Source of the DNA: Ruminococcus flavefaciens
GTDB lineage: Bacteria > Bacteroidota > Bacteroidia > Bacteroidales > P3
DNA length: 64,000 nt
Direction of reading: 5' to 3'
Assembly: GCA_023667315.1 (NCBI GenBank)
Contig: JAMPAI010000009.1
Location: 1 to 64,000 of the forward strand
This document shows, piece by piece, positions 1 to 64,000 of this stretch. The notes under the pieces were generated by a model. That model worked only from the letters and a program-made list of their open reading frames with translations. It had not been told where the DNA came from and did not search any database. The stretch's first letter is position 1, and each line of letters begins with the position of its first letter. The position numbers were made by a program, and so were the translations under genes.

Positions 1-567
1 AAATCTCTTTTACGTTATATTAGGGATTTTCGGGGGGTGCAGATTTTTCACACCTAAACCTTTTAACGTTTTCGCTTCTTTATTTCTGTTTTCGACAATC
101 ATTCACAAAAAAATAATTTTTAAAAAATATACGGAATATCTTTCGAAAAATAAATTAAAAACCGATTCCGTTTTCGGCTCACGGATTTTAAGATATACTT
201 CGTCTTTTTACAAGGATTCATTCTGATGTTTACGAACGAATCGACAAATTATTACATTTCGAGAAATGGAATGGCGGTTTTCGGGGTGTTTTCCGGGGGT
301 GGCGGGGAATTTTTTCGGGGAGGTCGGGGAAAATTTTTGGGGGTCAAACGAAAAAAATTGGGGGTCGGGGGGGATTTTTTTTGTTGCGGGAAATTTTTCG
401 GGAGGAGGCGGGGAATTTTTTCGGGAAAAATCTAGGGTCGAGGTGTTTTTCGAGATGGCTGGCGGATTTTTTTCGGGAAAAATCCGAGGAATTGGGTGAT
501 TTTTCGGGAAAAATCGGGAAGAATCGCCGGTATTTCCGGTTCATTCGTTATTGTTAAATATTCTCGG
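1..567. other. gene-free AT-rich then G-run-rich segment
   Basis: No credible gene. Positions 60-240 are strongly AT-rich. Positions 280-520 alternate T-runs and G-runs, so short open frames there are low-complexity (Gly/Phe/Lys) and not protein-like. Four G-runs at 295-329 could form a G-quadruplex. Three short palindromes occur at 413-515 (listed separately). The whole block differs in composition from the GC-rich genes that follow. Confidence 0.6.
413..515. repeat. three iterated T5-CGGG-A5 palindromes
   Basis: Three imperfect palindromes of the form GATTTTT-CGGG-AAAAATC lie at 413-432, 464-485 and 498-515. Each would form a short A/T stem with a CGGG loop. The spacing is irregular (about 30 and 12 bp), so this is an iterated motif and not a clean tandem repeat. 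Function unknown. Confidence 0.5.
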
Positions 568-575
568 TATTTTTG
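568..575 (+). promoter_or_regulatory. -7 element for the 597-1212 cassette
   Basis: TATTTTTG matches the Bacteroidota -7 consensus TAnnTTTG, 21 bp before the ATG at 597. A TTG at 551-553 is closer than the usual -33 spacing, so the upstream half is uncertain. Confidence 0.45.
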
Positions 576-596
576 TAGGCTGAAACCCTTAGAAAC

Positions 597-818
597 GTGC
601 AGACGAAGCAAGATTCCATCACCTTTTTCCTTTCTTTCTGCGTGGAGATGTACAAGAACGCCCATGCCCTTTCGGGGGCGCAGGCTTTCGAAACGCTGTC
701 TTCGTCCGGAGCTTTGCGGTTTCTCGAGGAGAACTACGAGCCCATCCATACCCAAAGTGCCCAATGGATTCTCGAAGAGATAGAAGAGTTCCTCAACATA
801 CAAAACGCCTCAAAATGA
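597..818 (+). CDS. DUF3791 family small protein
   Basis: This 73-residue protein matches the DUF3791 pattern: an N-terminal helix (FFLSFCVEMYKNAHALSG), a central aromatic Tyr-Glu element followed by His-Thr (YEPIHTQSAQW), and an acidic C-terminal helix. DUF3791 proteins are small and uncharacterised, and usually sit directly upstream of a DUF3990 gene in what look like toxin-antitoxin-like cassettes. Its stop overlaps the next start (ATGA at 815-818), so it is the first gene of a translationally coupled three-gene unit. The length is normal for the family, so this gene looks intact although its neighbour is not. The function is inferred from family context only. Confidence 0.7.
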   Translation: MQTKQDSITFFLSFCVEMYKNAHALSGAQAFETLSSSGALRFLEENYEPIHTQSAQWILEEIEEFLNIQNASK

Positions 819-997
819 AAGTCTTTCACGGTAGTTTAGAGATTGTCAGTGTGCCGGAGATACGGACGCCGAACCGCAGGCTGGACTATGGTTCGGGGTT
901 TTATAAAACCTACAAACTCGTTAATCAGATCCTGCTTCATACGGAAAAGGCCCTTTCCACCCTGGCGTTTATCGAGGCAAAGGAGGTGCGCTCATGA
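815..997 (+). pseudogene. internally deleted DUF3990 protein (60 aa remnant)
   Basis: The first 32 residues (MKVFHGS... DYGSGFYKT) match the N-terminus of DUF3990 proteins, where the DFGxGFYxT signature occurs. The last 27 (YKLVNQILLHTEKAL... FIEAKEV) match the family C-terminus, where an NQI segment precedes a helix ending in Phe-Ile-Glu. Family members usually have about 150-200 residues, so roughly 100 central residues are missing, yet the frame is kept. The gene overlaps both neighbours by four bases (ATGA). DUF3990 has been discussed as a toxin or ADP-ribosyltransferase-like family; a protein this short is unlikely to be active. It could instead be a deliberately minimal variant, but deletion is simpler. 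Confidence 0.6.
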
Positions 998-1212
998 AAC
1001 GGAATATCACCGACAAGAACCTATACCTGATCCTGCCGGGAAAAGTGAGCCGGATGGCGGGAATGTACGCCGCCGAAACGGGAATCTCCGTAAACGAGGC
1101 CCTCTCCCGCATTTACCGCTCGGCCACCTACCGCGAACTGGAGCACGAAGAAAGCAAGCTGTGGCACCACAGCCCGGTGGATCTTTACCATATGGTTCGG
1201 GAAGAGGAATGA
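994..1212 (+). CDS. small conserved protein of the DUF3791/DUF3990 cassette
   Basis: This 72-residue protein starts within the ATGA overlap with the preceding gene. It ends in a pattern typical of the third member of such cassettes: a helix (YAAETGISVNEALSRIY), then an acidic segment, then LWHHSPVDLY. It has no signal peptide or membrane segment. It is probably a helical partner or antitoxin-like protein, but the assignment rests on position and on resemblance to small proteins seen beside DUF3990 genes. The convergent mutS2 gene ends 22 bp downstream, with no clear terminator between them. Confidence 0.55.
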   Translation: MKRNITDKNLYLILPGKVSRMAGMYAAETGISVNEALSRIYRSATYRELEHEESKLWHHSPVDLYHMVREEE

Positions 1213-1234
1213 ATTTAGCCGCAAGGGCAGAGAA

Positions 1235-3685
1235 TCACCCCAGTTCGATTACGGTGATGCCCGTGCCACCGAATTCCTCGCTTTGGTCGGCGTAGGAGGC
1301 CACGTGCGGGTTCTTGGCGGCCGTGGCGCGGGTCAGCTGGCGCAGCACGCCGTTGCCCTTTCCGTGCAGTATCTCCACGTATTTGTGACCGTAGAGCAGG
1401 GCTTCGTCCAGAAGTTTGGACACGGCATCCAGCGCCTCGTCAGCCCGCATGCCCCGGATATCGGCGTAGGGCTTGAAGTTCGCGCCTCCGGCATTGATTC
1501 CCTGCACGCTTACCTGCGATTTGGGCTGGTTCCTCACGTATTGTTCCGCCTCGGCCTTGTTGAGCGGCACTAAGCGCGACAGCGGCACCTGCATGTGCAG
1601 GAAGTCGAAGTTGACCCGCGCCGTGTTCCCGCTTATCTTCTCCACCTGCGCCACGTTCCCCTCCCCGTCTATCCTTACGAACGCGCCTTCCTTGAGCGGC
1701 ATCGGCGCCGCAGCCGTCTTTTTCTGCGGTCTGGAACTGCCTTCTATCCTGCCTTCCGCCTTGTTTCCCGCCCCGGAAGCACTTTCCTGCGGTTCCTCCG
1801 CCACCTGCTCGCGCAACTGGCGGCGCAGCCTGGCGGTGGTTTCCTTCTCGGCCTGCGCCTCGCGTATCTCGCGTATCACACGCTCTATGGCCGCATTGGC
1901 GTTCTTGACGAGCGTCTTGGCCTCGTCCTTGGCCTTCCTCATCAGTTCCGCCCTGTTCTTCTCTAAATCGGCCAGCAGGGCCGTGTATTTGCCTACCGTT
2001 TCGGCCAGCAGGCTGTCGGCGATGTCGATCTGCTGCCTTTTCTGCGAAAGCTCGTGTTTCTGCACCTCGATCTGCTGCAATTCCTGCTCGAAGTGCATCT
2101 GCTGCCGCCCCACTTTCCTGGAGGCCTCGGCCAGGAGCGTTTCCGGCAGGCCTATCTTGCGGGCTATCTCGAAGGCGAACGAACTGCCCGGCAATCCCTT
2201 CTGGAACACGTAGAGCGGGCGCAGGGCGTCCTGGTCGAACAGCATGGCGCCGTTCACGATGCCCTCATGCCGCTTGGCCAAGAGCTTGAGGTTGGTGTAG
2301 TGCGTGGTAACGATGCCGTACGCGCCTTTCCGCAACAGGGTCTCCACCAGCGCCTCGGCGATGGCGCCGCCCACATTGGGTTCGGTTCCCCCGCCCAGCT
2401 CGTCGCACAAGAAGAGCGTCCTGCCGTCGGCGTGTTCCACCCAGAACTTCATGTTGGTGAGGTGGGAACTGTAGGTGGAGAGGTCGTTCTCGATCGACTG
2501 CTCGTCGCCGATATCGACGAAGATGTTCCGAAAAAAACCGGCCTGCGAGTGCTCGCTCATGGGCACCAGCAGCCCGCACTGCAGCATGTATTGCAGCAGC
2601 CCCACCGTCTTGAGGCAGACCGACTTGCCGCCCGCGTTGGGGCCGGAGATGATCACGATGCGCTCGCCTTCCTCCAGGCTGATGTCGAGCGGCACGATCT
2701 TGGCCGAACCTCCGGCCTGCGCCTGCTTCTGCAACGAAAGGTACAGCAGCGGGTGCATGGCTCGGTGCCACCGGAGACAGGGTTCGGGGCGCATTTCCGG
2801 CAGCTCGCCCTGCAGCAGGATCGCCAGCCGCGCCTTGGCGTGCAGGAAGTCAACGGCGGTGAGGAAACGGTAGGCGCGCAGCAATCCATCCAGTTTGGGG
2901 CGCAAGAAACTGCTGAACGCCTTGAGGATCGCGATGACCTCGAGCCTTTCCTCGTTCTTGAGCTCGACGATCTCGTTGTTGAGGTTGAAGATCTCCTCGG
3001 GCTCCATGAAAACGGTCTGCCCGGTGGCCGACACATCGTGGATAAAGCCGCGCATGCTCTTCTTGTAGGCCGCGCCCACGGGTATCACCAGGCGTTCGTT
3101 GCGCACCGTAACCTCTGCGTTCTCCTCCACCCAGCCCTGCTGCTTGGCGGTGCTCATGTAGCGCCCGATATAGGTCTGGGTCTGCGAGGACTTGCGGCGG
3201 ATAAGGCTGCGTATGCGCAGGAGGTTCTCCGAAGCGTTGTCGCGCACCTCGCCGGTCTGGTTCAGGATGCGGTCGGTTTCGGGCAGGATGGCGGGGTCGA
3301 TGTCCAAAAGAGCCCCGAAGCGCGTCAGTTCCGGATAGGTCTCGGCATCCAGCTGCGCGAAGAAATCCTTGATCTGGGAGAGCGTGTTGTACGATGCCCG
3401 GAACTGCTGCAGGCCCTGCAGGGTGATGTAGCTGCCCTCCACCCGCAGGCGCGCCAGCTCGCCGCCCATCGGGTAGTAGTCCTGCGTGGGGAAGGCCTTC
3501 TCCAGTTCCAGCACCTGCTTGAACTCGGCCGTCTGCCGCAGGAAGAGCGTCAGCTTGCCGAAGTCGTCCACGGGGTGCATCCGGCCCGCCAGTTCGGAGG
3601 CCGAGGAGGTGATGCAAAGCCCCTGAAGCAGTTCCACGATGGAACCGAAGCCTATCTTTTGCGCGAAGTTCTTGGGGCAGAGCAT
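1235..3685 (-). CDS. mutS2: MutS2 family protein (endonuclease MutS2)
   Basis: The 816-residue protein has the MutS2 layout. There is no mismatch-binding domain; an N-terminal clamp/lever region precedes a MutS-type ATPase with Walker A GPNAGGKSVCLKT near residue 348 and Walker B LFLCDELGGGTEPN near 425. A long charged coiled coil follows, and the C-terminal 75 residues form a Smr nuclease domain (DIRGMRADEAL, then LHGKGNGVLR). MutS2 proteins act against recombination intermediates or on collided ribosomes, depending on the species; which applies here cannot be told. The start MLCPKNFAQKIGF fits family N-termini and lies 26 bp below a TATTTTTG -7 element. It is divergent from the glycosyltransferase pair. 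Confidence 0.95.
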   Translation of the reverse strand: MLCPKNFAQKIGFGSIVELLQGLCITSSASELAGRMHPVDDFGKLTLFLRQTAEFKQVLELEKAFPTQDYYPMGGELARLRVEGSYITLQGLQQFRASYNTLSQIKDFFAQLDAETYPELTRFGALLDIDPAILPETDRILNQTGEVRDNASENLLRIRSLIRRKSSQTQTYIGRYMSTAKQQGWVEENAEVTVRNERLVIPVGAAYKKSMRGFIHDVSATGQTVFMEPEEIFNLNNEIVELKNEERLEVIAILKAFSSFLRPKLDGLLRAYRFLTAVDFLHAKARLAILLQGELPEMRPEPCLRWHRAMHPLLYLSLQKQAQAGGSAKIVPLDISLEEGERIVIISGPNAGGKSVCLKTVGLLQYMLQCGLLVPMSEHSQAGFFRNIFVDIGDEQSIENDLSTYSSHLTNMKFWVEHADGRTLFLCDELGGGTEPNVGGAIAEALVETLLRKGAYGIVTTHYTNLKLLAKRHEGIVNGAMLFDQDALRPLYVFQKGLPGSSFAFEIARKIGLPETLLAEASRKVGRQQMHFEQELQQIEVQKHELSQKRQQIDIADSLLAETVGKYTALLADLEKNRAELMRKAKDEAKTLVKNANAAIERVIREIREAQAEKETTARLRRQLREQVAEEPQESASGAGNKAEGRIEGSSRPQKKTAAAPMPLKEGAFVRIDGEGNVAQVEKISGNTARVNFDFLHMQVPLSRLVPLNKAEAEQYVRNQPKSQVSVQGINAGGANFKPYADIRGMRADEALDAVSKLLDEALLYGHKYVEILHGKGNGVLRQLTRATAAKNPHVASYADQSEEFGGTGITVIELG

Positions 3686-3711
3686 AACAAACTAATTAAC
3701 ATTCGGTGGCG

Positions 3712-3719
3712 CAAAAATA
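3712..3719 (-). promoter_or_regulatory. -7 element of mutS2
   Basis: The minus strand reads TATTTTTG, a perfect TAnnTTTG, 26 bp before the mutS2 ATG. It forms a compact divergent promoter region with the plus-strand element at 3756-3763. Confidence 0.6.
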
Positions 3720-3755
3720 TCAATTTTAGACGGGGCGGTAAAAAATACTTATCCG

Positions 3756-3763
3756 TACCTTTG
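3756..3763 (+). promoter_or_regulatory. -7 element of the glycosyltransferase pair
   Basis: TACCTTTG matches TAnnTTTG exactly and lies 32 bp before the ATG at 3796. Confidence 0.65.
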
Positions 3764-3795
3764 CCGGCAGTGAAATATTATAAGCTTTTTTCGCT

Positions 3796-4530
3796 ATGAA
3801 CAGCACGGCAAACTACGAATTCACCATTATCGTTCCCGTTTACAACGAACAGGACTGCCTTCCCCCCTTGGGCGAGAAACTCAGGGAATACCTGCCTAAG
3901 GCCGTCTGCAAGTCGTGCGTGCTGTTCGTGAACGACGGCTCGTCCGACAACAGCCTGCAGCTCATCAAGGAACTGTGCGCGCAGAACCCCGATTTCTTCT
4001 ATGTCTCCTATCCCAAGAACGCCAAGAAGAGCGCCGCGCTCAAGGCTGGGTTCGACTACGCCCAGTCCGAATACCTGGGCTATATCGACGCCGACCTGCA
4101 GACCCTGCCCGAAGACTTCAACACCCTTTTGGCCGACCGCAGGGAATACACGCTGGTGGCGGGCATCCGCATGAACCGGCAGGACACCTGGTCGAAGAAG
4201 ATCCAGTCGAAGATCGGCAACGCGTTCCGCCGCTCCATCACACACGACGGCGCCATAGACACCGGCTGCCCGCTCAAGGTGATACGCACCGAGAACGCCA
4301 AGCGAATGCCCTTCTTTACCGGCATGCACCGCTTTATCCAGGCCCTGATCCTCCTGCAGGAGGGCTGCACGGCCAAGCAGATTCACGTGCCTTCGTACGC
4401 GCGCGTGGCCGGGGTCTCCAAATACAGCGTGTGGAACCGCCTCGTGGGGCCTTTCCTGGACTGCATGGCCATGCACTGGATGCGCCGCAACTACATCAAC
4501 TACAGCGTGAACGACACCAACCTGAACTAA
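3796..4530 (+). CDS. family 2 glycosyltransferase (polyprenyl-phosphate sugar transferase type)
   Basis: The 244-residue protein opens with the GT2 signature FTIIVPVYNEQDCLPPL. It then has the nucleotide-binding NDGSSDNS segment near residue 48 and the DxD-type metal site DADLQT near residue 99. The remainder resembles soluble DPM1/ArnC-like enzymes that move a sugar from a nucleotide donor to a polyprenyl phosphate. It lacks the C-terminal membrane helices of ArnC, so it is probably peripheral on the inner face. The next gene, 18 bp downstream, is an ArnT-like transferase that would use such a lipid-linked sugar, which suggests a two-gene pathway for glycosylating an envelope component. The sugar and acceptor are unknown. 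Confidence 0.85.
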   Translation: MNSTANYEFTIIVPVYNEQDCLPPLGEKLREYLPKAVCKSCVLFVNDGSSDNSLQLIKELCAQNPDFFYVSYPKNAKKSAALKAGFDYAQSEYLGYIDADLQTLPEDFNTLLADRREYTLVAGIRMNRQDTWSKKIQSKIGNAFRRSITHDGAIDTGCPLKVIRTENAKRMPFFTGMHRFIQALILLQEGCTAKQIHVPSYARVAGVSKYSVWNRLVGPFLDCMAMHWMRRNYINYSVNDTNLN

Positions 4531-4548
4531 GCAAACGGGATAGACGAA

Positions 4549-6153
4549 ATGAAAAAACTCGAGAAATACCTGCCCCTGCTGGTGCTGATAGCCTTTTTGC
4601 CTATCCTCATTTTCCGCGATTTCTCCATTTCGAACGAACTGCGCTACCTCAGCATCGCCGACGAGGCCCTGCGCAACGGCAATGTCTTCACCTTTACCAA
4701 CAACGGACTGCCCTACGCCGACAAGCCGCCCCTGTACCTGTGGATCGTGATGCTGGGCAAGTTAATTTTCGGCACGCACCACATGTGGTTCATCGGGCTG
4801 TTCTCGCTGGTTCCCGCGCTGATCATCCTGCGGGTAATGCGCAACTGGATCGTGGCCGACTGCACGCTTCCCGAAAAGGAATGGCGGCTCACCTCCCAGC
4901 TGATGCTCATTACCTGCGGCATGTTCCTGGGGCTGAACGTGTTCCTGCGCATGGACACGCTCATGTGCCTGTTCATCATCCTGGCCCTGCGCACCTTCTA
5001 CCGCATGTACCAGGGGCGGGGCGACTTCAGGAAACAGAGCTGGATGTTCGGGCTGTGGGTGTTCCTGGCCATCTTCACCAAAGGGCCCGTGGGCATCCTC
5101 ATGCCGCTGCTCTGCCCGCTGGTGTTCCTGCTCTTCAAGCGGGAGGGACGCTCGTTCTTCCATTACTGGAACTTCCGGGTGTGGCTCGTGCTGCTGGTGC
5201 TCTGCGGGCTCTGGTTCGGGGCGGCCTATCTGGAAGGCGGCACCGAGTACCTCGACAACCTGCTGTTCCACCAGACCCGCGACCGCGCCGTGAACGCCTT
5301 CCACCACAAGAAGCCCTTCTACTACTACCTGGTTCAGATCTGGCCCTCGCTGGCGCCGTACAGCCTGCTGCTGGTGGGCGTGTGGATCGCGGCCATGCTC
5401 AGGCACCGCTTCACCTCCGACACCGAGTATTTCTGGAGCACGGTGGTCCTCACCACCCTGGTGATGCTCTCGGCGGTAAGCGGCAAGCTGTCGGTGTATC
5501 TGGCCCCCATCATCCCCTTCCTCGTGTTCCTGTGCGTGTCGCTCCTGCGCAAGTTCCAGCGCAACCCCTGGATCCAGGCCTCCCTCGCGCTGCCCGCCCT
5601 GGCGTATGTGGCGGCGCTGCCGGCGCTCATATATGCGGCCAACTGCACGGAACTGACGTACCTGGGGCAGGTGGCCTTCTATATCGCCGCCGGAATCCTG
5701 TCGGCGGCGGGCGTGTGGACATTCTGCGTGCTCTACAACAGGCGCAACCACAAGCAGCAGGGGGTGCGCAAGGCCGTCAACACAATGGGCTTCTCGCTGC
5801 TTTTGGCGGCTTTTGCGGGCGGTTGGGCGCTGCCGGCGGTGAACCCCTATATCGGCTACCGCGACGTGTGCGAGAAGGCGGTGGAGGTAAGGGTGCTCAA
5901 AGACCTCGGCCACTACCATTCGCTCTACCTGCGGCGTGCCGAGAACATGGACGTATTCCTGGGCGAAAGCATACACCAGATTGCCGCGAACGACAGCCTC
6001 ACCGACATAACGGCCGAGGTGAAGGCTCTGCAGAACACGGTGCTTCTGTTGCGTGAGAAGAAGTTTGAGAAGAAGGCGGAACCCGAACTGAAGCAGTATC
6101 TTTCCGGCAAGGAAAGCTACGTCGTGGGTCCCTACCGGGTCGTGGCGCTATAG
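4549..6153 (+). CDS. ArnT/PMT-like integral membrane glycosyltransferase
   Basis: The 534-residue protein has around ten to twelve hydrophobic helices. A first-loop acidic motif follows helix 1 (FRDFSISNELRYLSIADEAL), then the ADKPPLYLW segment typical of ArnT/PMT (GT83/GT39) enzymes, and a small soluble C-terminal domain. Such enzymes take a sugar from a polyprenyl-phosphate donor on the outer leaflet and attach it to lipid A or protein. It is co-oriented with, and 18 bp below, the GT2 gene likely to make the donor. Its last codons overlap the convergent rpe gene by six bases, so the two mRNAs share their 3' ends. Confidence 0.88.
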   Translation: MKKLEKYLPLLVLIAFLPILIFRDFSISNELRYLSIADEALRNGNVFTFTNNGLPYADKPPLYLWIVMLGKLIFGTHHMWFIGLFSLVPALIILRVMRNWIVADCTLPEKEWRLTSQLMLITCGMFLGLNVFLRMDTLMCLFIILALRTFYRMYQGRGDFRKQSWMFGLWVFLAIFTKGPVGILMPLLCPLVFLLFKREGRSFFHYWNFRVWLVLLVLCGLWFGAAYLEGGTEYLDNLLFHQTRDRAVNAFHHKKPFYYYLVQIWPSLAPYSLLLVGVWIAAMLRHRFTSDTEYFWSTVVLTTLVMLSAVSGKLSVYLAPIIPFLVFLCVSLLRKFQRNPWIQASLALPALAYVAALPALIYAANCTELTYLGQVAFYIAAGILSAAGVWTFCVLYNRRNHKQQGVRKAVNTMGFSLLLAAFAGGWALPAVNPYIGYRDVCEKAVEVRVLKDLGHYHSLYLRRAENMDVFLGESIHQIAANDSLTDITAEVKALQNTVLLLREKKFEKKAEPELKQYLSGKESYVVGPYRVVAL

Positions 6154-6798
6154 TTTCTTGAAGTCCGCGATGCGCTGCGGCACATCGGGCGCCGAGAACA
6201 CCGCGTTGCCCGCCACGAGCGCGTTGGCGCCGGCGGCCAGGAGTCGGGGTGCGTTCTCGAGGCTCACCCCGCCGTCCACCTCGATGATCAGTTCCGGATT
6301 GTATTTCTGCTTGAGGCGGTTCAGTTCCTCGATCTTGCGGTACGAGTTCTCGATGAATTTCTGCCCGCCGAAACCGGGGTTCACGCTCATAATCAGCACC
6401 AGGTCGGCGTATTCGATTACGTTCTCGAGCATGGACACCGGCGTGTGCGGGTTGATGGAGACCCCCGCCTTCATGCCCTCCTCGCGGATATTGCCCAGGG
6501 TGCGGTTCAGATGGCGGCAGGCTTCCTCGTGCACGGTAAGGATGTCGGCGCCCGCGTCCTTGAACCCCTTGATATAGCGGTCGGGGTCCACGATCATCAG
6601 GTGTACGTCCAGGGGCTTTCTGGCGTGTTTCTTGATGGCCTTTACCACCGGCTGGCCGATGGTGATGTTGGGCACGAAAAGGCCGTCCATCACATCGATG
6701 TGGAACCAGTCGGCTTCCGTATTGTCAATCAGTTCGATAGCCTGTTGCAGGTTGGCGAAGTCGGCCGAGAGCAGGGAGGGGGAGAGGATAAAAGCCAT
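6148..6798 (-). CDS. rpe: ribulose-phosphate 3-epimerase
   Basis: The 216-residue TIM-barrel protein contains the family signatures LSPSLLSADFANL near the N-terminus, WFHIDVMDGLFVPN with the metal-binding His and Asp, DVHLMI, SVNPGFGGQKFI and the C-terminal EVDGGV. It interconverts ribulose-5-phosphate and xylulose-5-phosphate in the pentose phosphate pathway, in the cytoplasm. Length and motifs are complete. It is transcribed convergently with the ArnT-like gene (six-base overlap) and divergently from the DUF3078 gene. No clean TAnnTTTG is seen on the minus strand upstream. Confidence 0.97.
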   Translation of the reverse strand: MAFILSPSLLSADFANLQQAIELIDNTEADWFHIDVMDGLFVPNITIGQPVVKAIKKHARKPLDVHLMIVDPDRYIKGFKDAGADILTVHEEACRHLNRTLGNIREEGMKAGVSINPHTPVSMLENVIEYADLVLIMSVNPGFGGQKFIENSYRKIEELNRLKQKYNPELIIEVDGGVSLENAPRLLAAGANALVAGNAVFSAPDVPQRIADFKKL

Positions 6799-6838
6799 TG
6801 TGTAAGTTTTTTAACCCCGCGAAATTACAAATTTTTTA

Positions 6839-6846
6839 TACCTTTG
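6839..6846 (+). promoter_or_regulatory. -7 element of the DUF3078 gene
   Basis: TACCTTTG is a perfect match to TAnnTTTG, 33 bp before the chosen ATG at 6880. Confidence 0.65.
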
Positions 6847-6879
6847 CGCCTTTAATTTTTGGACAAATATCAATTGATA

Positions 6880-7890
6880 ATGAACACGTTGAAGAAAGTT
6901 TGCATTTTGTTCGCTTCAGTCGCAGCCTTTTCGCTCCTGCCGGAAGGTGCCTCGGCGATGCCCGGACATTCGGAAGACATGGCGGCGGCGAACGCCCAAA
7001 AGGAAAAGAAAGAGAAGGTCAAATGGGTGCGTCCGGTGGATTCTTCCAAAACGCGCTGGTTGTTCGATTTCGCAGGCGGTATCAATTTTGCCCAGAACTA
7101 CCTGCAGAACTGGGCGGCGGGGGGCGAAAGCTCGCTGGCCGGAGCCGCCAAGGTGGATATGACCCTGCTCTACACCTACAACGGCCATATCTGGGAATCC
7201 AAGCTCAAGTCGGGCTACGGCCTGTCGTACACCAAGACCAACGGCCTCAACAAGACAGCCGACAACCTCTTGGTCTCCACCAGCTACGGCTACGCCATGC
7301 CGGGCGACCACTTCTTCTACAAGGCCTATGCCGACCTGCAGACCCAGTACGACCTGGGCTACGCCAACGTCAACGGACGCAAGAAACACGAAGACTACAT
7401 CTCGGCCATCTTCGCGCCCGGTTACGTAAACGCCTCGTTAGGTATCGAATACCGCCTAAAGAGCCTGCTGGCGGTGTATTTCTCGCCCGCGAGCACCCGC
7501 ACCACCTTCGTCATGGACGACTTCCTCTCCCGTCAGGGGCTGTTCGGGGTCGATTCGGGCAAGCATGTGATGTTCAACTGCGGTATGTCGCTGCAGATCG
7601 ATTTCGCCTGGACGTTCTGGAAGAACTTCACGCTGAAGACCGACGCCAAGTTCTTTACGCCCTACAACCGCGATTTCGGCAATATCGTGTGCGATTGGAA
7701 CGTGGGGCTGGAAATGGCCATCAACAGCTACTTCACGGCCTCTATCGGCACTTCGCTCAAATACGACGACAAGGTGAAGTCGGTACGTAAGGATGGCTCG
7801 TTGGGAGGCCCCAAGGTGCAGTTCCGCGAATTCCTCACCATCGGCATCGGCTACACCTTCCAGCAGAAATCCAAGAAACTGGCGTTCTAA
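6880..7890 (+). CDS. DUF3078 outer-membrane protein
   Basis: The start at 6880 (MNTLKKVCILFASVAAFSLLPEGASA) gives a clean signal peptide; an in-frame ATG at 6859 only adds seven unlikely residues. The mature protein of the 336-residue product matches DUF3078: W-rich N-terminal strands (RWLFDFAGGINFAQNYLQNWAAGGE), alternating aromatic beta strands throughout, and a final GIGYTFQQ strand. This is the pattern of a Bacteroidota outer-membrane beta barrel of unknown function. It has its own TACCTTTG promoter and ends at a strong bidirectional terminator. No neighbour suggests a specific substrate. Confidence 0.85.
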   Translation: MNTLKKVCILFASVAAFSLLPEGASAMPGHSEDMAAANAQKEKKEKVKWVRPVDSSKTRWLFDFAGGINFAQNYLQNWAAGGESSLAGAAKVDMTLLYTYNGHIWESKLKSGYGLSYTKTNGLNKTADNLLVSTSYGYAMPGDHFFYKAYADLQTQYDLGYANVNGRKKHEDYISAIFAPGYVNASLGIEYRLKSLLAVYFSPASTRTTFVMDDFLSRQGLFGVDSGKHVMFNCGMSLQIDFAWTFWKNFTLKTDAKFFTPYNRDFGNIVCDWNVGLEMAINSYFTASIGTSLKYDDKVKSVRKDGSLGGPKVQFREFLTIGIGYTFQQKSKKLAF

Positions 7891-7918
7891 GGCGATTTGC
7901 GCGCGTATAAAAAAAACA

Positions 7919-7945
7919 CCGGGGAACATTCCCCGGCGTTTTTTT
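7919..7945. terminator. bidirectional intrinsic terminator
   Basis: The perfect stem CCGGGGAA-CA-TTCCCCGG is flanked by an A-run on the left and a T-run on the right. It can therefore end both the DUF3078 transcript (plus) and the lipoprotein transcript (minus). Confidence 0.9.
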
Positions 7946-7961
7946 GTGCCCGATCCGGCCT

Positions 7962-8966
7962 TTATTTGGTGCTGACCACGCAAACGCGGCTAACGCTCCA
8001 GAAATTCTGCGGATTGGTGATTTCGATCTTGACGTTCTTCTTGTCCTTGGCATCGATGCGGTAACTGCCCTTGGGATGCGAGGAAACCACTTCGGCCTTG
8101 CTCGACTTGGTTTCGATCACACGCAGTTCGTTGTAATCGGGAACCGCCGTCAAAGCGGTGAGCTTTACATCGGAACTTACGGCGTTCTTGACCACGATGC
8201 CTTTCGATTTCAAGGCTTTGGCCGGAGCCGCGATATAATAGACGGTCTTGCTTTGCGTCAGCTGACTGTTGAGGCTCGAAATGGTGGCTTCCTTTTCGTC
8301 CAGCTGGGCAAGATACTGCTGTTCGTTGGCCTTGAGTTCCCTGTTGATGTTTTCAAGGGCGGCGTAAGCGTCTTTAAGTGAGGCCAGTTCCTGCTGCAGG
8401 CTTTCGATGCGGGCTTCGCTTTCGGCCAGCTGTTTCTTAAGGCCGGCGATCGTTTTCTGCAAGCCCTGGTTGAGTTCCGCCAAACGGGCGTTTTCCTTTT
8501 CGAGGGCGGCGATGCGTTCGGCATCCTGCGGATTGCCCACCGTGTGCGAGGATTCCTTAAGCGCCACGTTTTCAGCCTTCAGTTTCTTGCTTTCGGCACG
8601 GGCGTTCACCAATTCGCGGCGAAGGCTTTCCATGCCCTGCAGTTTCTGACGGTTCTTTTCCATCAACTTGCCGATTTCAACGATGTCGGCGATAATGCGT
8701 TGCTGAACGTCGGCGTTTTCTTCGGCTTCCTGACTGTTGCGGTTAATCATTTTCTCGCGAACCTTGATGGCCTGCAGGTTGGCGTCGATCTCGGCATAGG
8801 CGTTCATAAACTGTATCTGCACCGAATCCGACTTAATGATCTCGTCGTTGAGTCTTGCGTTTTCAGCCTCCAGCCTCTTTTCTCTGGGGGTCTTGCACGA
8901 GGTGGTGAACATCAACACACCGCACAAGGAAGCAATGGCGATAAGGGAGCTGCGTTTGAACATCAT
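7962..8966 (-). CDS. coiled-coil lipoprotein
   Basis: The 334-residue protein begins with a lipoprotein signal (SLIAIASLCGVLMFTTSC), the Cys being about residue 24. A long heptad-rich region with many Lys/Glu/Leu/Gln residues follows, to about residue 230. The C-terminal ~100 residues are a compact globular segment ending VSRVCVVSTK. No named family was recognised. It is probably an envelope-anchored structural protein. The start could be either of two adjacent ATGs (8966 or 8963). A TAACTTTG -7 element lies at 9027-9034, and the leader holds a 16-bp palindrome at 8999-9014. Confidence 0.75.
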   Translation of the reverse strand: MMFKRSSLIAIASLCGVLMFTTSCKTPREKRLEAENARLNDEIIKSDSVQIQFMNAYAEIDANLQAIKVREKMINRNSQEAEENADVQQRIIADIVEIGKLMEKNRQKLQGMESLRRELVNARAESKKLKAENVALKESSHTVGNPQDAERIAALEKENARLAELNQGLQKTIAGLKKQLAESEARIESLQQELASLKDAYAALENINRELKANEQQYLAQLDEKEATISSLNSQLTQSKTVYYIAAPAKALKSKGIVVKNAVSSDVKLTALTAVPDYNELRVIETKSSKAEVVSSHPKGSYRIDAKDKKNVKIEITNPQNFWSVSRVCVVSTK

Positions 8967-8998
8967 GATAGTATTTTTTTAGTTTCTTATTCCGTTCC

Positions 8999-9014
8999 GT
9001 GTAATAAATTACAC
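8999..9014. repeat. palindrome in the lipoprotein leader
   Basis: GTGTAATAAATTACAC is a 7-bp inverted repeat with a 2-bp centre. It lies between the -7 element and the lipoprotein start, so it could be an operator or a small mRNA hairpin. No regulator is identifiable. Confidence 0.4.
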
Positions 9015-9026
9015 ATGCGCAATCTG

Positions 9027-9034
9027 CAAAGTTA
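9027..9034 (-). promoter_or_regulatory. -7 element of the lipoprotein gene
   Basis: The minus strand reads TAACTTTG, a perfect TAnnTTTG, 60 bp before the start codon. Confidence 0.6.
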
Positions 9035-9163
9035 GTTTAATTTTTTGAATCCTTGGTTTTCAACCGGATTTTTATTTGGCCCGACATGATCCGGAACCTT
9101 GCGGATCCGAAAGCCGGTTTTCCAATACCCCGTTTTCGAATAGGCTTTCTTGAAGACCGCCCC

Positions 9164-12001
9164 CTATTTCCGTTTGAGGAGCCGTTTTATCTCGTCTAAC
9201 TTATTGAGTGCCTGGATGGGCGTGAGGCTGTCGACGTCCAGGTCGAGTATCTCGTCGCGGATTTTTTCGAGCAACGGATCGTCCAACTGGATAAAGCTGA
9301 GCTGATAGGGTTTATCCGCCTTGTTTTCAGACGTTTGAACGCTTTTCGAAGCGGCTTTCGAGGGAGTTTTGACCGCCTGAGAATCGCATGGAGCATCGGG
9401 TTCGTCCTCCCGGGCGGCTGTATGCGCGACAGAACCGGACAAAATGGCAGCGAAATCTCCGTTCAGGCTCCGGTCGCGTTCCAGGCCGGCAAGGATTTCC
9501 CCGGCCCGGTCCAGCACGAATTTCGGCATGCCCGCCATCTGCGCCACATGAATCCCGAAACTGTGTTCCGAACCTCCCCGCGCCAGGGTGCGCAGGAAAA
9601 TCATCCTCCCGTTTTCCTCCTTTACCTTAATATGATAGTTTTCAATGTGTTGAAACGATTCCGCCATACGGTTCAACTCGTGGTAGTGCGTGGCAAACAA
9701 TACCTTGGCCTCTTTTTGGGGCTGTTCGTGCAGGTACTCGGCAATCGCCCAGGCGATGGAGATGCCGTCGTAGGTGCTGGTGCCCCGGCCGATCTCGTCT
9801 AAAAGCACCAGGGAACGCGCCGTCAGGTTGTTGAGGATGTTGGCGGTCTCGTTCATCTCCACCATGAACGTACTTTCGCCCTGGGCGATGTTGTCGGTGG
9901 CGCCCACGCGGGTAAAGATCTTGTCAACCCATCCGATAACGGCCTCTTGGGCGGGCACGAAACAGCCTATCTGCGCCATGAGCACGATGAGCGCCGTTTG
10001 CCGCAGCACCGCCGACTTACCCGACATATTGGGCCCGGTAATCATCATGATGCGGCAGGCATCGTGTTCAAACGTAATGTCGTTGGGTACGTATTTCTGA
10101 CCGGCAGGCATATGTCTCTCGATAACCGGATGCCTCCCCTGCCTTATCTGCAAATCGTAGCCGTCAACCACCTTTGGGCGAACGTATTCATTCACTACAG
10201 CTGCATCGGCGAACGACAGCATAACATCAAGGAAAGCAATGTTCTGTACCGATGCCTGCATACGTTTTATAAAGCCGTTGGAAAAACCTACAAGCTCTTG
10301 GTACAGCCGGGCTTCCACCGTAGTTATCCTGTCTTGGGCGGTAAGTACTTTTTCTTCGTAAACCTTAAGTTCCTCGGTGGTGTAGCGTTCGGCATTGGTA
10401 AGCGTCTGCTTGCGTACCCAGGAGGCGGGCACTTTGTCTTTATAGGAACGGCTCACCTCGAAGTAATAGCCATATACGTTGTTGAAGCCCACCTTCAGGT
10501 TGGTGATGCCGCTGCGTTGGGTTTCTTCCCGCAACAGGTCCGACAGGTATTCCTTGCCCGAAAAGGCGATCTTGCGCAGCTCGTCCAGCTCGGCGTCCGC
10601 GCCCTCGGCAATCACATTGCCCTTGGAGAGCAGCGCCGGCGCCTCAGGGTTGAGCCAATGGGCCAGGTGTTCGGAGAGTTCCCGGCAGGAATCCAGTTCC
10701 TTTATCCTGTCGTACAGCACGTTATCTTTTGATTCGAGCTTTTCGCCACCCCATTGGATCATCTGCTGCAGGACATCCAGCGACAGCCTGAGCTGCCACA
10801 GTTCCCTGGGCTGAATCCGCATGGCCGCCACTTTCGACAGCATGCGTTCCAGGTCGCCTATCTGCGCGAGGGCGTCGCGCAAGGTGCAGGCCTGCTCGCG
10901 GTGGTGCACCAGGTAGTCCACGTGTGCGAGCCTGTACTCGATTTCCCGCACGTCCTTGAGGGGCAAGCAGATCATACGGCGCAGCAGGCGCGCCCCCATC
11001 GGGGTGTTTGTCTTGTTCAGCACCGCATACAGGGAATTCTGCGCCTCGACACCGGCATCCACGTAGGAGGCCGAGGGTTGCAGCAACTCCAGGTTACGTA
11101 GCGTGAACGCATCCATCCACACGTACTTGTTTTCCGCAATTTTCTGCAGGGAGGATACGTGTCCGGAAAGTTCGTGCTTGCTTTCCACCAAGTAGTGCAG
11201 GCAGGCACCCGCGGCCATTTGCGCGGCGGGCATCTCATCCACCCCGAAACCTTTCAACGAATTGGTCTTGAAGTGCTCAAGCAGTATTTTCTTGGCAAAA
11301 TCAGGCTTGAAAACCCAGTCGTCGAACACCGTAATATAGTAGCGGTTTCCAAAGAGGCGGCAGAAGTCGTCGCGGTACGTTTTCGGCATCACAACTTCCG
11401 AAGGCTGAAAATTATCCAAAAGTTTCCGAACATATTCCTCGTTGCCTTCCGCCACAAAAAATTCGCCGGTGCTCACATCCAAAAACGAAACGCCCATCGT
11501 AGGATTCTTGGGAGATGCCGCGGGCGAGATTCCGCACAGGAAATTGTTCTTGCCGGTTTCCAAAAGCCGGTCGTTCATGGCGATACCGGGAGTGATCAGC
11601 TCGCTCACGCCCCGTTTCACCAGTTTCTTGGTGAGCTTGGGGTCTTCCAGCTGCTCGCAGATAGCCACCTTGCCGCCGGCCTTCACCAACTTATAGAGGT
11701 AGGTCTCGAGCGCGTGATGGGGAAAGCCCGCCAGTTCGGTATAGGTGTGGGCGCCGCTGGCCTTGCGGGTCAGCACGATGTTGAGCACCTTGGAGGCGAA
11801 CACGGCGTCTTCGCCGAAAGTTTCGTAAAAGTCGCCCACGCGGAACAGGAGCACCGCTTCGGGATGCTGCCGCTTGATTTCGTAATACTGCTTCATCAAG
11901 GGCGTTTCCACATACTTGTCCTTGCCGCCCTTGGCGCCGGTTTTTTCCAGGTCGGGCGTACAAGCCGCTGTTTCCTTTTGCATGTTGCTGTCTTCCTGCA
12001 T
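9164..12001 (-). CDS. mutS: DNA mismatch repair protein MutS
   Basis: The product is 945 residues when started at 12001. The mismatch-recognition motif RVGDFYETF is near residue 55; connector, core and clamp domains follow. The ATPase has Walker A GPNMSGKSAVLRQ near 657 and the signature LLDEIGRGTSTYDG. It recognises mismatches and starts repair with MutL. The frame stays open to 12091, but a perfect -7 element on the minus strand at 12063-12070 lies inside that extension, so translation from 12091 is unlikely; 11983 is another possible start. It lies 140 bp below mnmG on the same strand. Confidence 0.97.
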   Translation of the reverse strand: MQEDSNMQKETAACTPDLEKTGAKGGKDKYVETPLMKQYYEIKRQHPEAVLLFRVGDFYETFGEDAVFASKVLNIVLTRKASGAHTYTELAGFPHHALETYLYKLVKAGGKVAICEQLEDPKLTKKLVKRGVSELITPGIAMNDRLLETGKNNFLCGISPAASPKNPTMGVSFLDVSTGEFFVAEGNEEYVRKLLDNFQPSEVVMPKTYRDDFCRLFGNRYYITVFDDWVFKPDFAKKILLEHFKTNSLKGFGVDEMPAAQMAAGACLHYLVESKHELSGHVSSLQKIAENKYVWMDAFTLRNLELLQPSASYVDAGVEAQNSLYAVLNKTNTPMGARLLRRMICLPLKDVREIEYRLAHVDYLVHHREQACTLRDALAQIGDLERMLSKVAAMRIQPRELWQLRLSLDVLQQMIQWGGEKLESKDNVLYDRIKELDSCRELSEHLAHWLNPEAPALLSKGNVIAEGADAELDELRKIAFSGKEYLSDLLREETQRSGITNLKVGFNNVYGYYFEVSRSYKDKVPASWVRKQTLTNAERYTTEELKVYEEKVLTAQDRITTVEARLYQELVGFSNGFIKRMQASVQNIAFLDVMLSFADAAVVNEYVRPKVVDGYDLQIRQGRHPVIERHMPAGQKYVPNDITFEHDACRIMMITGPNMSGKSAVLRQTALIVLMAQIGCFVPAQEAVIGWVDKIFTRVGATDNIAQGESTFMVEMNETANILNNLTARSLVLLDEIGRGTSTYDGISIAWAIAEYLHEQPQKEAKVLFATHYHELNRMAESFQHIENYHIKVKEENGRMIFLRTLARGGSEHSFGIHVAQMAGMPKFVLDRAGEILAGLERDRSLNGDFAAILSGSVAHTAAREDEPDAPCDSQAVKTPSKAASKSVQTSENKADKPYQLSFIQLDDPLLEKIRDEILDLDVDSLTPIQALNKLDEIKRLLKRK

Positions 12002-12062
12002 CGTATAAATCTCTTTCGGCGTATAAACTTCGCGGGCTGTGAACCTGCCTTTTTTACACCGG

Positions 12063-12070
12063 CAAAAATA
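12063..12070 (-). promoter_or_regulatory. -7 element of mutS (decides the start)
   Basis: The minus strand reads TATTTTTG, 61 bp before the ATG at 12001. Transcription would begin around 12056, below the upstream in-frame ATG at 12091. Confidence 0.6.
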
Positions 12071-12141
12071 AGATTTTTCCCGCCTCGGCAAACGCCTATG
12101 GGCATGTCTTCGGGAGGCGAAACCGCAACGTCTTGAATACC

Positions 12142-14019
12142 TTATCGATTGAGCCAGATCAAAAGCACCGAGATGTCGGCGGGCGAAACTCCCGGAATGC
12201 GGGAGGCCTGGCCGAGCGTGGCGGGCTTTATCCGGCTCAGTTTCTCGCGCGCCTCGTACGAGAGCGAAAGTATGCTCCGGTAATCGAAATCGGGTTTGAG
12301 CGGAAGGTCGTCGTACTTGGAAAGCCGCGCCGCGTTCTCCTCTTCCTTGCGGATATACGCATCGTACTTCATGCTGATCTCCACCTCGTCCAACAATTCG
12401 CGGTAGTAGGGCTTGTCCCGGTTGTTCTCTACATACATCCTCAAGCCCTCGTCCAGGCGCATCAACTGCTCCAGTGATATCTGGGGGCGTTGTAGCAGGG
12501 CTTCCAAGGTCGTTTTCTGCGAGAGTGCAGACGTACCGTATTCCAGCAAGCCGGCGTTTACGTTTTCGGGATCCACCTTGTGGGTTCCTATATACGTCTT
12601 TATCTTCTTTCCGTACGATTTTTTTTCTTCCAGACGCCGCATCCTCTCCTCTTTCGCAACACCTATCTTATAGGCCAAAGGAGTAAGGCGTTCGTCGGCG
12701 TTATCCTGACGCAGCAGGATACGGTATTCGGCACGGGAAGTGAACATACGGTAGGGTTCATCGACTCCCTTGGTCACTAGGTCGTCGATCAGCACACCGA
12801 TATAGGCCTGGGCGCGGTTCAGCACCAAGGGAGGCTGTCCGGTAATGTTCAGGTGGGCATTCACTCCCGCTATGAACCCCTGGCCGGCGGCTTCCTCGTA
12901 GCCGGTGGTACCGTTTACCTGACCCGCGAAATACAGCCGGTTCACCAACTTGGTCTCCAAGGTGGACTTCAATTGTGTGGGGTCAAAATAATCGTACTCG
13001 ATGGCGTAGCCCGGACGGAACACTCTGGCGTTTTCGAAACCTACTATTTTGTGCAGCGCCGCCAACTGTGTCTCCTCGGGCAGCGAGGAAGAAAAGCCGT
13101 TCAGGTAATATTCCATACTGCCGCGGCCGCAGGGTTCGAAAAACAGCTGGTGCCGATCCTTGTCGGCAAAGCGGTCTATCTTGTCTTCGATGGAGGGGCA
13201 GTAACGCGGGCCGCGCCCCTTGATGCGTCCGGCGAACATGGGCGACTTGTCGAAACCCGTGCGCAGTATGTCGTGCACTTCCAGATTGGTGTAGGCCAGA
13301 AAGCAGGACATCTGATCCTGCACACAGGGGGTGTCGGTAAAGGAGAATTTGCCCGGATCTTCGTCGCCTTTCTGTTCGGTGAGCGCCGAAAAATTTACCG
13401 TGCGGGCATCCACCCGTACCGGCGTACCGGTCTTTAGGCTCTCCACCTTGAAACCGCGTTCGCGCAATTGCTCGCTCAAGCCGAAAGAAGCACTCTCGCC
13501 TATCCGGCCGCCGGGGTACGACTGTTCCCCGATATGAATCTTCCCGTTCAGGAAAGTGCCGCCGGTAAGAATCACCGCCTTGGCATGGATTTCCGCCCCG
13601 CACTGGGTTCTTACCCCGGTTACGGTATCGCCTTCGAACAGAAAGGAGGTTACCATATCCTGGCGGAGTTCCAGATTCGGAACAGCTTCGAGCTGGGCAC
13701 GCCAGTTGGCGGAAAACTGCCACATATCGCATTGCGCCCTGGGGCTCCACATGGCGGGTCCCTTGGAACGGTTCAGCATACGGAACTGCAAGGTGGAACG
13801 GTCGGTGATAATTCCAGAGTAACCGCCCATCGCATCGATTTCGCGAACAATCTGTCCCTTGGCCACGCCGCCCATCGCCGGGTTGCACGACATATACGCC
13901 ATACGGTCTATCTGCATACTCAACAGCAGAACCCGGCTGCCCAGATTGGCCGCCGCGGCCGCCGCCTCACATCCGGCATGACCGCCGCCCACCACCACGA
14001 TATCGTAATCCAAATTCAT
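12142..14019 (-). CDS. mnmG: tRNA uridine-34 5-carboxymethylaminomethyl modification enzyme MnmG
   Basis: The 625-residue protein starts with the FAD dinucleotide-binding motif [20 protein letters not shown]. It carries the family signatures [39 protein letters not shown] and [20 protein letters not shown], and the C-terminal helical domain ends [16 protein letters not shown]. With MnmE it installs the cmnm5 group on U34 of certain tRNAs. The mnmD-like gene at 29882 would act later in the same pathway. mnmG (gidA) is a classical origin-proximal gene, consistent with the parS and oriC signals just upstream. A perfect parS lies 72 bp above its start. Confidence 0.97.
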
Positions 14020-14037
14020 TTTCTACTTCAAACATTA

Positions 14038-14081
14038 ATCCTATCGTTTCCTAACAAAAACCGAGTCCGGAGAGATAGGAT
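14038..14081. repeat. inverted repeat in the mnmG leader
   Basis: ATCCTATC at 14038-14045 and GATAGGAT at 14074-14081 are perfect reverse complements, 28 bp apart, between parS and the mnmG start. They may form a leader hairpin; the role is unknown. Confidence 0.4.
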
Positions 14082-14090
14082 CCAACAAAA

Positions 14091-14106
14091 TGTTTCACGT
14101 GAAACA
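14091..14106. promoter_or_regulatory. parS: parS centromere site 1
   Basis: TGTTTCACGTGAAACA is identical to the bacterial parS consensus bound by ParB (CTP-dependent clamp loading). The palindrome extends to 22 bp (14088-14109). It lies upstream of mnmG, close to the putative origin. Confidence 0.92.
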
Positions 14107-14165
14107 TTTAAGTCCGAACTCGAAAAACATATTGTAAATCAGTTACAAATATACAGCGAAAAGCC

Positions 14166-14738
14166 CTATTTCTCAATAAGCCTTTTCAAAGTCCAAGCCA
14201 TATTTAGACCGAGGTTGCGCATATTTTCCATGCCTTCGGCATCGTTCAGCACTTCTCCCCTTTCCCTGCCGTAAACCATATTCCAATAAACGGAGCCGAC
14301 CACGATCATCTCTTTGTTGAGCATAAAATGATTCATCGTATCCACCGCCGTCATTCCTCCGGCGCGGCGCACGGCCGCCACCGAAGCACCCACCTTATGC
14401 TTAAGTAACCCTGGATTGGTGGCCACGACCACGCCGCCCCTGTCCAAAAAGGCCTTCATTTTAGAAGATACATCCGCAGAATACACCGGCGAGCCGAGAA
14501 TAATTCCGTCCGCTTCCGCCATACGGCTAAACACGGCGGCAAAATCATCTTCCTTAAAAATACAGTTGCCCTGCCCCTTGCAGGCAAAACACGCCCGGCA
14601 AGGTTTAATTTCACAATCGGCCAACTGTATCAGTTGGGTTTCGATACCGGCAGCATTCAGTTCCTTAAATACAGCATGGATAATCATCGCCGTATTTCCA
14701 TCCCTGCGGGAACTCCCGTTGATTCCTATAACTTTCAT
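14166..14738 (-). CDS. flavodoxin-family NAD(P)H-dependent oxidoreductase
   Basis: The 190-residue protein begins MKVIGINGSSRRDGNTA, the FMN phosphate-binding loop of the NADPH-dependent FMN reductase/flavodoxin-like family. A cysteine-rich segment follows (CRACFACKGQGNC, near residues 49-61), found in the iron-sulfur-flavoprotein-like branch, then the GSPVYSADVSSKMKAFLDR flavin-binding stretch. It probably transfers electrons in the cytoplasm; substrate unknown. The frame is open upstream to 15023, but that stretch is made of intergenic repeats and the family N-terminus starts exactly at 14738. Confidence 0.85.
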   Translation of the reverse strand: MKVIGINGSSRRDGNTAMIIHAVFKELNAAGIETQLIQLADCEIKPCRACFACKGQGNCIFKEDDFAAVFSRMAEADGIILGSPVYSADVSSKMKAFLDRGGVVVATNPGLLKHKVGASVAAVRRAGGMTAVDTMNHFMLNKEMIVVGSVYWNMVYGRERGEVLNDAEGMENMRNLGLNMAWTLKRLIEK

Positions 14739-14761
14739 AACACAATAAATTACCCGTAACC

Positions 14762-15020
14762 AAGCCCCCGCCAGTTCGCAGCGAAGCAGATCACCGTTCC
14801 AACCACCCCCAACCGGCCAACCGAAGGGAAAATGGTTTTGAATGGTGAAGTCTCCCGCCAGTCCGCAGCGAAGCAGATCCCTGCTCAAAACACGTGCAAA
14901 GGGAAAAATGGTTTTGAATGGGGAGATGCGAGATGCGGACTGACGGGGCGCGCGGGAGCGTACTAAAGTACGTGACCAAGCCCCCGACAGTTCGCAGCGA
15001 AGCAGATTCCCGTTCAAAAC
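14762..15020. repeat. triplicated intergenic repeat containing the 3' end of ybeY
   Basis: A unit of about 40 bp with core CGCAGCGAAGCAGAT recurs at 14762-14800, 14848-14891 and 14978-15020. A second unit, GGGAAAATGGTTTTGAATGG, occurs at 14826-14845 and, with one extra A, at 14900-14920. The third core copy runs into the last codons of ybeY, whose 3' end on the minus strand reads GAAAAATGGTTTTGA, the same string as in the second unit. A small hairpin (CGTACT-AA-AGTACG) is at 14959-14972. Confidence 0.7.
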
Positions 15021-15493
15021 CATTTTTCCAACATTTCATCTTCTTTCTGATGTATCTCAGCCTCCTCCCTCGGCGTCTTATCGTGATACCCCGCCAGGTG
15101 CAGGATGCCGTGAATCATGACGCGGTTCAGTTCATCGATATTCCGCACCTGAAACTTCTTGGCGTTTTCCTTGATCCGTTCCACACTGATGTAGATATCG
15201 CCCGCCACCGGCCGGTACTTTTTCGAAGAAGTCTTTCCGGCGGTTTCACAAAGGCCAATTGGAAATGAATCGCCGGGCAAGGTATAGTCGAAAGTTATCA
15301 CATCGGTAAAGGTGTCGTGGTTCAGATACTCCTTGTTTACCTTCAACAGGTATTTGTCCGAACAAAAGATATAGGTAATGCCGGAAGACACGCAACCCAA
15401 GCTTTTCAACACGTTCAGCAGGCGGGCACGGGTATCGTTGCGGCGCATGAACCCTACCCTGCAATCTTGTTCGATAAAGGTAATCTCTTTCAT
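15014..15493 (-). CDS. ybeY: endoribonuclease YbeY (rRNA maturation factor)
   Basis: The product is 159 residues from MKEITFIEQDC. The zinc site appears as HGILHLAGYHD near residue 125; the preceding half has the family FTDVITFDY and GDIYISVERI segments. YbeY is a single-strand-specific RNase in 16S rRNA 3'-end maturation and ribosome quality control. An in-frame upstream ATG at 15532 would translate through the parS palindrome (giving MFHVKH), so 15493 is preferred. It lies 39 bp below the DUF4175-like gene with parS in the gap. Its stop codon lies inside a repeat that is copied downstream. Confidence 0.93.
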   Translation of the reverse strand: MKEITFIEQDCRVGFMRRNDTRARLLNVLKSLGCVSSGITYIFCSDKYLLKVNKEYLNHDTFTDVITFDYTLPGDSFPIGLCETAGKTSSKKYRPVAGDIYISVERIKENAKKFQVRNIDELNRVMIHGILHLAGYHDKTPREEAEIHQKEDEMLEKWF

Positions 15494-15512
15494 TTTAAAT
15501 ATTTTACAAAGA

Positions 15513-15528
15513 TGTTTCACGTGAAACA
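15513..15528. promoter_or_regulatory. parS: parS centromere site 2
   Basis: A second perfect TGTTTCACGTGAAACA, inside the 20-bp palindrome GATGTTTCACGTGAAACATC (15511-15530). It sits in the gap between the DUF4175-like stop and the ybeY start, 1.4 kb from site 1. Confidence 0.92.
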
Positions 15529-15532
15529 TCAC

Positions 15533-18500
15533 CTACTTCCGCTCAGTTTCAAACAAAAAGTCCTGCACTTTCTTCTTATAGTACGGGCGAAGTTCGGGAT
15601 AGGAAAAACGCAGCAGGTCGTTGCCCGGCATTTTTTTCTTTCCGGCATTTTCGAGGCTGTCGCCCATAAAGGGTGAGAATGTATTTCCGGTTTTCGATTC
15701 GCGTTTGTCATCCTGTTCCCGTTTCAGTTCGGCATTCTCGGCCTCCAACAATCGGGTCTCGATATTCTTTTGGCGCGACAGTACCCGGTCGTTTAAAATC
15801 TTGTTCACCAAATCGCGTTCGGTGGTTTCCATATCGCCCAAAATACGGTTGTAAAGTCCGGCCGCTCCGGGATTCTTAATTTTTTCTTCCTGCATTTTCT
15901 GTTGCAGCATACGGCGGATCATCTCCTGCTTGGCGGCGGCACGGGCAAAAGATTCCGAAACCTTTTCCTCCGAAATCTGTTCTCCCTGTGCATTGCCCGA
16001 TTCGCCCGGCTTGGATTGCTTACCTTCCTGCGCATTTTTCGGCTGACCCTGCTTCTGCAGTTGCTCCAGCATTTTCTTCAGTTCATCCAACTGGCGGTTC
16101 AAATCCTTCTGCATCTGCTGCAGGGATTCCCTGCCTTGCTTCATCATCGATTCCATAGAGGGAATGGGCATCGAGGAATTTTTCTCGCCCGGCTTGGGAC
16201 AGGACATCTGGGGCGTGCCCTTCTGTTTTTTCTTGGAAGATCCGCTGTTGCCCTTCATGTTCATCTGCTGTTGCATCCTGTCCAAGGATTCGGAAAGCAG
16301 CAGGGCCAGATTGTTCAGCGAAGTCATCGTGTATTGCTGGCGCGCCAAGGCACGGCTGTTGGTGGTATTGTAGTGGGTGTAATAGACGTTGTTCATGGCC
16401 AGCAGCAGATCCAAGGTCTCGCGGCTGTACGAAAGCATGTTCTTTACTTCCTGATGGGTGGCGAGCGCTACCTGAGGCTGACGTTTGGCAATGGCCTGAA
16501 TGCTGTCGGCAATAAAGCGAATCTCGGTGTTGAGGGCCGACTGTCTGCGTATCTGTTCGGCATAGCGCGGATCGTTCAGCTTAGTGTTGCCCAAGGCTTC
16601 CATCAGGTTTTCCTGCTGCACCGAAACCCGCACCGTAGATTTCAACAGCAAGCGGATAAAATCGGCGTCTTCCGCCTCGTTCTCCTCCTCTATCCGATCC
16701 ATTTGGCCTGACAGATTGTCGGCCAGCTGCTGCAGATCCTCGTTTGTCTTTTCCTGATTCCTGCGTGCCGATTTCTCGTTGCCGTCCTGCAAATCGGATT
16801 TCGTATCCTCGATATCCTTCCTCGCTTTCTGCAACAGGGAATCGGGCATGGAAAACGATGTTTTCTTCTCCAACTTTTCGTTCAGCTCCTCCACCCGCTT
16901 CAGGTCCTGCTCAAGACGTTCCCTGCCCTTCTGCAATTCTTCCTGCAGCTTCAAGGCGCTGTCGGCAGAAATTCGTTTCATCTGTTCCGACACCTCCTTG
17001 CTCTGCTCCGCCAACCTATTGGCATCCGAAACGGCCTGACTCAACTTGTTCTCAAATTCCAACTGCTTGTATAAGTTCAGATTACGTTCTATATCACGGC
17101 TCAACAGATCCTTCTGCCGCCTTACGTCCTCCAAGGCGTCCGTTATCTTCTCGCGGGGCGCGTTCTGCCGCATCAGTTCCTGCAGTTCCTCCAGTTTTTT
17201 CATCGTGGCGTCGTCGAAAAGCTGATCCATCAGTTCCTGCAACTGCCGCTGCTTTTCCTGCAGCTCGCTGTCGGTCTCGTTCAGCTCGCTTTCCAGACGC
17301 TGTTTCTGTTGAATCTCTTCCGACAGTTCCCGATAGGTCTCGCGCAGTTGCTCCTGCTGTTCCAGCAAGAGTTCCACCCGCTTCTGATCCTGCCAGGAAA
17401 GCTGCTTCCTGGAAAGAAGGTCCTGCACGAGTTCCTGCAGTTCATTGTCGAAACGCTGCACGGACTGAAGCGAAAGCGAAAACTTGCTGTCCACCGAGGC
17501 CGAGGTACGGCTCACCTCATCCCTCACCTCCTCCTGCGACATCTTCCGGTAAGAAAATACAGGCGAATACACCGCCTTGAAGGGATAGAAGGCATCGTTG
17601 TCGCGCAATTCGAAACCATAGCTCAATTCATCGCCCGGCTGCGGGTTAAACTCATCGATATCGAAATAATAAGTGAACTCCTGGCTCAGTTCGCGCACCT
17701 TTACGGACAGGGTGTCGAAAAATGTCCATTCGCTGCCGGTGGACGCGTTGGAACACGAGAGCTTGAATATCAGGGAATGAAAGCCGTAATCGTCGCTGAT
17801 CATTCCGTGGAAATACCGCCGGTACGGACGCGTGCTGTCGAACAGCTGAACGGTCTCGATGCGCGGATAGCCATCGGGCACGGCCTCGATAAAAAAGGAG
17901 GAAGTATCGGCCTTTATATCGGTAAACGCCTGCGGAACAAGCAGATAATTACACGACTGGAATATCTGCCGGGAAAACGAGAAAACGGGCGACTGCGCCG
18001 CGGCCTCTTCCCAGTGCACCTCCTGAATCTCCGACTTATTGCCCGACGGCATGAAGCCGGCAGAGAGTCCGGCGGCATGGTCTATCTTCAATTCCCACTC
18101 CACTCTGGTACCTGCCGGAACGCTCAGGTTCAGCGAATTATCTACCACTTCCGCCTTCTTGCCCATATATTCCGGATAACGGAGCGTGATTTTCATGCCC
18201 GACATCAGGGGTTTGTAGTCCACTTCCAAGGTGTAGGCCGCGCTCCTGTATTTTCCGCTTACGATATGAAATTTTATCCGTTGGCGAACCTTCTTAAAGG
18301 TATGCGAGAATTCGATGGCCGAATTTTTGCGGCAGGGAACAAGGCGGCGGTCCGTTTCTATAAAGACCTCGCTTGGAAGCATGTCGCCGTCCACGCTCAG
18401 GTTCAGCGTGAAATCCTCCTCGTAGGCGACCCGCAGGCCATTGTTCGCTATCGTGATCTTAAAGGGAAACTCCCGCTCGAAAGTCCGGCCGTACCGGACG

Positions 18501-19051
18501 ATCCTTTCGGAGGAACCTATGACTTTCGGATTGACGAGATACACGGCCGCAATAATCAGCAGCACGGCCGCAACCGACAGCAGATACTTGAGGTTTGTCC
18601 TAAACCTGACCGACTTTTCGAAGCGGTAGGCCACGAAGCCCCGGCTTATCTGCTCGATGGCGGCTTCCAGCAATCCATACAGAGATTCATTTTCCTGCAA
18701 CTGCTGCCTCAGGTCGAGCACGTTGTAGAGTCTGTCGTCCAGTTCCGGATAACGCGCTGCCAGATAGCAGGCCGCTTTCTCGTGGCTCATCCGTTTGAAC
18801 CAGCCCCTTCCCTGCCCTAACGGATACAGAACGAGCATCGTGAAACCGGTTAGAAACAGAACGGTAAAGAGCCAAAAAAGCCAGGTGCGGACACCTACAG
18901 GCAGATAAAACACATATTCGAGCACGCAGAAAACAAGGAATACGGCCAACGACACCGCAAAAAGCACGAAAAAACCTTTCCACGCCTTGTTGACATAGAA
19001 CCGACTAAGAAAGGCATCGAGTTTCGTTATAAATTCCTTGTATGCGCTCAT
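15533..19051 (-). CDS. DUF4175-like membrane-anchored coiled-coil protein
   Basis: The 1172-residue protein has two N-terminal membrane helices (about residues 25-45 and 55-75), a third near residues 150-170, and a beta-rich middle region. Then comes a very long Gln/Glu/Lys/Leu coiled coil (about 560-860) and a low-complexity charged C-terminal third rich in Met, Gln and Lys. This matches the large DUF4175-type proteins often found beside ybeY and mnmG in Bacteroidota. They may act in the envelope; no activity is established. It is the first gene leftward from the putative origin and the likely head of the ybeY transcript. A TAACTTTA -7-like element is at 19086-19093. Confidence 0.8.
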   Translation of the reverse strand: MSAYKEFITKLDAFLSRFYVNKAWKGFFVLFAVSLAVFLVFCVLEYVFYLPVGVRTWLFWLFTVLFLTGFTMLVLYPLGQGRGWFKRMSHEKAACYLAARYPELDDRLYNVLDLRQQLQENESLYGLLEAAIEQISRGFVAYRFEKSVRFRTNLKYLLSVAAVLLIIAAVYLVNPKVIGSSERIVRYGRTFEREFPFKITIANNGLRVAYEEDFTLNLSVDGDMLPSEVFIETDRRLVPCRKNSAIEFSHTFKKVRQRIKFHIVSGKYRSAAYTLEVDYKPLMSGMKITLRYPEYMGKKAEVVDNSLNLSVPAGTRVEWELKIDHAAGLSAGFMPSGNKSEIQEVHWEEAAAQSPVFSFSRQIFQSCNYLLVPQAFTDIKADTSSFFIEAVPDGYPRIETVQLFDSTRPYRRYFHGMISDDYGFHSLIFKLSCSNASTGSEWTFFDTLSVKVRELSQEFTYYFDIDEFNPQPGDELSYGFELRDNDAFYPFKAVYSPVFSYRKMSQEEVRDEVSRTSASVDSKFSLSLQSVQRFDNELQELVQDLLSRKQLSWQDQKRVELLLEQQEQLRETYRELSEEIQQKQRLESELNETDSELQEKQRQLQELMDQLFDDATMKKLEELQELMRQNAPREKITDALEDVRRQKDLLSRDIERNLNLYKQLEFENKLSQAVSDANRLAEQSKEVSEQMKRISADSALKLQEELQKGRERLEQDLKRVEELNEKLEKKTSFSMPDSLLQKARKDIEDTKSDLQDGNEKSARRNQEKTNEDLQQLADNLSGQMDRIEEENEAEDADFIRLLLKSTVRVSVQQENLMEALGNTKLNDPRYAEQIRRQSALNTEIRFIADSIQAIAKRQPQVALATHQEVKNMLSYSRETLDLLLAMNNVYYTHYNTTNSRALARQQYTMTSLNNLALLLSESLDRMQQQMNMKGNSGSSKKKQKGTPQMSCPKPGEKNSSMPIPSMESMMKQGRESLQQMQKDLNRQLDELKKMLEQLQKQGQPKNAQEGKQSKPGESGNAQGEQISEEKVSESFARAAAKQEMIRRMLQQKMQEEKIKNPGAAGLYNRILGDMETTERDLVNKILNDRVLSRQKNIETRLLEAENAELKREQDDKRESKTGNTFSPFMGDSLENAGKKKMPGNDLLRFSYPELRPYYKKKVQDFLFETERK

Positions 19052-19085
19052 TACTCGGACAATCCGCCCATTTTAAACGAAGATG

Positions 19086-19093
19086 TAAAGTTA
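19086..19093 (-). promoter_or_regulatory. -7-like element of the DUF4175-like gene
   Basis: The minus strand reads TAACTTTA, one base from TAnnTTTG, 34 bp before the start at 19051. Confidence 0.4.
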
Positions 19094-19129
19094 CAAAAAG
19101 GTTTTTTGCCGAAGCACCCAAGCAAATAA

Positions 19130-19560
19130 GACCGCAAAAGACCTAGGACTGTAACGCCGCAGATTTCGACTCAAAACACTTTTTAACATTTAAACTATTG
19201 ATATTATGTATATTATAAATTTTTAAAAAATAAAAAAATATAATAGCAGTACATAGTAGGGCTGTTATCACGGTGGATAAGTTTTTTTAAGGAATTTTAT
19301 CATTTGTTATACACAGGAAGCGCCTTTTTATGAGCAAGTGTTCAACAGTACAACGTGCTTTAAACCACAAGGATATGTAATTTACAAACATCTGTTTATA
19401 TGTTGCCGGAAGTGGTTATCAAACGGGGCGCGTTTTAACATTTTTTAAGTTAAAATTGTTTAAAAACGCTTGAAAAAATCTTGATGGCTGTTGATTTCTT
19501 TTGCCGCTTCAGTTATCAACTGTAATCAACAATCATTTCCACCGGATTTCAACATCTTTT
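19130..19560. other. oriC: putative chromosomal replication origin (oriC)
   Basis: A gene-free 0.55-kb gap holds an almost pure A/T tract at 19181-19250 (candidate unwinding element), followed by DnaA-box-like 9-mers. These are TTATACACA at 19307-19315 (perfect TTATNCACA), TTATCCACC on the minus strand at 19272-19280, TTATCACGG at 19265-19273, TTATCAAAC at 19416-19424 and TTATCAACT at 19513-19521. Gene direction switches here: all genes from 19051 back to 9164 are minus, and most to the right are plus. Two parS sites and mnmG lie within 5.5 kb. Known origin architecture supports the call; no dnaA gene is in the window. Confidence 0.75.
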
Positions 19561-19592
19561 GAACCGCTTTTTAACAAATAGCCAAAAAGTCG

Positions 19593-19600
19593 TATATTTG
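19593..19600 (+). promoter_or_regulatory. -7 element of the toxin-antitoxin operon
   Basis: TATATTTG is a perfect TAnnTTTG only 6 bp before the ATG at 19607, so the mRNA may be nearly leaderless. Confidence 0.55.
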
Positions 19601-19606
19601 CTTATT

Positions 19607-19837
19607 ATGACACAGTTGACGCTTAATATTGAAAATCCTGCCGTGCTACCAAGTCTTAAAAAGCTTCTCGGTTTTTTGGATGGTGTAAGCATTGCCAAAG
19701 AAAGTAAACAGGCAGCTAAAGTTACTAAGAAATCGACTGAAAGCGAAGCCATTCTTTCGGCATTTCGGCAAGTAAAGAGCATTAAAGAAGGAACAATAAA
19801 GGTTCGCAGCATAGATGAATTGCTCAATGAATATTGA
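19607..19837 (+). CDS. antitoxin of a type II toxin-antitoxin pair
   Basis: The 76-residue protein (MTQLTLNIENPAVLPSLKK) has an N-terminal strand-like segment, a Lys-rich middle, and a C-terminal tail typical of short antitoxins that wrap a RelE-fold toxin (VRSIDELLNEY). It overlaps the downstream toxin gene by 11 bases, the usual coupling in such modules. An upstream in-frame ATG at 19559 is rejected because the -7 element at 19593-19600 lies inside that extension. Antitoxins of this kind normally also repress the shared promoter; no palindrome stands out near it. Confidence 0.65.
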   Translation: MTQLTLNIENPAVLPSLKKLLGFLDGVSIAKESKQAAKVTKKSTESEAILSAFRQVKSIKEGTIKVRSIDELLNEY

Positions 19838-20168
19838 TATTTTAACGACAGAAGACTTTGACCGCGACTTTCGCCGTTTGGCCAAACGCCATCGTTCCCT
19901 GCCTCAAGATCTCAAAAAATTCAGAAATGAGTTGCTTGATCAAAAGATATCAGGTATAGAACTATCGCCTTCCGTATTCAAATATCGTATGGGCATCAGT
20001 TCAAAAGGTGGCGGAAAGTCCGGCGGTGCCCGGATTATCTCGTATGAGATTCTTGTAGAGAAAACAGAAAAAAATGTCTATTTACTTACCATATATGATA
20101 AGAGTGACCGGGAAAATATTCCTGCTCACGAAATAGCGGATTTGCGTAAACGCGCAGGATTGAAATAG
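19827..20168 (+). CDS. RelE/ParE-like toxin
   Basis: The 113-residue protein starts MNIDILTTEDFDRDFRRLAKRH, like the RelE/HigB fold's first strand and basic helix pair. It continues with KYRMGISSKGGGKSGGARIISYEIL, the central Arg-containing strand region of RelE-like toxins, then VYLLTIYDKSDRENIPAHEI, where the conserved Y-x-K/S and E segment lies. Such toxins cut mRNA on the ribosome. The lengths and the 11-base overlap with the antitoxin fit an intact module. It sits directly beside the putative origin and ends 13 bp from the convergent rlmI-like gene. Confidence 0.7.
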   Translation: MNIDILTTEDFDRDFRRLAKRHRSLPQDLKKFRNELLDQKISGIELSPSVFKYRMGISSKGGGKSGGARIISYEILVEKTEKNVYLLTIYDKSDRENIPAHEIADLRKRAGLK

Positions 20169-20181
20169 TAAGTAAATCTCC

Positions 20182-21369
20182 CTACTCCACGTAGAGCACC
20201 AGTCCCTTCAGGTATTCGCCTTCGGGATGGTAGAGGTTCACCGGGTGGTCGGCGGGTTGGGAGAGCTGGTGCAGGATACGCACGTTGCGGCCGCTCTGGG
20301 CGGCGGCGCTGAATACGGCCAGGCGGAAATCCTGGCGCGAAACGGCCTGCGAGCACGAGAAAGTGAACAGTATGCCGCCTGGCGCGATGTTCCGGAAGGC
20401 GATGGCGTTCAGCTTGCGGTAGCCCTGCAGGGCCTGGTGCAGCACGTTGCGGTGCTTGGCGAAAGCCGGCGGGTCGAGGATCATAAGGTCGAAATCCTTG
20501 CCGTTCTGGCGCAGGTAGTCGAAGGCGTCGCAGGCAACGGCCTGGTGCGCGGCGCTTTTTCCGAAGTTCAGTTCCACGTTCTGCCGGGTAAGTTCAATCG
20601 CCTTCTCGGAACTATCTACAGATACCACCTCCTTGGCACTGGCGCGCAGGGCGTAGAGCGAGAATCCGCCGGTATAGCAGAACATGTTCAGCACCCGCTT
20701 TCCCGCCGCGTAGCGTTCCACCAGGGCGCGGTTCTCGCGCTGGTCTATAAAGAAGCCCGTCTTCTGCCCTTCCATCCAGTCTGGATAGAACTTAAGCCCG
20801 TTTTCGACCGCCACCGGGCGTCTGGCGGCCTTTTTTCCCGCCAGGTATCCGTCTTCGGCATCCATTTCGGCCTTGAACGGCAGGGTGTTCTCCGACTTGT
20901 AGTAGATGTTCTTCACAATTCCGGAACACTCCTCGAGAATGGCTTCGGCAATCATCTCCCGGTCGAGGTGCATGCCCGGCGAGTGCGCCTGCATCACCGC
21001 CGTGTCTCCGTAGATATCCACCACCAGTCCCGACAGGGAATCGCCCTCGCCGTGAACCAGCCGGAAAGTGTTGTTGTCGGGTCGTATCAGGTTCAAGTTC
21101 CGGCGTAACTGCAGAGCCTGGTGTATGCGCTGCCGGTAAAAGGCTCTGTCGATGGCAACGGGCTCGAACGAAAGCACGCGCAGGGCGATGCTGCCGATCT
21201 GCGTGTGCCCCGTGCCGAGAAAGTCTCCCTGTGCGGAATACACCTCCGCATTGTCGCCTTCTTCCAGGGTTCCGCCCTCCACGCGGGCGATCGCGCCCGA
21301 AAACACCCAGGGATGAAACCGCCGCAGCGATTCGTCCTTTCCCGCCTTGAGTATGATTTTAGGATACAT
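20182..21369 (-). CDS. rlmI: class I SAM-dependent rRNA methyltransferase (RlmI/RlmK type)
   Basis: The 395-residue protein has an N-terminal PUA-like domain (KIILKAGKDESLRRFHPWVFSGAI), an EEHEE-type central domain, and a Rossmann methyltransferase domain with SAM motif VLNMFCYTGGFSLYA near residue 226 and catalytic LMILDPPAFAKHRN near 304. This is the layout of the 23S rRNA m5C methyltransferase RlmI and relatives. The exact target base is not readable from sequence. The family N-terminus sets the start at 21369; the frame continues upstream without family similarity. The -7 element (21375-21382) is only 5 bp from the ATG. It is divergent from the 21442 gene. Confidence 0.88.
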   Translation of the reverse strand: MYPKIILKAGKDESLRRFHPWVFSGAIARVEGGTLEEGDNAEVYSAQGDFLGTGHTQIGSIALRVLSFEPVAIDRAFYRQRIHQALQLRRNLNLIRPDNNTFRLVHGEGDSLSGLVVDIYGDTAVMQAHSPGMHLDREMIAEAILEECSGIVKNIYYKSENTLPFKAEMDAEDGYLAGKKAARRPVAVENGLKFYPDWMEGQKTGFFIDQRENRALVERYAAGKRVLNMFCYTGGFSLYALRASAKEVVSVDSSEKAIELTRQNVELNFGKSAAHQAVACDAFDYLRQNGKDFDLMILDPPAFAKHRNVLHQALQGYRKLNAIAFRNIAPGGILFTFSCSQAVSRQDFRLAVFSAAAQSGRNVRILHQLSQPADHPVNLYHPEGEYLKGLVLYVE

Positions 21370-21374
21370 GGCGG

Positions 21375-21382
21375 CAAAGGTA
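21375..21382 (-). promoter_or_regulatory. -7 element of the rlmI-like gene
   Basis: The minus strand reads TACCTTTG, 5 bp before the ATG. It predicts a leaderless or near-leaderless transcript. Confidence 0.6.
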
Positions 21383-21410
21383 TGGGAAATATGGGATATG
21401 TGATAATTGC

Positions 21411-21418
21411 TAACTTTG
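21411..21418 (+). promoter_or_regulatory. -7 element of the 21442 gene
   Basis: TAACTTTG matches the consensus, 23 bp before the ATG; it forms a divergent pair with the rlmI element. Confidence 0.6.
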
Positions 21419-21441
21419 TGCCTTCCATAAACAATAAGGCC

Positions 21442-22227
21442 ATGAAAAAGTTGATTGCTTTCGTTCTTTTGCTGGCTCCGGCCTTTTCCTTTGTCAAGGC
21501 GCAGGATGTAATTGTACTGAGGAATGCGGACGAAGTTCAGGCAAAGGTGTTGGAAATTTCCGGAACCTCGGTAAAGTACGTCGATTGGGATTTTCAGGAC
21601 GGCCCGTCGAGAGTTGTCGATAAGAGCGAAGTCTTCTTTATCAAGTACCAGAACGGAAAGAAAGAGGTTTTTTCCGAAGTTCCCGCCCCGGTTGCACCTA
21701 AGGTGAGAGGTAAATATATCCACCGGATAAAGCCCCAGGGATATGTTTCGGCAGGCATGATTTTCAGTAAGGTGGATGTGGGGCCTACGGCGGAAGCGGT
21801 TTTAGGCATCCGTATCTACGATTATTTCTTTTTTGGATTGGAACTGGAATACACCTGCGTTTTTGAGAAACTGAACGGCAGTTTATCCGATGTCTTGGAG
21901 TTTGATGTGCGTGATGGAAGTTGGCTGTATATGCACATGTTGTCTATCGGCGCGAATTTCAAGGGATATATCCCGATGTCCGAAAAGGTGTTTCCCTTTA
22001 TCAATTTCAGCCTGGGCAACATTATCGCGCCCGTGGACTTACGGATCCACACCAAAGGGCATTCCGACAAGATGGCGGTGAGCCCTGCGAACCTTTTCAA
22101 CGTAAAGTTCGGACTGGGGGTTGATTACAGGCGTCTTTCGGTAGGCATCGGTTATCAGATTTGGGTTGGAGAAAGAGTTTATTCGACGATCAATTCCGGC
22201 TATATCAAGGTGGGTGTGCGGCTGTAA
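21442..22227 (+). CDS. secreted outer-membrane beta-barrel-type protein
   Basis: The 261-residue protein has a signal peptide (MKKLIAFVLLLAPAFSFVKA). An N-terminal domain of about 55 residues (DVIVLRNADEVQAKVLEISGT, then VFFIKYQNGKKEVF) is seen in many Bacteroidota exported proteins. A probable small beta barrel follows: alternating strands, GLELEYTCVFEKL, NLFNVKFGLGVDYR, ending VGVRL. It starts at 21442, since upstream in-frame codons overlap the divergent rlmI-like gene. No function can be assigned. Its neighbours do not suggest an operon. Confidence 0.7.
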   Translation: MKKLIAFVLLLAPAFSFVKAQDVIVLRNADEVQAKVLEISGTSVKYVDWDFQDGPSRVVDKSEVFFIKYQNGKKEVFSEVPAPVAPKVRGKYIHRIKPQGYVSAGMIFSKVDVGPTAEAVLGIRIYDYFFFGLELEYTCVFEKLNGSLSDVLEFDVRDGSWLYMHMLSIGANFKGYIPMSEKVFPFINFSLGNIIAPVDLRIHTKGHSDKMAVSPANLFNVKFGLGVDYRRLSVGIGYQIWVGERVYSTINSGYIKVGVRL

Positions 22228-22239
22228 GGAATAAATCCG

Positions 22240-22247
22240 TAAATTTG
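22240..22247 (+). promoter_or_regulatory. -7 element of nadA
   Basis: TAAATTTG matches TAnnTTTG, 42 bp before the nadA ATG. Confidence 0.55.
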
Positions 22248-22289
22248 TGGTTACGCGTTTAAGACGCCTTTAAACTTAATATTCGCGTT

Positions 22290-23207
22290 ATGGACTTTGT
22301 ATCGGAAATCAACAGACTGCGCAAGGAAAAGAATGCGGTGATTCTTGCCCACTATTACCAAATCCCCGAAATCCAGGACATTGCCGACTATATCGGCGAC
22401 AGTCTGGCCCTGGCACGGCGCGCGGCCGAAACCACCGCCGACATCATCGTTTTCGCCGGGGTTCACTTTATGGCCGAGACCGCCAAGATACTCAATCCCG
22501 ACCGCAAGGTGCTCCTTCCCGACCTGAACGCCGGCTGCTCGCTGGCCGATTCCTGCGATGCCGGTGAACTGGCCAAGATGAAGGCCGAGTTTCCCGACTA
22601 CAAGGTGCTTTCGTATGTAAACTGCTCGGCGCAGGTAAAGGCGCTCTCCGACGTTATCTGCACTTCCGGCAACGCGCTCAAGATCGTGGAGACCTTTCCC
22701 AAAGACGCAAAGATCCTCTTCGTGCCCGACAGGAACCTGGGCGGCTACATCAACCGCGAGACCGGCCGTAACATGAAGCTGTGGCCGGGCAGCTGCCAGA
22801 TTCACGACATACTGAACGCCGAGAAGGTGATCAAGCTCAAGCTGGCCAACCCGAACGCCAAGGTGATCGCCCATCCCGAATGCAACCCCGCCGTGCTGGA
22901 GGTGTCCGATTTCGTGGGCTCTACCGCCGCCATGCTCAACTTTATCGTTAAGGATTCCTCGCGCGAATACATCGTGGCCACCGAGACGGGCATACTGCAC
23001 CAGATGCAGAAACTCGTGCCCAACAAGAAATTCCTCGTGGCCTCGAACAACGAGGAGTGCGCCTGCAACGACTGTCCGCACATGAAGCTCAACACGATGG
23101 AGAAGCTCTACCGTTGCCTCAGGGACGAAACGCCCGAGATCGTGCTGGACAAAGACCTGATGGACAAGGCGCGCAAGCCCATCGAAACCATGTTGCGTCT
23201 AAGCTGA
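22290..23207 (+). CDS. nadA: quinolinate synthase NadA
   Basis: The 305-residue protein has the three repeated domains of NadA and the cysteines that hold the [4Fe-4S] cluster. Motifs include ILAHYYQIPEIQDIADYIGDS, PDLNAGCSLADSC, YVNCSAQVKALSD with a following CTSGNA, IAHPECNPAV and the C-terminal CACNDCPHMKLNTMEKL. It condenses iminoaspartate with dihydroxyacetone phosphate to make quinolinate for NAD synthesis. No nadB or nadC is in the window. The next gene begins one base after its stop, so the two are probably co-transcribed without an evident functional link. Confidence 0.97.
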   Translation: MDFVSEINRLRKEKNAVILAHYYQIPEIQDIADYIGDSLALARRAAETTADIIVFAGVHFMAETAKILNPDRKVLLPDLNAGCSLADSCDAGELAKMKAEFPDYKVLSYVNCSAQVKALSDVICTSGNALKIVETFPKDAKILFVPDRNLGGYINRETGRNMKLWPGSCQIHDILNAEKVIKLKLANPNAKVIAHPECNPAVLEVSDFVGSTAAMLNFIVKDSSREYIVATETGILHQMQKLVPNKKFLVASNNEECACNDCPHMKLNTMEKLYRCLRDETPEIVLDKDLMDKARKPIETMLRLS

Positions 23208-23208
23208 T

Positions 23209-24804
23209 ATGAGGCTTTTCCTGCTGTGCCTGTTTAATTTTTTTCTGTGTGTTCCCGGTTTCTGCCGAACAGGGGGAGATGCCGACACCTTGCCTGCCGG
23301 CGCCGAGTTCAGGCAGTTCTTTCATGCCAACGGCGTGGTTTCCTCCGAGGGCTATTTCGTGAACGGACAGCCCGAAGGCGTGTGGAAGAACTACGACGAG
23401 CAGGGCAATCTCATCTCGGAAGGCCCGCGCAGGAACCTGCAGCTGCACGGCAAGTGGACGTTCTACGCCGGCAACCGCCCGGTGCGCGAGATTCATTACC
23501 AAAACGGCCGTAAGAACGGCGCGAGCGTGCATTACGATCCGGACCGCACCGTCTATGAGAATTTCGTGAACGACACCCTTCAGGGCCTGCGCCGCGTTAC
23601 CGACACCGCGGGCGTGCTGTTGCAGACCACCCGCTTCCGGAACGGACTGGAGAACGGTTTCGACAAACGCTACAACGCCTACGGCGACGTGTCGGCCTTT
23701 ACCTTCTTCAAGAACGGTATGATATCGTTCCGCCACGTGGCCAACCGCCGCGACCGGGCGGGCAGGATGCAGGGCGAGTGGAAGGATTTCCACGAAAACG
23801 GTGTACTGCACTGGGAGTGCACCTATCAGGACGGCCTTAAGGACGGCTACTACAAGGAATACGACAGCCTGGGGAACCTGCTGGTGCTGCAGAAGTACGT
23901 GCTGGGAATCCTGCAGGAAGACGCGCCGGAAATCGCGCAGATGGAGGTGCACACCGAATACTACCTGAACGGCATGCCCAAGTTCCGGGTGGGCATGCGC
24001 AACGGCAGGCCGGAGGGCATGTGCCGCCAGTACGACAGCCTTACGGGCAAGGTGGTGCAGGGCATTTTATTCAAGGACGGCGAGATCGTGGGCAAGGGCG
24101 CGGTCGATGAGAGCGGCAACCTGCGCGACGACTGGCAGGAGTTCTACCCCGACGGCAAGCTGCGCTGCATAGGCCAGTATTACAAGGGACGCAAGTACGG
24201 CAAGTGGAAGTATTTCTATCCCGACGGCAGGCTCGAGCAGGAAGGCGAATACCGCAACGACCGCCAGGACGGGCGCTGGGTCTGGTATTTTCCGAACGGG
24301 GAGGTGCGTCAGGAGCAGGAATACTACTTGGGCAAACTCGACGGGGCGAGCGTGGAATACAACGACAGCCTGCAGGTGATTGCCAAGGGAAGCTATGTGG
24401 AAGGTCTGGAAGACGGGCATTGGGAATACCTCAACGGCAACGAGTTCATGGAAGGCAGCTACAGCATGGGCGAGCGGCACGGGCTGTGGCGCTCCTACTG
24501 GACGGAGAAGGGCCGCAAGAAACGGCTTTCATTCCAGGGTTCCTACGCCAACGGACTGCCCGATGGCCAGCACCGCCATTTCGACGAGAACGGCGTGCTC
24601 AGGGAGGAAGGCTTCTACCGCATGGGCAGCAAGACAGGCACGTGGATTTACTACGACAGGGACGGCAATCCCGAAATGCGCGTGAAGTACGACCAGAACG
24701 AGGAAGAGGTACGCTACAACGGAAAGCGAACCCTTTCCAAGAAGGAAGAGGAGGAATACCTGCGGGAACAGGGTGAGGAAGGAAGCGGTGCTTCCGACAG
24801 ATAA
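23209..24804 (+). CDS. secreted MORN/YwqK-repeat protein
   Basis: The 531-residue protein starts with a signal peptide (MRLFLLCLFNFFLCVPGFC). It then has around fifteen repeats of about 23 residues of the form G-x-W-x-x-Y-x-x-x-G-x-L-x-x-E-G-x-Y, for example KYGKWKYFYPDGRLEQEGEY and QDGRWVWYFPNGEVRQEQEY. These are MORN/YwqK-type beta-hairpin repeats, common in exported Bacteroidota proteins; the databank label antitoxin YwqK family carries no functional proof. The last 30 residues are acidic and charged. It lies between nadA (1 bp) and the DAHP synthase gene (11 bp), so it is likely part of that transcript. Confidence 0.82.
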   Translation: MRLFLLCLFNFFLCVPGFCRTGGDADTLPAGAEFRQFFHANGVVSSEGYFVNGQPEGVWKNYDEQGNLISEGPRRNLQLHGKWTFYAGNRPVREIHYQNGRKNGASVHYDPDRTVYENFVNDTLQGLRRVTDTAGVLLQTTRFRNGLENGFDKRYNAYGDVSAFTFFKNGMISFRHVANRRDRAGRMQGEWKDFHENGVLHWECTYQDGLKDGYYKEYDSLGNLLVLQKYVLGILQEDAPEIAQMEVHTEYYLNGMPKFRVGMRNGRPEGMCRQYDSLTGKVVQGILFKDGEIVGKGAVDESGNLRDDWQEFYPDGKLRCIGQYYKGRKYGKWKYFYPDGRLEQEGEYRNDRQDGRWVWYFPNGEVRQEQEYYLGKLDGASVEYNDSLQVIAKGSYVEGLEDGHWEYLNGNEFMEGSYSMGERHGLWRSYWTEKGRKKRLSFQGSYANGLPDGQHRHFDENGVLREEGFYRMGSKTGTWIYYDRDGNPEMRVKYDQNEEEVRYNGKRTLSKKEEEEYLREQGEEGSGASDR

Positions 24805-24815
24805 AGCAAGGAACG

Positions 24816-25901
24816 ATGCAAGACAAGGATACGGGGGCGGTTCATCCGCCGAAGGAATTTACGCTGATGGCGGGGCCGTGCAGCGCCGAGAGCAGGGAAC
24901 AGCTGCTTAGGACGGCCGGATTTTTCGCGGACTACAACGCCCGCAACCCGCAGCTGCCGGTAAGGGTTTTCCGTGCCGGCGTGTGGAAGCCGCGCACCCG
25001 TCCCGGCTCGTTCGAGGGCATGGGCGAACAGGCGCTGGCCTGGCTGGCCGAAGTCAAGGAAACCTACCGTCTGCCGGTAAGCACCGAGGTGGCTACCGCG
25101 CACCACGTGGAATTGTGTCTCAGACACGGCATCGACCAATTGTGGATAGGCGCCCGCACCACGGCCAATCCCTTTCTGATGGAGGAAATCTCGCAGGCTT
25201 TGCGGGGCTGCGGCAATCCGGTGTGGGTCAAGAATCCCATCAGCCCCGATCTGGCGCTGTGGCTGGGCGCCATCGAGCGTGTCTCGCGCCACAGCAAGGG
25301 CAAGGTGGGCGCCATCCACCGCGGTTTCGGCATGTACAACTCCCTGCCCTACCGCAACTCTCCCCTGTGGGAAATCGCCGTGGAGATGAAGCGAAGCCAT
25401 CCCGAGATACCCTTGTTGTGCGACCCCAGCCACATGGGGGGAAAGCGCGCGTATCTGGCGGAACTGGCGCAGAACGGGCTCGACCTGGAGATGAACGGCC
25501 TCATGCTCGAGGTGCATCCCTCCCCTGCCGAGGCCATGAGCGACGCCGCCCAGCAGGTGGATTTCGAAGGCTTCGAAAGGCTGCTTTCGGGGCTGGTGTT
25601 CCGCAAGGCCGGCTGCAGTTCGGTAAAGATGGCGCAGATACGCCATATCCTGGATGAGGTGGACGACGAGCTGATACAGGTGCTGGCGCGCCGCATGCAG
25701 CTGGTAAGGGAACTGGGTCGGCTCAAGAAAGAGGAGAACCTCTCCGTGCTCCAGTTCGACCGCTGGAACGAAGTGGTGAGGAGAATGGTTTCCCAGGCCG
25801 AAAGACAGGGCCTGGACAAGGAATTCGTGCAACAGATACTCAACTGCCTCCACGCCGAGGCCATCCGCGTACAGAAAGACATGCTGCGGGGCAAGGACTA
25901 A
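24816..25901 (+). CDS. bifunctional DAHP synthase / chorismate mutase
   Basis: The 361-residue protein fuses two enzymes. Residues 1-260 are a class I beta DAHP synthase (KdsA-like; motifs FTLMAGPCSAES, FRAGVWKPRTRPGSFEGMGE, PVSTEVATAHHVE, CDPSHMGGKR). Residues about 270-361 are an AroQ-type chorismate mutase (VKMAQIRHILDEVDDELIQVLARR, then KKEENLSVLQFDRWNEV). It catalyses the first step of aromatic amino-acid synthesis and the chorismate-to-prephenate step. The order with the mutase at the C-terminus is typical of Bacteroidota. Its last four bases overlap the convergent rdgB gene. Confidence 0.95.
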   Translation: MQDKDTGAVHPPKEFTLMAGPCSAESREQLLRTAGFFADYNARNPQLPVRVFRAGVWKPRTRPGSFEGMGEQALAWLAEVKETYRLPVSTEVATAHHVELCLRHGIDQLWIGARTTANPFLMEEISQALRGCGNPVWVKNPISPDLALWLGAIERVSRHSKGKVGAIHRGFGMYNSLPYRNSPLWEIAVEMKRSHPEIPLLCDPSHMGGKRAYLAELAQNGLDLEMNGLMLEVHPSPAEAMSDAAQQVDFEGFERLLSGLVFRKAGCSSVKMAQIRHILDEVDDELIQVLARRMQLVRELGRLKKEENLSVLQFDRWNEVVRRMVSQAERQGLDKEFVQQILNCLHAEAIRVQKDMLRGKD

Positions 25902-26545
25902 GCCTTTTCGAGGAATTCCATCAGTTTCTGAACCGCACGGCCCCGGTGGCTGATGCGGTTCTTTTCTTCCACGCCCAATCCGGCGAAGCTTTCCGCAAAG
26001 CCTTCCGGCCTGAACACCGGGTCATAGCCGAAGCCTCGGGCACCCTGTCTTTCCAAGAGGATCTCTCCCTCCACCGCGCCTTCGAAATAGTGCGTCTGTC
26101 CGTCTAAAATAAGGCAGATTACGGTGCGGAAGCGCGCCGCGCGGGGCTTACCCAGCAGTTTTTGCAGCAGCCGGTCTATGTTCTGGTCGAAGGTGGGGTC
26201 GGGCAGGGCGAGGGTTTCGGGCGTGGCCAGGCCGTCCTGTTCGAAACCTTGGGGCATGTTGGCGTAGCGCGCCGAGTAGATGCCGGGGCGGTTGCCTAAG
26301 GCGGACACCTCCAGGCAGGTGTCGTCGGCAAAGCAGTCCACCCCGTATCTCTCGTGGATGAACATCGCCTTCTGCAGTGCGTTGCCCTCCAGGGTGTCGG
26401 CCGTTTCGGGAATGTCTCCCGAAAAGCCCAGCGATTCAAGGTTTCCGAGCGTGTATCTTGCCGCCAGGGCGGGCGTCCTCTCGAAAAGGGAACGGATTTC
26501 CTGCGTCTTGTGCGCGTTGTGGGTGGCGATGTATAGGGTTTTCAT
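25898..26545 (-). CDS. rdgB: XTP/dITP pyrophosphatase (RdgB/HAM1 family)
   Basis: The 215-residue protein begins with the substrate-binding motif LYIATHNAHKTQEI. It has GNALQKAMFIHERYGVDCFADDTCLEVSALGNRPGIYSARYA-type signatures (only key parts given) and ends with the SHRGRAVQKL motif. It hydrolyses inosine and xanthosine triphosphates, keeping deaminated purines out of DNA and RNA. The family N-terminus fixes the start at 26545. A TACCTTTA element at 26551-26558 lies only 5 bp upstream. Confidence 0.95.
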   Translation of the reverse strand: MKTLYIATHNAHKTQEIRSLFERTPALAARYTLGNLESLGFSGDIPETADTLEGNALQKAMFIHERYGVDCFADDTCLEVSALGNRPGIYSARYANMPQGFEQDGLATPETLALPDPTFDQNIDRLLQKLLGKPRAARFRTVICLILDGQTHYFEGAVEGEILLERQGARGFGYDPVFRPEGFAESFAGLGVEEKNRISHRGRAVQKLMEFLEKA

Positions 26546-26550
26546 GTCTG

Positions 26551-26558
26551 TAAAGGTA
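26551..26558 (-). promoter_or_regulatory. -7-like element of rdgB
   Basis: The minus strand reads TACCTTTA, one base from consensus, 5 bp before the ATG; another possible near-leaderless gene. Confidence 0.4.
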
Positions 26559-26593
26559 TATCTTTTTGCACACCCGTTGCAAGCGTTTATGGT

Positions 26594-26601
26594 TAGCTTT
26601 G
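26594..26601 (+). promoter_or_regulatory. -7 element of pepD
   Basis: TAGCTTTG matches TAnnTTTG, 49 bp before the pepD start. Confidence 0.5.
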
Positions 26602-26650
26602 CCAAAAGTTTTGTAACTTGGACTCCGCAAAAATCAAAACCACAAGAGAT

Positions 26651-28111
26651 ATGGACAAGAACATTTCCGCGCTCGAACCCCAGAACGTTTGGGCCAATTT
26701 CTACGGGCTCACGCAACAGCCGCGCCCCAGCAAACACGAAGAAAAGGTACGCGCCTTTCTGGTCGATTTCGCCAAGAAGCACAACATCGAGGTTGAGGTT
26801 GACAAGACCGGCAACGTGATCATGCGTAAGCCCGCCACCCCCGGCATGGAAAACCGCAAGGGCGTGATCCTGCAGGCGCACATGGACATGGTGCCCCAGA
26901 AGAACGCCGACAAGCGGCACGATTTCCTCACCGACCCCATCGAAGCCTATATCGACGGCGAATGGGTAACAGCCAACGGAACCACCCTCGGCGCCGACAA
27001 CGGCATGGGCGTGGCCGCCGCCATGAGCGTTTTGGAATCCACCACCCTTAGGCACGGCTCTCTCGAAGTGCTCATCACCACCGACGAGGAAACCGGCATG
27101 ACGGGCGCGTTCGGCCTTGAAAGCGGCGTGCTCAAGGGCGACATCCTGCTCAACCTCGACTCCGAGACCGAAGGCGAGCTCTATGTGGGCTGCGCCGGCG
27201 GCCTGGACGCCACCATCCGTATGGATCTCGAAAAGGAAAACACTTCCGCCGACATGGCGGCCTACAGGCTGAGCCTTACCGGCCTCAAGGGTGGCCACTC
27301 CGGCATGGATATCATTCTGGGCCGCGGCAACGCCAACAAGCTCATGAACCGTCTTCTGGTGGCCCTGCGCGAAGTGGATGCCCGTCTGGCGAGCCTGGAC
27401 GGCGGCAGCCTGCGCAACGCCATCCCGCGCGAGTCTTTCGCCGTGATCGTGTTGCCCAAGGCCAAGGAAAGCGGACTGAAAGCCATCGTGGACACCTTCT
27501 TCGCCGAGACCAAGGCCGAACTGAACGCCGTGGAACCCGACTACGCGCTGTCCTGTCAGGCTACGGAACTGCCCGCGCAAGCGCTCACCGCCCGTTGCAC
27601 CGCCAACCTCTGCAACCTGGTGTACGGCATTCCCAACGGCGTGATCCGCATGAGCGACTCCATGCCCGGCCTGGTGGAGACCTCCACCAACATGGCCATC
27701 GTGAAAGTGAAAGAAAAACAGGCCGTCATCATGTGCCTGCTGCGTTCCTCGGTGGATACGGCCAAATACGATCTAGCGCAGAACATGCAGGCGGTGGTCG
27801 ATCTGACCCCCGGCGCCAAGGCCGAGTTCACCGGCGCCTATCCGGGCTGGAAACCCAACATGGAATCGCCCGTTTTGAAGGAAATGCGCGAGGTGTATCG
27901 GAAGATGTACGGCACCGAGCCCAAGATCATGGCCATCCACGCCGGTCTGGAATGCGGCCTGTTCGGCGGCGTTTACAGGCACTGGGACATGATCTCGTTC
28001 GGCCCCACCATCGTTCACCCGCACTCTCCCGACGAAAAGGTGAACATCGCCTCCGTCAAGAAGTTCTGGGATTACCTGGTGGCTACGCTCGAGAACACGC
28101 CGCTCAAGTAA
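26651..28111 (+). CDS. pepD: aminoacyl-histidine dipeptidase (M20 peptidase PepD)
   Basis: The product is 486 residues from MDKNISALEPQNVWANFY. The dinuclear zinc site of the M20 family is visible: ILQAHMDMVPQKN (His and Asp ligands), LGADNGMGVAAAM (bridging Asp), TDEETGMTGA (catalytic Glu pair), and the final zinc His in FGPTIVHPHSPDEKV. A lid/dimerisation domain lies between about 205 and 390. It cleaves dipeptides such as those with C-terminal His in the cytoplasm. An in-frame ATG at 26618 is ignored because it adds non-family residues. It ends at a strong terminator (28132-28160). Confidence 0.94.
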   Translation: MDKNISALEPQNVWANFYGLTQQPRPSKHEEKVRAFLVDFAKKHNIEVEVDKTGNVIMRKPATPGMENRKGVILQAHMDMVPQKNADKRHDFLTDPIEAYIDGEWVTANGTTLGADNGMGVAAAMSVLESTTLRHGSLEVLITTDEETGMTGAFGLESGVLKGDILLNLDSETEGELYVGCAGGLDATIRMDLEKENTSADMAAYRLSLTGLKGGHSGMDIILGRGNANKLMNRLLVALREVDARLASLDGGSLRNAIPRESFAVIVLPKAKESGLKAIVDTFFAETKAELNAVEPDYALSCQATELPAQALTARCTANLCNLVYGIPNGVIRMSDSMPGLVETSTNMAIVKVKEKQAVIMCLLRSSVDTAKYDLAQNMQAVVDLTPGAKAEFTGAYPGWKPNMESPVLKEMREVYRKMYGTEPKIMAIHAGLECGLFGGVYRHWDMISFGPTIVHPHSPDEKVNIASVKKFWDYLVATLENTPLK

Positions 28112-28131
28112 ACACGGGGCGTATGATACGC

Positions 28132-28160
28132 GAAAAGGCAGGTCTTGCGCCTGCCTTTTC
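28132..28160. terminator. bidirectional terminator between pepD and the antiporter
   Basis: The perfect 11-bp stem GAAAAGGCAGG / CCTGCCTTTTC has a 7-base loop, A-rich on one side and T-rich on the other. It serves two converging genes. Confidence 0.85.
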
Positions 28161-28183
28161 CTTTATGTGCATTCCGGAGAATC

Positions 28184-29650
28184 TTAGTCGTTGTCTTCGG
28201 CCGAGAGCAGCCGCTTTATCTCGTCGGGGTTCTTGCAGAGGATGTAGAGGTAGTCTTTCTGCTGCAGCCGCGTCTCGCCCATGGGCACGATATAGTCGCC
28301 GTGCCGCATGATCATCGTGATGCGTGTCTTCTCGGGCAGGTCGGCCTCCAGCAGGGTCTTGCCGTCCAAGGGCGAGCCCTTTTCCACCTCGATCTCGAAC
28401 ATCTCCGTCTTGGTGTCGAGGTTATGCCGAGCCATAAGTCCGAACGGAAGGATGATGGCCAGGTGCAGCCTGCGCGCCAGCCAGGGGATGGAGGTTCCCT
28501 GCAGGGCCATCGACAGGAACGAGATAAAGAACACGATGCTGAAGATCATGTTCGATTTTTCGAGCCCGGCGATCAGCGGATAGGTGGCGAACACGATGGG
28601 TGCCGCCCCGCGCAGCCCCACCCAGGAGATGAACACCTGGTCCTTGAAGGGCGTCTTCTTGAAGAAAAGCAGGCAGAGGAACACCGCCAGGGGCCGTCCC
28701 ACAAGGATGATGAAGCCCGACACGACCAACCCCGTCCACTTGATGGCCCACACGTCGCTGGGAAACACCAGCAGCCCCAGGGTAAGGAAGAGGATCAGCT
28801 GCATGAGCCAGGCGTACCCGTCGAAGCTGCCCACGATGGCGTTGCGGTGGGTGAGTTTCCTGTTTCCTATGATGATGGCCGAGATATAGACCGCCAGGAA
28901 GCCGTTGCCTCCGATAAAGTCGGTAAACGAATAGGTGAACAGCATCAGCGCGATGGCCAGCACGGGATACAGCCCCGTATAGCTGATGCGGATGCGGTTG
29001 ATGATGATGGTGGAGAGCTTGCCCATCACGAAGCCCATGAACACACCCAGTGAAAGCTGCAGCAGGAAACGGAGCAGCGCCATTGGCAGCGAGAAGTCTT
29101 CCAGCCCCACCATGCCCACGAAGAAGGTGGTGAGCAGGAAGGCCACCGGGTCATTGCTGCCGCTCTCGAACTCCAGCAGCGGCTTGAGGTTGTTCTTGAG
29201 CGAGAGGTTCTTGGCGTTCAGGATATTGAACACCGCCGCCGCGTCGGTGGAGGAGACGATGGAACCGAGCAGGAAGGATTCCGTCCACGAGAAATCGGTA
29301 ACGCACTTCACGAAAACGCCTACGAAGGCCGCGGTGAGCACCACGCCGAGCGTGGAGAGGGTCATGCCCTTGCCCACAATGGGCTTGATGGAGCTCCATT
29401 TGGTGTCCAGACCGCCCGAGAACAGGATGAAGCAGAGGGCCGTGACGCCGATGAACTGCGCCGTGCCGGCCTGTTCGTAGCCGAACTGTATCTTGCCGAT
29501 GCCTTCCGAACCGGCCAGCATGCCGATGCCCATGAACAGGATCAGGGCGGGAACGCCGATTTTCGATGAGGTCTTGCCCGCCAGAATGGCGAAGAACAGC
29601 AGCAGGGAAAGGATCAGAAGTACGTTGTGGATGGTTATGACCATAGCCAT
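28184..29650 (-). CDS. K+/H+-type antiporter (NhaP2/CvrA-like, CPA1)
   Basis: The 488-residue protein has about twelve membrane helices in residues 1-400 with the CPA1 exchanger features, including SSTDAAAVFNIL near 135 and SGSNDPVAFLLT near 165, where the ion-binding acidic residues sit. A cytoplasmic TrkA-C-like (RCK_C) domain is at about 405-485. Such proteins exchange K+ or Na+ for H+ across the inner membrane, and the RCK_C domain usually gates them. Two starts are possible (29650 and 29644). The start lies only 11 bp below the 3' end of a tRNA-Leu gene. Confidence 0.87.
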   Translation of the reverse strand: MAMVITIHNVLLILSLLLFFAILAGKTSSKIGVPALILFMGIGMLAGSEGIGKIQFGYEQAGTAQFIGVTALCFILFSGGLDTKWSSIKPIVGKGMTLSTLGVVLTAAFVGVFVKCVTDFSWTESFLLGSIVSSTDAAAVFNILNAKNLSLKNNLKPLLEFESGSNDPVAFLLTTFFVGMVGLEDFSLPMALLRFLLQLSLGVFMGFVMGKLSTIIINRIRISYTGLYPVLAIALMLFTYSFTDFIGGNGFLAVYISAIIIGNRKLTHRNAIVGSFDGYAWLMQLILFLTLGLLVFPSDVWAIKWTGLVVSGFIILVGRPLAVFLCLLFFKKTPFKDQVFISWVGLRGAAPIVFATYPLIAGLEKSNMIFSIVFFISFLSMALQGTSIPWLARRLHLAIILPFGLMARHNLDTKTEMFEIEVEKGSPLDGKTLLEADLPEKTRITMIMRHGDYIVPMGETRLQQKDYLYILCKNPDEIKRLLSAEDND

Positions 29651-29661
29651 CGTTGGTTTTG

Positions 29662-29743
29662 TGCGGATGAAGGGACTCGAACCCTTAAGCCTTTCGGCAC
29701 CAGATCCTAAGTCTGGCGCGGCTACCGATTACGCCACATCCGC
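29662..29743 (-). tRNA. tRNA-Leu (anticodon UAG)
   Basis: An 82-base class II tRNA on the minus strand. The acceptor stem is GCGGATG / CATCCGC with discriminator A. The anticodon stem CCAGA / TCTGG encloses loop CTTAGGA, giving anticodon TAG. There is a short variable arm (TGCCGAAAGGC), and the T arm is AAGGG-TTCGAGT-CCCTT. CCA is not encoded. It lies directly upstream of the antiporter gene on the same strand. Confidence 0.95.
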
Positions 29744-29753
29744 AGGCTTTGTT

Positions 29754-29761
29754 TACCTTTG
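29754..29761 (+). promoter_or_regulatory. -7 element of the mnmD-like gene
   Basis: TACCTTTG matches consensus; it leaves a leader of about 115 bases that carries the hairpin at 29801-29839. Confidence 0.6.
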
Positions 29762-29800
29762 CGCATAGGCACAAGGTTACAAAGTTACAAAAAGTTGAGC

Positions 29801-29839
29801 GTAGAGCCAACCGCAAGTTTATTTGCGCGTTGGCTCTAC
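29801..29839 (+). repeat. long hairpin in the mnmD-like leader
   Basis: GTAGAGCCAAC (29801-29811) pairs with GTTGGCTCTAC (29829-29839), and the inner CGCAA pairs with TTGCG. This gives about 16 bp of stem with one bulge and a short loop. There is no T-run after it, so it is not a simple terminator. Direct repeats of AAAGTTACAAAAA flank it on both sides. It resembles the palindrome at 41909-41979. Confidence 0.65.
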
Positions 29840-29881
29840 CGAAACGAAGTAACTTCAACGAAGTTAAAGTTACAAAAAATA

Positions 29882-30568
29882 ATGAGCTTAGAGATTCAGC
29901 AGACCCAGGACGGCAGCCATACCCTGTATTGGCCCGAGAGAGACGAACACTACCATTCCGTACACGGTTCGGTGCAGGAAGCCCGGAAAGTGTATATCGA
30001 GACGGCCTTGCTGCCCGCCCTCGAAGCCTGTGCCGAAAGCCATGCGGAAACGGTGCGGGTGTTCGAGATGGGCTTCGGCACCGCGCTCAACGCCTGCCTT
30101 ACGTTGCAGGAAGCCGAAAAACGCCGCCTCAGGGTGGAATACACCGCCATCGAGGCCTTTCCCTTGCCGGAAGACATCTGGAAACAGCTCAACTACCCGC
30201 AGCTGCTGGGCGTGGAACCCGCCCTGTTCGAACGCCTGCACGCACAGCCCTTCGACGGCGCGGCGCACCCGGTAACGCCCTGTTTCTCGCTGGTCAAGAT
30301 AACGGGCGAGATGCAGGAAGCCAGCCTGCCGCAAGGCCGTTACCATGCCATTTATTACGATGCCTTCGCCCCCTCGGTGCAGCCGGAACTCTGGCAGCCC
30401 GAAATCTTCGTGAAGCTGAGGCGGAGCGCCGCCCTGCCCTGCTTCCTGAGTTCGTATTGCGCCCAGGGGCAGTTCCGCCGCAACCTTCAGGCCGCCGGAT
30501 TCACCGTTGAGCGCCTGCCCGGTCCGGAGGGAAAGCGCGAGATAACGCGCGCCTGTGTCTTGCGGTAA
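29882..30568 (+). CDS. mnmD: tRNA 5-methylaminomethyl-2-thiouridine methyltransferase (MnmD-type)
   Basis: The 228-residue protein begins IQQTQDGSHTLYWPERDEHYHSVHG, the substrate-loop start of the MnmC(m)/MnmD domain. It has a SAM-binding region VFEMGFGTALNACL and the catalytic YDAFAPSVQPELW motif. It would convert nm5U34 (or related intermediates) to mnm5U34, downstream of the MnmE/MnmG reaction. The FAD-dependent MnmC oxidoreductase half is absent, so this is a stand-alone MnmD-like enzyme. The start is set at 29882 because family similarity begins there; the frame is open to 29759 within the hairpin leader. Confidence 0.88.
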   Translation: MSLEIQQTQDGSHTLYWPERDEHYHSVHGSVQEARKVYIETALLPALEACAESHAETVRVFEMGFGTALNACLTLQEAEKRRLRVEYTAIEAFPLPEDIWKQLNYPQLLGVEPALFERLHAQPFDGAAHPVTPCFSLVKITGEMQEASLPQGRYHAIYYDAFAPSVQPELWQPEIFVKLRRSAALPCFLSSYCAQGQFRRNLQAAGFTVERLPGPEGKREITRACVLR

Positions 30569-30608
30569 CCCGCCGTGGCGAAAAATTCGCGGTTTGGTTT
30601 TAAAAACG

Positions 30609-30616
30609 TATCTTTG
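30609..30616 (+). promoter_or_regulatory. -7 element of rubrerythrin
   Basis: TATCTTTG matches TAnnTTTG, 63 bp before the start codon. Confidence 0.6.
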
Positions 30617-30679
30617 TTTTAGGGTTCGCGGACACTTGCCTGTCTTGCGCACCCGGATAAACCCTAAAAATGTAAGCTT

Positions 30680-31252
30680 ATGAACCTCAAAGGATCGGAA
30701 ACCGAGAAAAACCTTCTCAAATCGTTTGCCGGCGAATCGCAGGCGAAGAACCGTTACACTTTCTTTGCCAAACAGGCCAAGAAAGACGGATACGAACAGA
30801 TAGCCGCCATTTTCGAAGAAACGGCACGTCAGGAAGAGGAACACGCCAAGCTGTTCTTCAAGGCGCTCGAAGGCGGCATGGTGGAAATCACGGCCAGTTT
30901 CCCGGCCGGCCAGATTCTCGACACGCTTTCCAACCTGGAAGCCGCTGCCGCCGGCGAAAACGAAGAATGGACGGAACTCTATCCCGCCTTTGCCGAAGTG
31001 GCCAAGCAGGAAGGCTTCAACGACATCGCCACCATGTTCACGATGATTTCGGGCGTGGAAAAGGAACACGAGATCCGCTACCGCAAGCTCTTGGAAAACG
31101 TTAAGAACGGCACGGTGTTCAAGAAGAGCGAGAAGGTGTACTGGTACTGCCGCAACTGCGGACATGTGCACTACGGCGAGAAAGCGCCCCAGACCTGCCC
31201 CGCCTGCAAGCATCCGCAGGCCTACTTCCAGTTGCAGGTAAGGGAATACTAA
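30680..31252 (+). CDS. rbr: rubrerythrin
   Basis: The 190-residue protein has the four-helix diiron domain with the two E-x-x-H-type ligand helices (AGESQAKNRYTFFAKQA, EETARQEEEHAKLFF, GVEKEHEIRYRKLL). A C-terminal rubredoxin-like iron centre follows, with paired cysteines CRNCGH and CPACKH. It is a hydrogen-peroxide reductase protecting anaerobes and microaerobes. Length and all ligands look complete. It is single, with its own promoter and terminator. Confidence 0.97.
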   Translation: MNLKGSETEKNLLKSFAGESQAKNRYTFFAKQAKKDGYEQIAAIFEETARQEEEHAKLFFKALEGGMVEITASFPAGQILDTLSNLEAAAAGENEEWTELYPAFAEVAKQEGFNDIATMFTMISGVEKEHEIRYRKLLENVKNGTVFKKSEKVYWYCRNCGHVHYGEKAPQTCPACKHPQAYFQLQVREY

Positions 31253-31274
31253 GATTTCCCCGAGATTTCCGGCA

Positions 31275-31312
31275 GAGACCGGCGGTTGTTTTCCGTCGGT
31301 CTCTTTTGTTTT
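31275..31312 (+). terminator. rubrerythrin terminator
   Basis: GAGACCGGCGG pairs with CCGTCGGTCTC (one G-U pair) over a 7-base loop, followed by a T-rich run (TTTTGTTTT). Confidence 0.85.
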
Positions 31313-31350
31313 GAAAAACCACGCGGCTACCGCGCCAACACATACGTTCC

Positions 31351-32592
31351 ATGTTCAAAAAGTCCCCCCTGGCCGTTATCGGCATCCTGTTCTTTATTTT
31401 CGGGTTCGTAACCTGGCTCAACTCCGCCCTGGTGCCCTTCCTTAAGATTTCGTGCGAGCTGAACAATTTCGAGTCCTACTTCGTGACGTTCATGTTCTAC
31501 ATCGCCTACTTTATCTTCGCCATCCCTTCGGCGCGGGTCATCGACACCATCGGCTACAAGAGGTCCATTTCGGTGGGCCTGGGCGTGATGGCGGCGGGGG
31601 CGGCGCTGTTCATTCCGGCCGCGCTCACGCGCCACTATCTCTTTTTCCTGGCGGGACTTTTCCTGATGGGGGCGGGGCTGGCGCTGCTGCAGACGGCGGC
31701 CAATCCCTACGCGGCGGTGCTGGGCTCTCCCGAAACGGCTGCCAGGCGTATCGGAATCATGGGCGTGTGCAACAAATGCGCCGGCATCCTGGCGCCACTC
31801 ATCCTGGGCTCGGTAACGCTCAAGAGTGCCGACGCGGTGCTGCATCAGATGCAGGATGGTTCGCTTACGGCGCTCCAAAAGGAAGAAATCCTGGACAGGC
31901 TCGCCCTGCAGTGCCTGGTGCCCTACCTCTGCATCGTGGCGGTGCTGGTTCTGCTGGCCCTGTTTATCCGCAGGGTTTCGCTGCCCGACATCCAAAAGCA
32001 GGAGGAAGCGGCGGCGCAGGCCGGCGGCAACGACTCCGTTTTCAGGCACGGCAACCTGTGGGGCGGGGTGTTGGCGCTGTTTTTCTATGTGGGCGCCGAG
32101 GTCATCAGCGTGGACAGCCTGATCAACTATGCCGCCTCCTTAGGCATCTCGAACTATTCGGCCAAGGTGTTCCCGGCCATGTCGATGGTGGCCTTCCTGA
32201 TCGGCTACCTGATCGGCATCGCCGGCATTCCGCGCTGGTTCAGCCAGCGCACGGCCTTGATCCTTTCGGCCGCTGGCTGCCTGCTGGTGGTTACGGCGAG
32301 CCTGTTTGCCTCCGGCATCGTCTCGGTGTATCTGCTGGTGTGGCTGGGGCTTACCAACGCCATGATCTGGCCCGCCGTGTGGGGGCTTGCCATCGAGGGC
32401 CTGGGAAAGCACACCTCCTTCGGTTCCTCCCTGCTGGTGATGGCCATCGTGGGCGGCGCCCTGCTGCCGCTGCTGTTCGGCCGCCTGGTGGATGCCTTCG
32501 GCTACGACACGGCCTACCTGCTGTTTTACCCATGCTACGCCGTCATTTTGATTTACGCGCTTTGGAGAAAGCCGAAAAATTGTTATCTTTGA
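31351..32592 (+). CDS. FucP/GluP-type MFS sugar transporter
   Basis: The 413-residue protein has twelve hydrophobic segments. It opens IGILFFIFGFVTWLNSALVPFLKI, the signature of the fucose/glucose/galactose permease (FHS) family, with GYKRSISVGLG in the loop between helices 2 and 3 and LLQTAANPYAAVLG in helix 4. It is expected to be a sugar-proton symporter in the inner membrane; the substrate (for example L-fucose, glucose, galactose or N-acetylglucosamine) cannot be told. The -7 element of the next gene overlaps its last codons. Confidence 0.9.
   Translation: MFKKSPLAVIGILFFIFGFVTWLNSALVPFLKISCELNNFESYFVTFMFYIAYFIFAIPSARVIDTIGYKRSISVGLGVMAAGAALFIPAALTRHYLFFLAGLFLMGAGLALLQTAANPYAAVLGSPETAARRIGIMGVCNKCAGILAPLILGSVTLKSADAVLHQMQDGSLTALQKEEILDRLALQCLVPYLCIVAVLVLLALFIRRVSLPDIQKQEEAAAQAGGNDSVFRHGNLWGGVLALFFYVGAEVISVDSLINYAASLGISNYSAKVFPAMSMVAFLIGYLIGIAGIPRWFSQRTALILSAAGCLLVVTASLFASGIVSVYLLVWLGLTNAMIWPAVWGLAIEGLGKHTSFGSSLLVMAIVGGALLPLLFGRLVDAFGYDTAYLLFYPCYAVILIYALWRKPKNCYL
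32584..32591 (+). promoter_or_regulatory. -7 element of the 32660 lipoprotein gene
   Basis: TATCTTTG overlaps the stop codon of the transporter gene, 68 bp before the lipoprotein start. Confidence 0.55.
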
Positions 32593-32659
32593 CGTTCCCG
32601 TGTTGCGGGAAACCCCAAGCAAAATAGTTAAAAAACATAACAAAATCAGTTTTTTAAGC

Positions 32660-33622
32660 ATGAAAAAGCTACTTAAATTCATGGCATGCGCCCTGGCGGT
32701 GTCATTCGGACTGACGGCATGCGACAATGGCGAAGAATCTCATCATCCGTACGATAGCGGATACAAACCCAAGGGTTCGCAGTTGAACACTTCCCACGCA
32801 TGGGTAGGAAAGATGTACGGTGTGGACGGGATTGTTGAAGATCCCGCTGAAGCCCAGGGTATCGTTTTCGCAGTGTCGAAAGACGGATCGACGGCTTATC
32901 TGGTGGCTTTTACCGATGCCATGGTGGTGGGTGCGGACGTATCTACCGATGCCGAGAGCTATTGTTATTCAAACTTGGAAAAAACGTATTTCGCACCGCA
33001 GCAGCGCTGGGGTCTCACCGTAGCCTCGCAACGTGATACCACTTACGAAAGCAAGGAAGAAAACGGACAGACGGTTATCGACACGGTGGTTACCAGAAGG
33101 GCCGTGATCAACGATGTGGACGGCGAGGTCAACACAGACCGGATTATCAAACTCTTTGAATCCGCCAAAAAGCAAGACACCACGATTACGATCTATTCAT
33201 CGTATGCCGCTTCGATTTGCAAGGGATACTACAGAAGACAATGGGGCAAGAGCAAAGAAGACGAATCGGATCCCATTGCACGGAAATGGCAATCCACCAA
33301 GGGTCAATGGTATTTGCCTTCCATCGAAGAACTGGGCGACCTGATGAAAAACCGTGACAAGATTAACAAATTGTATGCCGAGGGCAAGCAGGAAGATATA
33401 GTGGGGGATAATCCCTATCACTTTATGGCTATTGGCGGCGAGATAGGGCATGCCTATTGGTCTTCCTCCGAATTTGATGTTTCATCTGCCTGGTATTGCC
33501 TTTCGAGGGTAGGCGATGGAACGGATTATTCCAAGAACAAACGTTACGGTTATCTGTTGAAAACCGAAAACAGATATATGTTCGTTCGTCCTATCCGTAA
33601 AGCCCCGATTAAACAACAGTAA
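32660..33622 (+). CDS. lipoprotein with a DUF1566/Lcl-like C-terminal domain
   Basis: The 320-residue protein carries a lipoprotein signal (LLKFMACALAVSFGLTAC, Cys near residue 21) and a short polar linker. The C-terminal domain has the run WYLPSIEELGDLM, YWSSSEFDVSSAWYC and a terminal VRPIRK. This resembles the DUF1566/Lcl (C-type-lectin-fold-like) domain of exported Bacteroidota proteins. It is probably surface-exposed or periplasmic; ligand unknown. The gene is less GC-rich than its neighbours. It has its own promoter and a rho-independent terminator. Confidence 0.7.
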   Translation: MKKLLKFMACALAVSFGLTACDNGEESHHPYDSGYKPKGSQLNTSHAWVGKMYGVDGIVEDPAEAQGIVFAVSKDGSTAYLVAFTDAMVVGADVSTDAESYCYSNLEKTYFAPQQRWGLTVASQRDTTYESKEENGQTVIDTVVTRRAVINDVDGEVNTDRIIKLFESAKKQDTTITIYSSYAASICKGYYRRQWGKSKEDESDPIARKWQSTKGQWYLPSIEELGDLMKNRDKINKLYAEGKQEDIVGDNPYHFMAIGGEIGHAYWSSSEFDVSSAWYCLSRVGDGTDYSKNKRYGYLLKTENRYMFVRPIRKAPIKQQ

Positions 33623-33640
33623 TCGTGCCTGATGTTCTCA

Positions 33641-33676
33641 AAAAGGGCTGCTTACGTATATAGGCAGCCTTTTTTG
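33641..33676 (+). terminator. terminator of the DUF1566-like lipoprotein gene
   Basis: GGCTGC (33646-33651) pairs with GCAGCC (33664-33669), extended by A/T pairs, followed by a run of seven T. Confidence 0.8.
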
Positions 33677-33713
33677 TTTGGAAGCGAAGTGTGAACCCTT
33701 TATTTTAAGAAAG

Positions 33714-35012
33714 ATGGAAAAGAATTTTGTTGCGGAACTGCGCTGGCGGGGCATGCTGCAGGACATGATGCCCGGCACGGAGGAACTCTTGCAGAAAGAA
33801 CAGGTAACGGCCTACGTGGGCATCGACCCCACGGCAGATTCGCTGCATATAGGACACCTGGTGGGCATCATGATGCTCAGGCACCTGCAGGAGTGCGGGC
33901 ATAAGCCACTGGCCTTGATCGGCGGGGCCACGGGCATGATCGGAGACCCTTCCGGAAAGAGTGCCGAACGGGTGCTTTTGAACGAAGAGACCCTGCGCCA
34001 CAACCAGGAATGCATCAAGAGACAGCTGGCCAGGTTCCTCGATTTCGACAGCACCGCGCCTAACGCCGCCGAACTGGTGAACAACTACGACTGGATGAAG
34101 GACATGTCTTTCCTGGGCTTTATCCGCGATATCGGAAAGCATATCACCGTGAACTACATGATGGCCAAGGATTCGGTGAAGAAGCGATTTTCGGGCGAGG
34201 CCGGCACCGACGGCATGTCGTTTACCGAGTTCACCTACCAGCTTGTGCAGGGCAACGACTTCCTGCACCTGCTGCAGACCAGGAACTGCAAGCTGCAGAT
34301 GGGCGGTTCCGACCAGTGGGGCAACATCACCACGGGAACCGAGCTGATACGCCGCATTACCGGCAAGGAGGCCTTCGCGCTCACCTGCCCGCTGATCACC
34401 AAGGCCGACGGGGGCAAGTTCGGCAAGACCGAAAGCGGCAACATCTGGCTGGACGCCGCCAAGACCTCGCCCTACAAGTTCTACCAGTTCTGGCTCAACT
34501 GTTCGGATGCCGACTCGGCGCGCTACATCCGCATCTTCACCCTGCTCGGCAAGGAAGAGATCGAGGCCTTGGAGCAGGAACACGCCGCCGCGCCCCACCT
34601 GCGCCTCCTGCAGAAGGCCCTGGCCAAAGACCTTACCGTGCGCGTGCACGGACAGCAGGAATACGACAAGGCCGTGGAGGCCTCCGAAATACTTTTCGGC
34701 AAGAGTACCACCGAAGCCTTGCGCAAACTGGATACAGACACCTTCCTGTCCGTTTTCGAGGGTGTTCCCTGCAGCGAGGTGGACAGCACCGCCTTTAACG
34801 GAGAAACCTCGCTCATCGACCTGCTTTCCGATAAGACGGGCATCTTCGCCTCCAAGAGCGAGGTGCGCCGCGCCCTGAAGGAAAACTGCCTCTCCGTCAA
34901 CAAGGAGAAGGCCACCGAACAGATGCCCGTGAACCGCGACATGCTGCTCAACGGGGCGTACGTATTGGTGCAGAAAGGCAAGAAGAACTACTTCCTGATT
35001 CACGTAAGGTAA
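33714..35012 (+). CDS. tyrS: tyrosyl-tRNA synthetase
   Basis: The product is 432 residues from [16 protein letters not shown]. The class I signatures are HIGH ([11 protein letters not shown] near residue 50) and the KMSKS-equivalent KFGKTESG near 240. The tyrosine-binding stretch [13 protein letters not shown] and the C-terminal S4 RNA-binding domain ([17 protein letters not shown]) are present. It charges tRNA-Tyr. Length and motifs are complete. rsmE begins 6 bp after its stop. Confidence 0.97.
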
Positions 35013-35018
35013 ACCCCG

Positions 35019-35765
35019 ATGTTCCTGTTCCACGCCCCCGAGACCGTAAACGGCGAATGCCGGCTCTCGCCCGCCGAGAGCCGGCACTGCGCCAAGGTGC
35101 TGCGCCTGCGGCCGGGGCAACAGGTGTGGGTTACCGACGGGGCGGGTTTTATGTATTCGGCCGAGCTGACCCTTGTGGGCGAGAAGGCCTGCATGGCGCG
35201 CGTGGGCGAGGTGCTGAAGACGCCCGACACGCCGGGCAACCGCCGCCCGGGGGTGCATATCGTGATGGCGCCCACCAAGAACATGGAACGCACCGAGTGG
35301 TTTCTCGAAAAGGCCACCGAGGTGGGCTTGGGCAGCGTCTCGTTTATATGCACCGAACATTCGGAACGCAAGGTGGTGAAGACAGCGCGCGTGGAAGCCA
35401 TTCTGGTGGCCGCCATGAAACAGTCGCAGCAGGCTTACCTGCCGCTGCACGGGGAGATGTGTTCGCTGAACGAATACCTTAAGGCGGCGGAAAAGCGCGC
35501 GGAAGATACCAAGCGGCAGAAATTCATCGCCTACTGCGGGGCGGAATACGAAAGGAAATCCTATCTCGACTTGCTGAATCTCGATTCGGACGTGGAGGTG
35601 ATGATAGGGCCGGAGGGCGATTTCTCGCCCGATGAGGTGGCCCGTTGCGTAAAGGCCGGCTATATCCCCGTTACCTTGGGCGACACCCGCCTGCGCACCG
35701 AGACGGCGGCCCTGTTCTCCGCCTGGGCCCCGGCCATGCTGCGTGGCGCAAGGAAACCTTATTAA
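35019..35765 (+). CDS. rsmE: 16S rRNA m3U1498 methyltransferase RsmE
   Basis: The 248-residue SPOUT-family protein starts MFLFHAPETVNGECRLSPAESRHCAKVLRLRPGQ, an N-terminal PUA-like domain. Its C-terminal trefoil knot is shown by MIGPEGDFSPDEV and LGDTRLRTETAAL. It methylates N3 of U1498 in the ribosomal decoding region. It lies in a tight run tyrS - rsmE - DUF4159 gene (6 and 12 bp gaps), probably co-transcribed. Confidence 0.95.
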   Translation: MFLFHAPETVNGECRLSPAESRHCAKVLRLRPGQQVWVTDGAGFMYSAELTLVGEKACMARVGEVLKTPDTPGNRRPGVHIVMAPTKNMERTEWFLEKATEVGLGSVSFICTEHSERKVVKTARVEAILVAAMKQSQQAYLPLHGEMCSLNEYLKAAEKRAEDTKRQKFIAYCGAEYERKSYLDLLNLDSDVEVMIGPEGDFSPDEVARCVKAGYIPVTLGDTRLRTETAALFSAWAPAMLRGARKPY

Positions 35766-35777
35766 TACATTCCCGGA

Positions 35778-36473
35778 ATGTTGGTCGAGAATGCGAGAAA
35801 ACACGGAAAAAAACTGTTGCAGACGCTTGCCGCCGGCACCCTTTTCCTGCTGTTCTTTTGCGGCAACGCCCGTTCGCAGCAGGTGCAGATAGGCCTGCTC
35901 AAATACAGCGGCGGGGGCGACTGGTACGCCAACCCCACCTCGCTGCCCAACCTGATCGCGTTCGCCAACCACGAGACGGGCATGGACCTCGACCCGGTTC
36001 CGCTTACGGTGGAGGCGGGCGGCCAGGCGATCTTCGCCTGCCCCTTCGTGCACATGACCGGCCACGGCAACGTGGTCTTTTCTCCCGCCGAGGTCCAGAA
36101 CCTGCGCACCTACCTTACGGGCGGCGGCTTCCTGCACATCGACGACAACTACGGCATGGACAAATTTATCCGCGCCCAGATGAAGAAGGTGTTTCCCGAA
36201 CTCGATTTCGTGGAACTGCCGGCCTCTCACCCGGTGTTCAGGCAGGCCTTCGACTACAGCCGGACGGGTCTGCCCAAGATTCACGAACACGACAACAAGC
36301 GCCCGCAGGCCTTCGCCCTGTTTTACGAGGGAAGGATGGTCTGCCTCTATACCTACGAATGCGACCTGGGCGACGGCTGGGAGGATCCCGAAGTGCACGG
36401 CGATACCCCCGAAACCCATAGAAAAGCCTTGGAAATGGGTGCCAACCTGCTGCGGTTTGTCTTTATGCAGTAA
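35778..36473 (+). CDS. DUF4159 exported protein
   Basis: The 231-residue protein has a signal peptide ending near residue 33 (LLQTLAAGTLFLLFFCGNARS). It matches DUF4159: IGLLKYSGGGDWYANPTSLPNL at the start of the mature part, then FACPFVHMTGHGNVVFS, and LRTYLTGGGFLHIDDNYGMD with the conserved DD pair. The family resembles a ThuA/glutamine-amidotransferase-like fold, but no activity is established. It follows rsmE by 12 bp. Confidence 0.85.
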   Translation: MLVENARKHGKKLLQTLAAGTLFLLFFCGNARSQQVQIGLLKYSGGGDWYANPTSLPNLIAFANHETGMDLDPVPLTVEAGGQAIFACPFVHMTGHGNVVFSPAEVQNLRTYLTGGGFLHIDDNYGMDKFIRAQMKKVFPELDFVELPASHPVFRQAFDYSRTGLPKIHEHDNKRPQAFALFYEGRMVCLYTYECDLGDGWEDPEVHGDTPETHRKALEMGANLLRFVFMQ

Positions 36474-36506
36474 TGGTAAGGTTTTGATAAACTATCTGTT
36501 GTAATT

Positions 36507-36536
36507 TTTGCATTTTAAAAAACTTTTATATTTTTG
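36507..36536 (+). promoter_or_regulatory. promoter of the DUF2807 gene (-33 and -7)
   Basis: TTTG at 36507-36510 and TATTTTTG at 36529-36536 are separated by 18 bp, close to the known Bacteroidota -33/-7 arrangement. Confidence 0.65.
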
Positions 36537-36583
36537 CCGACCTTTTGCGGATGTGTCTCTACATCCGGAAAATCGGAAAAGAT

Positions 36584-37360
36584 ATGAAAAAACTTCTCGT
36601 AAAAGCTTTGTTTTTGGCTCTGACGGGTGTTTTCCCCGTATCGGCAGCCTGGTCGCAGGTAGAAGAACACGACCACAAGATTTCGCACAAGATCGCCTTG
36701 TCTGATGTACGGTTTTTGGAAGTGGAAGGCAGGTTCAATGTCGTTTTATCTCAGGGGACGCAGGAAGGTGTGGAAATAGACACCCCCTGTGAAGTATTGG
36801 ATGAGATTGTTACCAAACAGAGCGGAAAGACGTTTAAGATTTCGATCAAGGACAAGGTCGCGCAGCAATATAAATTGATTTTTGTCAGGATAGCCATCAA
36901 TAACCCGGAACAGATTGTGTTGAAGGGTTCGCCCAAGATGAAGATGTTCGACGCGCTGACGTGCCAGAAAATTTCGTTGCAGCTGTCGGGAACGTCTGCT
37001 TTCAGCGGGGACATACGCGCTGCCGAGAGCATCGAGATCAAGATGGACGGACAGACCGCCATGCAGTCTTCGCTTACGGCGGTAAAGTCGTGCAAGGTGG
37101 AACTTTCGGGCAACGCCACGGTAGAGGCCGAAGGCTATGTACCTTCGATGACGTTGGTACAGGGCGGCAACACCCGTTTCGGTTCCAAAGAATTCCGTAC
37201 CGATAAATTAGATGCCAGGCTGTCCGGCCTGTCGAAAACAGTCCTTTCGGTAAACAAGACGCTTAAGGCCACCGTGAGCGATGCCGCCACCTTCTATTAC
37301 AGCGGAATGCCCAAGACCGACGTCAGCCTGTCGGGCGTGGCCAAGGTGGAAAAATTCTAG
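36584..37360 (+). CDS. DUF2807 (GIN domain) exported protein
   Basis: The product is 258 residues from [24 protein letters not shown] (signal peptide). The mature part is a right-handed beta-helix-like repeat typical of the putative auto-transporter adhesin head GIN domain: [22 protein letters not shown], then recurring S-G/T-A-D-L-type strands to [12 protein letters not shown]. These proteins are exported and of unknown role. The stop codon TAG at 37358-37360 overlaps the prfB stop on the other strand (shared CTAG). Confidence 0.8.
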
Positions 37361-38449
37361 TTGGTTTTCGAGAACTCCATCAGATAGGCCTTGATGAAGT
37401 CGTCCAGGTCGCCGTCCATGACGGCCTGCACGTTGGACGTCTCGCAGCCTGTGCGCAGGTCTTTCACCATTTTGTAGGGCTGCATCACGTAGGAGCGTAT
37501 CTGGCTGCCCCATTCGATTTTCTTCTTGCTGCCCTCGATGGCGTCTATCTTCTCGCGTTTCTTGCGCAGTTCTATTTCGTAGAGCTGCGACTTAAGCATC
37601 TGCAGCGCCTTTTCGCGGTTCTGTAACTGGGAGCGCGTTACCTGACATTCGATGATGATGCCGCTGGGGGCGTGGCGCAGGCGCACGGCGGTCTCCACCT
37701 TGTTCACGTTCTGTCCGCCGGGGCCGCTGCTGCGGAAGGTGTCCCAGGTAAGGTCGGCGGGATTGATCTCGATCTCGATGTTGTCGTCGATGATGGGGTA
37801 GGCATATACGGAGGCGAAGGAGGTGTGCCGCCGCGCCCCCGCGTCGAAAGGCGAGATGCGCACCAGACGGTGCACCCCGCTCTCGCTCTTGAGGTAGCCG
37901 AAGGCGAAGTCGCCCTCCACCTCGATCGTGGCCGACTTGATGCCGGCCTGTTCGCCCTCCTGGTAGTCGACCGTGGTGATCTTGTAGCCCTTGCGTTCGG
38001 CCCAGCGCATATACATGCGGTAGAGCATGTCGGCCCAGTCCTGGCTTTCGGTGCCGCCCGCCCCGGAGTTGATCGTAACCATCGCGCCCAGGCGGTCTTC
38101 CTCGCCCGAGAGCATGTTCTTGAACTCCAGTTCCTCAACCGATTTCTCGAGTTTGGAGAGGCAGTCTTCCATTTCCTGTTCGGGCACCTCGCCGCTGTCG
38201 TACATCTCGGCCATCACCCCGGCATCCTCGTATTCGGAATGCACGGCGGCAAAGGCTTCCGTCCACACTTTCTTCTGGCGGATGCCTTTCAGCACCTTCT
38301 CGGCTTCCTTAGGGTCGTCCCAAAAGTCGGAAGCCTCCGTCTTGGCTTCCTCTTCCTTTATGAAGCGTGTCTTCCCGTCGATGTCAAAGACACCTCCTCA
38401 GCGTTTCCACACGTGCGGAGAGCGCCTGTAGTTTTTCCTTGTCGTACAT
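37357..38449 (-). CDS. prfB: peptide chain release factor 2 with programmed +1 frameshift
   Basis: Translation starts at 38449 ([17 protein letters not shown]) and reads 21 codons to CTT at 38389-38387, then in-frame TGA at 38386-38384. The slip site is AGGAGG-TGT-CTT-TGA-C, the same arrangement as in the classical RF2 genes: a Shine-Dalgarno-like AGGAGG 3 bases above the CTT. A +1 shift continues at 38385 with GAC ATC, giving a 363-residue RF2. The stop-codon-recognition motif SPF ([12 protein letters not shown]) and the catalytic GGQ ([14 protein letters not shown]) are present. RF2 releases at UAA/UGA and thus autoregulates. It follows secA by 14 bp. Confidence 0.93.
38384..38398 (-). promoter_or_regulatory. 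prfB recoding site
   Basis: The minus strand reads AGGAGG TGT CTT TGA. The internal AGGAGG pairs with 16S rRNA to push the ribosome +1 at CTT-T when RF2 is scarce. It is notable in a genome where Shine-Dalgarno motifs are otherwise rare. Confidence 0.9.
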
Positions 38450-38463
38450 GCTTGTATGGGCTG

Positions 38464-41787
<3,324 letters not shown>

Positions 41788-41908
41788 AATGTTTGATTTA
41801 AACGGGCGAACCCGAAATGCAGTCCGCTCCATCCGGGGGCGGAAAAAATCGATAAAATTAGCGAAAAAACCGATACGGAGGGAATCTTTGGGTTTCTTTG
41901 GTCTTCGA

Positions 41909-41979
41909 CCGACCTTTTCTTCGTCTCGGCAGAGACCAAGTTTACTTGGGCTCTGCACTCGACTTAACGAAAAGGTTGG
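41909..41979. repeat. long imperfect palindrome between secA and the MATE gene
   Basis: The core is GCAGAGACCAAG-TTTA-CTTGGGCTCTGC (41929-41956), 11 of 12 pairs. The arms extend outward: CCGACCTTTTCTTCGT on the left against AACGAAAAGGTTGG on the right. It resembles the hairpin at 29801-29839 (GTAGAG/CTCTAC-type arms, CCAA, TTTA centre). It ends right at the MATE gene promoter. Confidence 0.65.
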
Positions 41980-41987
41980 TATATTTG
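41980..41987 (+). promoter_or_regulatory. -7 element of the MATE gene
   Basis: TATATTTG matches TAnnTTTG, 17 bp before the ATG at 42005 and directly after the long palindrome. Confidence 0.6.
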
Positions 41988-42004
41988 CGAGCCATTTATC
42001 AATC

Positions 42005-43348
42005 ATGTCTAACCAGACCAACAATCCGCGCCTTTTGGAGACGGCACCCGTGCCGCAACTGCTGTGGAAGTTCGCCCTGCCGGCCATCATATCCACGCTC
42101 ACCACCTCGCTCTACAACCTGATCGACCGCATCTTCATCGGCCAGGGCGCGGGACCGATGGCCATTTCCGGACTGGCGCTGAGCCTGCCCATCATGAACT
42201 TCCTGCAGGCTTTCGGCACCCTGGTGGGCGTGGGCGCCTCCACGCGCATCTCCATCGTGCTGGGCATGGGCGACCGTGACTGGGCGGAACGCATCCTGGG
42301 CAACGCTCTCGTGCTCACCGTCATCATCTGGGGTGCGCTCACCCTGTTCTGCCTGGGCCTGCTGTATCCCCTGCTGGGGATTTTCGGCGGCAGCGAGAAA
42401 ACCATTCCCTACGCCTCCGACTACCTCTACATCGTTATTCCCGGCTATATCTTCAGCAACCTCGCTTACAGTTTCTGCAACATCATACGCGCCTCGGGCA
42501 GCCCCACGCGCTCCATGGTCATCATGCTGATCGGGGTGGGGGTGAACCTGGTGCTGGATCCGCTCTTTATCTTCGGGTTCGGCATGGGCATCCGCGGGGC
42601 GGCCATCGCCACGGTGCTCTCGATGTTCGTGACGTCGATCTTCACGATGCAGTTCTTTATGCGCAAAGACGCCTTTATCCGCTTTAAGCGCAGCACCCTG
42701 AAGCTCAAGCGCACCATCGTGCGCAACATCCTTTCCATCGGCATGTCGCCCTTCCTGATGAACATCGCCGCCAGCGCGGTGGCCGTGATCCTGAACCGGC
42801 GGCTGGTGCTTACCGGCGGCGACCTGGCGGTGGGCGCCTACGGCATCATCAACAGCTACGGCATCCTGTTCGTGATGTTCGTGATCGGGCTCTGCCAGGG
42901 CATGCAGCCCATCGTGGGCTTCAACTACGGAGCCAAGAAGATGGACCGCGCCAAGCACGCCTTTTTCCTGTCCATCAAGGTGGGCACGGCCATCACCACC
43001 TTCGGCTTCCTGATGATGGAGCTCTTTCCCGACGCCGCCGCGAGGGTGTTCACCTCCGACGCCGAACTCACGCAGATTGCCCGCAACGGCTTCCGCTATG
43101 TGTTCCTGCTCTTCCCGTTCGTGGGCTTCCAGATCGTTACCTCCAACTTCTTCCAGTCGCTGGGCAAGGTGCACCTGTCGATCTTCCTGAGCCTGAGCCG
43201 TCAGGTGCTGTTCCTGATACCCGCCCTGTATGTCTGCTCGTACTTCTTCGGCCTCGACGGGGTCTGGGCGGCTACGGCGGTGGCCGACTTCTTCGCCATA
43301 CTCGTTACCCTGTTCATCCTGCATAGGCAGCTTAAACACATCAAGTGA
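42005..43348 (+). CDS. MATE family efflux transporter
   Basis: The product is 447 residues from [30 protein letters not shown], with twelve predicted helices in two related halves. [22 protein letters not shown] and the later [15 protein letters not shown] are typical MATE motifs. Such proteins export drugs or metabolites in exchange for Na+ or H+; the substrate is unknown. The frame is open far upstream through antisense secA, but family similarity begins here. Its stop overlaps the GTG start of the next gene (GTGA at 43345-43348), so the two are translationally coupled. Confidence 0.92.
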
Positions 43349-44379
43349 CACCTGATTTTTTCGAGCATATAACCGCCTACGGCAGCCTCTCGGTGGTGGG
43401 CATGGCCAAGAACGTGGGCAAGACCGTGTGCCTGCGCGCGTTGCTGGACCATTGCTTCCACAGCGGCAAGGCCGGCCTTCTGGCCGTTACCTCGGCGGGC
43501 ACCGACGGCGAGAGCCTCGACATCGTGTATAGGAACGAAAAGCCCGAACTTACGTTCTATCCGGGCATGCTGGTGCAGACGGCCGAACAGTACTACCACC
43601 GCCGCCGCCTCACCGCCGAAGTGCTCGATATTAGCCGCGAGTCCACCGCCTGCGGGCGTCTGGTGACCGCGCGGGTAAAGACGCCCGGAAAACTGATTAT
43701 CTCGGGGCAGGCGCACACGCAGGGCTTGCAGGAATACATACGCACGGCGCACGCCCTGGGCGCGAAGACCGCCCTGATCGACGGCGCCCTCTCAAGGCTC
43801 AGCCTGGCCTCTCCCTTCGTGTCGGAAGCCATGGTGCTCTGCACGGGGGCGGCGGTAAGCCGGAACATGGACGAGCTGGTGCGCAAGACAGCCTTTCAGT
43901 ACAGGCTGCTGAACCTGCCCAGATTCTCGGAACTCCCCGCGGGGCGGGCGCTTGCCGGCCGCCTGCAGCAAATTTCCGCGGGCGTGTACGGCATCGGTGC
44001 CGAGGGCGCGGTAACCGACCTGGGGATTCCCTCGCTGCTGCAGATAGACCGGCACATGGAGAAGATAGAGCCGTTCTGCGTTCCGGGTGCCTTCCTGTAC
44101 GTGTCGGGGCTGCTGAACGACGCCTTCCTGAAGCGGCTTTGCGCGCGCCGCCACAAGCCCGACCTGGTGGTGAGCGACTTTACCAAGCTCTTCTTTTCGG
44201 AAGCGGCCTACCGCGAATTCACGCGTTCGGGCGCGCGCCTTTTCGTGCTGCGTCAGCCCGAGGTGATCGGCCTTTGCGTGAACCCCATCTCGCCCGACGG
44301 CTACCGTCTGGACAGCGCCGTCCTGCGCCAAAGGATGCAGGAAGTTCTCGGCCGCCCGGTGTATGATATCCTCGCGTAA
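43345..44379 (+). CDS. KamB-like P-loop protein (lysine 5,6-aminomutase reactivase subunit family)
   Basis: The 344-residue protein starts with GTG, overlapping the MATE stop. A P-loop occurs early (VVGMAKNVGKTVCLRALL near residue 18). It is followed by TSAGTDGESLDIVYRNEKPELTF and GMLVQTAEQYY, a sequence order I recall from KamB, a subunit of the ATPase that reactivates B12-dependent lysine 5,6-aminomutase. Later parts (LIDGALSRLSLASPFVSEAMVLCTGAAVS) also fit. No kamC, kamD or kamE lies in the window, so either those genes are elsewhere or this is a paralogue with another job. The assignment is from memory of the family and is moderate. Confidence 0.55.
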   Translation: MTPDFFEHITAYGSLSVVGMAKNVGKTVCLRALLDHCFHSGKAGLLAVTSAGTDGESLDIVYRNEKPELTFYPGMLVQTAEQYYHRRRLTAEVLDISRESTACGRLVTARVKTPGKLIISGQAHTQGLQEYIRTAHALGAKTALIDGALSRLSLASPFVSEAMVLCTGAAVSRNMDELVRKTAFQYRLLNLPRFSELPAGRALAGRLQQISAGVYGIGAEGAVTDLGIPSLLQIDRHMEKIEPFCVPGAFLYVSGLLNDAFLKRLCARRHKPDLVVSDFTKLFFSEAAYREFTRSGARLFVLRQPEVIGLCVNPISPDGYRLDSAVLRQRMQEVLGRPVYDILA

Positions 44380-44402
44380 GGGCATAAGTCATTTTCTTTT
44401 AG

Positions 44403-44410
44403 TATATTTG
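44403..44410 (+). promoter_or_regulatory. -7 element of the 1343-aa surface protein gene
   Basis: TATATTTG matches consensus. The leader is about 120 bases; it lacks the 31-bp shared promoter of the next four genes. Confidence 0.6.
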
Positions 44411-44536
44411 TGGGTTTTGAGTCCGGGCCGGCCGGATCCGGCTTTTGTTGTCCGGCGGCGGGAATGCCCGGCGGACGTTACGGATTATTTTAGTTTAGCA
44501 ACAAACAACCAAGTATTAACCAATAAATTAACTTTA

Positions 44537-47500
44537 ATGAAAAAGGTACTTTTATCTTTGGGCATGACGCTTGCGCTCTGTTTTACAGGCAAAGTGACTG
44601 CACAACATGCGTTCGTTTCCGCATCGGAAACCTCCGAGAGCAATCTGGAATACCGCCTTATGGACGCGTTCCAGGGAGCCAATGTAAACGCGATTCCCTT
44701 CGAATCTCAATCCGGTCTGGCCGAATATACCGATTTGGCCAAAAAGATGGATGTTTCGGTAAAGCTGCGCCCCCTTTCCGAGAACCGTGCGCTGCAAAAC
44801 GCGTTCAAGGCCGGAAAACGGAAAGCCGGTACCGAAGCCAAGGCCTCGGTAGCCGAACTGAACGTGGACACCGTTATCAAACAGCCGTACTGGGGGCTTA
44901 TCAGCGCCGCCGAAGACGGCAGGCAGCTGATCTTCGTGGTGGAATACAGAGAACACCCCAACAGTTCGTTCTATGTTAACGGAGCCACCTACACATTTTT
45001 CGACGACGACATGAAGCAGCTCTGCTCCTTCAGCCTCGAAACACCTGAATTTACACAGTCGATAAGCTTGATGTCCAACTACTCGACCCGATTCTTCAAC
45101 AGCGATGCCAAGAAGGAATTCATGGTGGCGGTGCACAGTTTCGCCACGCAGGGCGGCGGTCCGGAAGCCTGCCGCGACACGCTGTTCATCATTAACGAAA
45201 GCGGAGAGACAATCGGCAAGTTCGGGCATACCGGCGGTGGCCTGCTGCACAGTTTCGAAAGGAACGGAAGCACCCAGTACCGCGTTCAGCTTAACGACGC
45301 CTTCTATTCCGATTTGGACAGCATCATGTATTCCTATATCTATGATGCGAAAAAGCTGTTGAGCGCCAAGCCCGACACCCTCTACACCTTCGCCATTCCC
45401 GAAGACCTTACCACCTACAGCAACGGTGCCCTGGCCGCCTTTACCCAGATCGACGGCGAGCCCTACTACATCACCACCCAGTATCAGAAACCCTTCGTGA
45501 AGGATGGCGTGCACAACGACACCGTTATCGACGTAGAGAAAGACAACCTGTTCGAGATCTTTATCTACGACATGGATTTCGAGTTGGTAAAGAAGATACA
45601 GCTTCCCCTGCTCGGCATGGAGAAGAACGACCTGAGCATGAGCACGCTCATGTATTTCGGCAAGTACATGATCACCCGCCATACCTTTAACAGCGACGAC
45701 AAGTTCGAGCTTATCTACGGCATGGACCGCTACGACATAAGCTGCGACTGCGGCAAGATTCAGTTCTACCTGATGGACGAAGACGGCAATACCCTCCGGG
45801 AAATCGCCGACGAGGTGGCCTTGGTAACCGAACTGCAGGGCCTGATAGGGCAGGAAGACGAGTTCGCGCTCTGCCTGGGCTCCGAAGACGCGGTGGAAGC
45901 CATCGTGATGTTGAACCTGCCTTCGTTCAACAGTAACTTCACTTTTCCCGCCATCCACGAGAACGAGTTGCTTTCGATGAATTTCGAACGTGTTCCCGAC
46001 GTGAACGGCGGCTATAACTACGTGTTCGGCCTGGGTCGAGGCGAAACGGTAAACAACACCGTGATGGGCAATATCGTTTACTATAACCTTCAGGGCAAGG
46101 CGGTAAAGCGTGTGCGTATAGACCTTGGATACGATGTGCAGTATTTCCAGCCCATCATCAACAGCCTTACGATGAACCCCTACGTGTTCGTGCCCGACGA
46201 ACAGCAGGAATACCTCTACTTCTACCGCTTTACCAAGGGTTCGGCCGCAGGCCGGGGCTTCGGCATCGCCAACGAGAACGAAACGCTCTACAAATGGCAG
46301 GACAACGACACGGACGGCAGCTTCTCGAGCGCCGGCGTGCTTACCGACGCCACCTCCACCGTTCTGAAGAACCTCTACATTTCCTGGGAGAGCGAAACCG
46401 AGGCGAAGACCGTTTTCTACACGCTGCCCCTCCGGAACATTGAGCTGCAGGGCAAGGGCACGAAAGCCGAACCCTACATCATCACCACGCCGGCCGAGCT
46501 CGACCTGGTGCGCAACTATCCGGAAGCCTGGTTTATCCTGGGCAACGACATCGACATGGCGGCCTTTACGGGCGTGAACCAGCAGGGTTTCACCTCCATT
46601 CCCAAGTTCAGCGGCCACTTCGACGGCAGGAACCACTTTATCAAGAACATCGTGATCAACGGCTACGGCCTGTTCAAGGAATTGAGCGGCGCCACGGTTT
46701 CCAACCTCTTTATAAGGAACGCGGTCTTCTCGAACGCGAAATCGAACGCGGGCGTTATTGCCGGCAACGACTCCAACAGGAGCCGGATCACGAACTGCCA
46801 TGTGGAAAGCGACCTGAATATCAGCGCCGATAAAGTGGGCGGTCTCGTGGGTCAGGCCGTGAATTACGCTTCCATAGACCGTTGCAGCTTTACGGGTAAC
46901 ATTTCCGGAAACTCCGAGAATGTAGGCGGTATAGCCGGTTATATAACCACCGGAGTCACCGTGGCCAACTGCTTGGTAAAGGGTTCGGTATCGGGAGCCA
47001 TGACCGTGGGCGGCCTTGTGGGGCTTACCTACAGCGGCGCCACGGTCAACAACAGCTATGCGGACGCTTCGGTATATGCGAGTGCGTATCAGGCGGGCGG
47101 CCTTGTGGGCGAGAACAACGGACAGGTGACCCGCACCTACGCCGCCGGGAAAGTGGAAGTGGACAGTTTTCCCCAAAACAAGTGGAATAAAGGCAAGGCG
47201 GGCGGTCTGGCCGGCGAAACCATAACGGGTATGTTCAACGGTCAGGTAAAGTATTCGGTGGCCTTGAACGACACGGTGATCGCCCCCGAGCACGCCTACC
47301 GCGTGGCCTATGCCGAAGGCTACAGGGACGCGAACGAACTGAAATACATGGATTCGGTCTATGCCCTGGCCTCGATGAAGGTGGGTTCCCGGAAAAATTC
47401 AGCCACGGTAAGCGACGACAACTGTGCGAAAGACCGCGCCAACGGCGAGTCGGGTACGCGCGAGACCTTCAACAAGGCGTTCTACGAAAGCCTTGGCTGG

Positions 47501-48568
47501 CAGTTCGGCAACGACTCGGCGCATCCCTGGCAGATGACGGGCGATATGCCCCGCCTGTGGTTCGAGTTCAGCGTGCGCGGCGTGGAAATCTCGAGTAAGG
47601 CAGCCTCGGTAGCCAAAGGCTCCACCATCACGCTTGCCGCCAATGTCATTCCGCAGGAAGCCACGAACAAGACGGTTATCTGGAACTCCACCAGCCCCTT
47701 GGTGGCCATGGTTGACCAGCAGGGCGTTGTAAAGGGCATGAACGCCGGCACGGCCACCATTACAGCCACCACGGCCGATGGCGGCTTTGTGGCCTCCTGC
47801 GAGGTAACCGTGGTTATTCCGGTAGAACAGGTCGTTCTGGCCGAAAAGGAAATCTTCCTTACCCTCGGCACCACCACGGCCATCAAATACTCCGTGCTTC
47901 CTGAAGATGCCACCAACAAGAACGTGTTGTTCCTCTCGCTGAATCCCGCCATAGCCCTTACCGGCGGTCCCGCCGTATATGGAGTTGAAGAAGGCACGAC
48001 CCAAATCGTGGCCGTTTCCGAAGACGGCGCGGCCTCCGATACCTGTACCGTTTATGTGCAGGTGCCCATTACCGGCATTGTGCTCAACAAGAGCGAGATA
48101 ACGCTCGACAAGAAGACCCCCTCCTTCCAGCTTACGGCCATCATTTATCCGGAAGAGGCCGCGAACACGCCCGTGGTGTGGAAAACCGCCAATGCCTCGA
48201 TTGCCATGGTTACCGACAAAGGCCTGGTTACCGCCGGCAGCAAGGGGCAGACCGTTATTACCGCCAACTCGCAAGACGGCCGCATTTCCGCCCCCTGCGT
48301 GGTAACCGTAACCGAAAACGTATCGAACCAAGGCGATGTGCAGAACATGGTGCTTGCCTATATGCAGAACAACAACATCGTGGTAACGGCATCCTGCGGC
48401 ATGGAATGGGTCAAGGTGTATAACCTGTCCGGCCAGTGCGTGGCCAGCCGACATGCCAAGGGAGCCGAAACCCTCACGGTGCCCGCCGCCGACATGCCTC
48501 AGGGCGTTTATCTGCTGCAGATAGGCCTTGCCGGCAACAAGACGGTAAACACAAAGGTTATCAGATAA
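44537..48568 (+). CDS. large secreted GLUG/BIG2 repeat protein with T9SS-type tail
   Basis: The product is 1343 residues from MKKVLLSLGMTLALCFTGKVTAQ (signal peptide). Residues about 60-640 are a beta-rich region with no recognised family. Residues 735-880 contain GLUG-like repeats (KVGGLVGQAV, NVGGIAGYIT, TVGGLVGLTY, QAGGLVGENN spaced 24-35 residues). Residues 1013-1260 are three BIG2-type Ig-like domains (VAKGSTITLAANVIPQEATN, then GTATITATTADG). The C-terminal ~75 residues (WVKVYNLSGQCV... GVYLLQIGLAGNKTVNTKVI) are a T9SS type A sorting domain, so it is probably exported and surface-attached. It heads the adhesin-like cluster but shares no interior with the next four genes. Confidence 0.85.
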   Translation: MKKVLLSLGMTLALCFTGKVTAQHAFVSASETSESNLEYRLMDAFQGANVNAIPFESQSGLAEYTDLAKKMDVSVKLRPLSENRALQNAFKAGKRKAGTEAKASVAELNVDTVIKQPYWGLISAAEDGRQLIFVVEYREHPNSSFYVNGATYTFFDDDMKQLCSFSLETPEFTQSISLMSNYSTRFFNSDAKKEFMVAVHSFATQGGGPEACRDTLFIINESGETIGKFGHTGGGLLHSFERNGSTQYRVQLNDAFYSDLDSIMYSYIYDAKKLLSAKPDTLYTFAIPEDLTTYSNGALAAFTQIDGEPYYITTQYQKPFVKDGVHNDTVIDVEKDNLFEIFIYDMDFELVKKIQLPLLGMEKNDLSMSTLMYFGKYMITRHTFNSDDKFELIYGMDRYDISCDCGKIQFYLMDEDGNTLREIADEVALVTELQGLIGQEDEFALCLGSEDAVEAIVMLNLPSFNSNFTFPAIHENELLSMNFERVPDVNGGYNYVFGLGRGETVNNTVMGNIVYYNLQGKAVKRVRIDLGYDVQYFQPIINSLTMNPYVFVPDEQQEYLYFYRFTKGSAAGRGFGIANENETLYKWQDNDTDGSFSSAGVLTDATSTVLKNLYISWESETEAKTVFYTLPLRNIELQGKGTKAEPYIITTPAELDLVRNYPEAWFILGNDIDMAAFTGVNQQGFTSIPKFSGHFDGRNHFIKNIVINGYGLFKELSGATVSNLFIRNAVFSNAKSNAGVIAGNDSNRSRITNCHVESDLNISADKVGGLVGQAVNYASIDRCSFTGNISGNSENVGGIAGYITTGVTVANCLVKGSVSGAMTVGGLVGLTYSGATVNNSYADASVYASAYQAGGLVGENNGQVTRTYAAGKVEVDSFPQNKWNKGKAGGLAGETITGMFNGQVKYSVALNDTVIAPEHAYRVAYAEGYRDANELKYMDSVYALASMKVGSRKNSATVSDDNCAKDRANGESGTRETFNKAFYESLGWQFGNDSAHPWQMTGDMPRLWFEFSVRGVEISSKAASVAKGSTITLAANVIPQEATNKTVIWNSTSPLVAMVDQQGVVKGMNAGTATITATTADGGFVASCEVTVVIPVEQVVLAEKEIFLTLGTTTAIKYSVLPEDATNKNVLFLSLNPAIALTGGPAVYGVEEGTTQIVAVSEDGAASDTCTVYVQVPITGIVLNKSEITLDKKTPSFQLTAIIYPEEAANTPVVWKTANASIAMVTDKGLVTAGSKGQTVITANSQDGRISAPCVVTVTENVSNQGDVQNMVLAYMQNNNIVVTASCGMEWVKVYNLSGQCVASRHAKGAETLTVPAADMPQGVYLLQIGLAGNKTVNTKVIR

Positions 48569-48595
48569 TTGCCTTTAAACAAAAGGCAGAACGGA

Positions 48596-48630
48596 ATCCT
48601 CCGGAAGGCAGCTTCCGGAGGATTTTTTTG
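48596..48630 (+). terminator. terminator of the 1343-aa protein gene
   Basis: ATCCTCCGGAAG pairs perfectly with CTTCCGGAGGAT over a 4-base loop, followed by seven T. Confidence 0.9.
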
Positions 48631-48661
48631 CCCCGTCCCGACCTTGTCTTTCCTTAATATA

Positions 48662-48692
48662 TTGTATATGTGATTGTAATTTATTATCTTTG
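48662..48692 (+). promoter_or_regulatory. shared 31-bp promoter, copy A
   Basis: TTG, 20 bp, then TATCTTTG. The spacer starts TATATGTGATTGT and ends TTTATTAT, as in the copies at 52558, 56757 and 60535. Confidence 0.85.
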
Positions 48693-48698
48693 TCGGTT

Positions 48699-48716
48699 AA
48701 TGAGAAAAGACTCATT
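48699..48716 (+). repeat. leader hairpin, copy A
   Basis: AATGAG and CTCATT are separated by a 6-base loop and begin 6 bp after the -7 element, so at the 5' end of the mRNA. The segment GAAACTTACTAATT follows at 48721-48734, outside the hairpin. Confidence 0.5.
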
Positions 48717-48765
48717 CTACGAAACTTACTAATTCACTAAATACAAACCAAAAAAATCTTTTAGA

Positions 48766-51700
48766 ATGAAGAAGTTACTCTTCTCGAGCCTCACGGCTCT
48801 AACGATGCTCTTCTCGTTTGTCGGCATGGCCAAGGCTGATACTGGCGATGCTGCGACAACGGCGAAAGCCAAAGTAAAAGTGGAGTTGTCTCCCGCCACC
48901 TTCAAGTCAGGGGCCACCGAAAACCTCCCCGAGTTCACTGTTTCCATTACGCAGGCGCCTGCCGAAACGGGCGGCGAAAGCGTTGATCCTCAAGCCGAAA
49001 ACGACATCGTTTTGGGTACGGCCGAAGGCAACGTGGCTGTAAAGGTAAGCTTTAAGAAAGGCGAGACCGAAAAGACGCAGGTTCTCACCTCTACTCCGGT
49101 CGATTTGGCCATCACCGACCTTACGGAAGGCGAATGGACGTTGGCCTATGTCCTGGTGAAAGGCAACGAAAACACCGCCGATTTCGAGGGTGATGCCGAG
49201 ATGGACGATGCCTCCACCGACAAGTTGACCGTGGAAGCCGCCGCTCCCGCCGAAACCAAACCCGACACGGTTACCGTAACACTTAGCACGGACAAATGGG
49301 AAATGGGCAAGCAAATGAGGCCTACCGTCAACGTACAGATTAAGAATGTTGCCCCCAGCACGCTCAAGATCGGTAAGACGGAAAGCGATGTGGCGGTGTT
49401 GGTTACATTTACGAAAGGCGAAGAAACGCCGATAAAGAGGATCTTTACCGGAAGTGCAAGCCTTCTTGCCGCCCAGACCGATAGCATGACCGTCGGCGAC
49501 TATGCCATCACCTATCAGCTGGTAAAGGGAAACTCCACGGACGCCAGTGTTACGAATATCGAGGCCTCGGTAGCGGTTGTATCCGCCGGCTCGGCCAGCA
49601 AGTTTACCGTGGAACAAGGCACGGTGGCCACCCCGACCTTCACCAAGGAAGAAGGAGCCGTTGACGAAGGTACGGAAGTAAGGATTAAAACCTCCACCAA
49701 CGGTGCCAAGATTTACTACACCACCAACGGTGATGCTCCCACCGAATCCAGCACGGAATACACAACCCCCGTTGTCGTTAACCAAGCCATGACCATCAAG
49801 GCCATCGCCGTTAAGGAAGGTTGGAAGAACTCGGCCGTTGCCGAAGCCGCCTACACGATTGCCGAGCTTCCCGCTGATGCTGAAGACGCGCCCGCAATCA
49901 CCCTGAGTCCCGCCCCCGCCGACAGCGTGGACAACAACACCGAAATCTTTATTACCGCCCCCGCCGGCTACAAGGTTTATTATATCTCCTTCTCCTCCAT
50001 AAGCGAAGCTGCAGAGTTTGTTGAAATGTTACCCCATCTTCCTTCCTCGGCACTCGCTTACTATATGCAGGCCTATGGAACGAACATTCCCACCGTTACC
50101 GATGAGGCCCCCATTCTTGGAATCGTTCTTGTGGGTGATGACACCTACACGTATTGCCGCCGCTACAAGGTGCGTAAGGGCAGCGATGTGGAGATGCCGT
50201 ATTTCATGACGGAATTCGGCGCACGGAGTGGCGTGGTTGACAAAGGCACGGAACTGAACATTGTTCAGGATGAAGAACTCGATATCTGGTACACCACCGA
50301 CGGTTCGACACCCGCCGTTAACGGCGCCACTTCCACGAAAGGCGAGGGTATAGCCAAGATCAAGATCGATTCTTCGATGACGGTAAAGGCCATTGCCGTT
50401 ACCGAAGACGGGGAAACCTCCGATGTGGCCGTTGCCCGGTTCAAGATTTTCGAAGACGTGGAAGCCACGCTTGCCATTGATGGAAATATGGTCGTGATGA
50501 AAGGTGATACGGTAGGCAAGAACATTGCACTGCCGTTTTCCATAGAAAGCGCCGATTTAGGAAACGAACTGCAGGATTTGCTGTATGAACATCCTTTTAC
50601 GGTGTATTACACCACCGACGGCAAGACCGAACCTTCGGAAGACGAATACTATGAATTGAAGGCCAAGGATTCCGCCAACAATCCCATCAAGATGGCAGCT
50701 ATGGAAACCGATGAGTATGGAGACATTATAATGCCTTCCGTGTTGCTTTCCGAAAGTCCTGTAACCCTGAAGGCAAAGGGTTACCTGATGTTGGGCGAAA
50801 CCTCGGAAGAAGGCATGCTTGTTACAGCCACACTCACCAAGACCTTTGTCCTTAAAGAAGAACAGCGTCCCGAATTCAGCATTTCTTCCGGCAGCGAAAT
50901 CAAGGCGGGCGACACCCTTACCGTTAAGAATCCCGGCACGGAAGAGCTTGCTTCGACAATGTACTTCAGCTTCGATGGAACGCAACCCTCGCAAGATGCG
51001 TATTTTGCGATAGATTGGAATGGTGTTTACAATATTTTCAAGACCAACGAAGGCGAAGACCTCAAGATAATCTTCGGTAAAGACGCCAAAGGCATGTATG
51101 CCCACGTTCCGGCCATCTACGAACTCCTTTACAAGCAGGATACCATACGCTTCGAGGAAGAATTCTCCGTGGAAGTGATTTGCTACTCTGCGATAGAAAC
51201 CGGAAACTATAACATGATGGGCCGTCCTGAAATGTTCCAATACGCTTCCGATTTCGTGAAAGCCGGATACACGGTGATGAACGACCTTCCCAAGCCGGTG
51301 ATCACGCCTAATGGCGGTGCGGTGGCCAAGGGAACGAAGGTTGAGATTGCCTCGACCCACCCGGGTGCCCAGATCTACTACTCGATCAACGCCGACACGG
51401 TAACGGCCAACAGCGCGCTGTATGTAGCCGCCGACGGCATCATCATCGACAAAGACAGCATCACCGTCCGCGCCATCGCGGTCAAGAAGACCGAAGGCAA
51501 GGCCGACTCGGTGTCGAACATCGCCGAAGCCTTCTTTACGCTGATGGATACGGTGAAGGCTCCCGTAATCACCCCCAACGGCGGTGAAGTGGAAAAGGGC
51601 ACGAAGGTAACGGTGGCCTGTGCCACCGAAGGCGCGATTGTACGCTACACGACCGACGGCAGCGAACCGACGGCCACCAGCAACGAATATGACGCCGAAA

Positions 51701-52311
51701 CGGGCATCGTGATCAACGAAGCGCTCACGCTTAAGGTGATGGCCGTAAAAGAAGGCATGATCAACTCGCAGGTGGTAAGCGCCGAGTTTACGGTAAAGGC
51801 CGCTCCCATCGTGGAAAAAGACACCTTGCCTATGCCCAAGTTCAGCGTGGCCGCGGGCGAAGTGAAGGAAGGCACGAAAGTGGCGCTGAGCTGCGACACG
51901 GCTTCCGCGAAGATCTACTACACGGTAGATGGCAGCGTTCCGACGGAAAAGAGCACGGAATACAAGGGCGAGATCACGATCGACAAGGCGATGACGATCA
52001 AGGCGATCGCGGTGAAGGAAGGCTTTGTAAGCTCGAAGGTTGCGGAAGCGGCCTACACGATCGAAACGGCCAACGAAGGCCGTGAGCTTGCGGGCGTGCG
52101 CCTGTACCCGAACCCGACGGACGGCAACTTCAGCGTGGAAGCCCCGGTGGCCGCCAAGGTGGAAATCTTCAGCGCCAACGGCGTGATCGTGAAATCGTTC
52201 ACGATGGCTGCCGGCGTTGAGGAAGTACGCCTCAATAACAGCGGCATCTACTTCGTACGCCTCACGGCCGAAAACGGCCAGGCAGCGGTAAAACGCGTAA
52301 TCGTACGGTAG
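48766..52311 (+). CDS. mosaic T9SS surface protein 1 (CHB_HEX_C-like repeats)
   Basis: The 1181-residue protein has signal peptide MKKLLFSSLTALTMLFSFVGMAKA. Two related N-terminal modules (about 25-155 and 160-280) contain a W-x-L-x-Y-x-L-V-K-G motif. Chitobiase-C-terminal-type repeats of about 80 residues follow (at about 285-368, 480-560, 842-926, 930-1011, 1021-1100), each with I-Y-Y-T-T-D/N-G-x-x-P-T and T-I/V-K-A-I-A-V-K. The T9SS type A sorting domain (LAGVRLYPNPTDGNFSVEAP to the end) covers about 1103-1181. It is probably a surface adhesin or structural protein; glycan binding is only a possibility. The start is fixed by the signal peptide shared with three neighbours. Confidence 0.85.
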   Translation: MKKLLFSSLTALTMLFSFVGMAKADTGDAATTAKAKVKVELSPATFKSGATENLPEFTVSITQAPAETGGESVDPQAENDIVLGTAEGNVAVKVSFKKGETEKTQVLTSTPVDLAITDLTEGEWTLAYVLVKGNENTADFEGDAEMDDASTDKLTVEAAAPAETKPDTVTVTLSTDKWEMGKQMRPTVNVQIKNVAPSTLKIGKTESDVAVLVTFTKGEETPIKRIFTGSASLLAAQTDSMTVGDYAITYQLVKGNSTDASVTNIEASVAVVSAGSASKFTVEQGTVATPTFTKEEGAVDEGTEVRIKTSTNGAKIYYTTNGDAPTESSTEYTTPVVVNQAMTIKAIAVKEGWKNSAVAEAAYTIAELPADAEDAPAITLSPAPADSVDNNTEIFITAPAGYKVYYISFSSISEAAEFVEMLPHLPSSALAYYMQAYGTNIPTVTDEAPILGIVLVGDDTYTYCRRYKVRKGSDVEMPYFMTEFGARSGVVDKGTELNIVQDEELDIWYTTDGSTPAVNGATSTKGEGIAKIKIDSSMTVKAIAVTEDGETSDVAVARFKIFEDVEATLAIDGNMVVMKGDTVGKNIALPFSIESADLGNELQDLLYEHPFTVYYTTDGKTEPSEDEYYELKAKDSANNPIKMAAMETDEYGDIIMPSVLLSESPVTLKAKGYLMLGETSEEGMLVTATLTKTFVLKEEQRPEFSISSGSEIKAGDTLTVKNPGTEELASTMYFSFDGTQPSQDAYFAIDWNGVYNIFKTNEGEDLKIIFGKDAKGMYAHVPAIYELLYKQDTIRFEEEFSVEVICYSAIETGNYNMMGRPEMFQYASDFVKAGYTVMNDLPKPVITPNGGAVAKGTKVEIASTHPGAQIYYSINADTVTANSALYVAADGIIIDKDSITVRAIAVKKTEGKADSVSNIAEAFFTLMDTVKAPVITPNGGEVEKGTKVTVACATEGAIVRYTTDGSEPTATSNEYDAETGIVINEALTLKVMAVKEGMINSQVVSAEFTVKAAPIVEKDTLPMPKFSVAAGEVKEGTKVALSCDTASAKIYYTVDGSVPTEKSTEYKGEITIDKAMTIKAIAVKEGFVSSKVAEAAYTIETANEGRELAGVRLYPNPTDGNFSVEAPVAAKVEIFSANGVIVKSFTMAAGVEEVRLNNSGIYFVRLTAENGQAAVKRVIVR

Positions 52312-52351
52312 TATCCTCCATATCTCCAGGGTAAAACCCCTTGGAAAGCAA

Positions 52352-52387
52352 AAATCCCGTCAGGCAACCGCCTGGCGGGATTTTTTT
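52352..52387 (+). terminator. terminator of surface protein 1
   Basis: AATCCCGTCAGGC pairs with GCCTGGCGGGATT, followed by T7. A weaker hairpin (CCAGGG/CCTTGG-type, 52326-52344) precedes it. The same terminator recurs after surface proteins 2, 3 and 4. Confidence 0.9.
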
Positions 52388-52416
52388 ATCCCCATCGTTT
52401 GGGGTGTCTCACCCCC

Positions 52417-52440
52417 GTGGATAGCCGTGAAAATAAGAAC
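52417..52440 (+). repeat. 24-bp element, copy 1
   Basis: GTGGATAGCCGTGAAAATAA followed by GAAC. It lies between the terminator of surface protein 1 and the promoter of protein 2, and continues directly into ACCATTCGG. Confidence 0.85.
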
Positions 52441-52590
52441 CATTCGGGTTCAGGAACATTCTGTTCACGGCACGCCTTTATGATCCGTTTTGCCCCGAAC
52501 CCCAGTTTTCAAGAAAGGTAGTTGCGGCATCCTGAAAAATCATTTGGAAGAAAGGTTTTGTATATGTGATTGTGTTTTATTATATTTGCC
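52436..52590 (+). repeat. duplicated upstream region, copy b
   Basis: About 155 bp closely matching 56638-56790, including the string TTCTGTTCACGGCACGCC, the string ATGATCCGTTTTGCCCC and the shared promoter. Both copies lie just upstream of a surface-protein gene. Confidence 0.85.
52558..52588 (+). promoter_or_regulatory. shared 31-bp promoter, copy B
   Basis: TTG, 20 bp, then TATATTTG, with the same spacer pattern (TATATGTGATTGT then TTTTATTA) as copy A. Confidence 0.85.
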
Positions 52591-52592
52591 AT

Positions 52593-52647
52593 GCTCCGGC
52601 AGTTTGTGTTTAGTGAGTGAGTTCTTGAGCATCATGATTGCCGGAGC
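52593..52647 (+). repeat. leader hairpin, copy B, with inverted leader segment
   Basis: GCTCCGGCA (52593-52601) pairs perfectly with TGCCGGAGC (52639-52647) and starts 4 bp after the -7 element. The loop segment 52601-52627 is, on the reverse strand, closely similar to the leader AACTCACTAAATACAAACT at 60571-60589. Confidence 0.75.
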
Positions 52648-52699
52648 TTATTTGAAGAAACAGCGTACCCTATAATTATTAACCAAAAAATTTTTTAGA

Positions 52700-55579
52700 A
52701 TGAAGAAGTTACTTTTTTCGAGCTTTACAGCTCTAACGATGCTCTTCTCCATGGTCGGTTTTGCGCGGGCGCAAGACACCGAGGAGACGGCCCCGACCAT
52801 CTTGCCGGAATTGGTGGCCACCCCGGCCAGCGGCGAGGTGGCCGCAGGATCGGTGATTGAATTCACGATACCGGCGGAATACGTCATGATGCCTGTGTAT
52901 CTCCTTTACACGATCAATAACGAATCAACGGAGATTAACGCGACTTTTGATGAGTTGATGGGCTATGGTTTTGAAGGGGATTTGAATAACTGCAAGGTGG
53001 CCGCGGCCATGGAAGGGCTTTGGCGTGTGCCTTGCGCCATCCCGGCTGATGTGATGGGAGAAATCAAATTGAGGGCTCGTATGTTCACGTTCGTGCCTTC
53101 GGAGGAAGAGGATGCCGACCCGACTGTGATCGCTTCTGAAGTGAAAGAGTTTACGTATACTGTAAAAGAGGCGGGTCCCGTTGTGGTACCTGTTCCGACT
53201 TTCGACCCTGAAGGCGGCGATGTGGAAATGAACACTACGGTGAAAGTTGAATGTAATGAAGAACCCGCTGAGTACTATTGCATGTATACAGCCTATTGGG
53301 TTCTCGACAACGAAGAATTCGACTTTACTCAATACGACAGCGAGGAAACTGTAGAGGAAGCAGGTGCCAAGTATACCACCCCCAGGATTACCAAGGAAAC
53401 GAAGGTAACGGCGGCCACGGCAAAAATCGACATGATGCAGGAAAAGATTGTCGGCTGGTCCGAAAAGGTTACGATGACCTACACCATTGCCCCCGAAATA
53501 GCCCTTACCTTTGATCCTGCCGACGGCGCCACCGTGGATGCCGGCACGAAGGTTACGATTACGGCCAACAAAGAAGTTGACGAAATCAATTTCAAGATGT
53601 ATGCCAACCTGGAAGAAGCTCAGAATGCAAACATGTCGGAATTGTTCAGTGGAATTTACAGCGAAACCAATAAACCCGAAATCACGGCTGCCGCACCGGT
53701 TCTTAAAGCAGCTGTAGTTGAGGGTGGTTGGAAAGTGTTCTATGCTTCCTATACCGTTAACGGCGGCGGTTCGGAAGAACCCGAAGAAAAGCCGGCCTTG
53801 ATCATGAATCCCGACGGCTCGGAACCTGTGCCTGCCAATCAGGAAATCACGATTACCCGTGCAGCCGACGCTACCACCGATGGCAGCATCATCTACAAGC
53901 TGTACGCCGATATGGCCACGGCCACGGCCGACAACGGCTTTACCGAAAACTTTATCTTTACCACGTTTAACGAATATGAAACGGCACATCCGGTCATTAC
54001 CGAAGAAGCCCCCGTTCTGGCGGTAGGTATCGCCAATGTGGGAGACTTTGCCTCTTGGATTGTAAAGCCGGTGTATGTGGAATATACGGTTCAGGGCGCC
54101 GAACCCGCGCTCGTTACGCTTAGCCCCGACGGCTCGGCCCCCGTTAAGGAAGGCCAGGAAATTACCATCAGCTGGACAGACGAATCCCTTACCGCCGTGG
54201 ATATAAAGTACAAGTGGTACGCTTCTATGACGGAAGCCCACGCCGATGGCGACTTTAAAGACTACGTAGGCGGCGGCGCCGAATTCTACAGTGAAGGCAA
54301 ACCGGTGGTTACCAAGGCCAAGCCTGTTTTGGGTGTAGGTGTTACCGACCCCGACACATGGGAAAAGAAAGGAGACATCGTGTATGTAACCTATACCGTG
54401 GAAGACGCCGATCCCACCGATGAAATCGTGTTGACGTTCGATCCCGAGGGCAATGCCGATATGGGTATCTTCGGTTCCTCGCCCGTCGTGCTTATGGAAG
54501 GCGACACGGTAACCATCACGCCTTCCGACAATGCAAAAGGCACCATCTACTATGTGTTCAGCGGCTCGACCCTGGAGGGCGGAGATTTACTGGAAACCGC
54601 CAAGACCGAGGAGATGGATACCGCAGTAAAGGTATATGACCCCGCCCACAAGCCCACGCTTCCCTACAAGACGGAAGGCGCGGAAGACGGCCTCTGCTTC
54701 CTCTGCGCCATCTTCAAGGGAGAAGACGGCGAATGGTCGAGGATGTATTCGGCCAACTACGAGGTAACCTCCTCCTTCGCCCTGACCATTCCCCAGCCGG
54801 TGTTCACCCCCGTTGCGGGCGAATACACCGACAGCGTGTATGTGCAGATTTCCTGCTCGGATCCCACCCTGGAGATCGTATATGCCTACGGCTACGATAT
54901 GGTCCAGATTCCCGACAAGGACTATTATCCGAAAGATTCGGTAGGGTTCAAGGGCCTGCTGGTTAAATCGACCACCGAAATCTATGCCCGTACTATTTCC
55001 CGCCGCGACGAGAATTCCTCCTGGGAGTATTCGCCCCTGGTAACCGCCAAATACACGATCAAGAAGAGCGGTGAGGTGGAAGAACCCGACACGCTTCCGG
55101 CGCCCAAGTTCAGCGTGGCCGCCGGAGAAGTGAAGGAAGGCACGAAGGTGGCGCTGAGCTGCGACACGGCTTCCGCGAAGATCTACTACTCGATCAACGC
55201 CGACACGGTAACGGTAAACAGCGCCGAATACACGGGCGAGATCACGATCGACAAAGCGATGACGATCAAGGCGATCGCGGTGAAGGAAGGCTTTGTAAGC
55301 TCGAAGGTTGCGGAAGCGGCCTACACGATCGAAACGGCCAACGAAGGCCGTGAGCTTGCGGGCGTGCGCCTGTACCCGAACCCGACGGAAGGCAACTTCA
55401 GCGTGGAAGCTCCCGTAGCTGCCAAGGTTGAAATCTTCAACGCCAGCGGTTTGATCGTAAAAGCCTTCAAGATGGCGGCCGGCGTTGAGGAAGTGCGCCT
55501 GGCCAACAGCGGCATCTACTTCGTACGCATCACGGCCGAAAACGGCCAGGTAGCGGTAAGACGCGTGGTGGTACGCTAG
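52700..55579 (+). CDS. mosaic T9SS surface protein 2
   Basis: The 959-residue protein has signal peptide MKKLLFSSFTALTMLFSMVGFARA. The interior begins differently from protein 1 (PTILPELVATPASGEVAAGS) and has several chitobiase-C-terminal-like repeats carrying DPEGG/DPADG/SPDGS turns (for example LTFDPADGATVDAGTKVTITA). Residues about 578-790 correspond to DNA 54431-55068, which is collinear and nearly identical with a block in protein 4. The final ~160 residues match protein 1 (last 471 bp the same length), including the T9SS sorting domain LAGVRLYPNPTEGNFSVEAP. It is likely exported to the cell surface by type IX secretion. Ligand unknown. Confidence 0.85.
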   Translation: MKKLLFSSFTALTMLFSMVGFARAQDTEETAPTILPELVATPASGEVAAGSVIEFTIPAEYVMMPVYLLYTINNESTEINATFDELMGYGFEGDLNNCKVAAAMEGLWRVPCAIPADVMGEIKLRARMFTFVPSEEEDADPTVIASEVKEFTYTVKEAGPVVVPVPTFDPEGGDVEMNTTVKVECNEEPAEYYCMYTAYWVLDNEEFDFTQYDSEETVEEAGAKYTTPRITKETKVTAATAKIDMMQEKIVGWSEKVTMTYTIAPEIALTFDPADGATVDAGTKVTITANKEVDEINFKMYANLEEAQNANMSELFSGIYSETNKPEITAAAPVLKAAVVEGGWKVFYASYTVNGGGSEEPEEKPALIMNPDGSEPVPANQEITITRAADATTDGSIIYKLYADMATATADNGFTENFIFTTFNEYETAHPVITEEAPVLAVGIANVGDFASWIVKPVYVEYTVQGAEPALVTLSPDGSAPVKEGQEITISWTDESLTAVDIKYKWYASMTEAHADGDFKDYVGGGAEFYSEGKPVVTKAKPVLGVGVTDPDTWEKKGDIVYVTYTVEDADPTDEIVLTFDPEGNADMGIFGSSPVVLMEGDTVTITPSDNAKGTIYYVFSGSTLEGGDLLETAKTEEMDTAVKVYDPAHKPTLPYKTEGAEDGLCFLCAIFKGEDGEWSRMYSANYEVTSSFALTIPQPVFTPVAGEYTDSVYVQISCSDPTLEIVYAYGYDMVQIPDKDYYPKDSVGFKGLLVKSTTEIYARTISRRDENSSWEYSPLVTAKYTIKKSGEVEEPDTLPAPKFSVAAGEVKEGTKVALSCDTASAKIYYSINADTVTVNSAEYTGEITIDKAMTIKAIAVKEGFVSSKVAEAAYTIETANEGRELAGVRLYPNPTEGNFSVEAPVAAKVEIFNASGLIVKAFKMAAGVEEVRLANSGIYFVRITAENGQVAVRRVVVR
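54431..55068 (+). repeat. 638-bp block shared with surface protein 4
   Basis: The block is collinear with 62619-63256 at a constant offset of 8188 bp (same length, no net indels) and nearly identical. The flanking coding sequence upstream differs. Confidence 0.85.
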
Positions 55580-55616
55580 TAAGCCTCCATATCCAGGGTA
55601 ACTCCCCTGGAAAGCA

Positions 55617-55654
55617 AAAATCCCGTCAGGCAACCGCCTGGCGGGATTTTTTTT
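55617..55654 (+). terminator. terminator of surface protein 2
   Basis: The AATCCCGTCAGGC / GCCTGGCGGGATT stem with T8, identical in stem to the protein 1 terminator. It is preceded by the hairpin CCAGGG-CCCTGG (55593-55610). Confidence 0.9.
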
Positions 55655-55680
55655 GTCCCCAAGCTTGGAGTCTTACCCTT

Positions 55681-55704
55681 GTGGATAGCCGTGAAAATAA
55701 GAAC
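55681..55704 (+). repeat. 24-bp element, copy 2
   Basis: GTGGATAGCCGTGAAAATAA followed by GAAC, identical to copy 1; 54 bp before copy 3. Confidence 0.85.
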
Positions 55705-55734
55705 TTGCTGATTCAATTGGTTTTAAGTTCCAGT

Positions 55735-55756
55735 GTGGATAGCCGTGAAAATAAGA
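55735..55756 (+). repeat. 24-bp element, copy 3 (at the ATPase fragment boundary)
   Basis: GTGGATAGCCGTGAAAATAA followed by GA, where homology stops. The next base is the first of the TTA that encodes the stop codon of the minus-strand ATPase fragment. Confidence 0.85.
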
Positions 55757-56641
55757 TTAAGCGTAAAACGGCACGTACGTGGAATATTTCTTAGAATCGG
55801 AACCCTCATCGGCTGATTTTATTAATCCGGCAACCACTGTATCGGCAAGGATTCGGGTTGCCGTAGGTGCTTGATTTTTATTAAGTCCGAATCTTGTACG
55901 TATCGATTGATTGCTGATGGGAGCATTGTCTTCCCACATTAGGCACGCATGTTGATAACAGGCTTCGATTCTTTCCTTTTTTGCCATTTTAGCCAAAGGC
56001 TTGGGAGGATATAAGGTAACTCGGGTGTAGTCTTCAAGGTTTTGAAATTTAACCGGAGGTAAAAGCATGCTTTCAACAGCTTTTACAGCCCTATCCACCC
56101 CGCTTCCCCGGCGTTCACATATTCGAAGCAGGAGCATGGCCTGTGCAAGTTTTTCGTTTCGGGAACGAGGTGGCATATCGATCAATCGGTTTATGTTGTT
56201 CAATGTGGCTCCGGGATTGGTGATAACAAGTCGGTTATTGAAAATTTCGACGGCTATGGGGGAACCCTCTATGGCAAAATCTTGATGAATCAAGGCATTT
56301 GCCAGGAATTCCCGGATGGCTACCTGAGGGTAAATGGGCAAAAGTTCCCGGGAAACGCTTATTTGTTCCTTTCCGGTATGAGACATGATATAGTCGATCA
56401 GACCTTTAAAACCGGCGGCATAACCATGCATATCGTGATAGTCGTGCAAAAGTTGTTGGTTGTTGGAGCCTGCATATATTCGTACAACAACTTCACGACC
56501 GCATAAGGCCGGGAAATCATTAAAATCTTTTGCGAATAGAATGGCTCCGAGATTAGTGATTGTCCATCCTTCTTTTTCTTTTCGACAAAACCCGTATTCT
56601 TTCAAAGTGTCCAAGATGGCATCTGTCGATAAAGGGACCAT
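55757..56641 (-). pseudogene. 5'-truncated AlbA_2/RecG-like ATP-binding protein
   Basis: The 294 residues match the C-terminal two-thirds of a common bacterial ATP-binding (Schlafen AlbA_2 plus HATPase_c_4) family. Visible are ITNLGAILFAKDF, the GHKL-type ATPase N-box AIREFLANALIHQDF, ITNPGATL, the CERRGSGVDRAV motif, and a winged-helix end finishing YSTYVPFYA. Full-length members have about 450-550 residues, so the N-terminal AlbA_2 domain is missing. Its left end abuts the 22-bp repeat copy 3 and its right end abuts ACCATTCGG, exactly the two sequences that are contiguous at 52430-52448. It looks like a gene fragment inserted at the element. It is less GC-rich than the surrounding genes. 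Confidence 0.75.
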
Positions 56642-56790
56642 TCGGATTCCGGAACATTCTGTTCACGGCACGCCTTTATGATCCGTTTTGCCCCCGAGCC
56701 CCAGTTTTCAAGGAAGGTGGTCACGGCATTCTAAAAAATCATTTGGAAGAGATGTTTTGTATATGCGATTGTATTTTATTATCTTTGCTG
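56638..56790 (+). repeat. duplicated upstream region, copy c
   Basis: Counterpart of 52436-52590, starting at ACCATTCGG and running through the shared promoter. It has small differences (for example CGATTG for TGATTG within the promoter). Confidence 0.85.
56757..56787 (+). promoter_or_regulatory. shared 31-bp promoter, copy C
   Basis: TTG, 20 bp, then TATCTTTG, with the same spacer pattern as copies A and B. Confidence 0.85.
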
Positions 56791-56792
56791 TG

Positions 56793-56848
56793 CCCCTGGG
56801 TGGTTTGTATTCAATTAGTAAGTTTCGAAAATCAGATTTGCCCGGGGG
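56793..56848 (+). repeat. leader hairpin, copy C, with inverted leader segment
   Basis: CCCCTGGG (56793-56800) pairs with CCCGGGGG (56841-56848) with one U-G pair, starting 5 bp after the -7 element. The loop segment 56802-56826 is the reverse complement of the copy A leader (GAAACTTACTAATT... ATACAAACC, 48721-48749) apart from a 4-base gap. Confidence 0.75.
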
Positions 56849-56897
56849 TTTATTAAAAAGACAGAACCTAATTTATTAACCAAAAAAAATTCTTAGT

Positions 56898-59800
56898 ATG
56901 AAGAAGTTACTATTCTCGAGCTTCACGGCTCTAATGATGCTCTTCTCGATGTTCGGCCATGTCCGGGCGCAAGGGACGAGCGAAACGGCAAAACCCAGTA
57001 TAGCATTGCTTTCTCTGGCGATGGATGAACTTACAGACAATGCAGAAATCAGTAAGTACGTTCCTATTACCGTGTCTATCATGGAGGGATCATCCGAATA
57101 CGATTATGAGACGGCAGATGTTTACTACACAATTAATGGCGGCGATATTGAGCCCACGAAAGAAAACTTTACGGCAGACGGTCCCGTTAAGAAGATCACT
57201 GTCGATGGAGGAATGAATCAGGGCGGTATCGAAGTTAATGTTAACGGTACGGAAATAACAGTAAAAGCAAAGGCATACATCACTGTAGCAGGAGAAGACG
57301 CCGAAGTTGTTACAGATGTTAAGACAGTATCGTTGAAACTTAAACATCTGGATGCTCCTCAATTTGAACAGGCTTCCGGTTCGACGATAAAGATGGGAAA
57401 TGCGGTAAAGCTTACCGGTATTCCTGAAGATGCGCATGTTTTTTATTCAACTACAGATGTTCTTCCTGCCATGTTGAATTATGGCCAAGTGGCCGGTATA
57501 GAGCCGTATGACGAAAATGGAGGTATCGTTATTACAGAAAATGTAACCATCAAGGCTATCGCATGGGCAGAAGATGACGATTTAGTCTTTGTGGCTTCGG
57601 ATATGGTAACGGCTTCCTATACGGTGCAGAAACCCCAGGTAACCGTTGCCTTGAGCGCCACCGCCTGGAGTGAAGGCGAAGACGCCCCCAAGGTAAGCGT
57701 TACGCCCGAGGAAGGCATTGAAATCGGTGCTCTGGCCGACGGTAAGGTGGCCGTAAAGGTGGACTTGTTCAAGATGGACGCCTATCCCGAAGAAACAGCG
57801 GTTCAGTATATCACCGCAACCGGTGAAACGGCGTTGGAAACGGAAAAACTGACCAAAGGCGTATGGTTTTTATCCTACACGCTTGTTAAAAAAGAAGAAG
57901 ATAAGGAAGTTGTATTCGACGGTGCCGAAATCAAGGTCGCCGAAGACGATATGTCGCTTACGGTGGGCGGCGCGGAAAACAGCCTTGTTTTAAGCGTACA
58001 GTTCAAGCCGGCGAAGTGGGAAATCGGTTCCGAAGCCCCCTTGATGGTTATGGCCGGCATCACCAACGACGACAACCTTTCTTTCGGCACGGACGACGAC
58101 AACAGCGAAATCGTCGTGCTGATCACCTTTACCAAAGACAGCGAAATCAAGAAGTATCTTTTAACGCAGTCGTTTGGCGAAATCGATCCTGAAGAACTGG
58201 GATTGACCGAAGGAACCTGGGAAGTAACCTATAAGGCGGGTAAAGCCACTTCCACCATCGAGAACTTCACCGAACTGGAACGTACGGTGGAAATGGCGAC
58301 GACCACGACCACGAGCATAGAGATCGTTGCGGCAACGGTGCTCGAGCTGACCTTTGATCCCGCTCACAACGCCGAGGTTAAAAGCGGCGATACGATTACC
58401 ATTACGGCCAACGTGGACGATGTAAACATCTATTTCTGCACCTATGCAAGTAAGGATGCTGCAGAAAAAGACGATACCCTCAATATTGTTAGGAACGGTA
58501 TCAGGTACGGTGAATTCGACGAAGATGACGACGAGGTGGGCAAGCCTATCGTTACCTCTACCAAACCGGTGGTTAAGGCTGGCGTGAATGTAGGTGACGA
58601 ATGGCAGTTCTTCTATGCCGTTTATGATATTGAATCGACCGAGCCCGAAATCACCCTGTACTTTGTTGACGAGACCTTCGGCAAGAACTTCCCCATGGAA
58701 CTCAACATCGAATGTGAGGAAAACCCAGCCTACGAACGCGCCGACTTCCATGTTTACTACACCACCGACGGTTCCGAACCTTCTGAAGAAGCCTACAAGG
58801 CCCAGGGCGCTGCCGGCGGCCCGGTTAAGATGACGGGCTACTACCAGGACAAAGACGGTGCCTGGATCTATCCCACCATCACGCTTTCCGCCTATGCAAC
58901 GGTAAAGGCCGTGGCCACCGTAAAGGTCGGCACCGACAAGACCATCGCCACCTCGATGATCACCAAGGAATTCAATGCCGAAAACTTCCAGGTCTTGGCC
59001 AAGAACCCCGCTTTCAGCGAAAGCGCGCAGGAAGTGGCCAAAGGAACGAAGGTAAAGATCAACGTTGAAAAACCGGAAGGCTTGACATCCGACCAGATGT
59101 TTATCGTTAACTATACGCTGGACGGTTCCGACCCGCTTGAAGAACGCTTGCTGAACGACATGAGCGGCGACATGCAGGATGTCATCAAATCCTACGACTA
59201 CGAAAACGAAGAAGAAATCACCATCGACTCCAACACGACCATCAAGGCCATCGCCTATGTAATATGGTACGGTGGCGGGATGATGAAATATGAAGATGAA
59301 TACGGCTACGGTTCCGACATCGTGGAACACACCTACCTTATCGCCAAAGACATTGCCATGCCGGTGATCACCCCCAACGGCGGCGAAGTCAAGAAGGGAG
59401 ACACCATTAGGCTCAGCGCTGCCGAAGGCGCCAGGATCTACTACTCGATCAACGCCGATACGGTAACCCCCAACAGCACGCTGTATGTTGCCGCCAACGG
59501 TATCGTCATCGACAAAGACACCACCACCGTCCGCGCTATTGCGGTCAAGAAGACCGAAGGCCAGTCCGACTCCGTGTCGAACATCGCCACGGCCACGTTC
59601 ACGGTTAAGAAAGACACCGTGGCCGCTCCCAAATTCAGCGTAGCGGCCGGTTCGGTGGAAAAAGGCACGAAAGTCCGCATTACCTGCGACACGGCCGGTG
59701 CCGACATCTACTACACCGTAAACGGCGGTAACCCCACGGTGGCCAGCACCAAGTACGAGGACGAAATCTCGATCGACAGCAACATGACCATCAAGGCTGT

Positions 59801-60359
59801 CGCCATCAAGGCCGGTTTGGTAAACTCGGCCATCGTTACGGCAGCCTACACGCTTAAGGGCGACGAACCCGAAAAGGACACCGTGGCCGCTCCTACCTTC
59901 AACCACAGGGACGGCGACAAGGTTAAGGTGGGCGACAGCGTGGTGATAAGCTGCGTTACCGAAGGCGCCGAAATCTTCTACGCCCTCGACACGGCTTCCA
60001 CGTTCGTTAAATACGAAAGCGCCATCAAGGTTACCAAGGCCGTTGCCGTAAAGGCCTACGCCAAGAAGGGTGAAGCGATTTCCGACACCGTTAAGGTTGC
60101 CCTTGTTATCGACAACACTGCCAACGAAGGCAAGGAATTGGCCGGTGTGAGCGTATATCCCAACCCGAGCGACGGCCGTTTCAGCGTAAGCGTGCCCGTA
60201 AACGCGGTGGTTGAAGTGTTTGCCGCCAACGGCCGGATGATTAAGCGCGTAAACGTATCCGCCGGCGAAAACGCGATGCAGCTCGACAACGCGGGCGTAT
60301 ATTTTATCCGCGTACGCGCCAACGGTCAGGAAACCGTAAAGAAAGTGGTTGTACGATAG
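56898..60359 (+). CDS. mosaic T9SS surface protein 3
   Basis: The 1153-residue protein has signal peptide MKKLLFSSFTALMMLFSMFGHVRA. The N-terminal 250 residues hold two chitobiase-C-like units unlike those of the neighbours and less GC-rich. Residues about 250-475 hold two modules related to the N-terminal modules of proteins 1 and 4 (TKGVWFLSYTLVKKE, TEGTWEVTYKAGK). At least three standard repeats lie at about 820-1070 (NGGEVKKGDTIRLSAAEGARIYYS, AAGSVEKGTKVRITCDTAGADIYYT, GDKVKVGDSVVISCVTEGAEIFYA). The T9SS sorting domain (LAGVSVYPNPSDGRFSVSVP) at about 1075-1153 is the most divergent of the four. Probably surface-exposed. Confidence 0.85.
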   Translation: MKKLLFSSFTALMMLFSMFGHVRAQGTSETAKPSIALLSLAMDELTDNAEISKYVPITVSIMEGSSEYDYETADVYYTINGGDIEPTKENFTADGPVKKITVDGGMNQGGIEVNVNGTEITVKAKAYITVAGEDAEVVTDVKTVSLKLKHLDAPQFEQASGSTIKMGNAVKLTGIPEDAHVFYSTTDVLPAMLNYGQVAGIEPYDENGGIVITENVTIKAIAWAEDDDLVFVASDMVTASYTVQKPQVTVALSATAWSEGEDAPKVSVTPEEGIEIGALADGKVAVKVDLFKMDAYPEETAVQYITATGETALETEKLTKGVWFLSYTLVKKEEDKEVVFDGAEIKVAEDDMSLTVGGAENSLVLSVQFKPAKWEIGSEAPLMVMAGITNDDNLSFGTDDDNSEIVVLITFTKDSEIKKYLLTQSFGEIDPEELGLTEGTWEVTYKAGKATSTIENFTELERTVEMATTTTTSIEIVAATVLELTFDPAHNAEVKSGDTITITANVDDVNIYFCTYASKDAAEKDDTLNIVRNGIRYGEFDEDDDEVGKPIVTSTKPVVKAGVNVGDEWQFFYAVYDIESTEPEITLYFVDETFGKNFPMELNIECEENPAYERADFHVYYTTDGSEPSEEAYKAQGAAGGPVKMTGYYQDKDGAWIYPTITLSAYATVKAVATVKVGTDKTIATSMITKEFNAENFQVLAKNPAFSESAQEVAKGTKVKINVEKPEGLTSDQMFIVNYTLDGSDPLEERLLNDMSGDMQDVIKSYDYENEEEITIDSNTTIKAIAYVIWYGGGMMKYEDEYGYGSDIVEHTYLIAKDIAMPVITPNGGEVKKGDTIRLSAAEGARIYYSINADTVTPNSTLYVAANGIVIDKDTTTVRAIAVKKTEGQSDSVSNIATATFTVKKDTVAAPKFSVAAGSVEKGTKVRITCDTAGADIYYTVNGGNPTVASTKYEDEISIDSNMTIKAVAIKAGLVNSAIVTAAYTLKGDEPEKDTVAAPTFNHRDGDKVKVGDSVVISCVTEGAEIFYALDTASTFVKYESAIKVTKAVAVKAYAKKGEAISDTVKVALVIDNTANEGKELAGVSVYPNPSDGRFSVSVPVNAVVEVFAANGRMIKRVNVSAGENAMQLDNAGVYFIRVRANGQETVKKVVVR

Positions 60360-60395
60360 TATAGCCACCGCATTTCCAAGGGCTCAAGCCCTTCA

Positions 60396-60432
60396 AAAAT
60401 CCCGCCAGGCGATTGCCCGGCGGGATTTTTTA
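60396..60432 (+). terminator. terminator of surface protein 3
   Basis: AATCCCGCCAGGC pairs with GCCCGGCGGGATT, followed by a T-run; same design as the neighbouring terminators with base changes. Confidence 0.88.
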
Positions 60433-60467
60433 TTCTCTCCCATGTTTCTTGGGGGCATTCTTTTTCC

Positions 60468-60491
60468 GTGGATAGCGATGAAAATAAGAAC
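60468..60491 (+). repeat. 24-bp element, copy 4 (variant)
   Basis: GTGGATAGCGATGAAAATAA followed by GAAC, differing from copies 1 and 2 at two adjacent bases. It lies upstream of the promoter of surface protein 4. Confidence 0.8.
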
Positions 60492-60534
60492 TTGAATCCG
60501 AAAAATTCACGCCAGGGGATGGAGGAGATAGTTT

Positions 60535-60565
60535 TTGTATATGTGATTATCTTTTATTATTTTTG
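60535..60565 (+). promoter_or_regulatory. shared 31-bp promoter, copy D
   Basis: TTG, 20 bp, then TATTTTTG. The leader after it is only about 40 bases, lacks a GC-rich hairpin and carries AACTCACTAAATACAAACT in forward orientation (60571-60589). Confidence 0.8.
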
Positions 60566-60605
60566 TATTCAACTCACTAAATACAAACTCAAAAAACTTT
60601 TCATT

Positions 60606-63600
60606 ATGAAGAAGTTACTTTTTGGGGGCTTCACGGCCCTGATGATGCTCTTCTCGCTGGTCGGCTTTGTCCGGGCAGAAGACAAGGCCAAGGTGACGGT
60701 TTCGGTTGAAGGAGCCTGGATTATAGGGAGCACGCCCCTTCCTAAATTTACCGTTGCAATAGAACAGATTAGCGAAAATGACGCAGACCAGATCGTAATG
60801 GGCACGGGTGCCGGAAATCTGGCGGTAGAGGTTACCTTTGCCAAAGAAGCCGCCTCTACCCAAGATGGAGATGCCGATCAGGCCAAAACACAGATTCTAA
60901 CGGCCAGGAACCCCAATGTAGATATCACCGGATTGGATGCCGGCACATGGAACCTTACCTACAGGTTGGTAAAGGGCGAAGCCCCCACTACCGCTTTCGA
61001 CGGCAATGCAGAATTGACGAATACAACGCCTTCTGTCCTTACCGTTAGCGAAGCCCCTGTGGTAACCTTTACCCCTTCGCCGGAAAACCCGGTTCAGGAA
61101 GGAACGGAAATTACCATTGGCGCTCCTTCCGAAGCTTTAATGGTAACGTGGTCCCTTTATAAGGATCAGGCGGCCGCCGATGCCGATGACTATCCAATCC
61201 CCAATATGTATCCGGAATCCAAACCCGTTGTCTCTCTGGAAGAACAATATCTTAGGGTGACGGTAACGATTAACAGTAAAAGAATTGTTTATAACGCCAG
61301 TTACACGGTAACCGAAGCCGCCGTTAAGGCGCCCGTTTTCGAACCTGTTGCCGGTATTGTGAGCAAGGCTACGGATATCAAGATTACCGCTGCCGACGGT
61401 GCCGACATCTGGTACACGCTTGATGGTACGGAACCTGAAGCCGACGCAACCAAAGCCACGAAATATACTGAAGCCTTCAGGCTTACAGAAGCCTGCACGG
61501 TAAAGGCCATCGCCGTAAATGGTAACGATAAGTCGGCCGTGGTGAGCGCCGCCTATACCTTGATAGAAGACAGCGATGCGGAACTGGATTTCGACACGGT
61601 GGCAGCCAAGAACTATCCTATCATGATGTCCATTAAAACGGAAAATTACACCATAATGGACGCGGAATACGATGTTTACTATACCACCGACAGAAGGACG
61701 ACTCCCAGCAAGGAAGCCTTCGAAAGGAACCCCGACAGCACCATCAAGAAAACGGGTTACCATCTGATTCCCACGGATGATGGATGGGGCCGACGCGTAT
61801 ATGCGTATGCCGTTATGGAATCGAACGACACGCTTAAGGCGCAGGTCTATCTGACGATCAACAATGTGGAAATGCCCCTTCCCTTGGTGAAACGCGCCGT
61901 TCGGGTAAACTCCATTCCCGCCCCCAGAGCCAGCGTGGAATCAGGTTTGGTGGAAGCCGGCACCAAGATGGTGCTTAAGAGCGATTCCTCGGCGGCCGTC
62001 ATTTACTACACGGTAGATGGAACGGAGCCTCTTTACGAACGTATATTGGAAAATCAGGAACTTTTATATGACGGGACAATATCGGTTTGGTCTGACACGA
62101 GAATGGACGGCGGCGACACCATCGTGATTACGAAAGATACCGTGATCAAGGCCATCGCCTATATCGAAAACAGCGGTGTGGGCGGTTTTGCAGGCAACGG
62201 CACGCCCAAAGACGGCGAACCGGCCGGTTCGAGCGTGGTGGAATTCCGCTACACCGTTAAGCAGGCCCAGACCGCTCCCGCGCTGACGCTCAGCCCCGAC
62301 GGCTCGGCTTCCGTAAAGGCGGGTACGGAAATCACGGTTTCCCGCTCCGCCTCTGCCCCCCAAACGGGCTATATCGCCTATAAGTTCTATGCCGACTCAG
62401 CCTCGGCCAAGGCCGACAACAACTTTATGAGTTGGTACGAAGGTGCCGGTTTCTACGATGAATACGAAGGCAAAGACAAGCCCGTGCTTACGCAGGAACT
62501 TCCGGTAATCGCCATCGGCATTACCGACGACGGCAACGGTGACGCCGCCTACTGGCAGGTTGACCCGATTATCGTTAAATACACCGTAACCGAAGGCGAT
62601 GCCGAAGAAGGCGTTGTATTGACGTTCGATCCCGAGGGCAATGCCAGGATGGATATTTTCGGTTCCTCGCCCGTGGTGCTTATGGAAGGCGACACGGTAA
62701 CCATCACGCCTTCCGACGATGCGAAGGGCACCATCTACTACGTGTTCAGCGGCTCGACCCTGGAGGGCGGCGATCTGCTGGAGACCGCCAAGACCGATGA
62801 GATGGATGCCGCGGTAAAGGTATATGACCCCGCCAACAAGCCCACGCTTCCCTACAAGACACAAGGCGCGGAAGACGGCCTCTGCTTCCTCTGCGCCATC
62901 TTCAGGGGCGAAGACGGCGAATGGTCGAAGATGCATTCGGCCAACTACGAGGTAACCTCCTCCTTCTCCCTGACCATACCCCAGCCCGTGTTCACCCCCG
63001 CCGCCGGCGAGTACACCGACAGCGTGTATGTTCAGATTACCTGCTCGGATCCCAACTTGGAGATCGTATATGCGTACGGTTACGATATGGTTCAATTTCC
63101 CGACAAGACCTATTATCCGAAAGATTCGGTAGGTTTCAAGGGGCTGCTGGTTAAATCGACCACCGAGATCTATGCGCGTACGGTATCCCGCCGCGACACC
63201 AATTCTTCGTGGGAGCATTCGCCGCTGGTAACCGCCAAATACACGATCAAGAAGAGTGAAGACCCCGAAGCGGAAATGGACACTCTGCCTATGCCCAAGT
63301 TCAGCGTGGCCGCGGGCGAAGTGGACAAGGGCACGATGGTAACTTTGAGCTGCGACACGACCGGTGCCAAGATCTACTACTCGATCAATGCCGACACGGT
63401 AACGGCCAACAGCCAGGAATACACCGCCGCCATTGCCATCGACAGCAACATGACCATCCGCGCGATCGCGGTGAAGGAAGGCTTCGTAAGCTCGGCCATC
63501 GCCGTGGCGGCCTATACGGTGAAGGAAGAAACCTCGGCCAACGAAGGCCGTGAGCTTGCGGGCGTGCGCCTGTACCCGAACCCGACGGAAGGCAACTTCA

Positions 63601-63779
63601 GCGTGGAAGCTCCCGTGGCCGTGAAGGTGGAAATCTTCGCCTCGAACGGCGTGATCGTGAAGGCCTTCACGATGTCTGCCGGCGTTGAGGAAGTACGCCT
63701 CAATAACAGCGGCATTTACTTCGTACGCCTCACGGCCGAAAACGGCCAGGTAGCCGTAAAACGCGTGGTGGTACGATAG
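60606..63779 (+). CDS. mosaic T9SS surface protein 4
   Basis: The product is 1057 residues from MKKLLFGGFTALMMLFSLVGFVRA; an upstream in-frame ATG at 60468 lies within the 24-bp element and is rejected. The N-terminal module (KAKVTVSVEGAWIIGSTPLPKFTVAIEQ... GTWNLTYRLVKGEA) is related to that of protein 1. The middle repeats are its own. Residues about 672-884 (DNA 62619-63256) are nearly identical to protein 2, and the end (FSVAAGEVDKGTMVTLSC... LAGVRLYPNPTEGNFSVEAP) follows the protein 1/2 pattern with a few extra residues before the T9SS domain. It thus combines a protein 1-like start with a protein 2-like end. Surface role inferred. Confidence 0.85.
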   Translation: MKKLLFGGFTALMMLFSLVGFVRAEDKAKVTVSVEGAWIIGSTPLPKFTVAIEQISENDADQIVMGTGAGNLAVEVTFAKEAASTQDGDADQAKTQILTARNPNVDITGLDAGTWNLTYRLVKGEAPTTAFDGNAELTNTTPSVLTVSEAPVVTFTPSPENPVQEGTEITIGAPSEALMVTWSLYKDQAAADADDYPIPNMYPESKPVVSLEEQYLRVTVTINSKRIVYNASYTVTEAAVKAPVFEPVAGIVSKATDIKITAADGADIWYTLDGTEPEADATKATKYTEAFRLTEACTVKAIAVNGNDKSAVVSAAYTLIEDSDAELDFDTVAAKNYPIMMSIKTENYTIMDAEYDVYYTTDRRTTPSKEAFERNPDSTIKKTGYHLIPTDDGWGRRVYAYAVMESNDTLKAQVYLTINNVEMPLPLVKRAVRVNSIPAPRASVESGLVEAGTKMVLKSDSSAAVIYYTVDGTEPLYERILENQELLYDGTISVWSDTRMDGGDTIVITKDTVIKAIAYIENSGVGGFAGNGTPKDGEPAGSSVVEFRYTVKQAQTAPALTLSPDGSASVKAGTEITVSRSASAPQTGYIAYKFYADSASAKADNNFMSWYEGAGFYDEYEGKDKPVLTQELPVIAIGITDDGNGDAAYWQVDPIIVKYTVTEGDAEEGVVLTFDPEGNARMDIFGSSPVVLMEGDTVTITPSDDAKGTIYYVFSGSTLEGGDLLETAKTDEMDAAVKVYDPANKPTLPYKTQGAEDGLCFLCAIFRGEDGEWSKMHSANYEVTSSFSLTIPQPVFTPAAGEYTDSVYVQITCSDPNLEIVYAYGYDMVQFPDKTYYPKDSVGFKGLLVKSTTEIYARTVSRRDTNSSWEHSPLVTAKYTIKKSEDPEAEMDTLPMPKFSVAAGEVDKGTMVTLSCDTTGAKIYYSINADTVTANSQEYTAAIAIDSNMTIRAIAVKEGFVSSAIAVAAYTVKEETSANEGRELAGVRLYPNPTEGNFSVEAPVAVKVEIFASNGVIVKAFTMSAGVEEVRLNNSGIYFVRLTAENGQVAVKRVVVR
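62619..63256 (+). repeat. 638-bp block shared with surface protein 2
   Basis: Counterpart of 54431-55068, equal length and collinear, with scattered substitutions only. Confidence 0.85.
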
Positions 63780-63821
63780 TGTTAAGCGCCATATTTCCAG
63801 GGATAACCTCCTTGGATGCGG

Positions 63822-63859
63822 GAAGCCCGTCGGCCATTTGTCCGGCGGGCTTCTTTTTT
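63822..63859 (+). terminator. terminator of surface protein 4
   Basis: GAAGCCCGTCGG pairs with CCGGCGGGCTTC, followed by T6; a weaker CCAGGG/CCTTGG-type hairpin (63798-63815) precedes it as in the other family members. Confidence 0.85.
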
Positions 63860-63879
63860 GCCCCTGACGGGTTATTTCT

Positions 63880-63900
63880 GTTTTTACTTCACGGTATCAC
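63880..63900 (-). repeat. possible degenerate inverted copy of the 24-bp element
   Basis: The reverse strand reads GTGATACCGTGAAGTAAAAAC. It aligns with GTGGATAGCCGTGAAAATAA-GAAC when three single-base gaps and two substitutions are allowed. Similarity is weak. Confidence 0.3.
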
Positions 63901-63909
63901 AAAAATGAA

Positions 63910-63917
63910 TATATTTG
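63910..63917 (+). promoter_or_regulatory. -7 element of the right-edge gene
   Basis: TATATTTG matches TAnnTTTG, 20 bp before the ATG at 63938. Confidence 0.5.
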
Positions 63918-63937
63918 CTTGAAAAAGAAGATAAAAT

Positions 63938-64000
63938 ATGCTCTTGAAATGTAACGTGAAGGCCACTGTGCTCTATTGTGAGCGCTTTTTTGCCCCCTTG
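63938..64000 (+). CDS. partial open frame at the right edge
   Basis: The frame opens MLLKCNVKATVLYCERFFAP and stays open for 21 codons to the end of the window. It has a -7 element at a suitable distance. There is no signal peptide like that of the preceding family. Too short to identify; it may also not be a real gene. Confidence 0.3.
   Translation, partial: MLLKCNVKATVLYCERFFAPL

What the first reader, a model, noticed from the sequence alone, without database searches (positions are those of the whole stretch)
44537..63779. Five large T9SS-exported repeat proteins in a row, four of them a mosaic family
Four adjacent genes share signal peptide, promoter, terminator, chitobiase-C-terminal-type repeats and T9SS sorting domain but have differing interiors. 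Protein 4 pairs a protein 1-like N-terminal module with a protein 2-like C-terminal half, and protein 3 carries the module in its middle. This looks like modular shuffling within an array of surface proteins, possibly an antigenic-variation or ligand-diversification locus. The arrangement is seen directly; the diversification role is inference.
Basis: partly seen in the sequence, partly recalled or inferred. Interest (0 to 1): 0.75.

Follow-up and report, generated by a model that had tools for sequence, protein, structure and literature searches.

The report
Mosaic array of exported surface proteins
A Bacteroidales bacterium carries four neighbouring genes for large exported proteins that share pieces with each other and with copies elsewhere while keeping the same export signals at both ends; this is a clear case of a known kind of surface-protein shuffling, and what the proteins bind is not known.

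Summary
Five T9SS type A cargo genes lie head to tail. P0 (44537-48568) is an older gene of another kind, with orthologues beside the same downstream gene in two congeners. P1-P4 (48766-63779) are one family: same signal-peptide start, promoter core, chitobiase-type repeats and sorting tail. Their divergence is blockwise. P2 and P4 share a block at 92% nucleotide identity (dS 0.24); just upstream they barely align (dS 2.0) and P4 instead matches C22a, a gene on another contig (dS 0.81). A permutation test puts the break at P4 residue 671 (0 of 10000). P1 and P2 share 134 identical bases; P3's tail is of another paralogue's type. The P1-P4 stretch (about 15 kb) is absent in those two congeners. 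Its spacers hold pieces of AlbA_2-type genes and a 22-bp sequence, echoing the intact layout at C22, so I infer tandem amplification of such a unit. One other species (G010) clearly shows shared tails with different interiors. No silent cassettes, slippage tracts or dN/dS excess were found and no inverted repeats lie close round the promoters, so switching antigenic variation is not supported; strains could not be compared. New member of a known kind (compare P. gingivalis gingipain/HagA modules).

The parts
44537..48568 (+). P0: large T9SS type A cargo (1343 aa; Big_2, GLUG, sorting tail); has orthologues in congeners; not a member of the mosaic family
   Evidence: 63% (G010) and 58% (G003) over the full length
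48766..52311 (+). P1 (1181 aa): N-N-CHB-FPD-CHB-LNG-LNG-CHB-CHB-CHB-TAIL after the signal peptide (module names mine)
   Evidence: relative in G010 C168, 41% over 1205 columns
52700..55579 (+). P2 (959 aa): KFY-KFY-FPD-FPD-B24-CHB-TAIL after the signal peptide
56898..60359 (+). P3 (1153 aa): LNG-CHB-N-N-KFY-LNG-LNG-CHB-CHB-CHB-TAIL after the signal peptide; tail of the C7 type
   Evidence: tail 84% nt to C7 by blastn, 82% over 82 codons; trees
60606..63779 (+). P4 (1057 aa): N-FPD-CHB-LNG-LNG-KFY-B24-CHB-TAIL after the signal peptide
54431..54982 (+). Recently shared block in P2 (residues 578-761), 92% nt identical to P4 62619-63170; dS 0.24
62619..63170 (+). The same block in P4 (residues 672-855); breakpoint at about residue 671
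61563..62597 (+). P4 residues 320-664, closest to C22a on contig C22 (76% nt, dS 0.81), not to P2
51988..52121 (+). 134 nt identical to P2 55256-55389 (end of the last CHB repeat and start of the tail)
48653..48692 (+). Promoter-core repeat before P1; copies before P2 52549-52588, P3 56748-56787, P4 60526-60565
   Evidence: D6
52338..52405 (+). Terminator repeat after P1; copies after P2 55604-55671 (87%) and P3 60383-60450 (63%)
   Evidence: D7
52440..52523 (-). Relic of an AlbA_2 gene between P1 and P2, 94% nt identical to nt 1044-1128 of the intact gene at C22
56638..56721 (-). The same relic between P2 and P3 (94%)
55757..56641 (-). Shortened gene of another AlbA_2-type protein (294 aa, HATPase_c_4 match only, no AlbA_2 match) between P2 and P3
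52417..52438 (+). 22-bp sequence GTGGATAGCNRTGAAAATAAGA; further copies 55681-55702, 55735-55756, 60468-60489; no others in the held genome with up to 2 mismatches
48640..63885 (+). Approximate extent of the stretch absent between P0 and the TPR gene in G010 and G003 (right border by a 64-bp 89% match; left border only weakly defined)

Best explanation
P1-P4 are a lineage-specific tandem array of T9SS-exported proteins made of chitobiase-C-terminal-type repeats. The array arose by amplification of a unit like the one still seen at C22 (cargo gene, convergent AlbA_2 gene, next cargo gene), with decay of the AlbA_2 copies. Homologous recombination (unequal crossing-over and gene conversion) between copies, in the array and on other contigs, has kept signal peptide, promoter and sorting tail alike while swapping or patching interior blocks. 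Shown: family membership, blockwise divergence, empty site in two congeners, AlbA_2 relics, the same pattern in G010. Inferred: export, recombination as the agent, order of events and donors, and a role as adhesins or glycan-binding proteins with a varied repertoire.
For: Blockwise divergence also at third codon positions: P4 as child of C22a/P2, 567 informative sites (247 at third positions), 0 of 10000 permutations reach either statistic, split at residue 671 or 672; dS 0.24 (P2/P4 block), 0.81 (P4/C22a upstream of it), 2.03 (P2/P4 upstream), 1.17 (P4/C22a in the block). 134-nt exact P1/P2 repeat. C22a/C22b tails 93% nt with different module orders. P3 tail grouped with C7 and G004 C11 (96/77, 93/82). 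G010: C14/C46 share the last 290 residues at 85% nt and no other stretch in the table; C168's interior groups with P1 (90/94) but its tail with C14/C46 (100/98 and 100/99). Empty site: P0 orthologue followed by the TPR gene after 160 bp (G010) and 104 bp (G003). AlbA_2 relics and the 22-bp sequence stand where C22 has the intact gene. T9SS gene sprA present.
Against: In the shorter tail region the third-position test is mostly weak: P2 as child of P4/P1, 769 and 7172 of 10000; P1 as child of P2/P4, 619 and 0 of 10000. P1-C168 interior support is just under the program's starred level. Tails are clustered by genome but not strictly: this genome's need 4 changes on the 33-row tree and 6 on the 36-row tree. 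No strain-level data. Draft genome of 88 contigs with 4.98% contamination, so an assembly fault is not fully excluded. Donor and recipient of the P2/P4 block are unresolved. No structure could be predicted; PDB sequence searches gave one match each at E 0.02 and 0.012, so the binding role is untested.
Confidence: 0.78

Rival explanations
1. A switching antigenic-variation locus: stored copies feed variable segments into an expressed gene, or promoters flip, within a strain.
For: Constant ends, variable interiors, adjacent paralogues, an exact 134-nt repeat that could serve recombination. Two short inverted pairs, 51868/53086 (15 nt, 93%) and 58895/60747 (12 nt, 100%), have arms in neighbouring genes and span the P2 and P4 promoters.
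Against: 4 of 4 genes have promoter repeat, start, signal-peptide start and tail; no inverted pair of 40 nt or more; the other 13 of 15 short inverted pairs are terminators, palindromes or lie within one gene, and 12-15 nt pairs in coding sequence may be chance (not tested against shuffles); no slippage tracts, the longest single-base runs being one T8 in a terminator and one A8 before P3; dN/dS 0.19-0.59 in blocks of 66 codons or more.
Confidence: 0.07
2. Plain tandem duplication followed by divergence, with sorting tail and last repeat kept alike by selection on export, and no exchange between copies.
For: Tails and last repeats are among the most alike parts; dN/dS below 1 in the blocks of 66 codons or more.
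Against: Synonymous divergence differs about eightfold between neighbouring blocks of one gene pair (0.24 against 2.03) and the best partner changes along the gene; selection on the protein does not make third positions alike.
Confidence: 0.1
3. The mosaic is an artefact of short-read assembly or of binning mixed strains.
For: Draft genome, 88 contigs, 4.98% contamination; family genes run off contig ends in congeners, such as G003 C55, C57 and C58.
Against: The longest exact repeat between copies is 134 nt, the next 82 nt; none of 30 nt or more lies at the P2/P4 border; both flanks keep synteny known from congeners.
Confidence: 0.05

Closest known systems
Porphyromonas gingivalis RgpA/Kgp/HagA adhesin modules (PMC5266723; abstract, outline and found passages seen)
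   Same: T9SS cargo with a conserved C-terminal domain and interchangeable adhesin modules in several paralogues; the authors report combinatorial modularity and invoke domain rearrangement, allelic exchange and gene conversion.
   Different: Modules there are cleaved adhesin domains and DUF2436, which did not match here up to E 0.01; no protease domain matched here; strains were compared there, none here.
Flavobacterium psychrophilum run of consecutive leucine-rich-repeat proteins (PMC8400371; found passages seen)
   Same: Adjacent repeat-protein genes (a 21-kb region) in a Bacteroidota species, varying in number between isolates.
   Different: LRR instead of chitobiase-type repeats; whether those LRR proteins have T9SS tails was not checked; the passages describe copy number and not interior mosaicism.
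Gene pair with an intact AlbA_2 gene at contig C22 of the same genome (149664-157916)
   Same: Same family, similar tails and promoter core, order cargo, convergent AlbA_2, cargo; C22a is collinear with most of P4.
   Different: Two genes, AlbA_2 gene intact, another place in the genome.

Membership tests
T9SS type A cargo | C-terminal sorting domain above the curated cut-off (TIGR04183) | tested here: met
   5 of 5 proteins, 29.1-47.8 bits against 23
T9SS type A cargo | T9SS gene sprA in the same genome | tested here: met
   G000:C77:78808-85788, 2474 bits against cut-off 200; other T9SS genes were not searched
T9SS type A cargo | Proteins are exported and the tail is processed | not testable with these tools
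   Needs proteomics; signal peptides were judged by eye only
CHB_HEX_C_1 (PF13290) repeat proteins | Repeats above Pfam's gathering score | tested here: met
   P1-P4, 59.5-271.8 bits against 22; P0 has none
Gene-conversion antigenic variation (silent cassettes plus expression site) | Promoterless partial copies beside one complete expressed gene | tested here: not met
   4 of 4 genes have promoter repeat, start, signal-peptide start and tail
Phase-variable surface loci | Slippage tracts in or before the genes | tested here: not met
   Three short 6-7-bp arrays of 2.1-2.7 copies; no C or G run of 7 or more, one T8 and one A8 between genes, no di- or trinucleotide runs
Phase-variable surface loci | Inverted repeats that frame an invertible promoter | tested here: inconclusive
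   None close round a promoter; two pairs of 12 and 15 nt with arms in neighbouring genes span the P2 and P4 promoters
Phase-variable surface loci | Different arrangements between strains or within a culture | not testable with these tools
Gingipain/HagA adhesins | Cleaved adhesin domains or DUF2436 | tested here: not met
   No such match up to E 0.01 in 5 proteins

The most novel reading that the evidence does not exclude
Across this Bacteroidales genus the family works as a genome-wide pool of surface proteins with fixed export ends: sorting tails are homogenised within each genome while interior binding modules are shuffled among array and dispersed copies, and the AlbA_2 gene with its 22-bp neighbour sequence marks or assists the recombining unit.
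Probability: 0.1. Interest if true: 0.65.

Novelty: new member of a known kind. Interest (0 to 1): 0.4.

Why it matters
It is a clean example of how an uncultured Bacteroidales lineage builds new exported proteins: export ends stay alike while interior blocks are traded between array and dispersed paralogues, with relics that suggest how the array was made. It makes a strain-level test of surface diversification easy to design, but the principle is known from P. gingivalis.

Tried and rejected
AlbA_2 and T9SS genes as a functional pair. In this genome 4 of the 7 places matched by the C22 AlbA_2 protein (the query's own place included) adjoin family genes: C22, C11, C7 and the window; the other three (C77, C44, C22:98326) have none by eye in the ORF list. 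One G004 copy (C21) adjoins a T9SS gene. Against a general link: G002 C15 and G005 C4 have none, and 0 of 7 loci from 6 genomes outside the genus (L100-L106) have a family tail or CHB match beside the gene, though 4 of these 7 contigs end within 1.3 kb of it. Two further G004 matches, three in G002 and one each in G001, G008 and G010 were not looked at. The binomial figure printed rests on assumed gene numbers and on copies related by duplication, so I do not use it.

Phage or mobile origin: a viral-contig scan with P2 found nothing; I saw no target-site duplication by eye at the empty-site borders. Named relatives of P2 in genome contigs: 12 pattern matches, none confirmed. Positive selection: not seen; of four 24-codon signal-peptide comparisons one gives dN/dS 1.11, too short to weigh. 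Foreign origin by composition: array GC 0.521 against 0.563 for window 1-44000, and GC3 0.64-0.67 against 0.75-0.89 for P0 and five neighbouring genes, suggestive but not used. My first tail tree left out three further tails of this genome that passed my bit-score filter; I repeated it with them, with the same main groups but more changes for this genome (6 against 4), and G003 no longer one group. Papers: the listings showed no description of this locus; only PMC5266723 and PMC8400371 were opened.

Full report
What is there. Five large genes run head to tail on the plus strand from 44537 to 63779. All five proteins carry a T9SS type A sorting tail above the NCBIfam cut-off, and the genome has sprA, a core gene of that secretion system. 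The first gene, P0, is of another kind: Big_2 and GLUG domains and no chitobiase-type match. P1-P4 form one family with CHB_HEX_C_1 repeats, the start MKKLLF and similar tails.

Where it lies. The window is bases 1-64000 of an 80-kb contig in a 2.93-Mb, 88-contig draft (98.9% complete, 4.98% contamination). Thirteen genomes of the genus are held, this one included. Habitat was not established; a search for the record names in papers gave nothing.

Module map. With profiles that I built from these proteins (names mine), the orders are: P1 N-N-CHB-FPD-CHB-LNG-LNG-CHB-CHB-CHB-TAIL; P2 KFY-KFY-FPD-FPD-B24-CHB-TAIL; P3 LNG-CHB-N-N-KFY-LNG-LNG-CHB-CHB-CHB-TAIL; P4 N-FPD-CHB-LNG-LNG-KFY-B24-CHB-TAIL. 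The profiles CHB, FPD, LNG and KFY overlap in what they match and were resolved by score, so they are types within one repeat group more than separate domains. The N-module likeness of P1 and P4 is 48% in protein, but no 150-nt window there exceeds 0.54 identity, so it is old.

Mosaic test. In 150-nt windows the best partner changes sharply along each gene. P4 residues 320-664 follow C22a, a gene on contig C22 (nt 0.76, dS 0.81); residues 672-855 follow P2 (nt 0.92, dS 0.24), where C22a is far (dS 1.17); just upstream P2 and P4 barely align (dS 2.03). A 3SEQ-like permutation test on this triple gives 0 of 10000 for both statistics, with all 567 informative sites and with the 247 third-position sites, and a best split at residue 671 or 672. 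P1 and P2 share 134 identical nucleotides at 51988 and 55256. In the tail region the test is low with all sites (P2 as child 21 and 5 of 10000; P1 as child 9 and 0 of 10000), but on third positions only one of four values stays low (769, 7172, 619 and 0 of 10000). Which copy gave and which received is not resolved: C22a also has a B24 module, so P2 may have received it from P4 or the reverse. In other species the interior of P4 finds only weak relatives (for example 35% in G010 C46, 32% in G008 C16); 70% identity over residues 295-1057 is found only in C22a.

Beyond the array. C22a and C22b, on either side of an AlbA_2 gene, have tails 93% alike but different module orders. P3's tail is 84% nt identical to that of C7 and groups with it and with a G004 gene (96/77, 93/82), apart from the tails of P1, P2 and P4. 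In G010, C14 and C46 share their last 290 residues at 85% nt and no other stretch in the table, which lists only matches of 100 nt and 72% or more; the interior of C168 groups with P1 (90/94, just under the program's starred level), but its tail groups with C14 and C46 (100/98, 100/99). On the 36-row tail tree six genome labels (31 rows; 5 rows without label) need 14 changes against a shuffled mean of 18.1 (0 of 200 as low); the 11 tails of this genome need 6 changes, and P1, P2, P4, C22a, C22b and C11 fall together (83/76). So tails tend to be alike within genomes, but not strictly, and near-copies alone raise such clustering.

How the array arose. In G010 and G003 a full-length P0 orthologue (63% and 58%) is followed after 160 and 104 bp by the TPR gene that follows P4 here, with the same two further genes behind it. 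P1-P4 are missing there. An insertion or expansion in this lineage is the simplest reading; losses elsewhere are not excluded. The closest relative by the upstream gene, G004 (91%), has no P0 match at E 1e-30 and a different order, so it does not decide; P0 relatives of G005, G006 and G007 lie on other contigs than their TPR genes. Between P1 and P2, and again between P2 and P3, lies an 84-85-nt antisense relic 94% identical to the AlbA_2 gene of C22. Between P2 and P3 a second AlbA_2-type gene is cut down to its C-terminal part, 55757-56641. A 22-bp sequence occurs four times in the genome, all in the array spacers, and with one extra base behind C22a. C22 has the order cargo, convergent AlbA_2, cargo; the P1-P2 and P2-P3 spacers keep that order with AlbA_2 pieces only, and the P3-P4 spacer has the 22-bp sequence but no AlbA_2 match. 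I infer tandem amplification of such a unit, followed by decay of the AlbA_2 copies.

What speaks against a switching locus. All four genes look complete, there are no slippage tracts, and amino-acid change is constrained in the blocks compared. No inverted repeat stands close round a promoter; two short pairs with arms in neighbouring genes do span the P2 and P4 promoters and were not tested against chance. The data fit slow diversification by homologous recombination better than programmed variation.

Function. Chitobiase-C-terminal-type and Fn3-associated repeats are Ig-like and common in exported Bacteroidota proteins (general knowledge, no call). PDB sequence searches of P1 and P4 gave one weak match each: a T9SS tail for P1 (E 0.02) and a beta-hexosaminidase segment for P4 (E 0.012). 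I take an adhesin or glycan-binding role as most likely (about 0.55), by analogy only.

Verdict. The locus is a good example of a known kind of evolution, described for P. gingivalis gingipain and HagA modules (PMC5266723; abstract, outline and passages seen).

Noticed in passing
52417-52438, 55681-55702, 55735-55756, 60468-60489: A 22-bp sequence found only in the array spacers (4 places in the genome with up to 2 mismatches); two of the four directly abut AlbA_2 pieces (at 52440 and 55757). Role unknown.
   Followed up: partly
55757-56641 (minus strand): A shortened AlbA_2-type gene that keeps only the HATPase_c_4 part, abutting an 84-nt relic of a different AlbA_2 gene.
   Followed up: yes
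43345-44379: The gene upstream of P0 matches NCBIfam NF052386 (lysine 5,6-aminomutase reactivase subunit KamB, 289.6 bits against 210); whether the aminomutase genes are present was not checked.
   Followed up: no
L026 (G000:C33:6013-20628): Another run of three large genes (1395, 1810 and 1211 aa) with T9SS-like tails ending in the same residues (GSIVKRVVVR), a second tandem array in this genome.
   Followed up: no
L035 (G004:C4:65837-73214): In G004 the TPR gene is followed by two other genes with related repeat and tail (52-53% to P1), so this neighbourhood carries such genes in more than one species.
   Followed up: no
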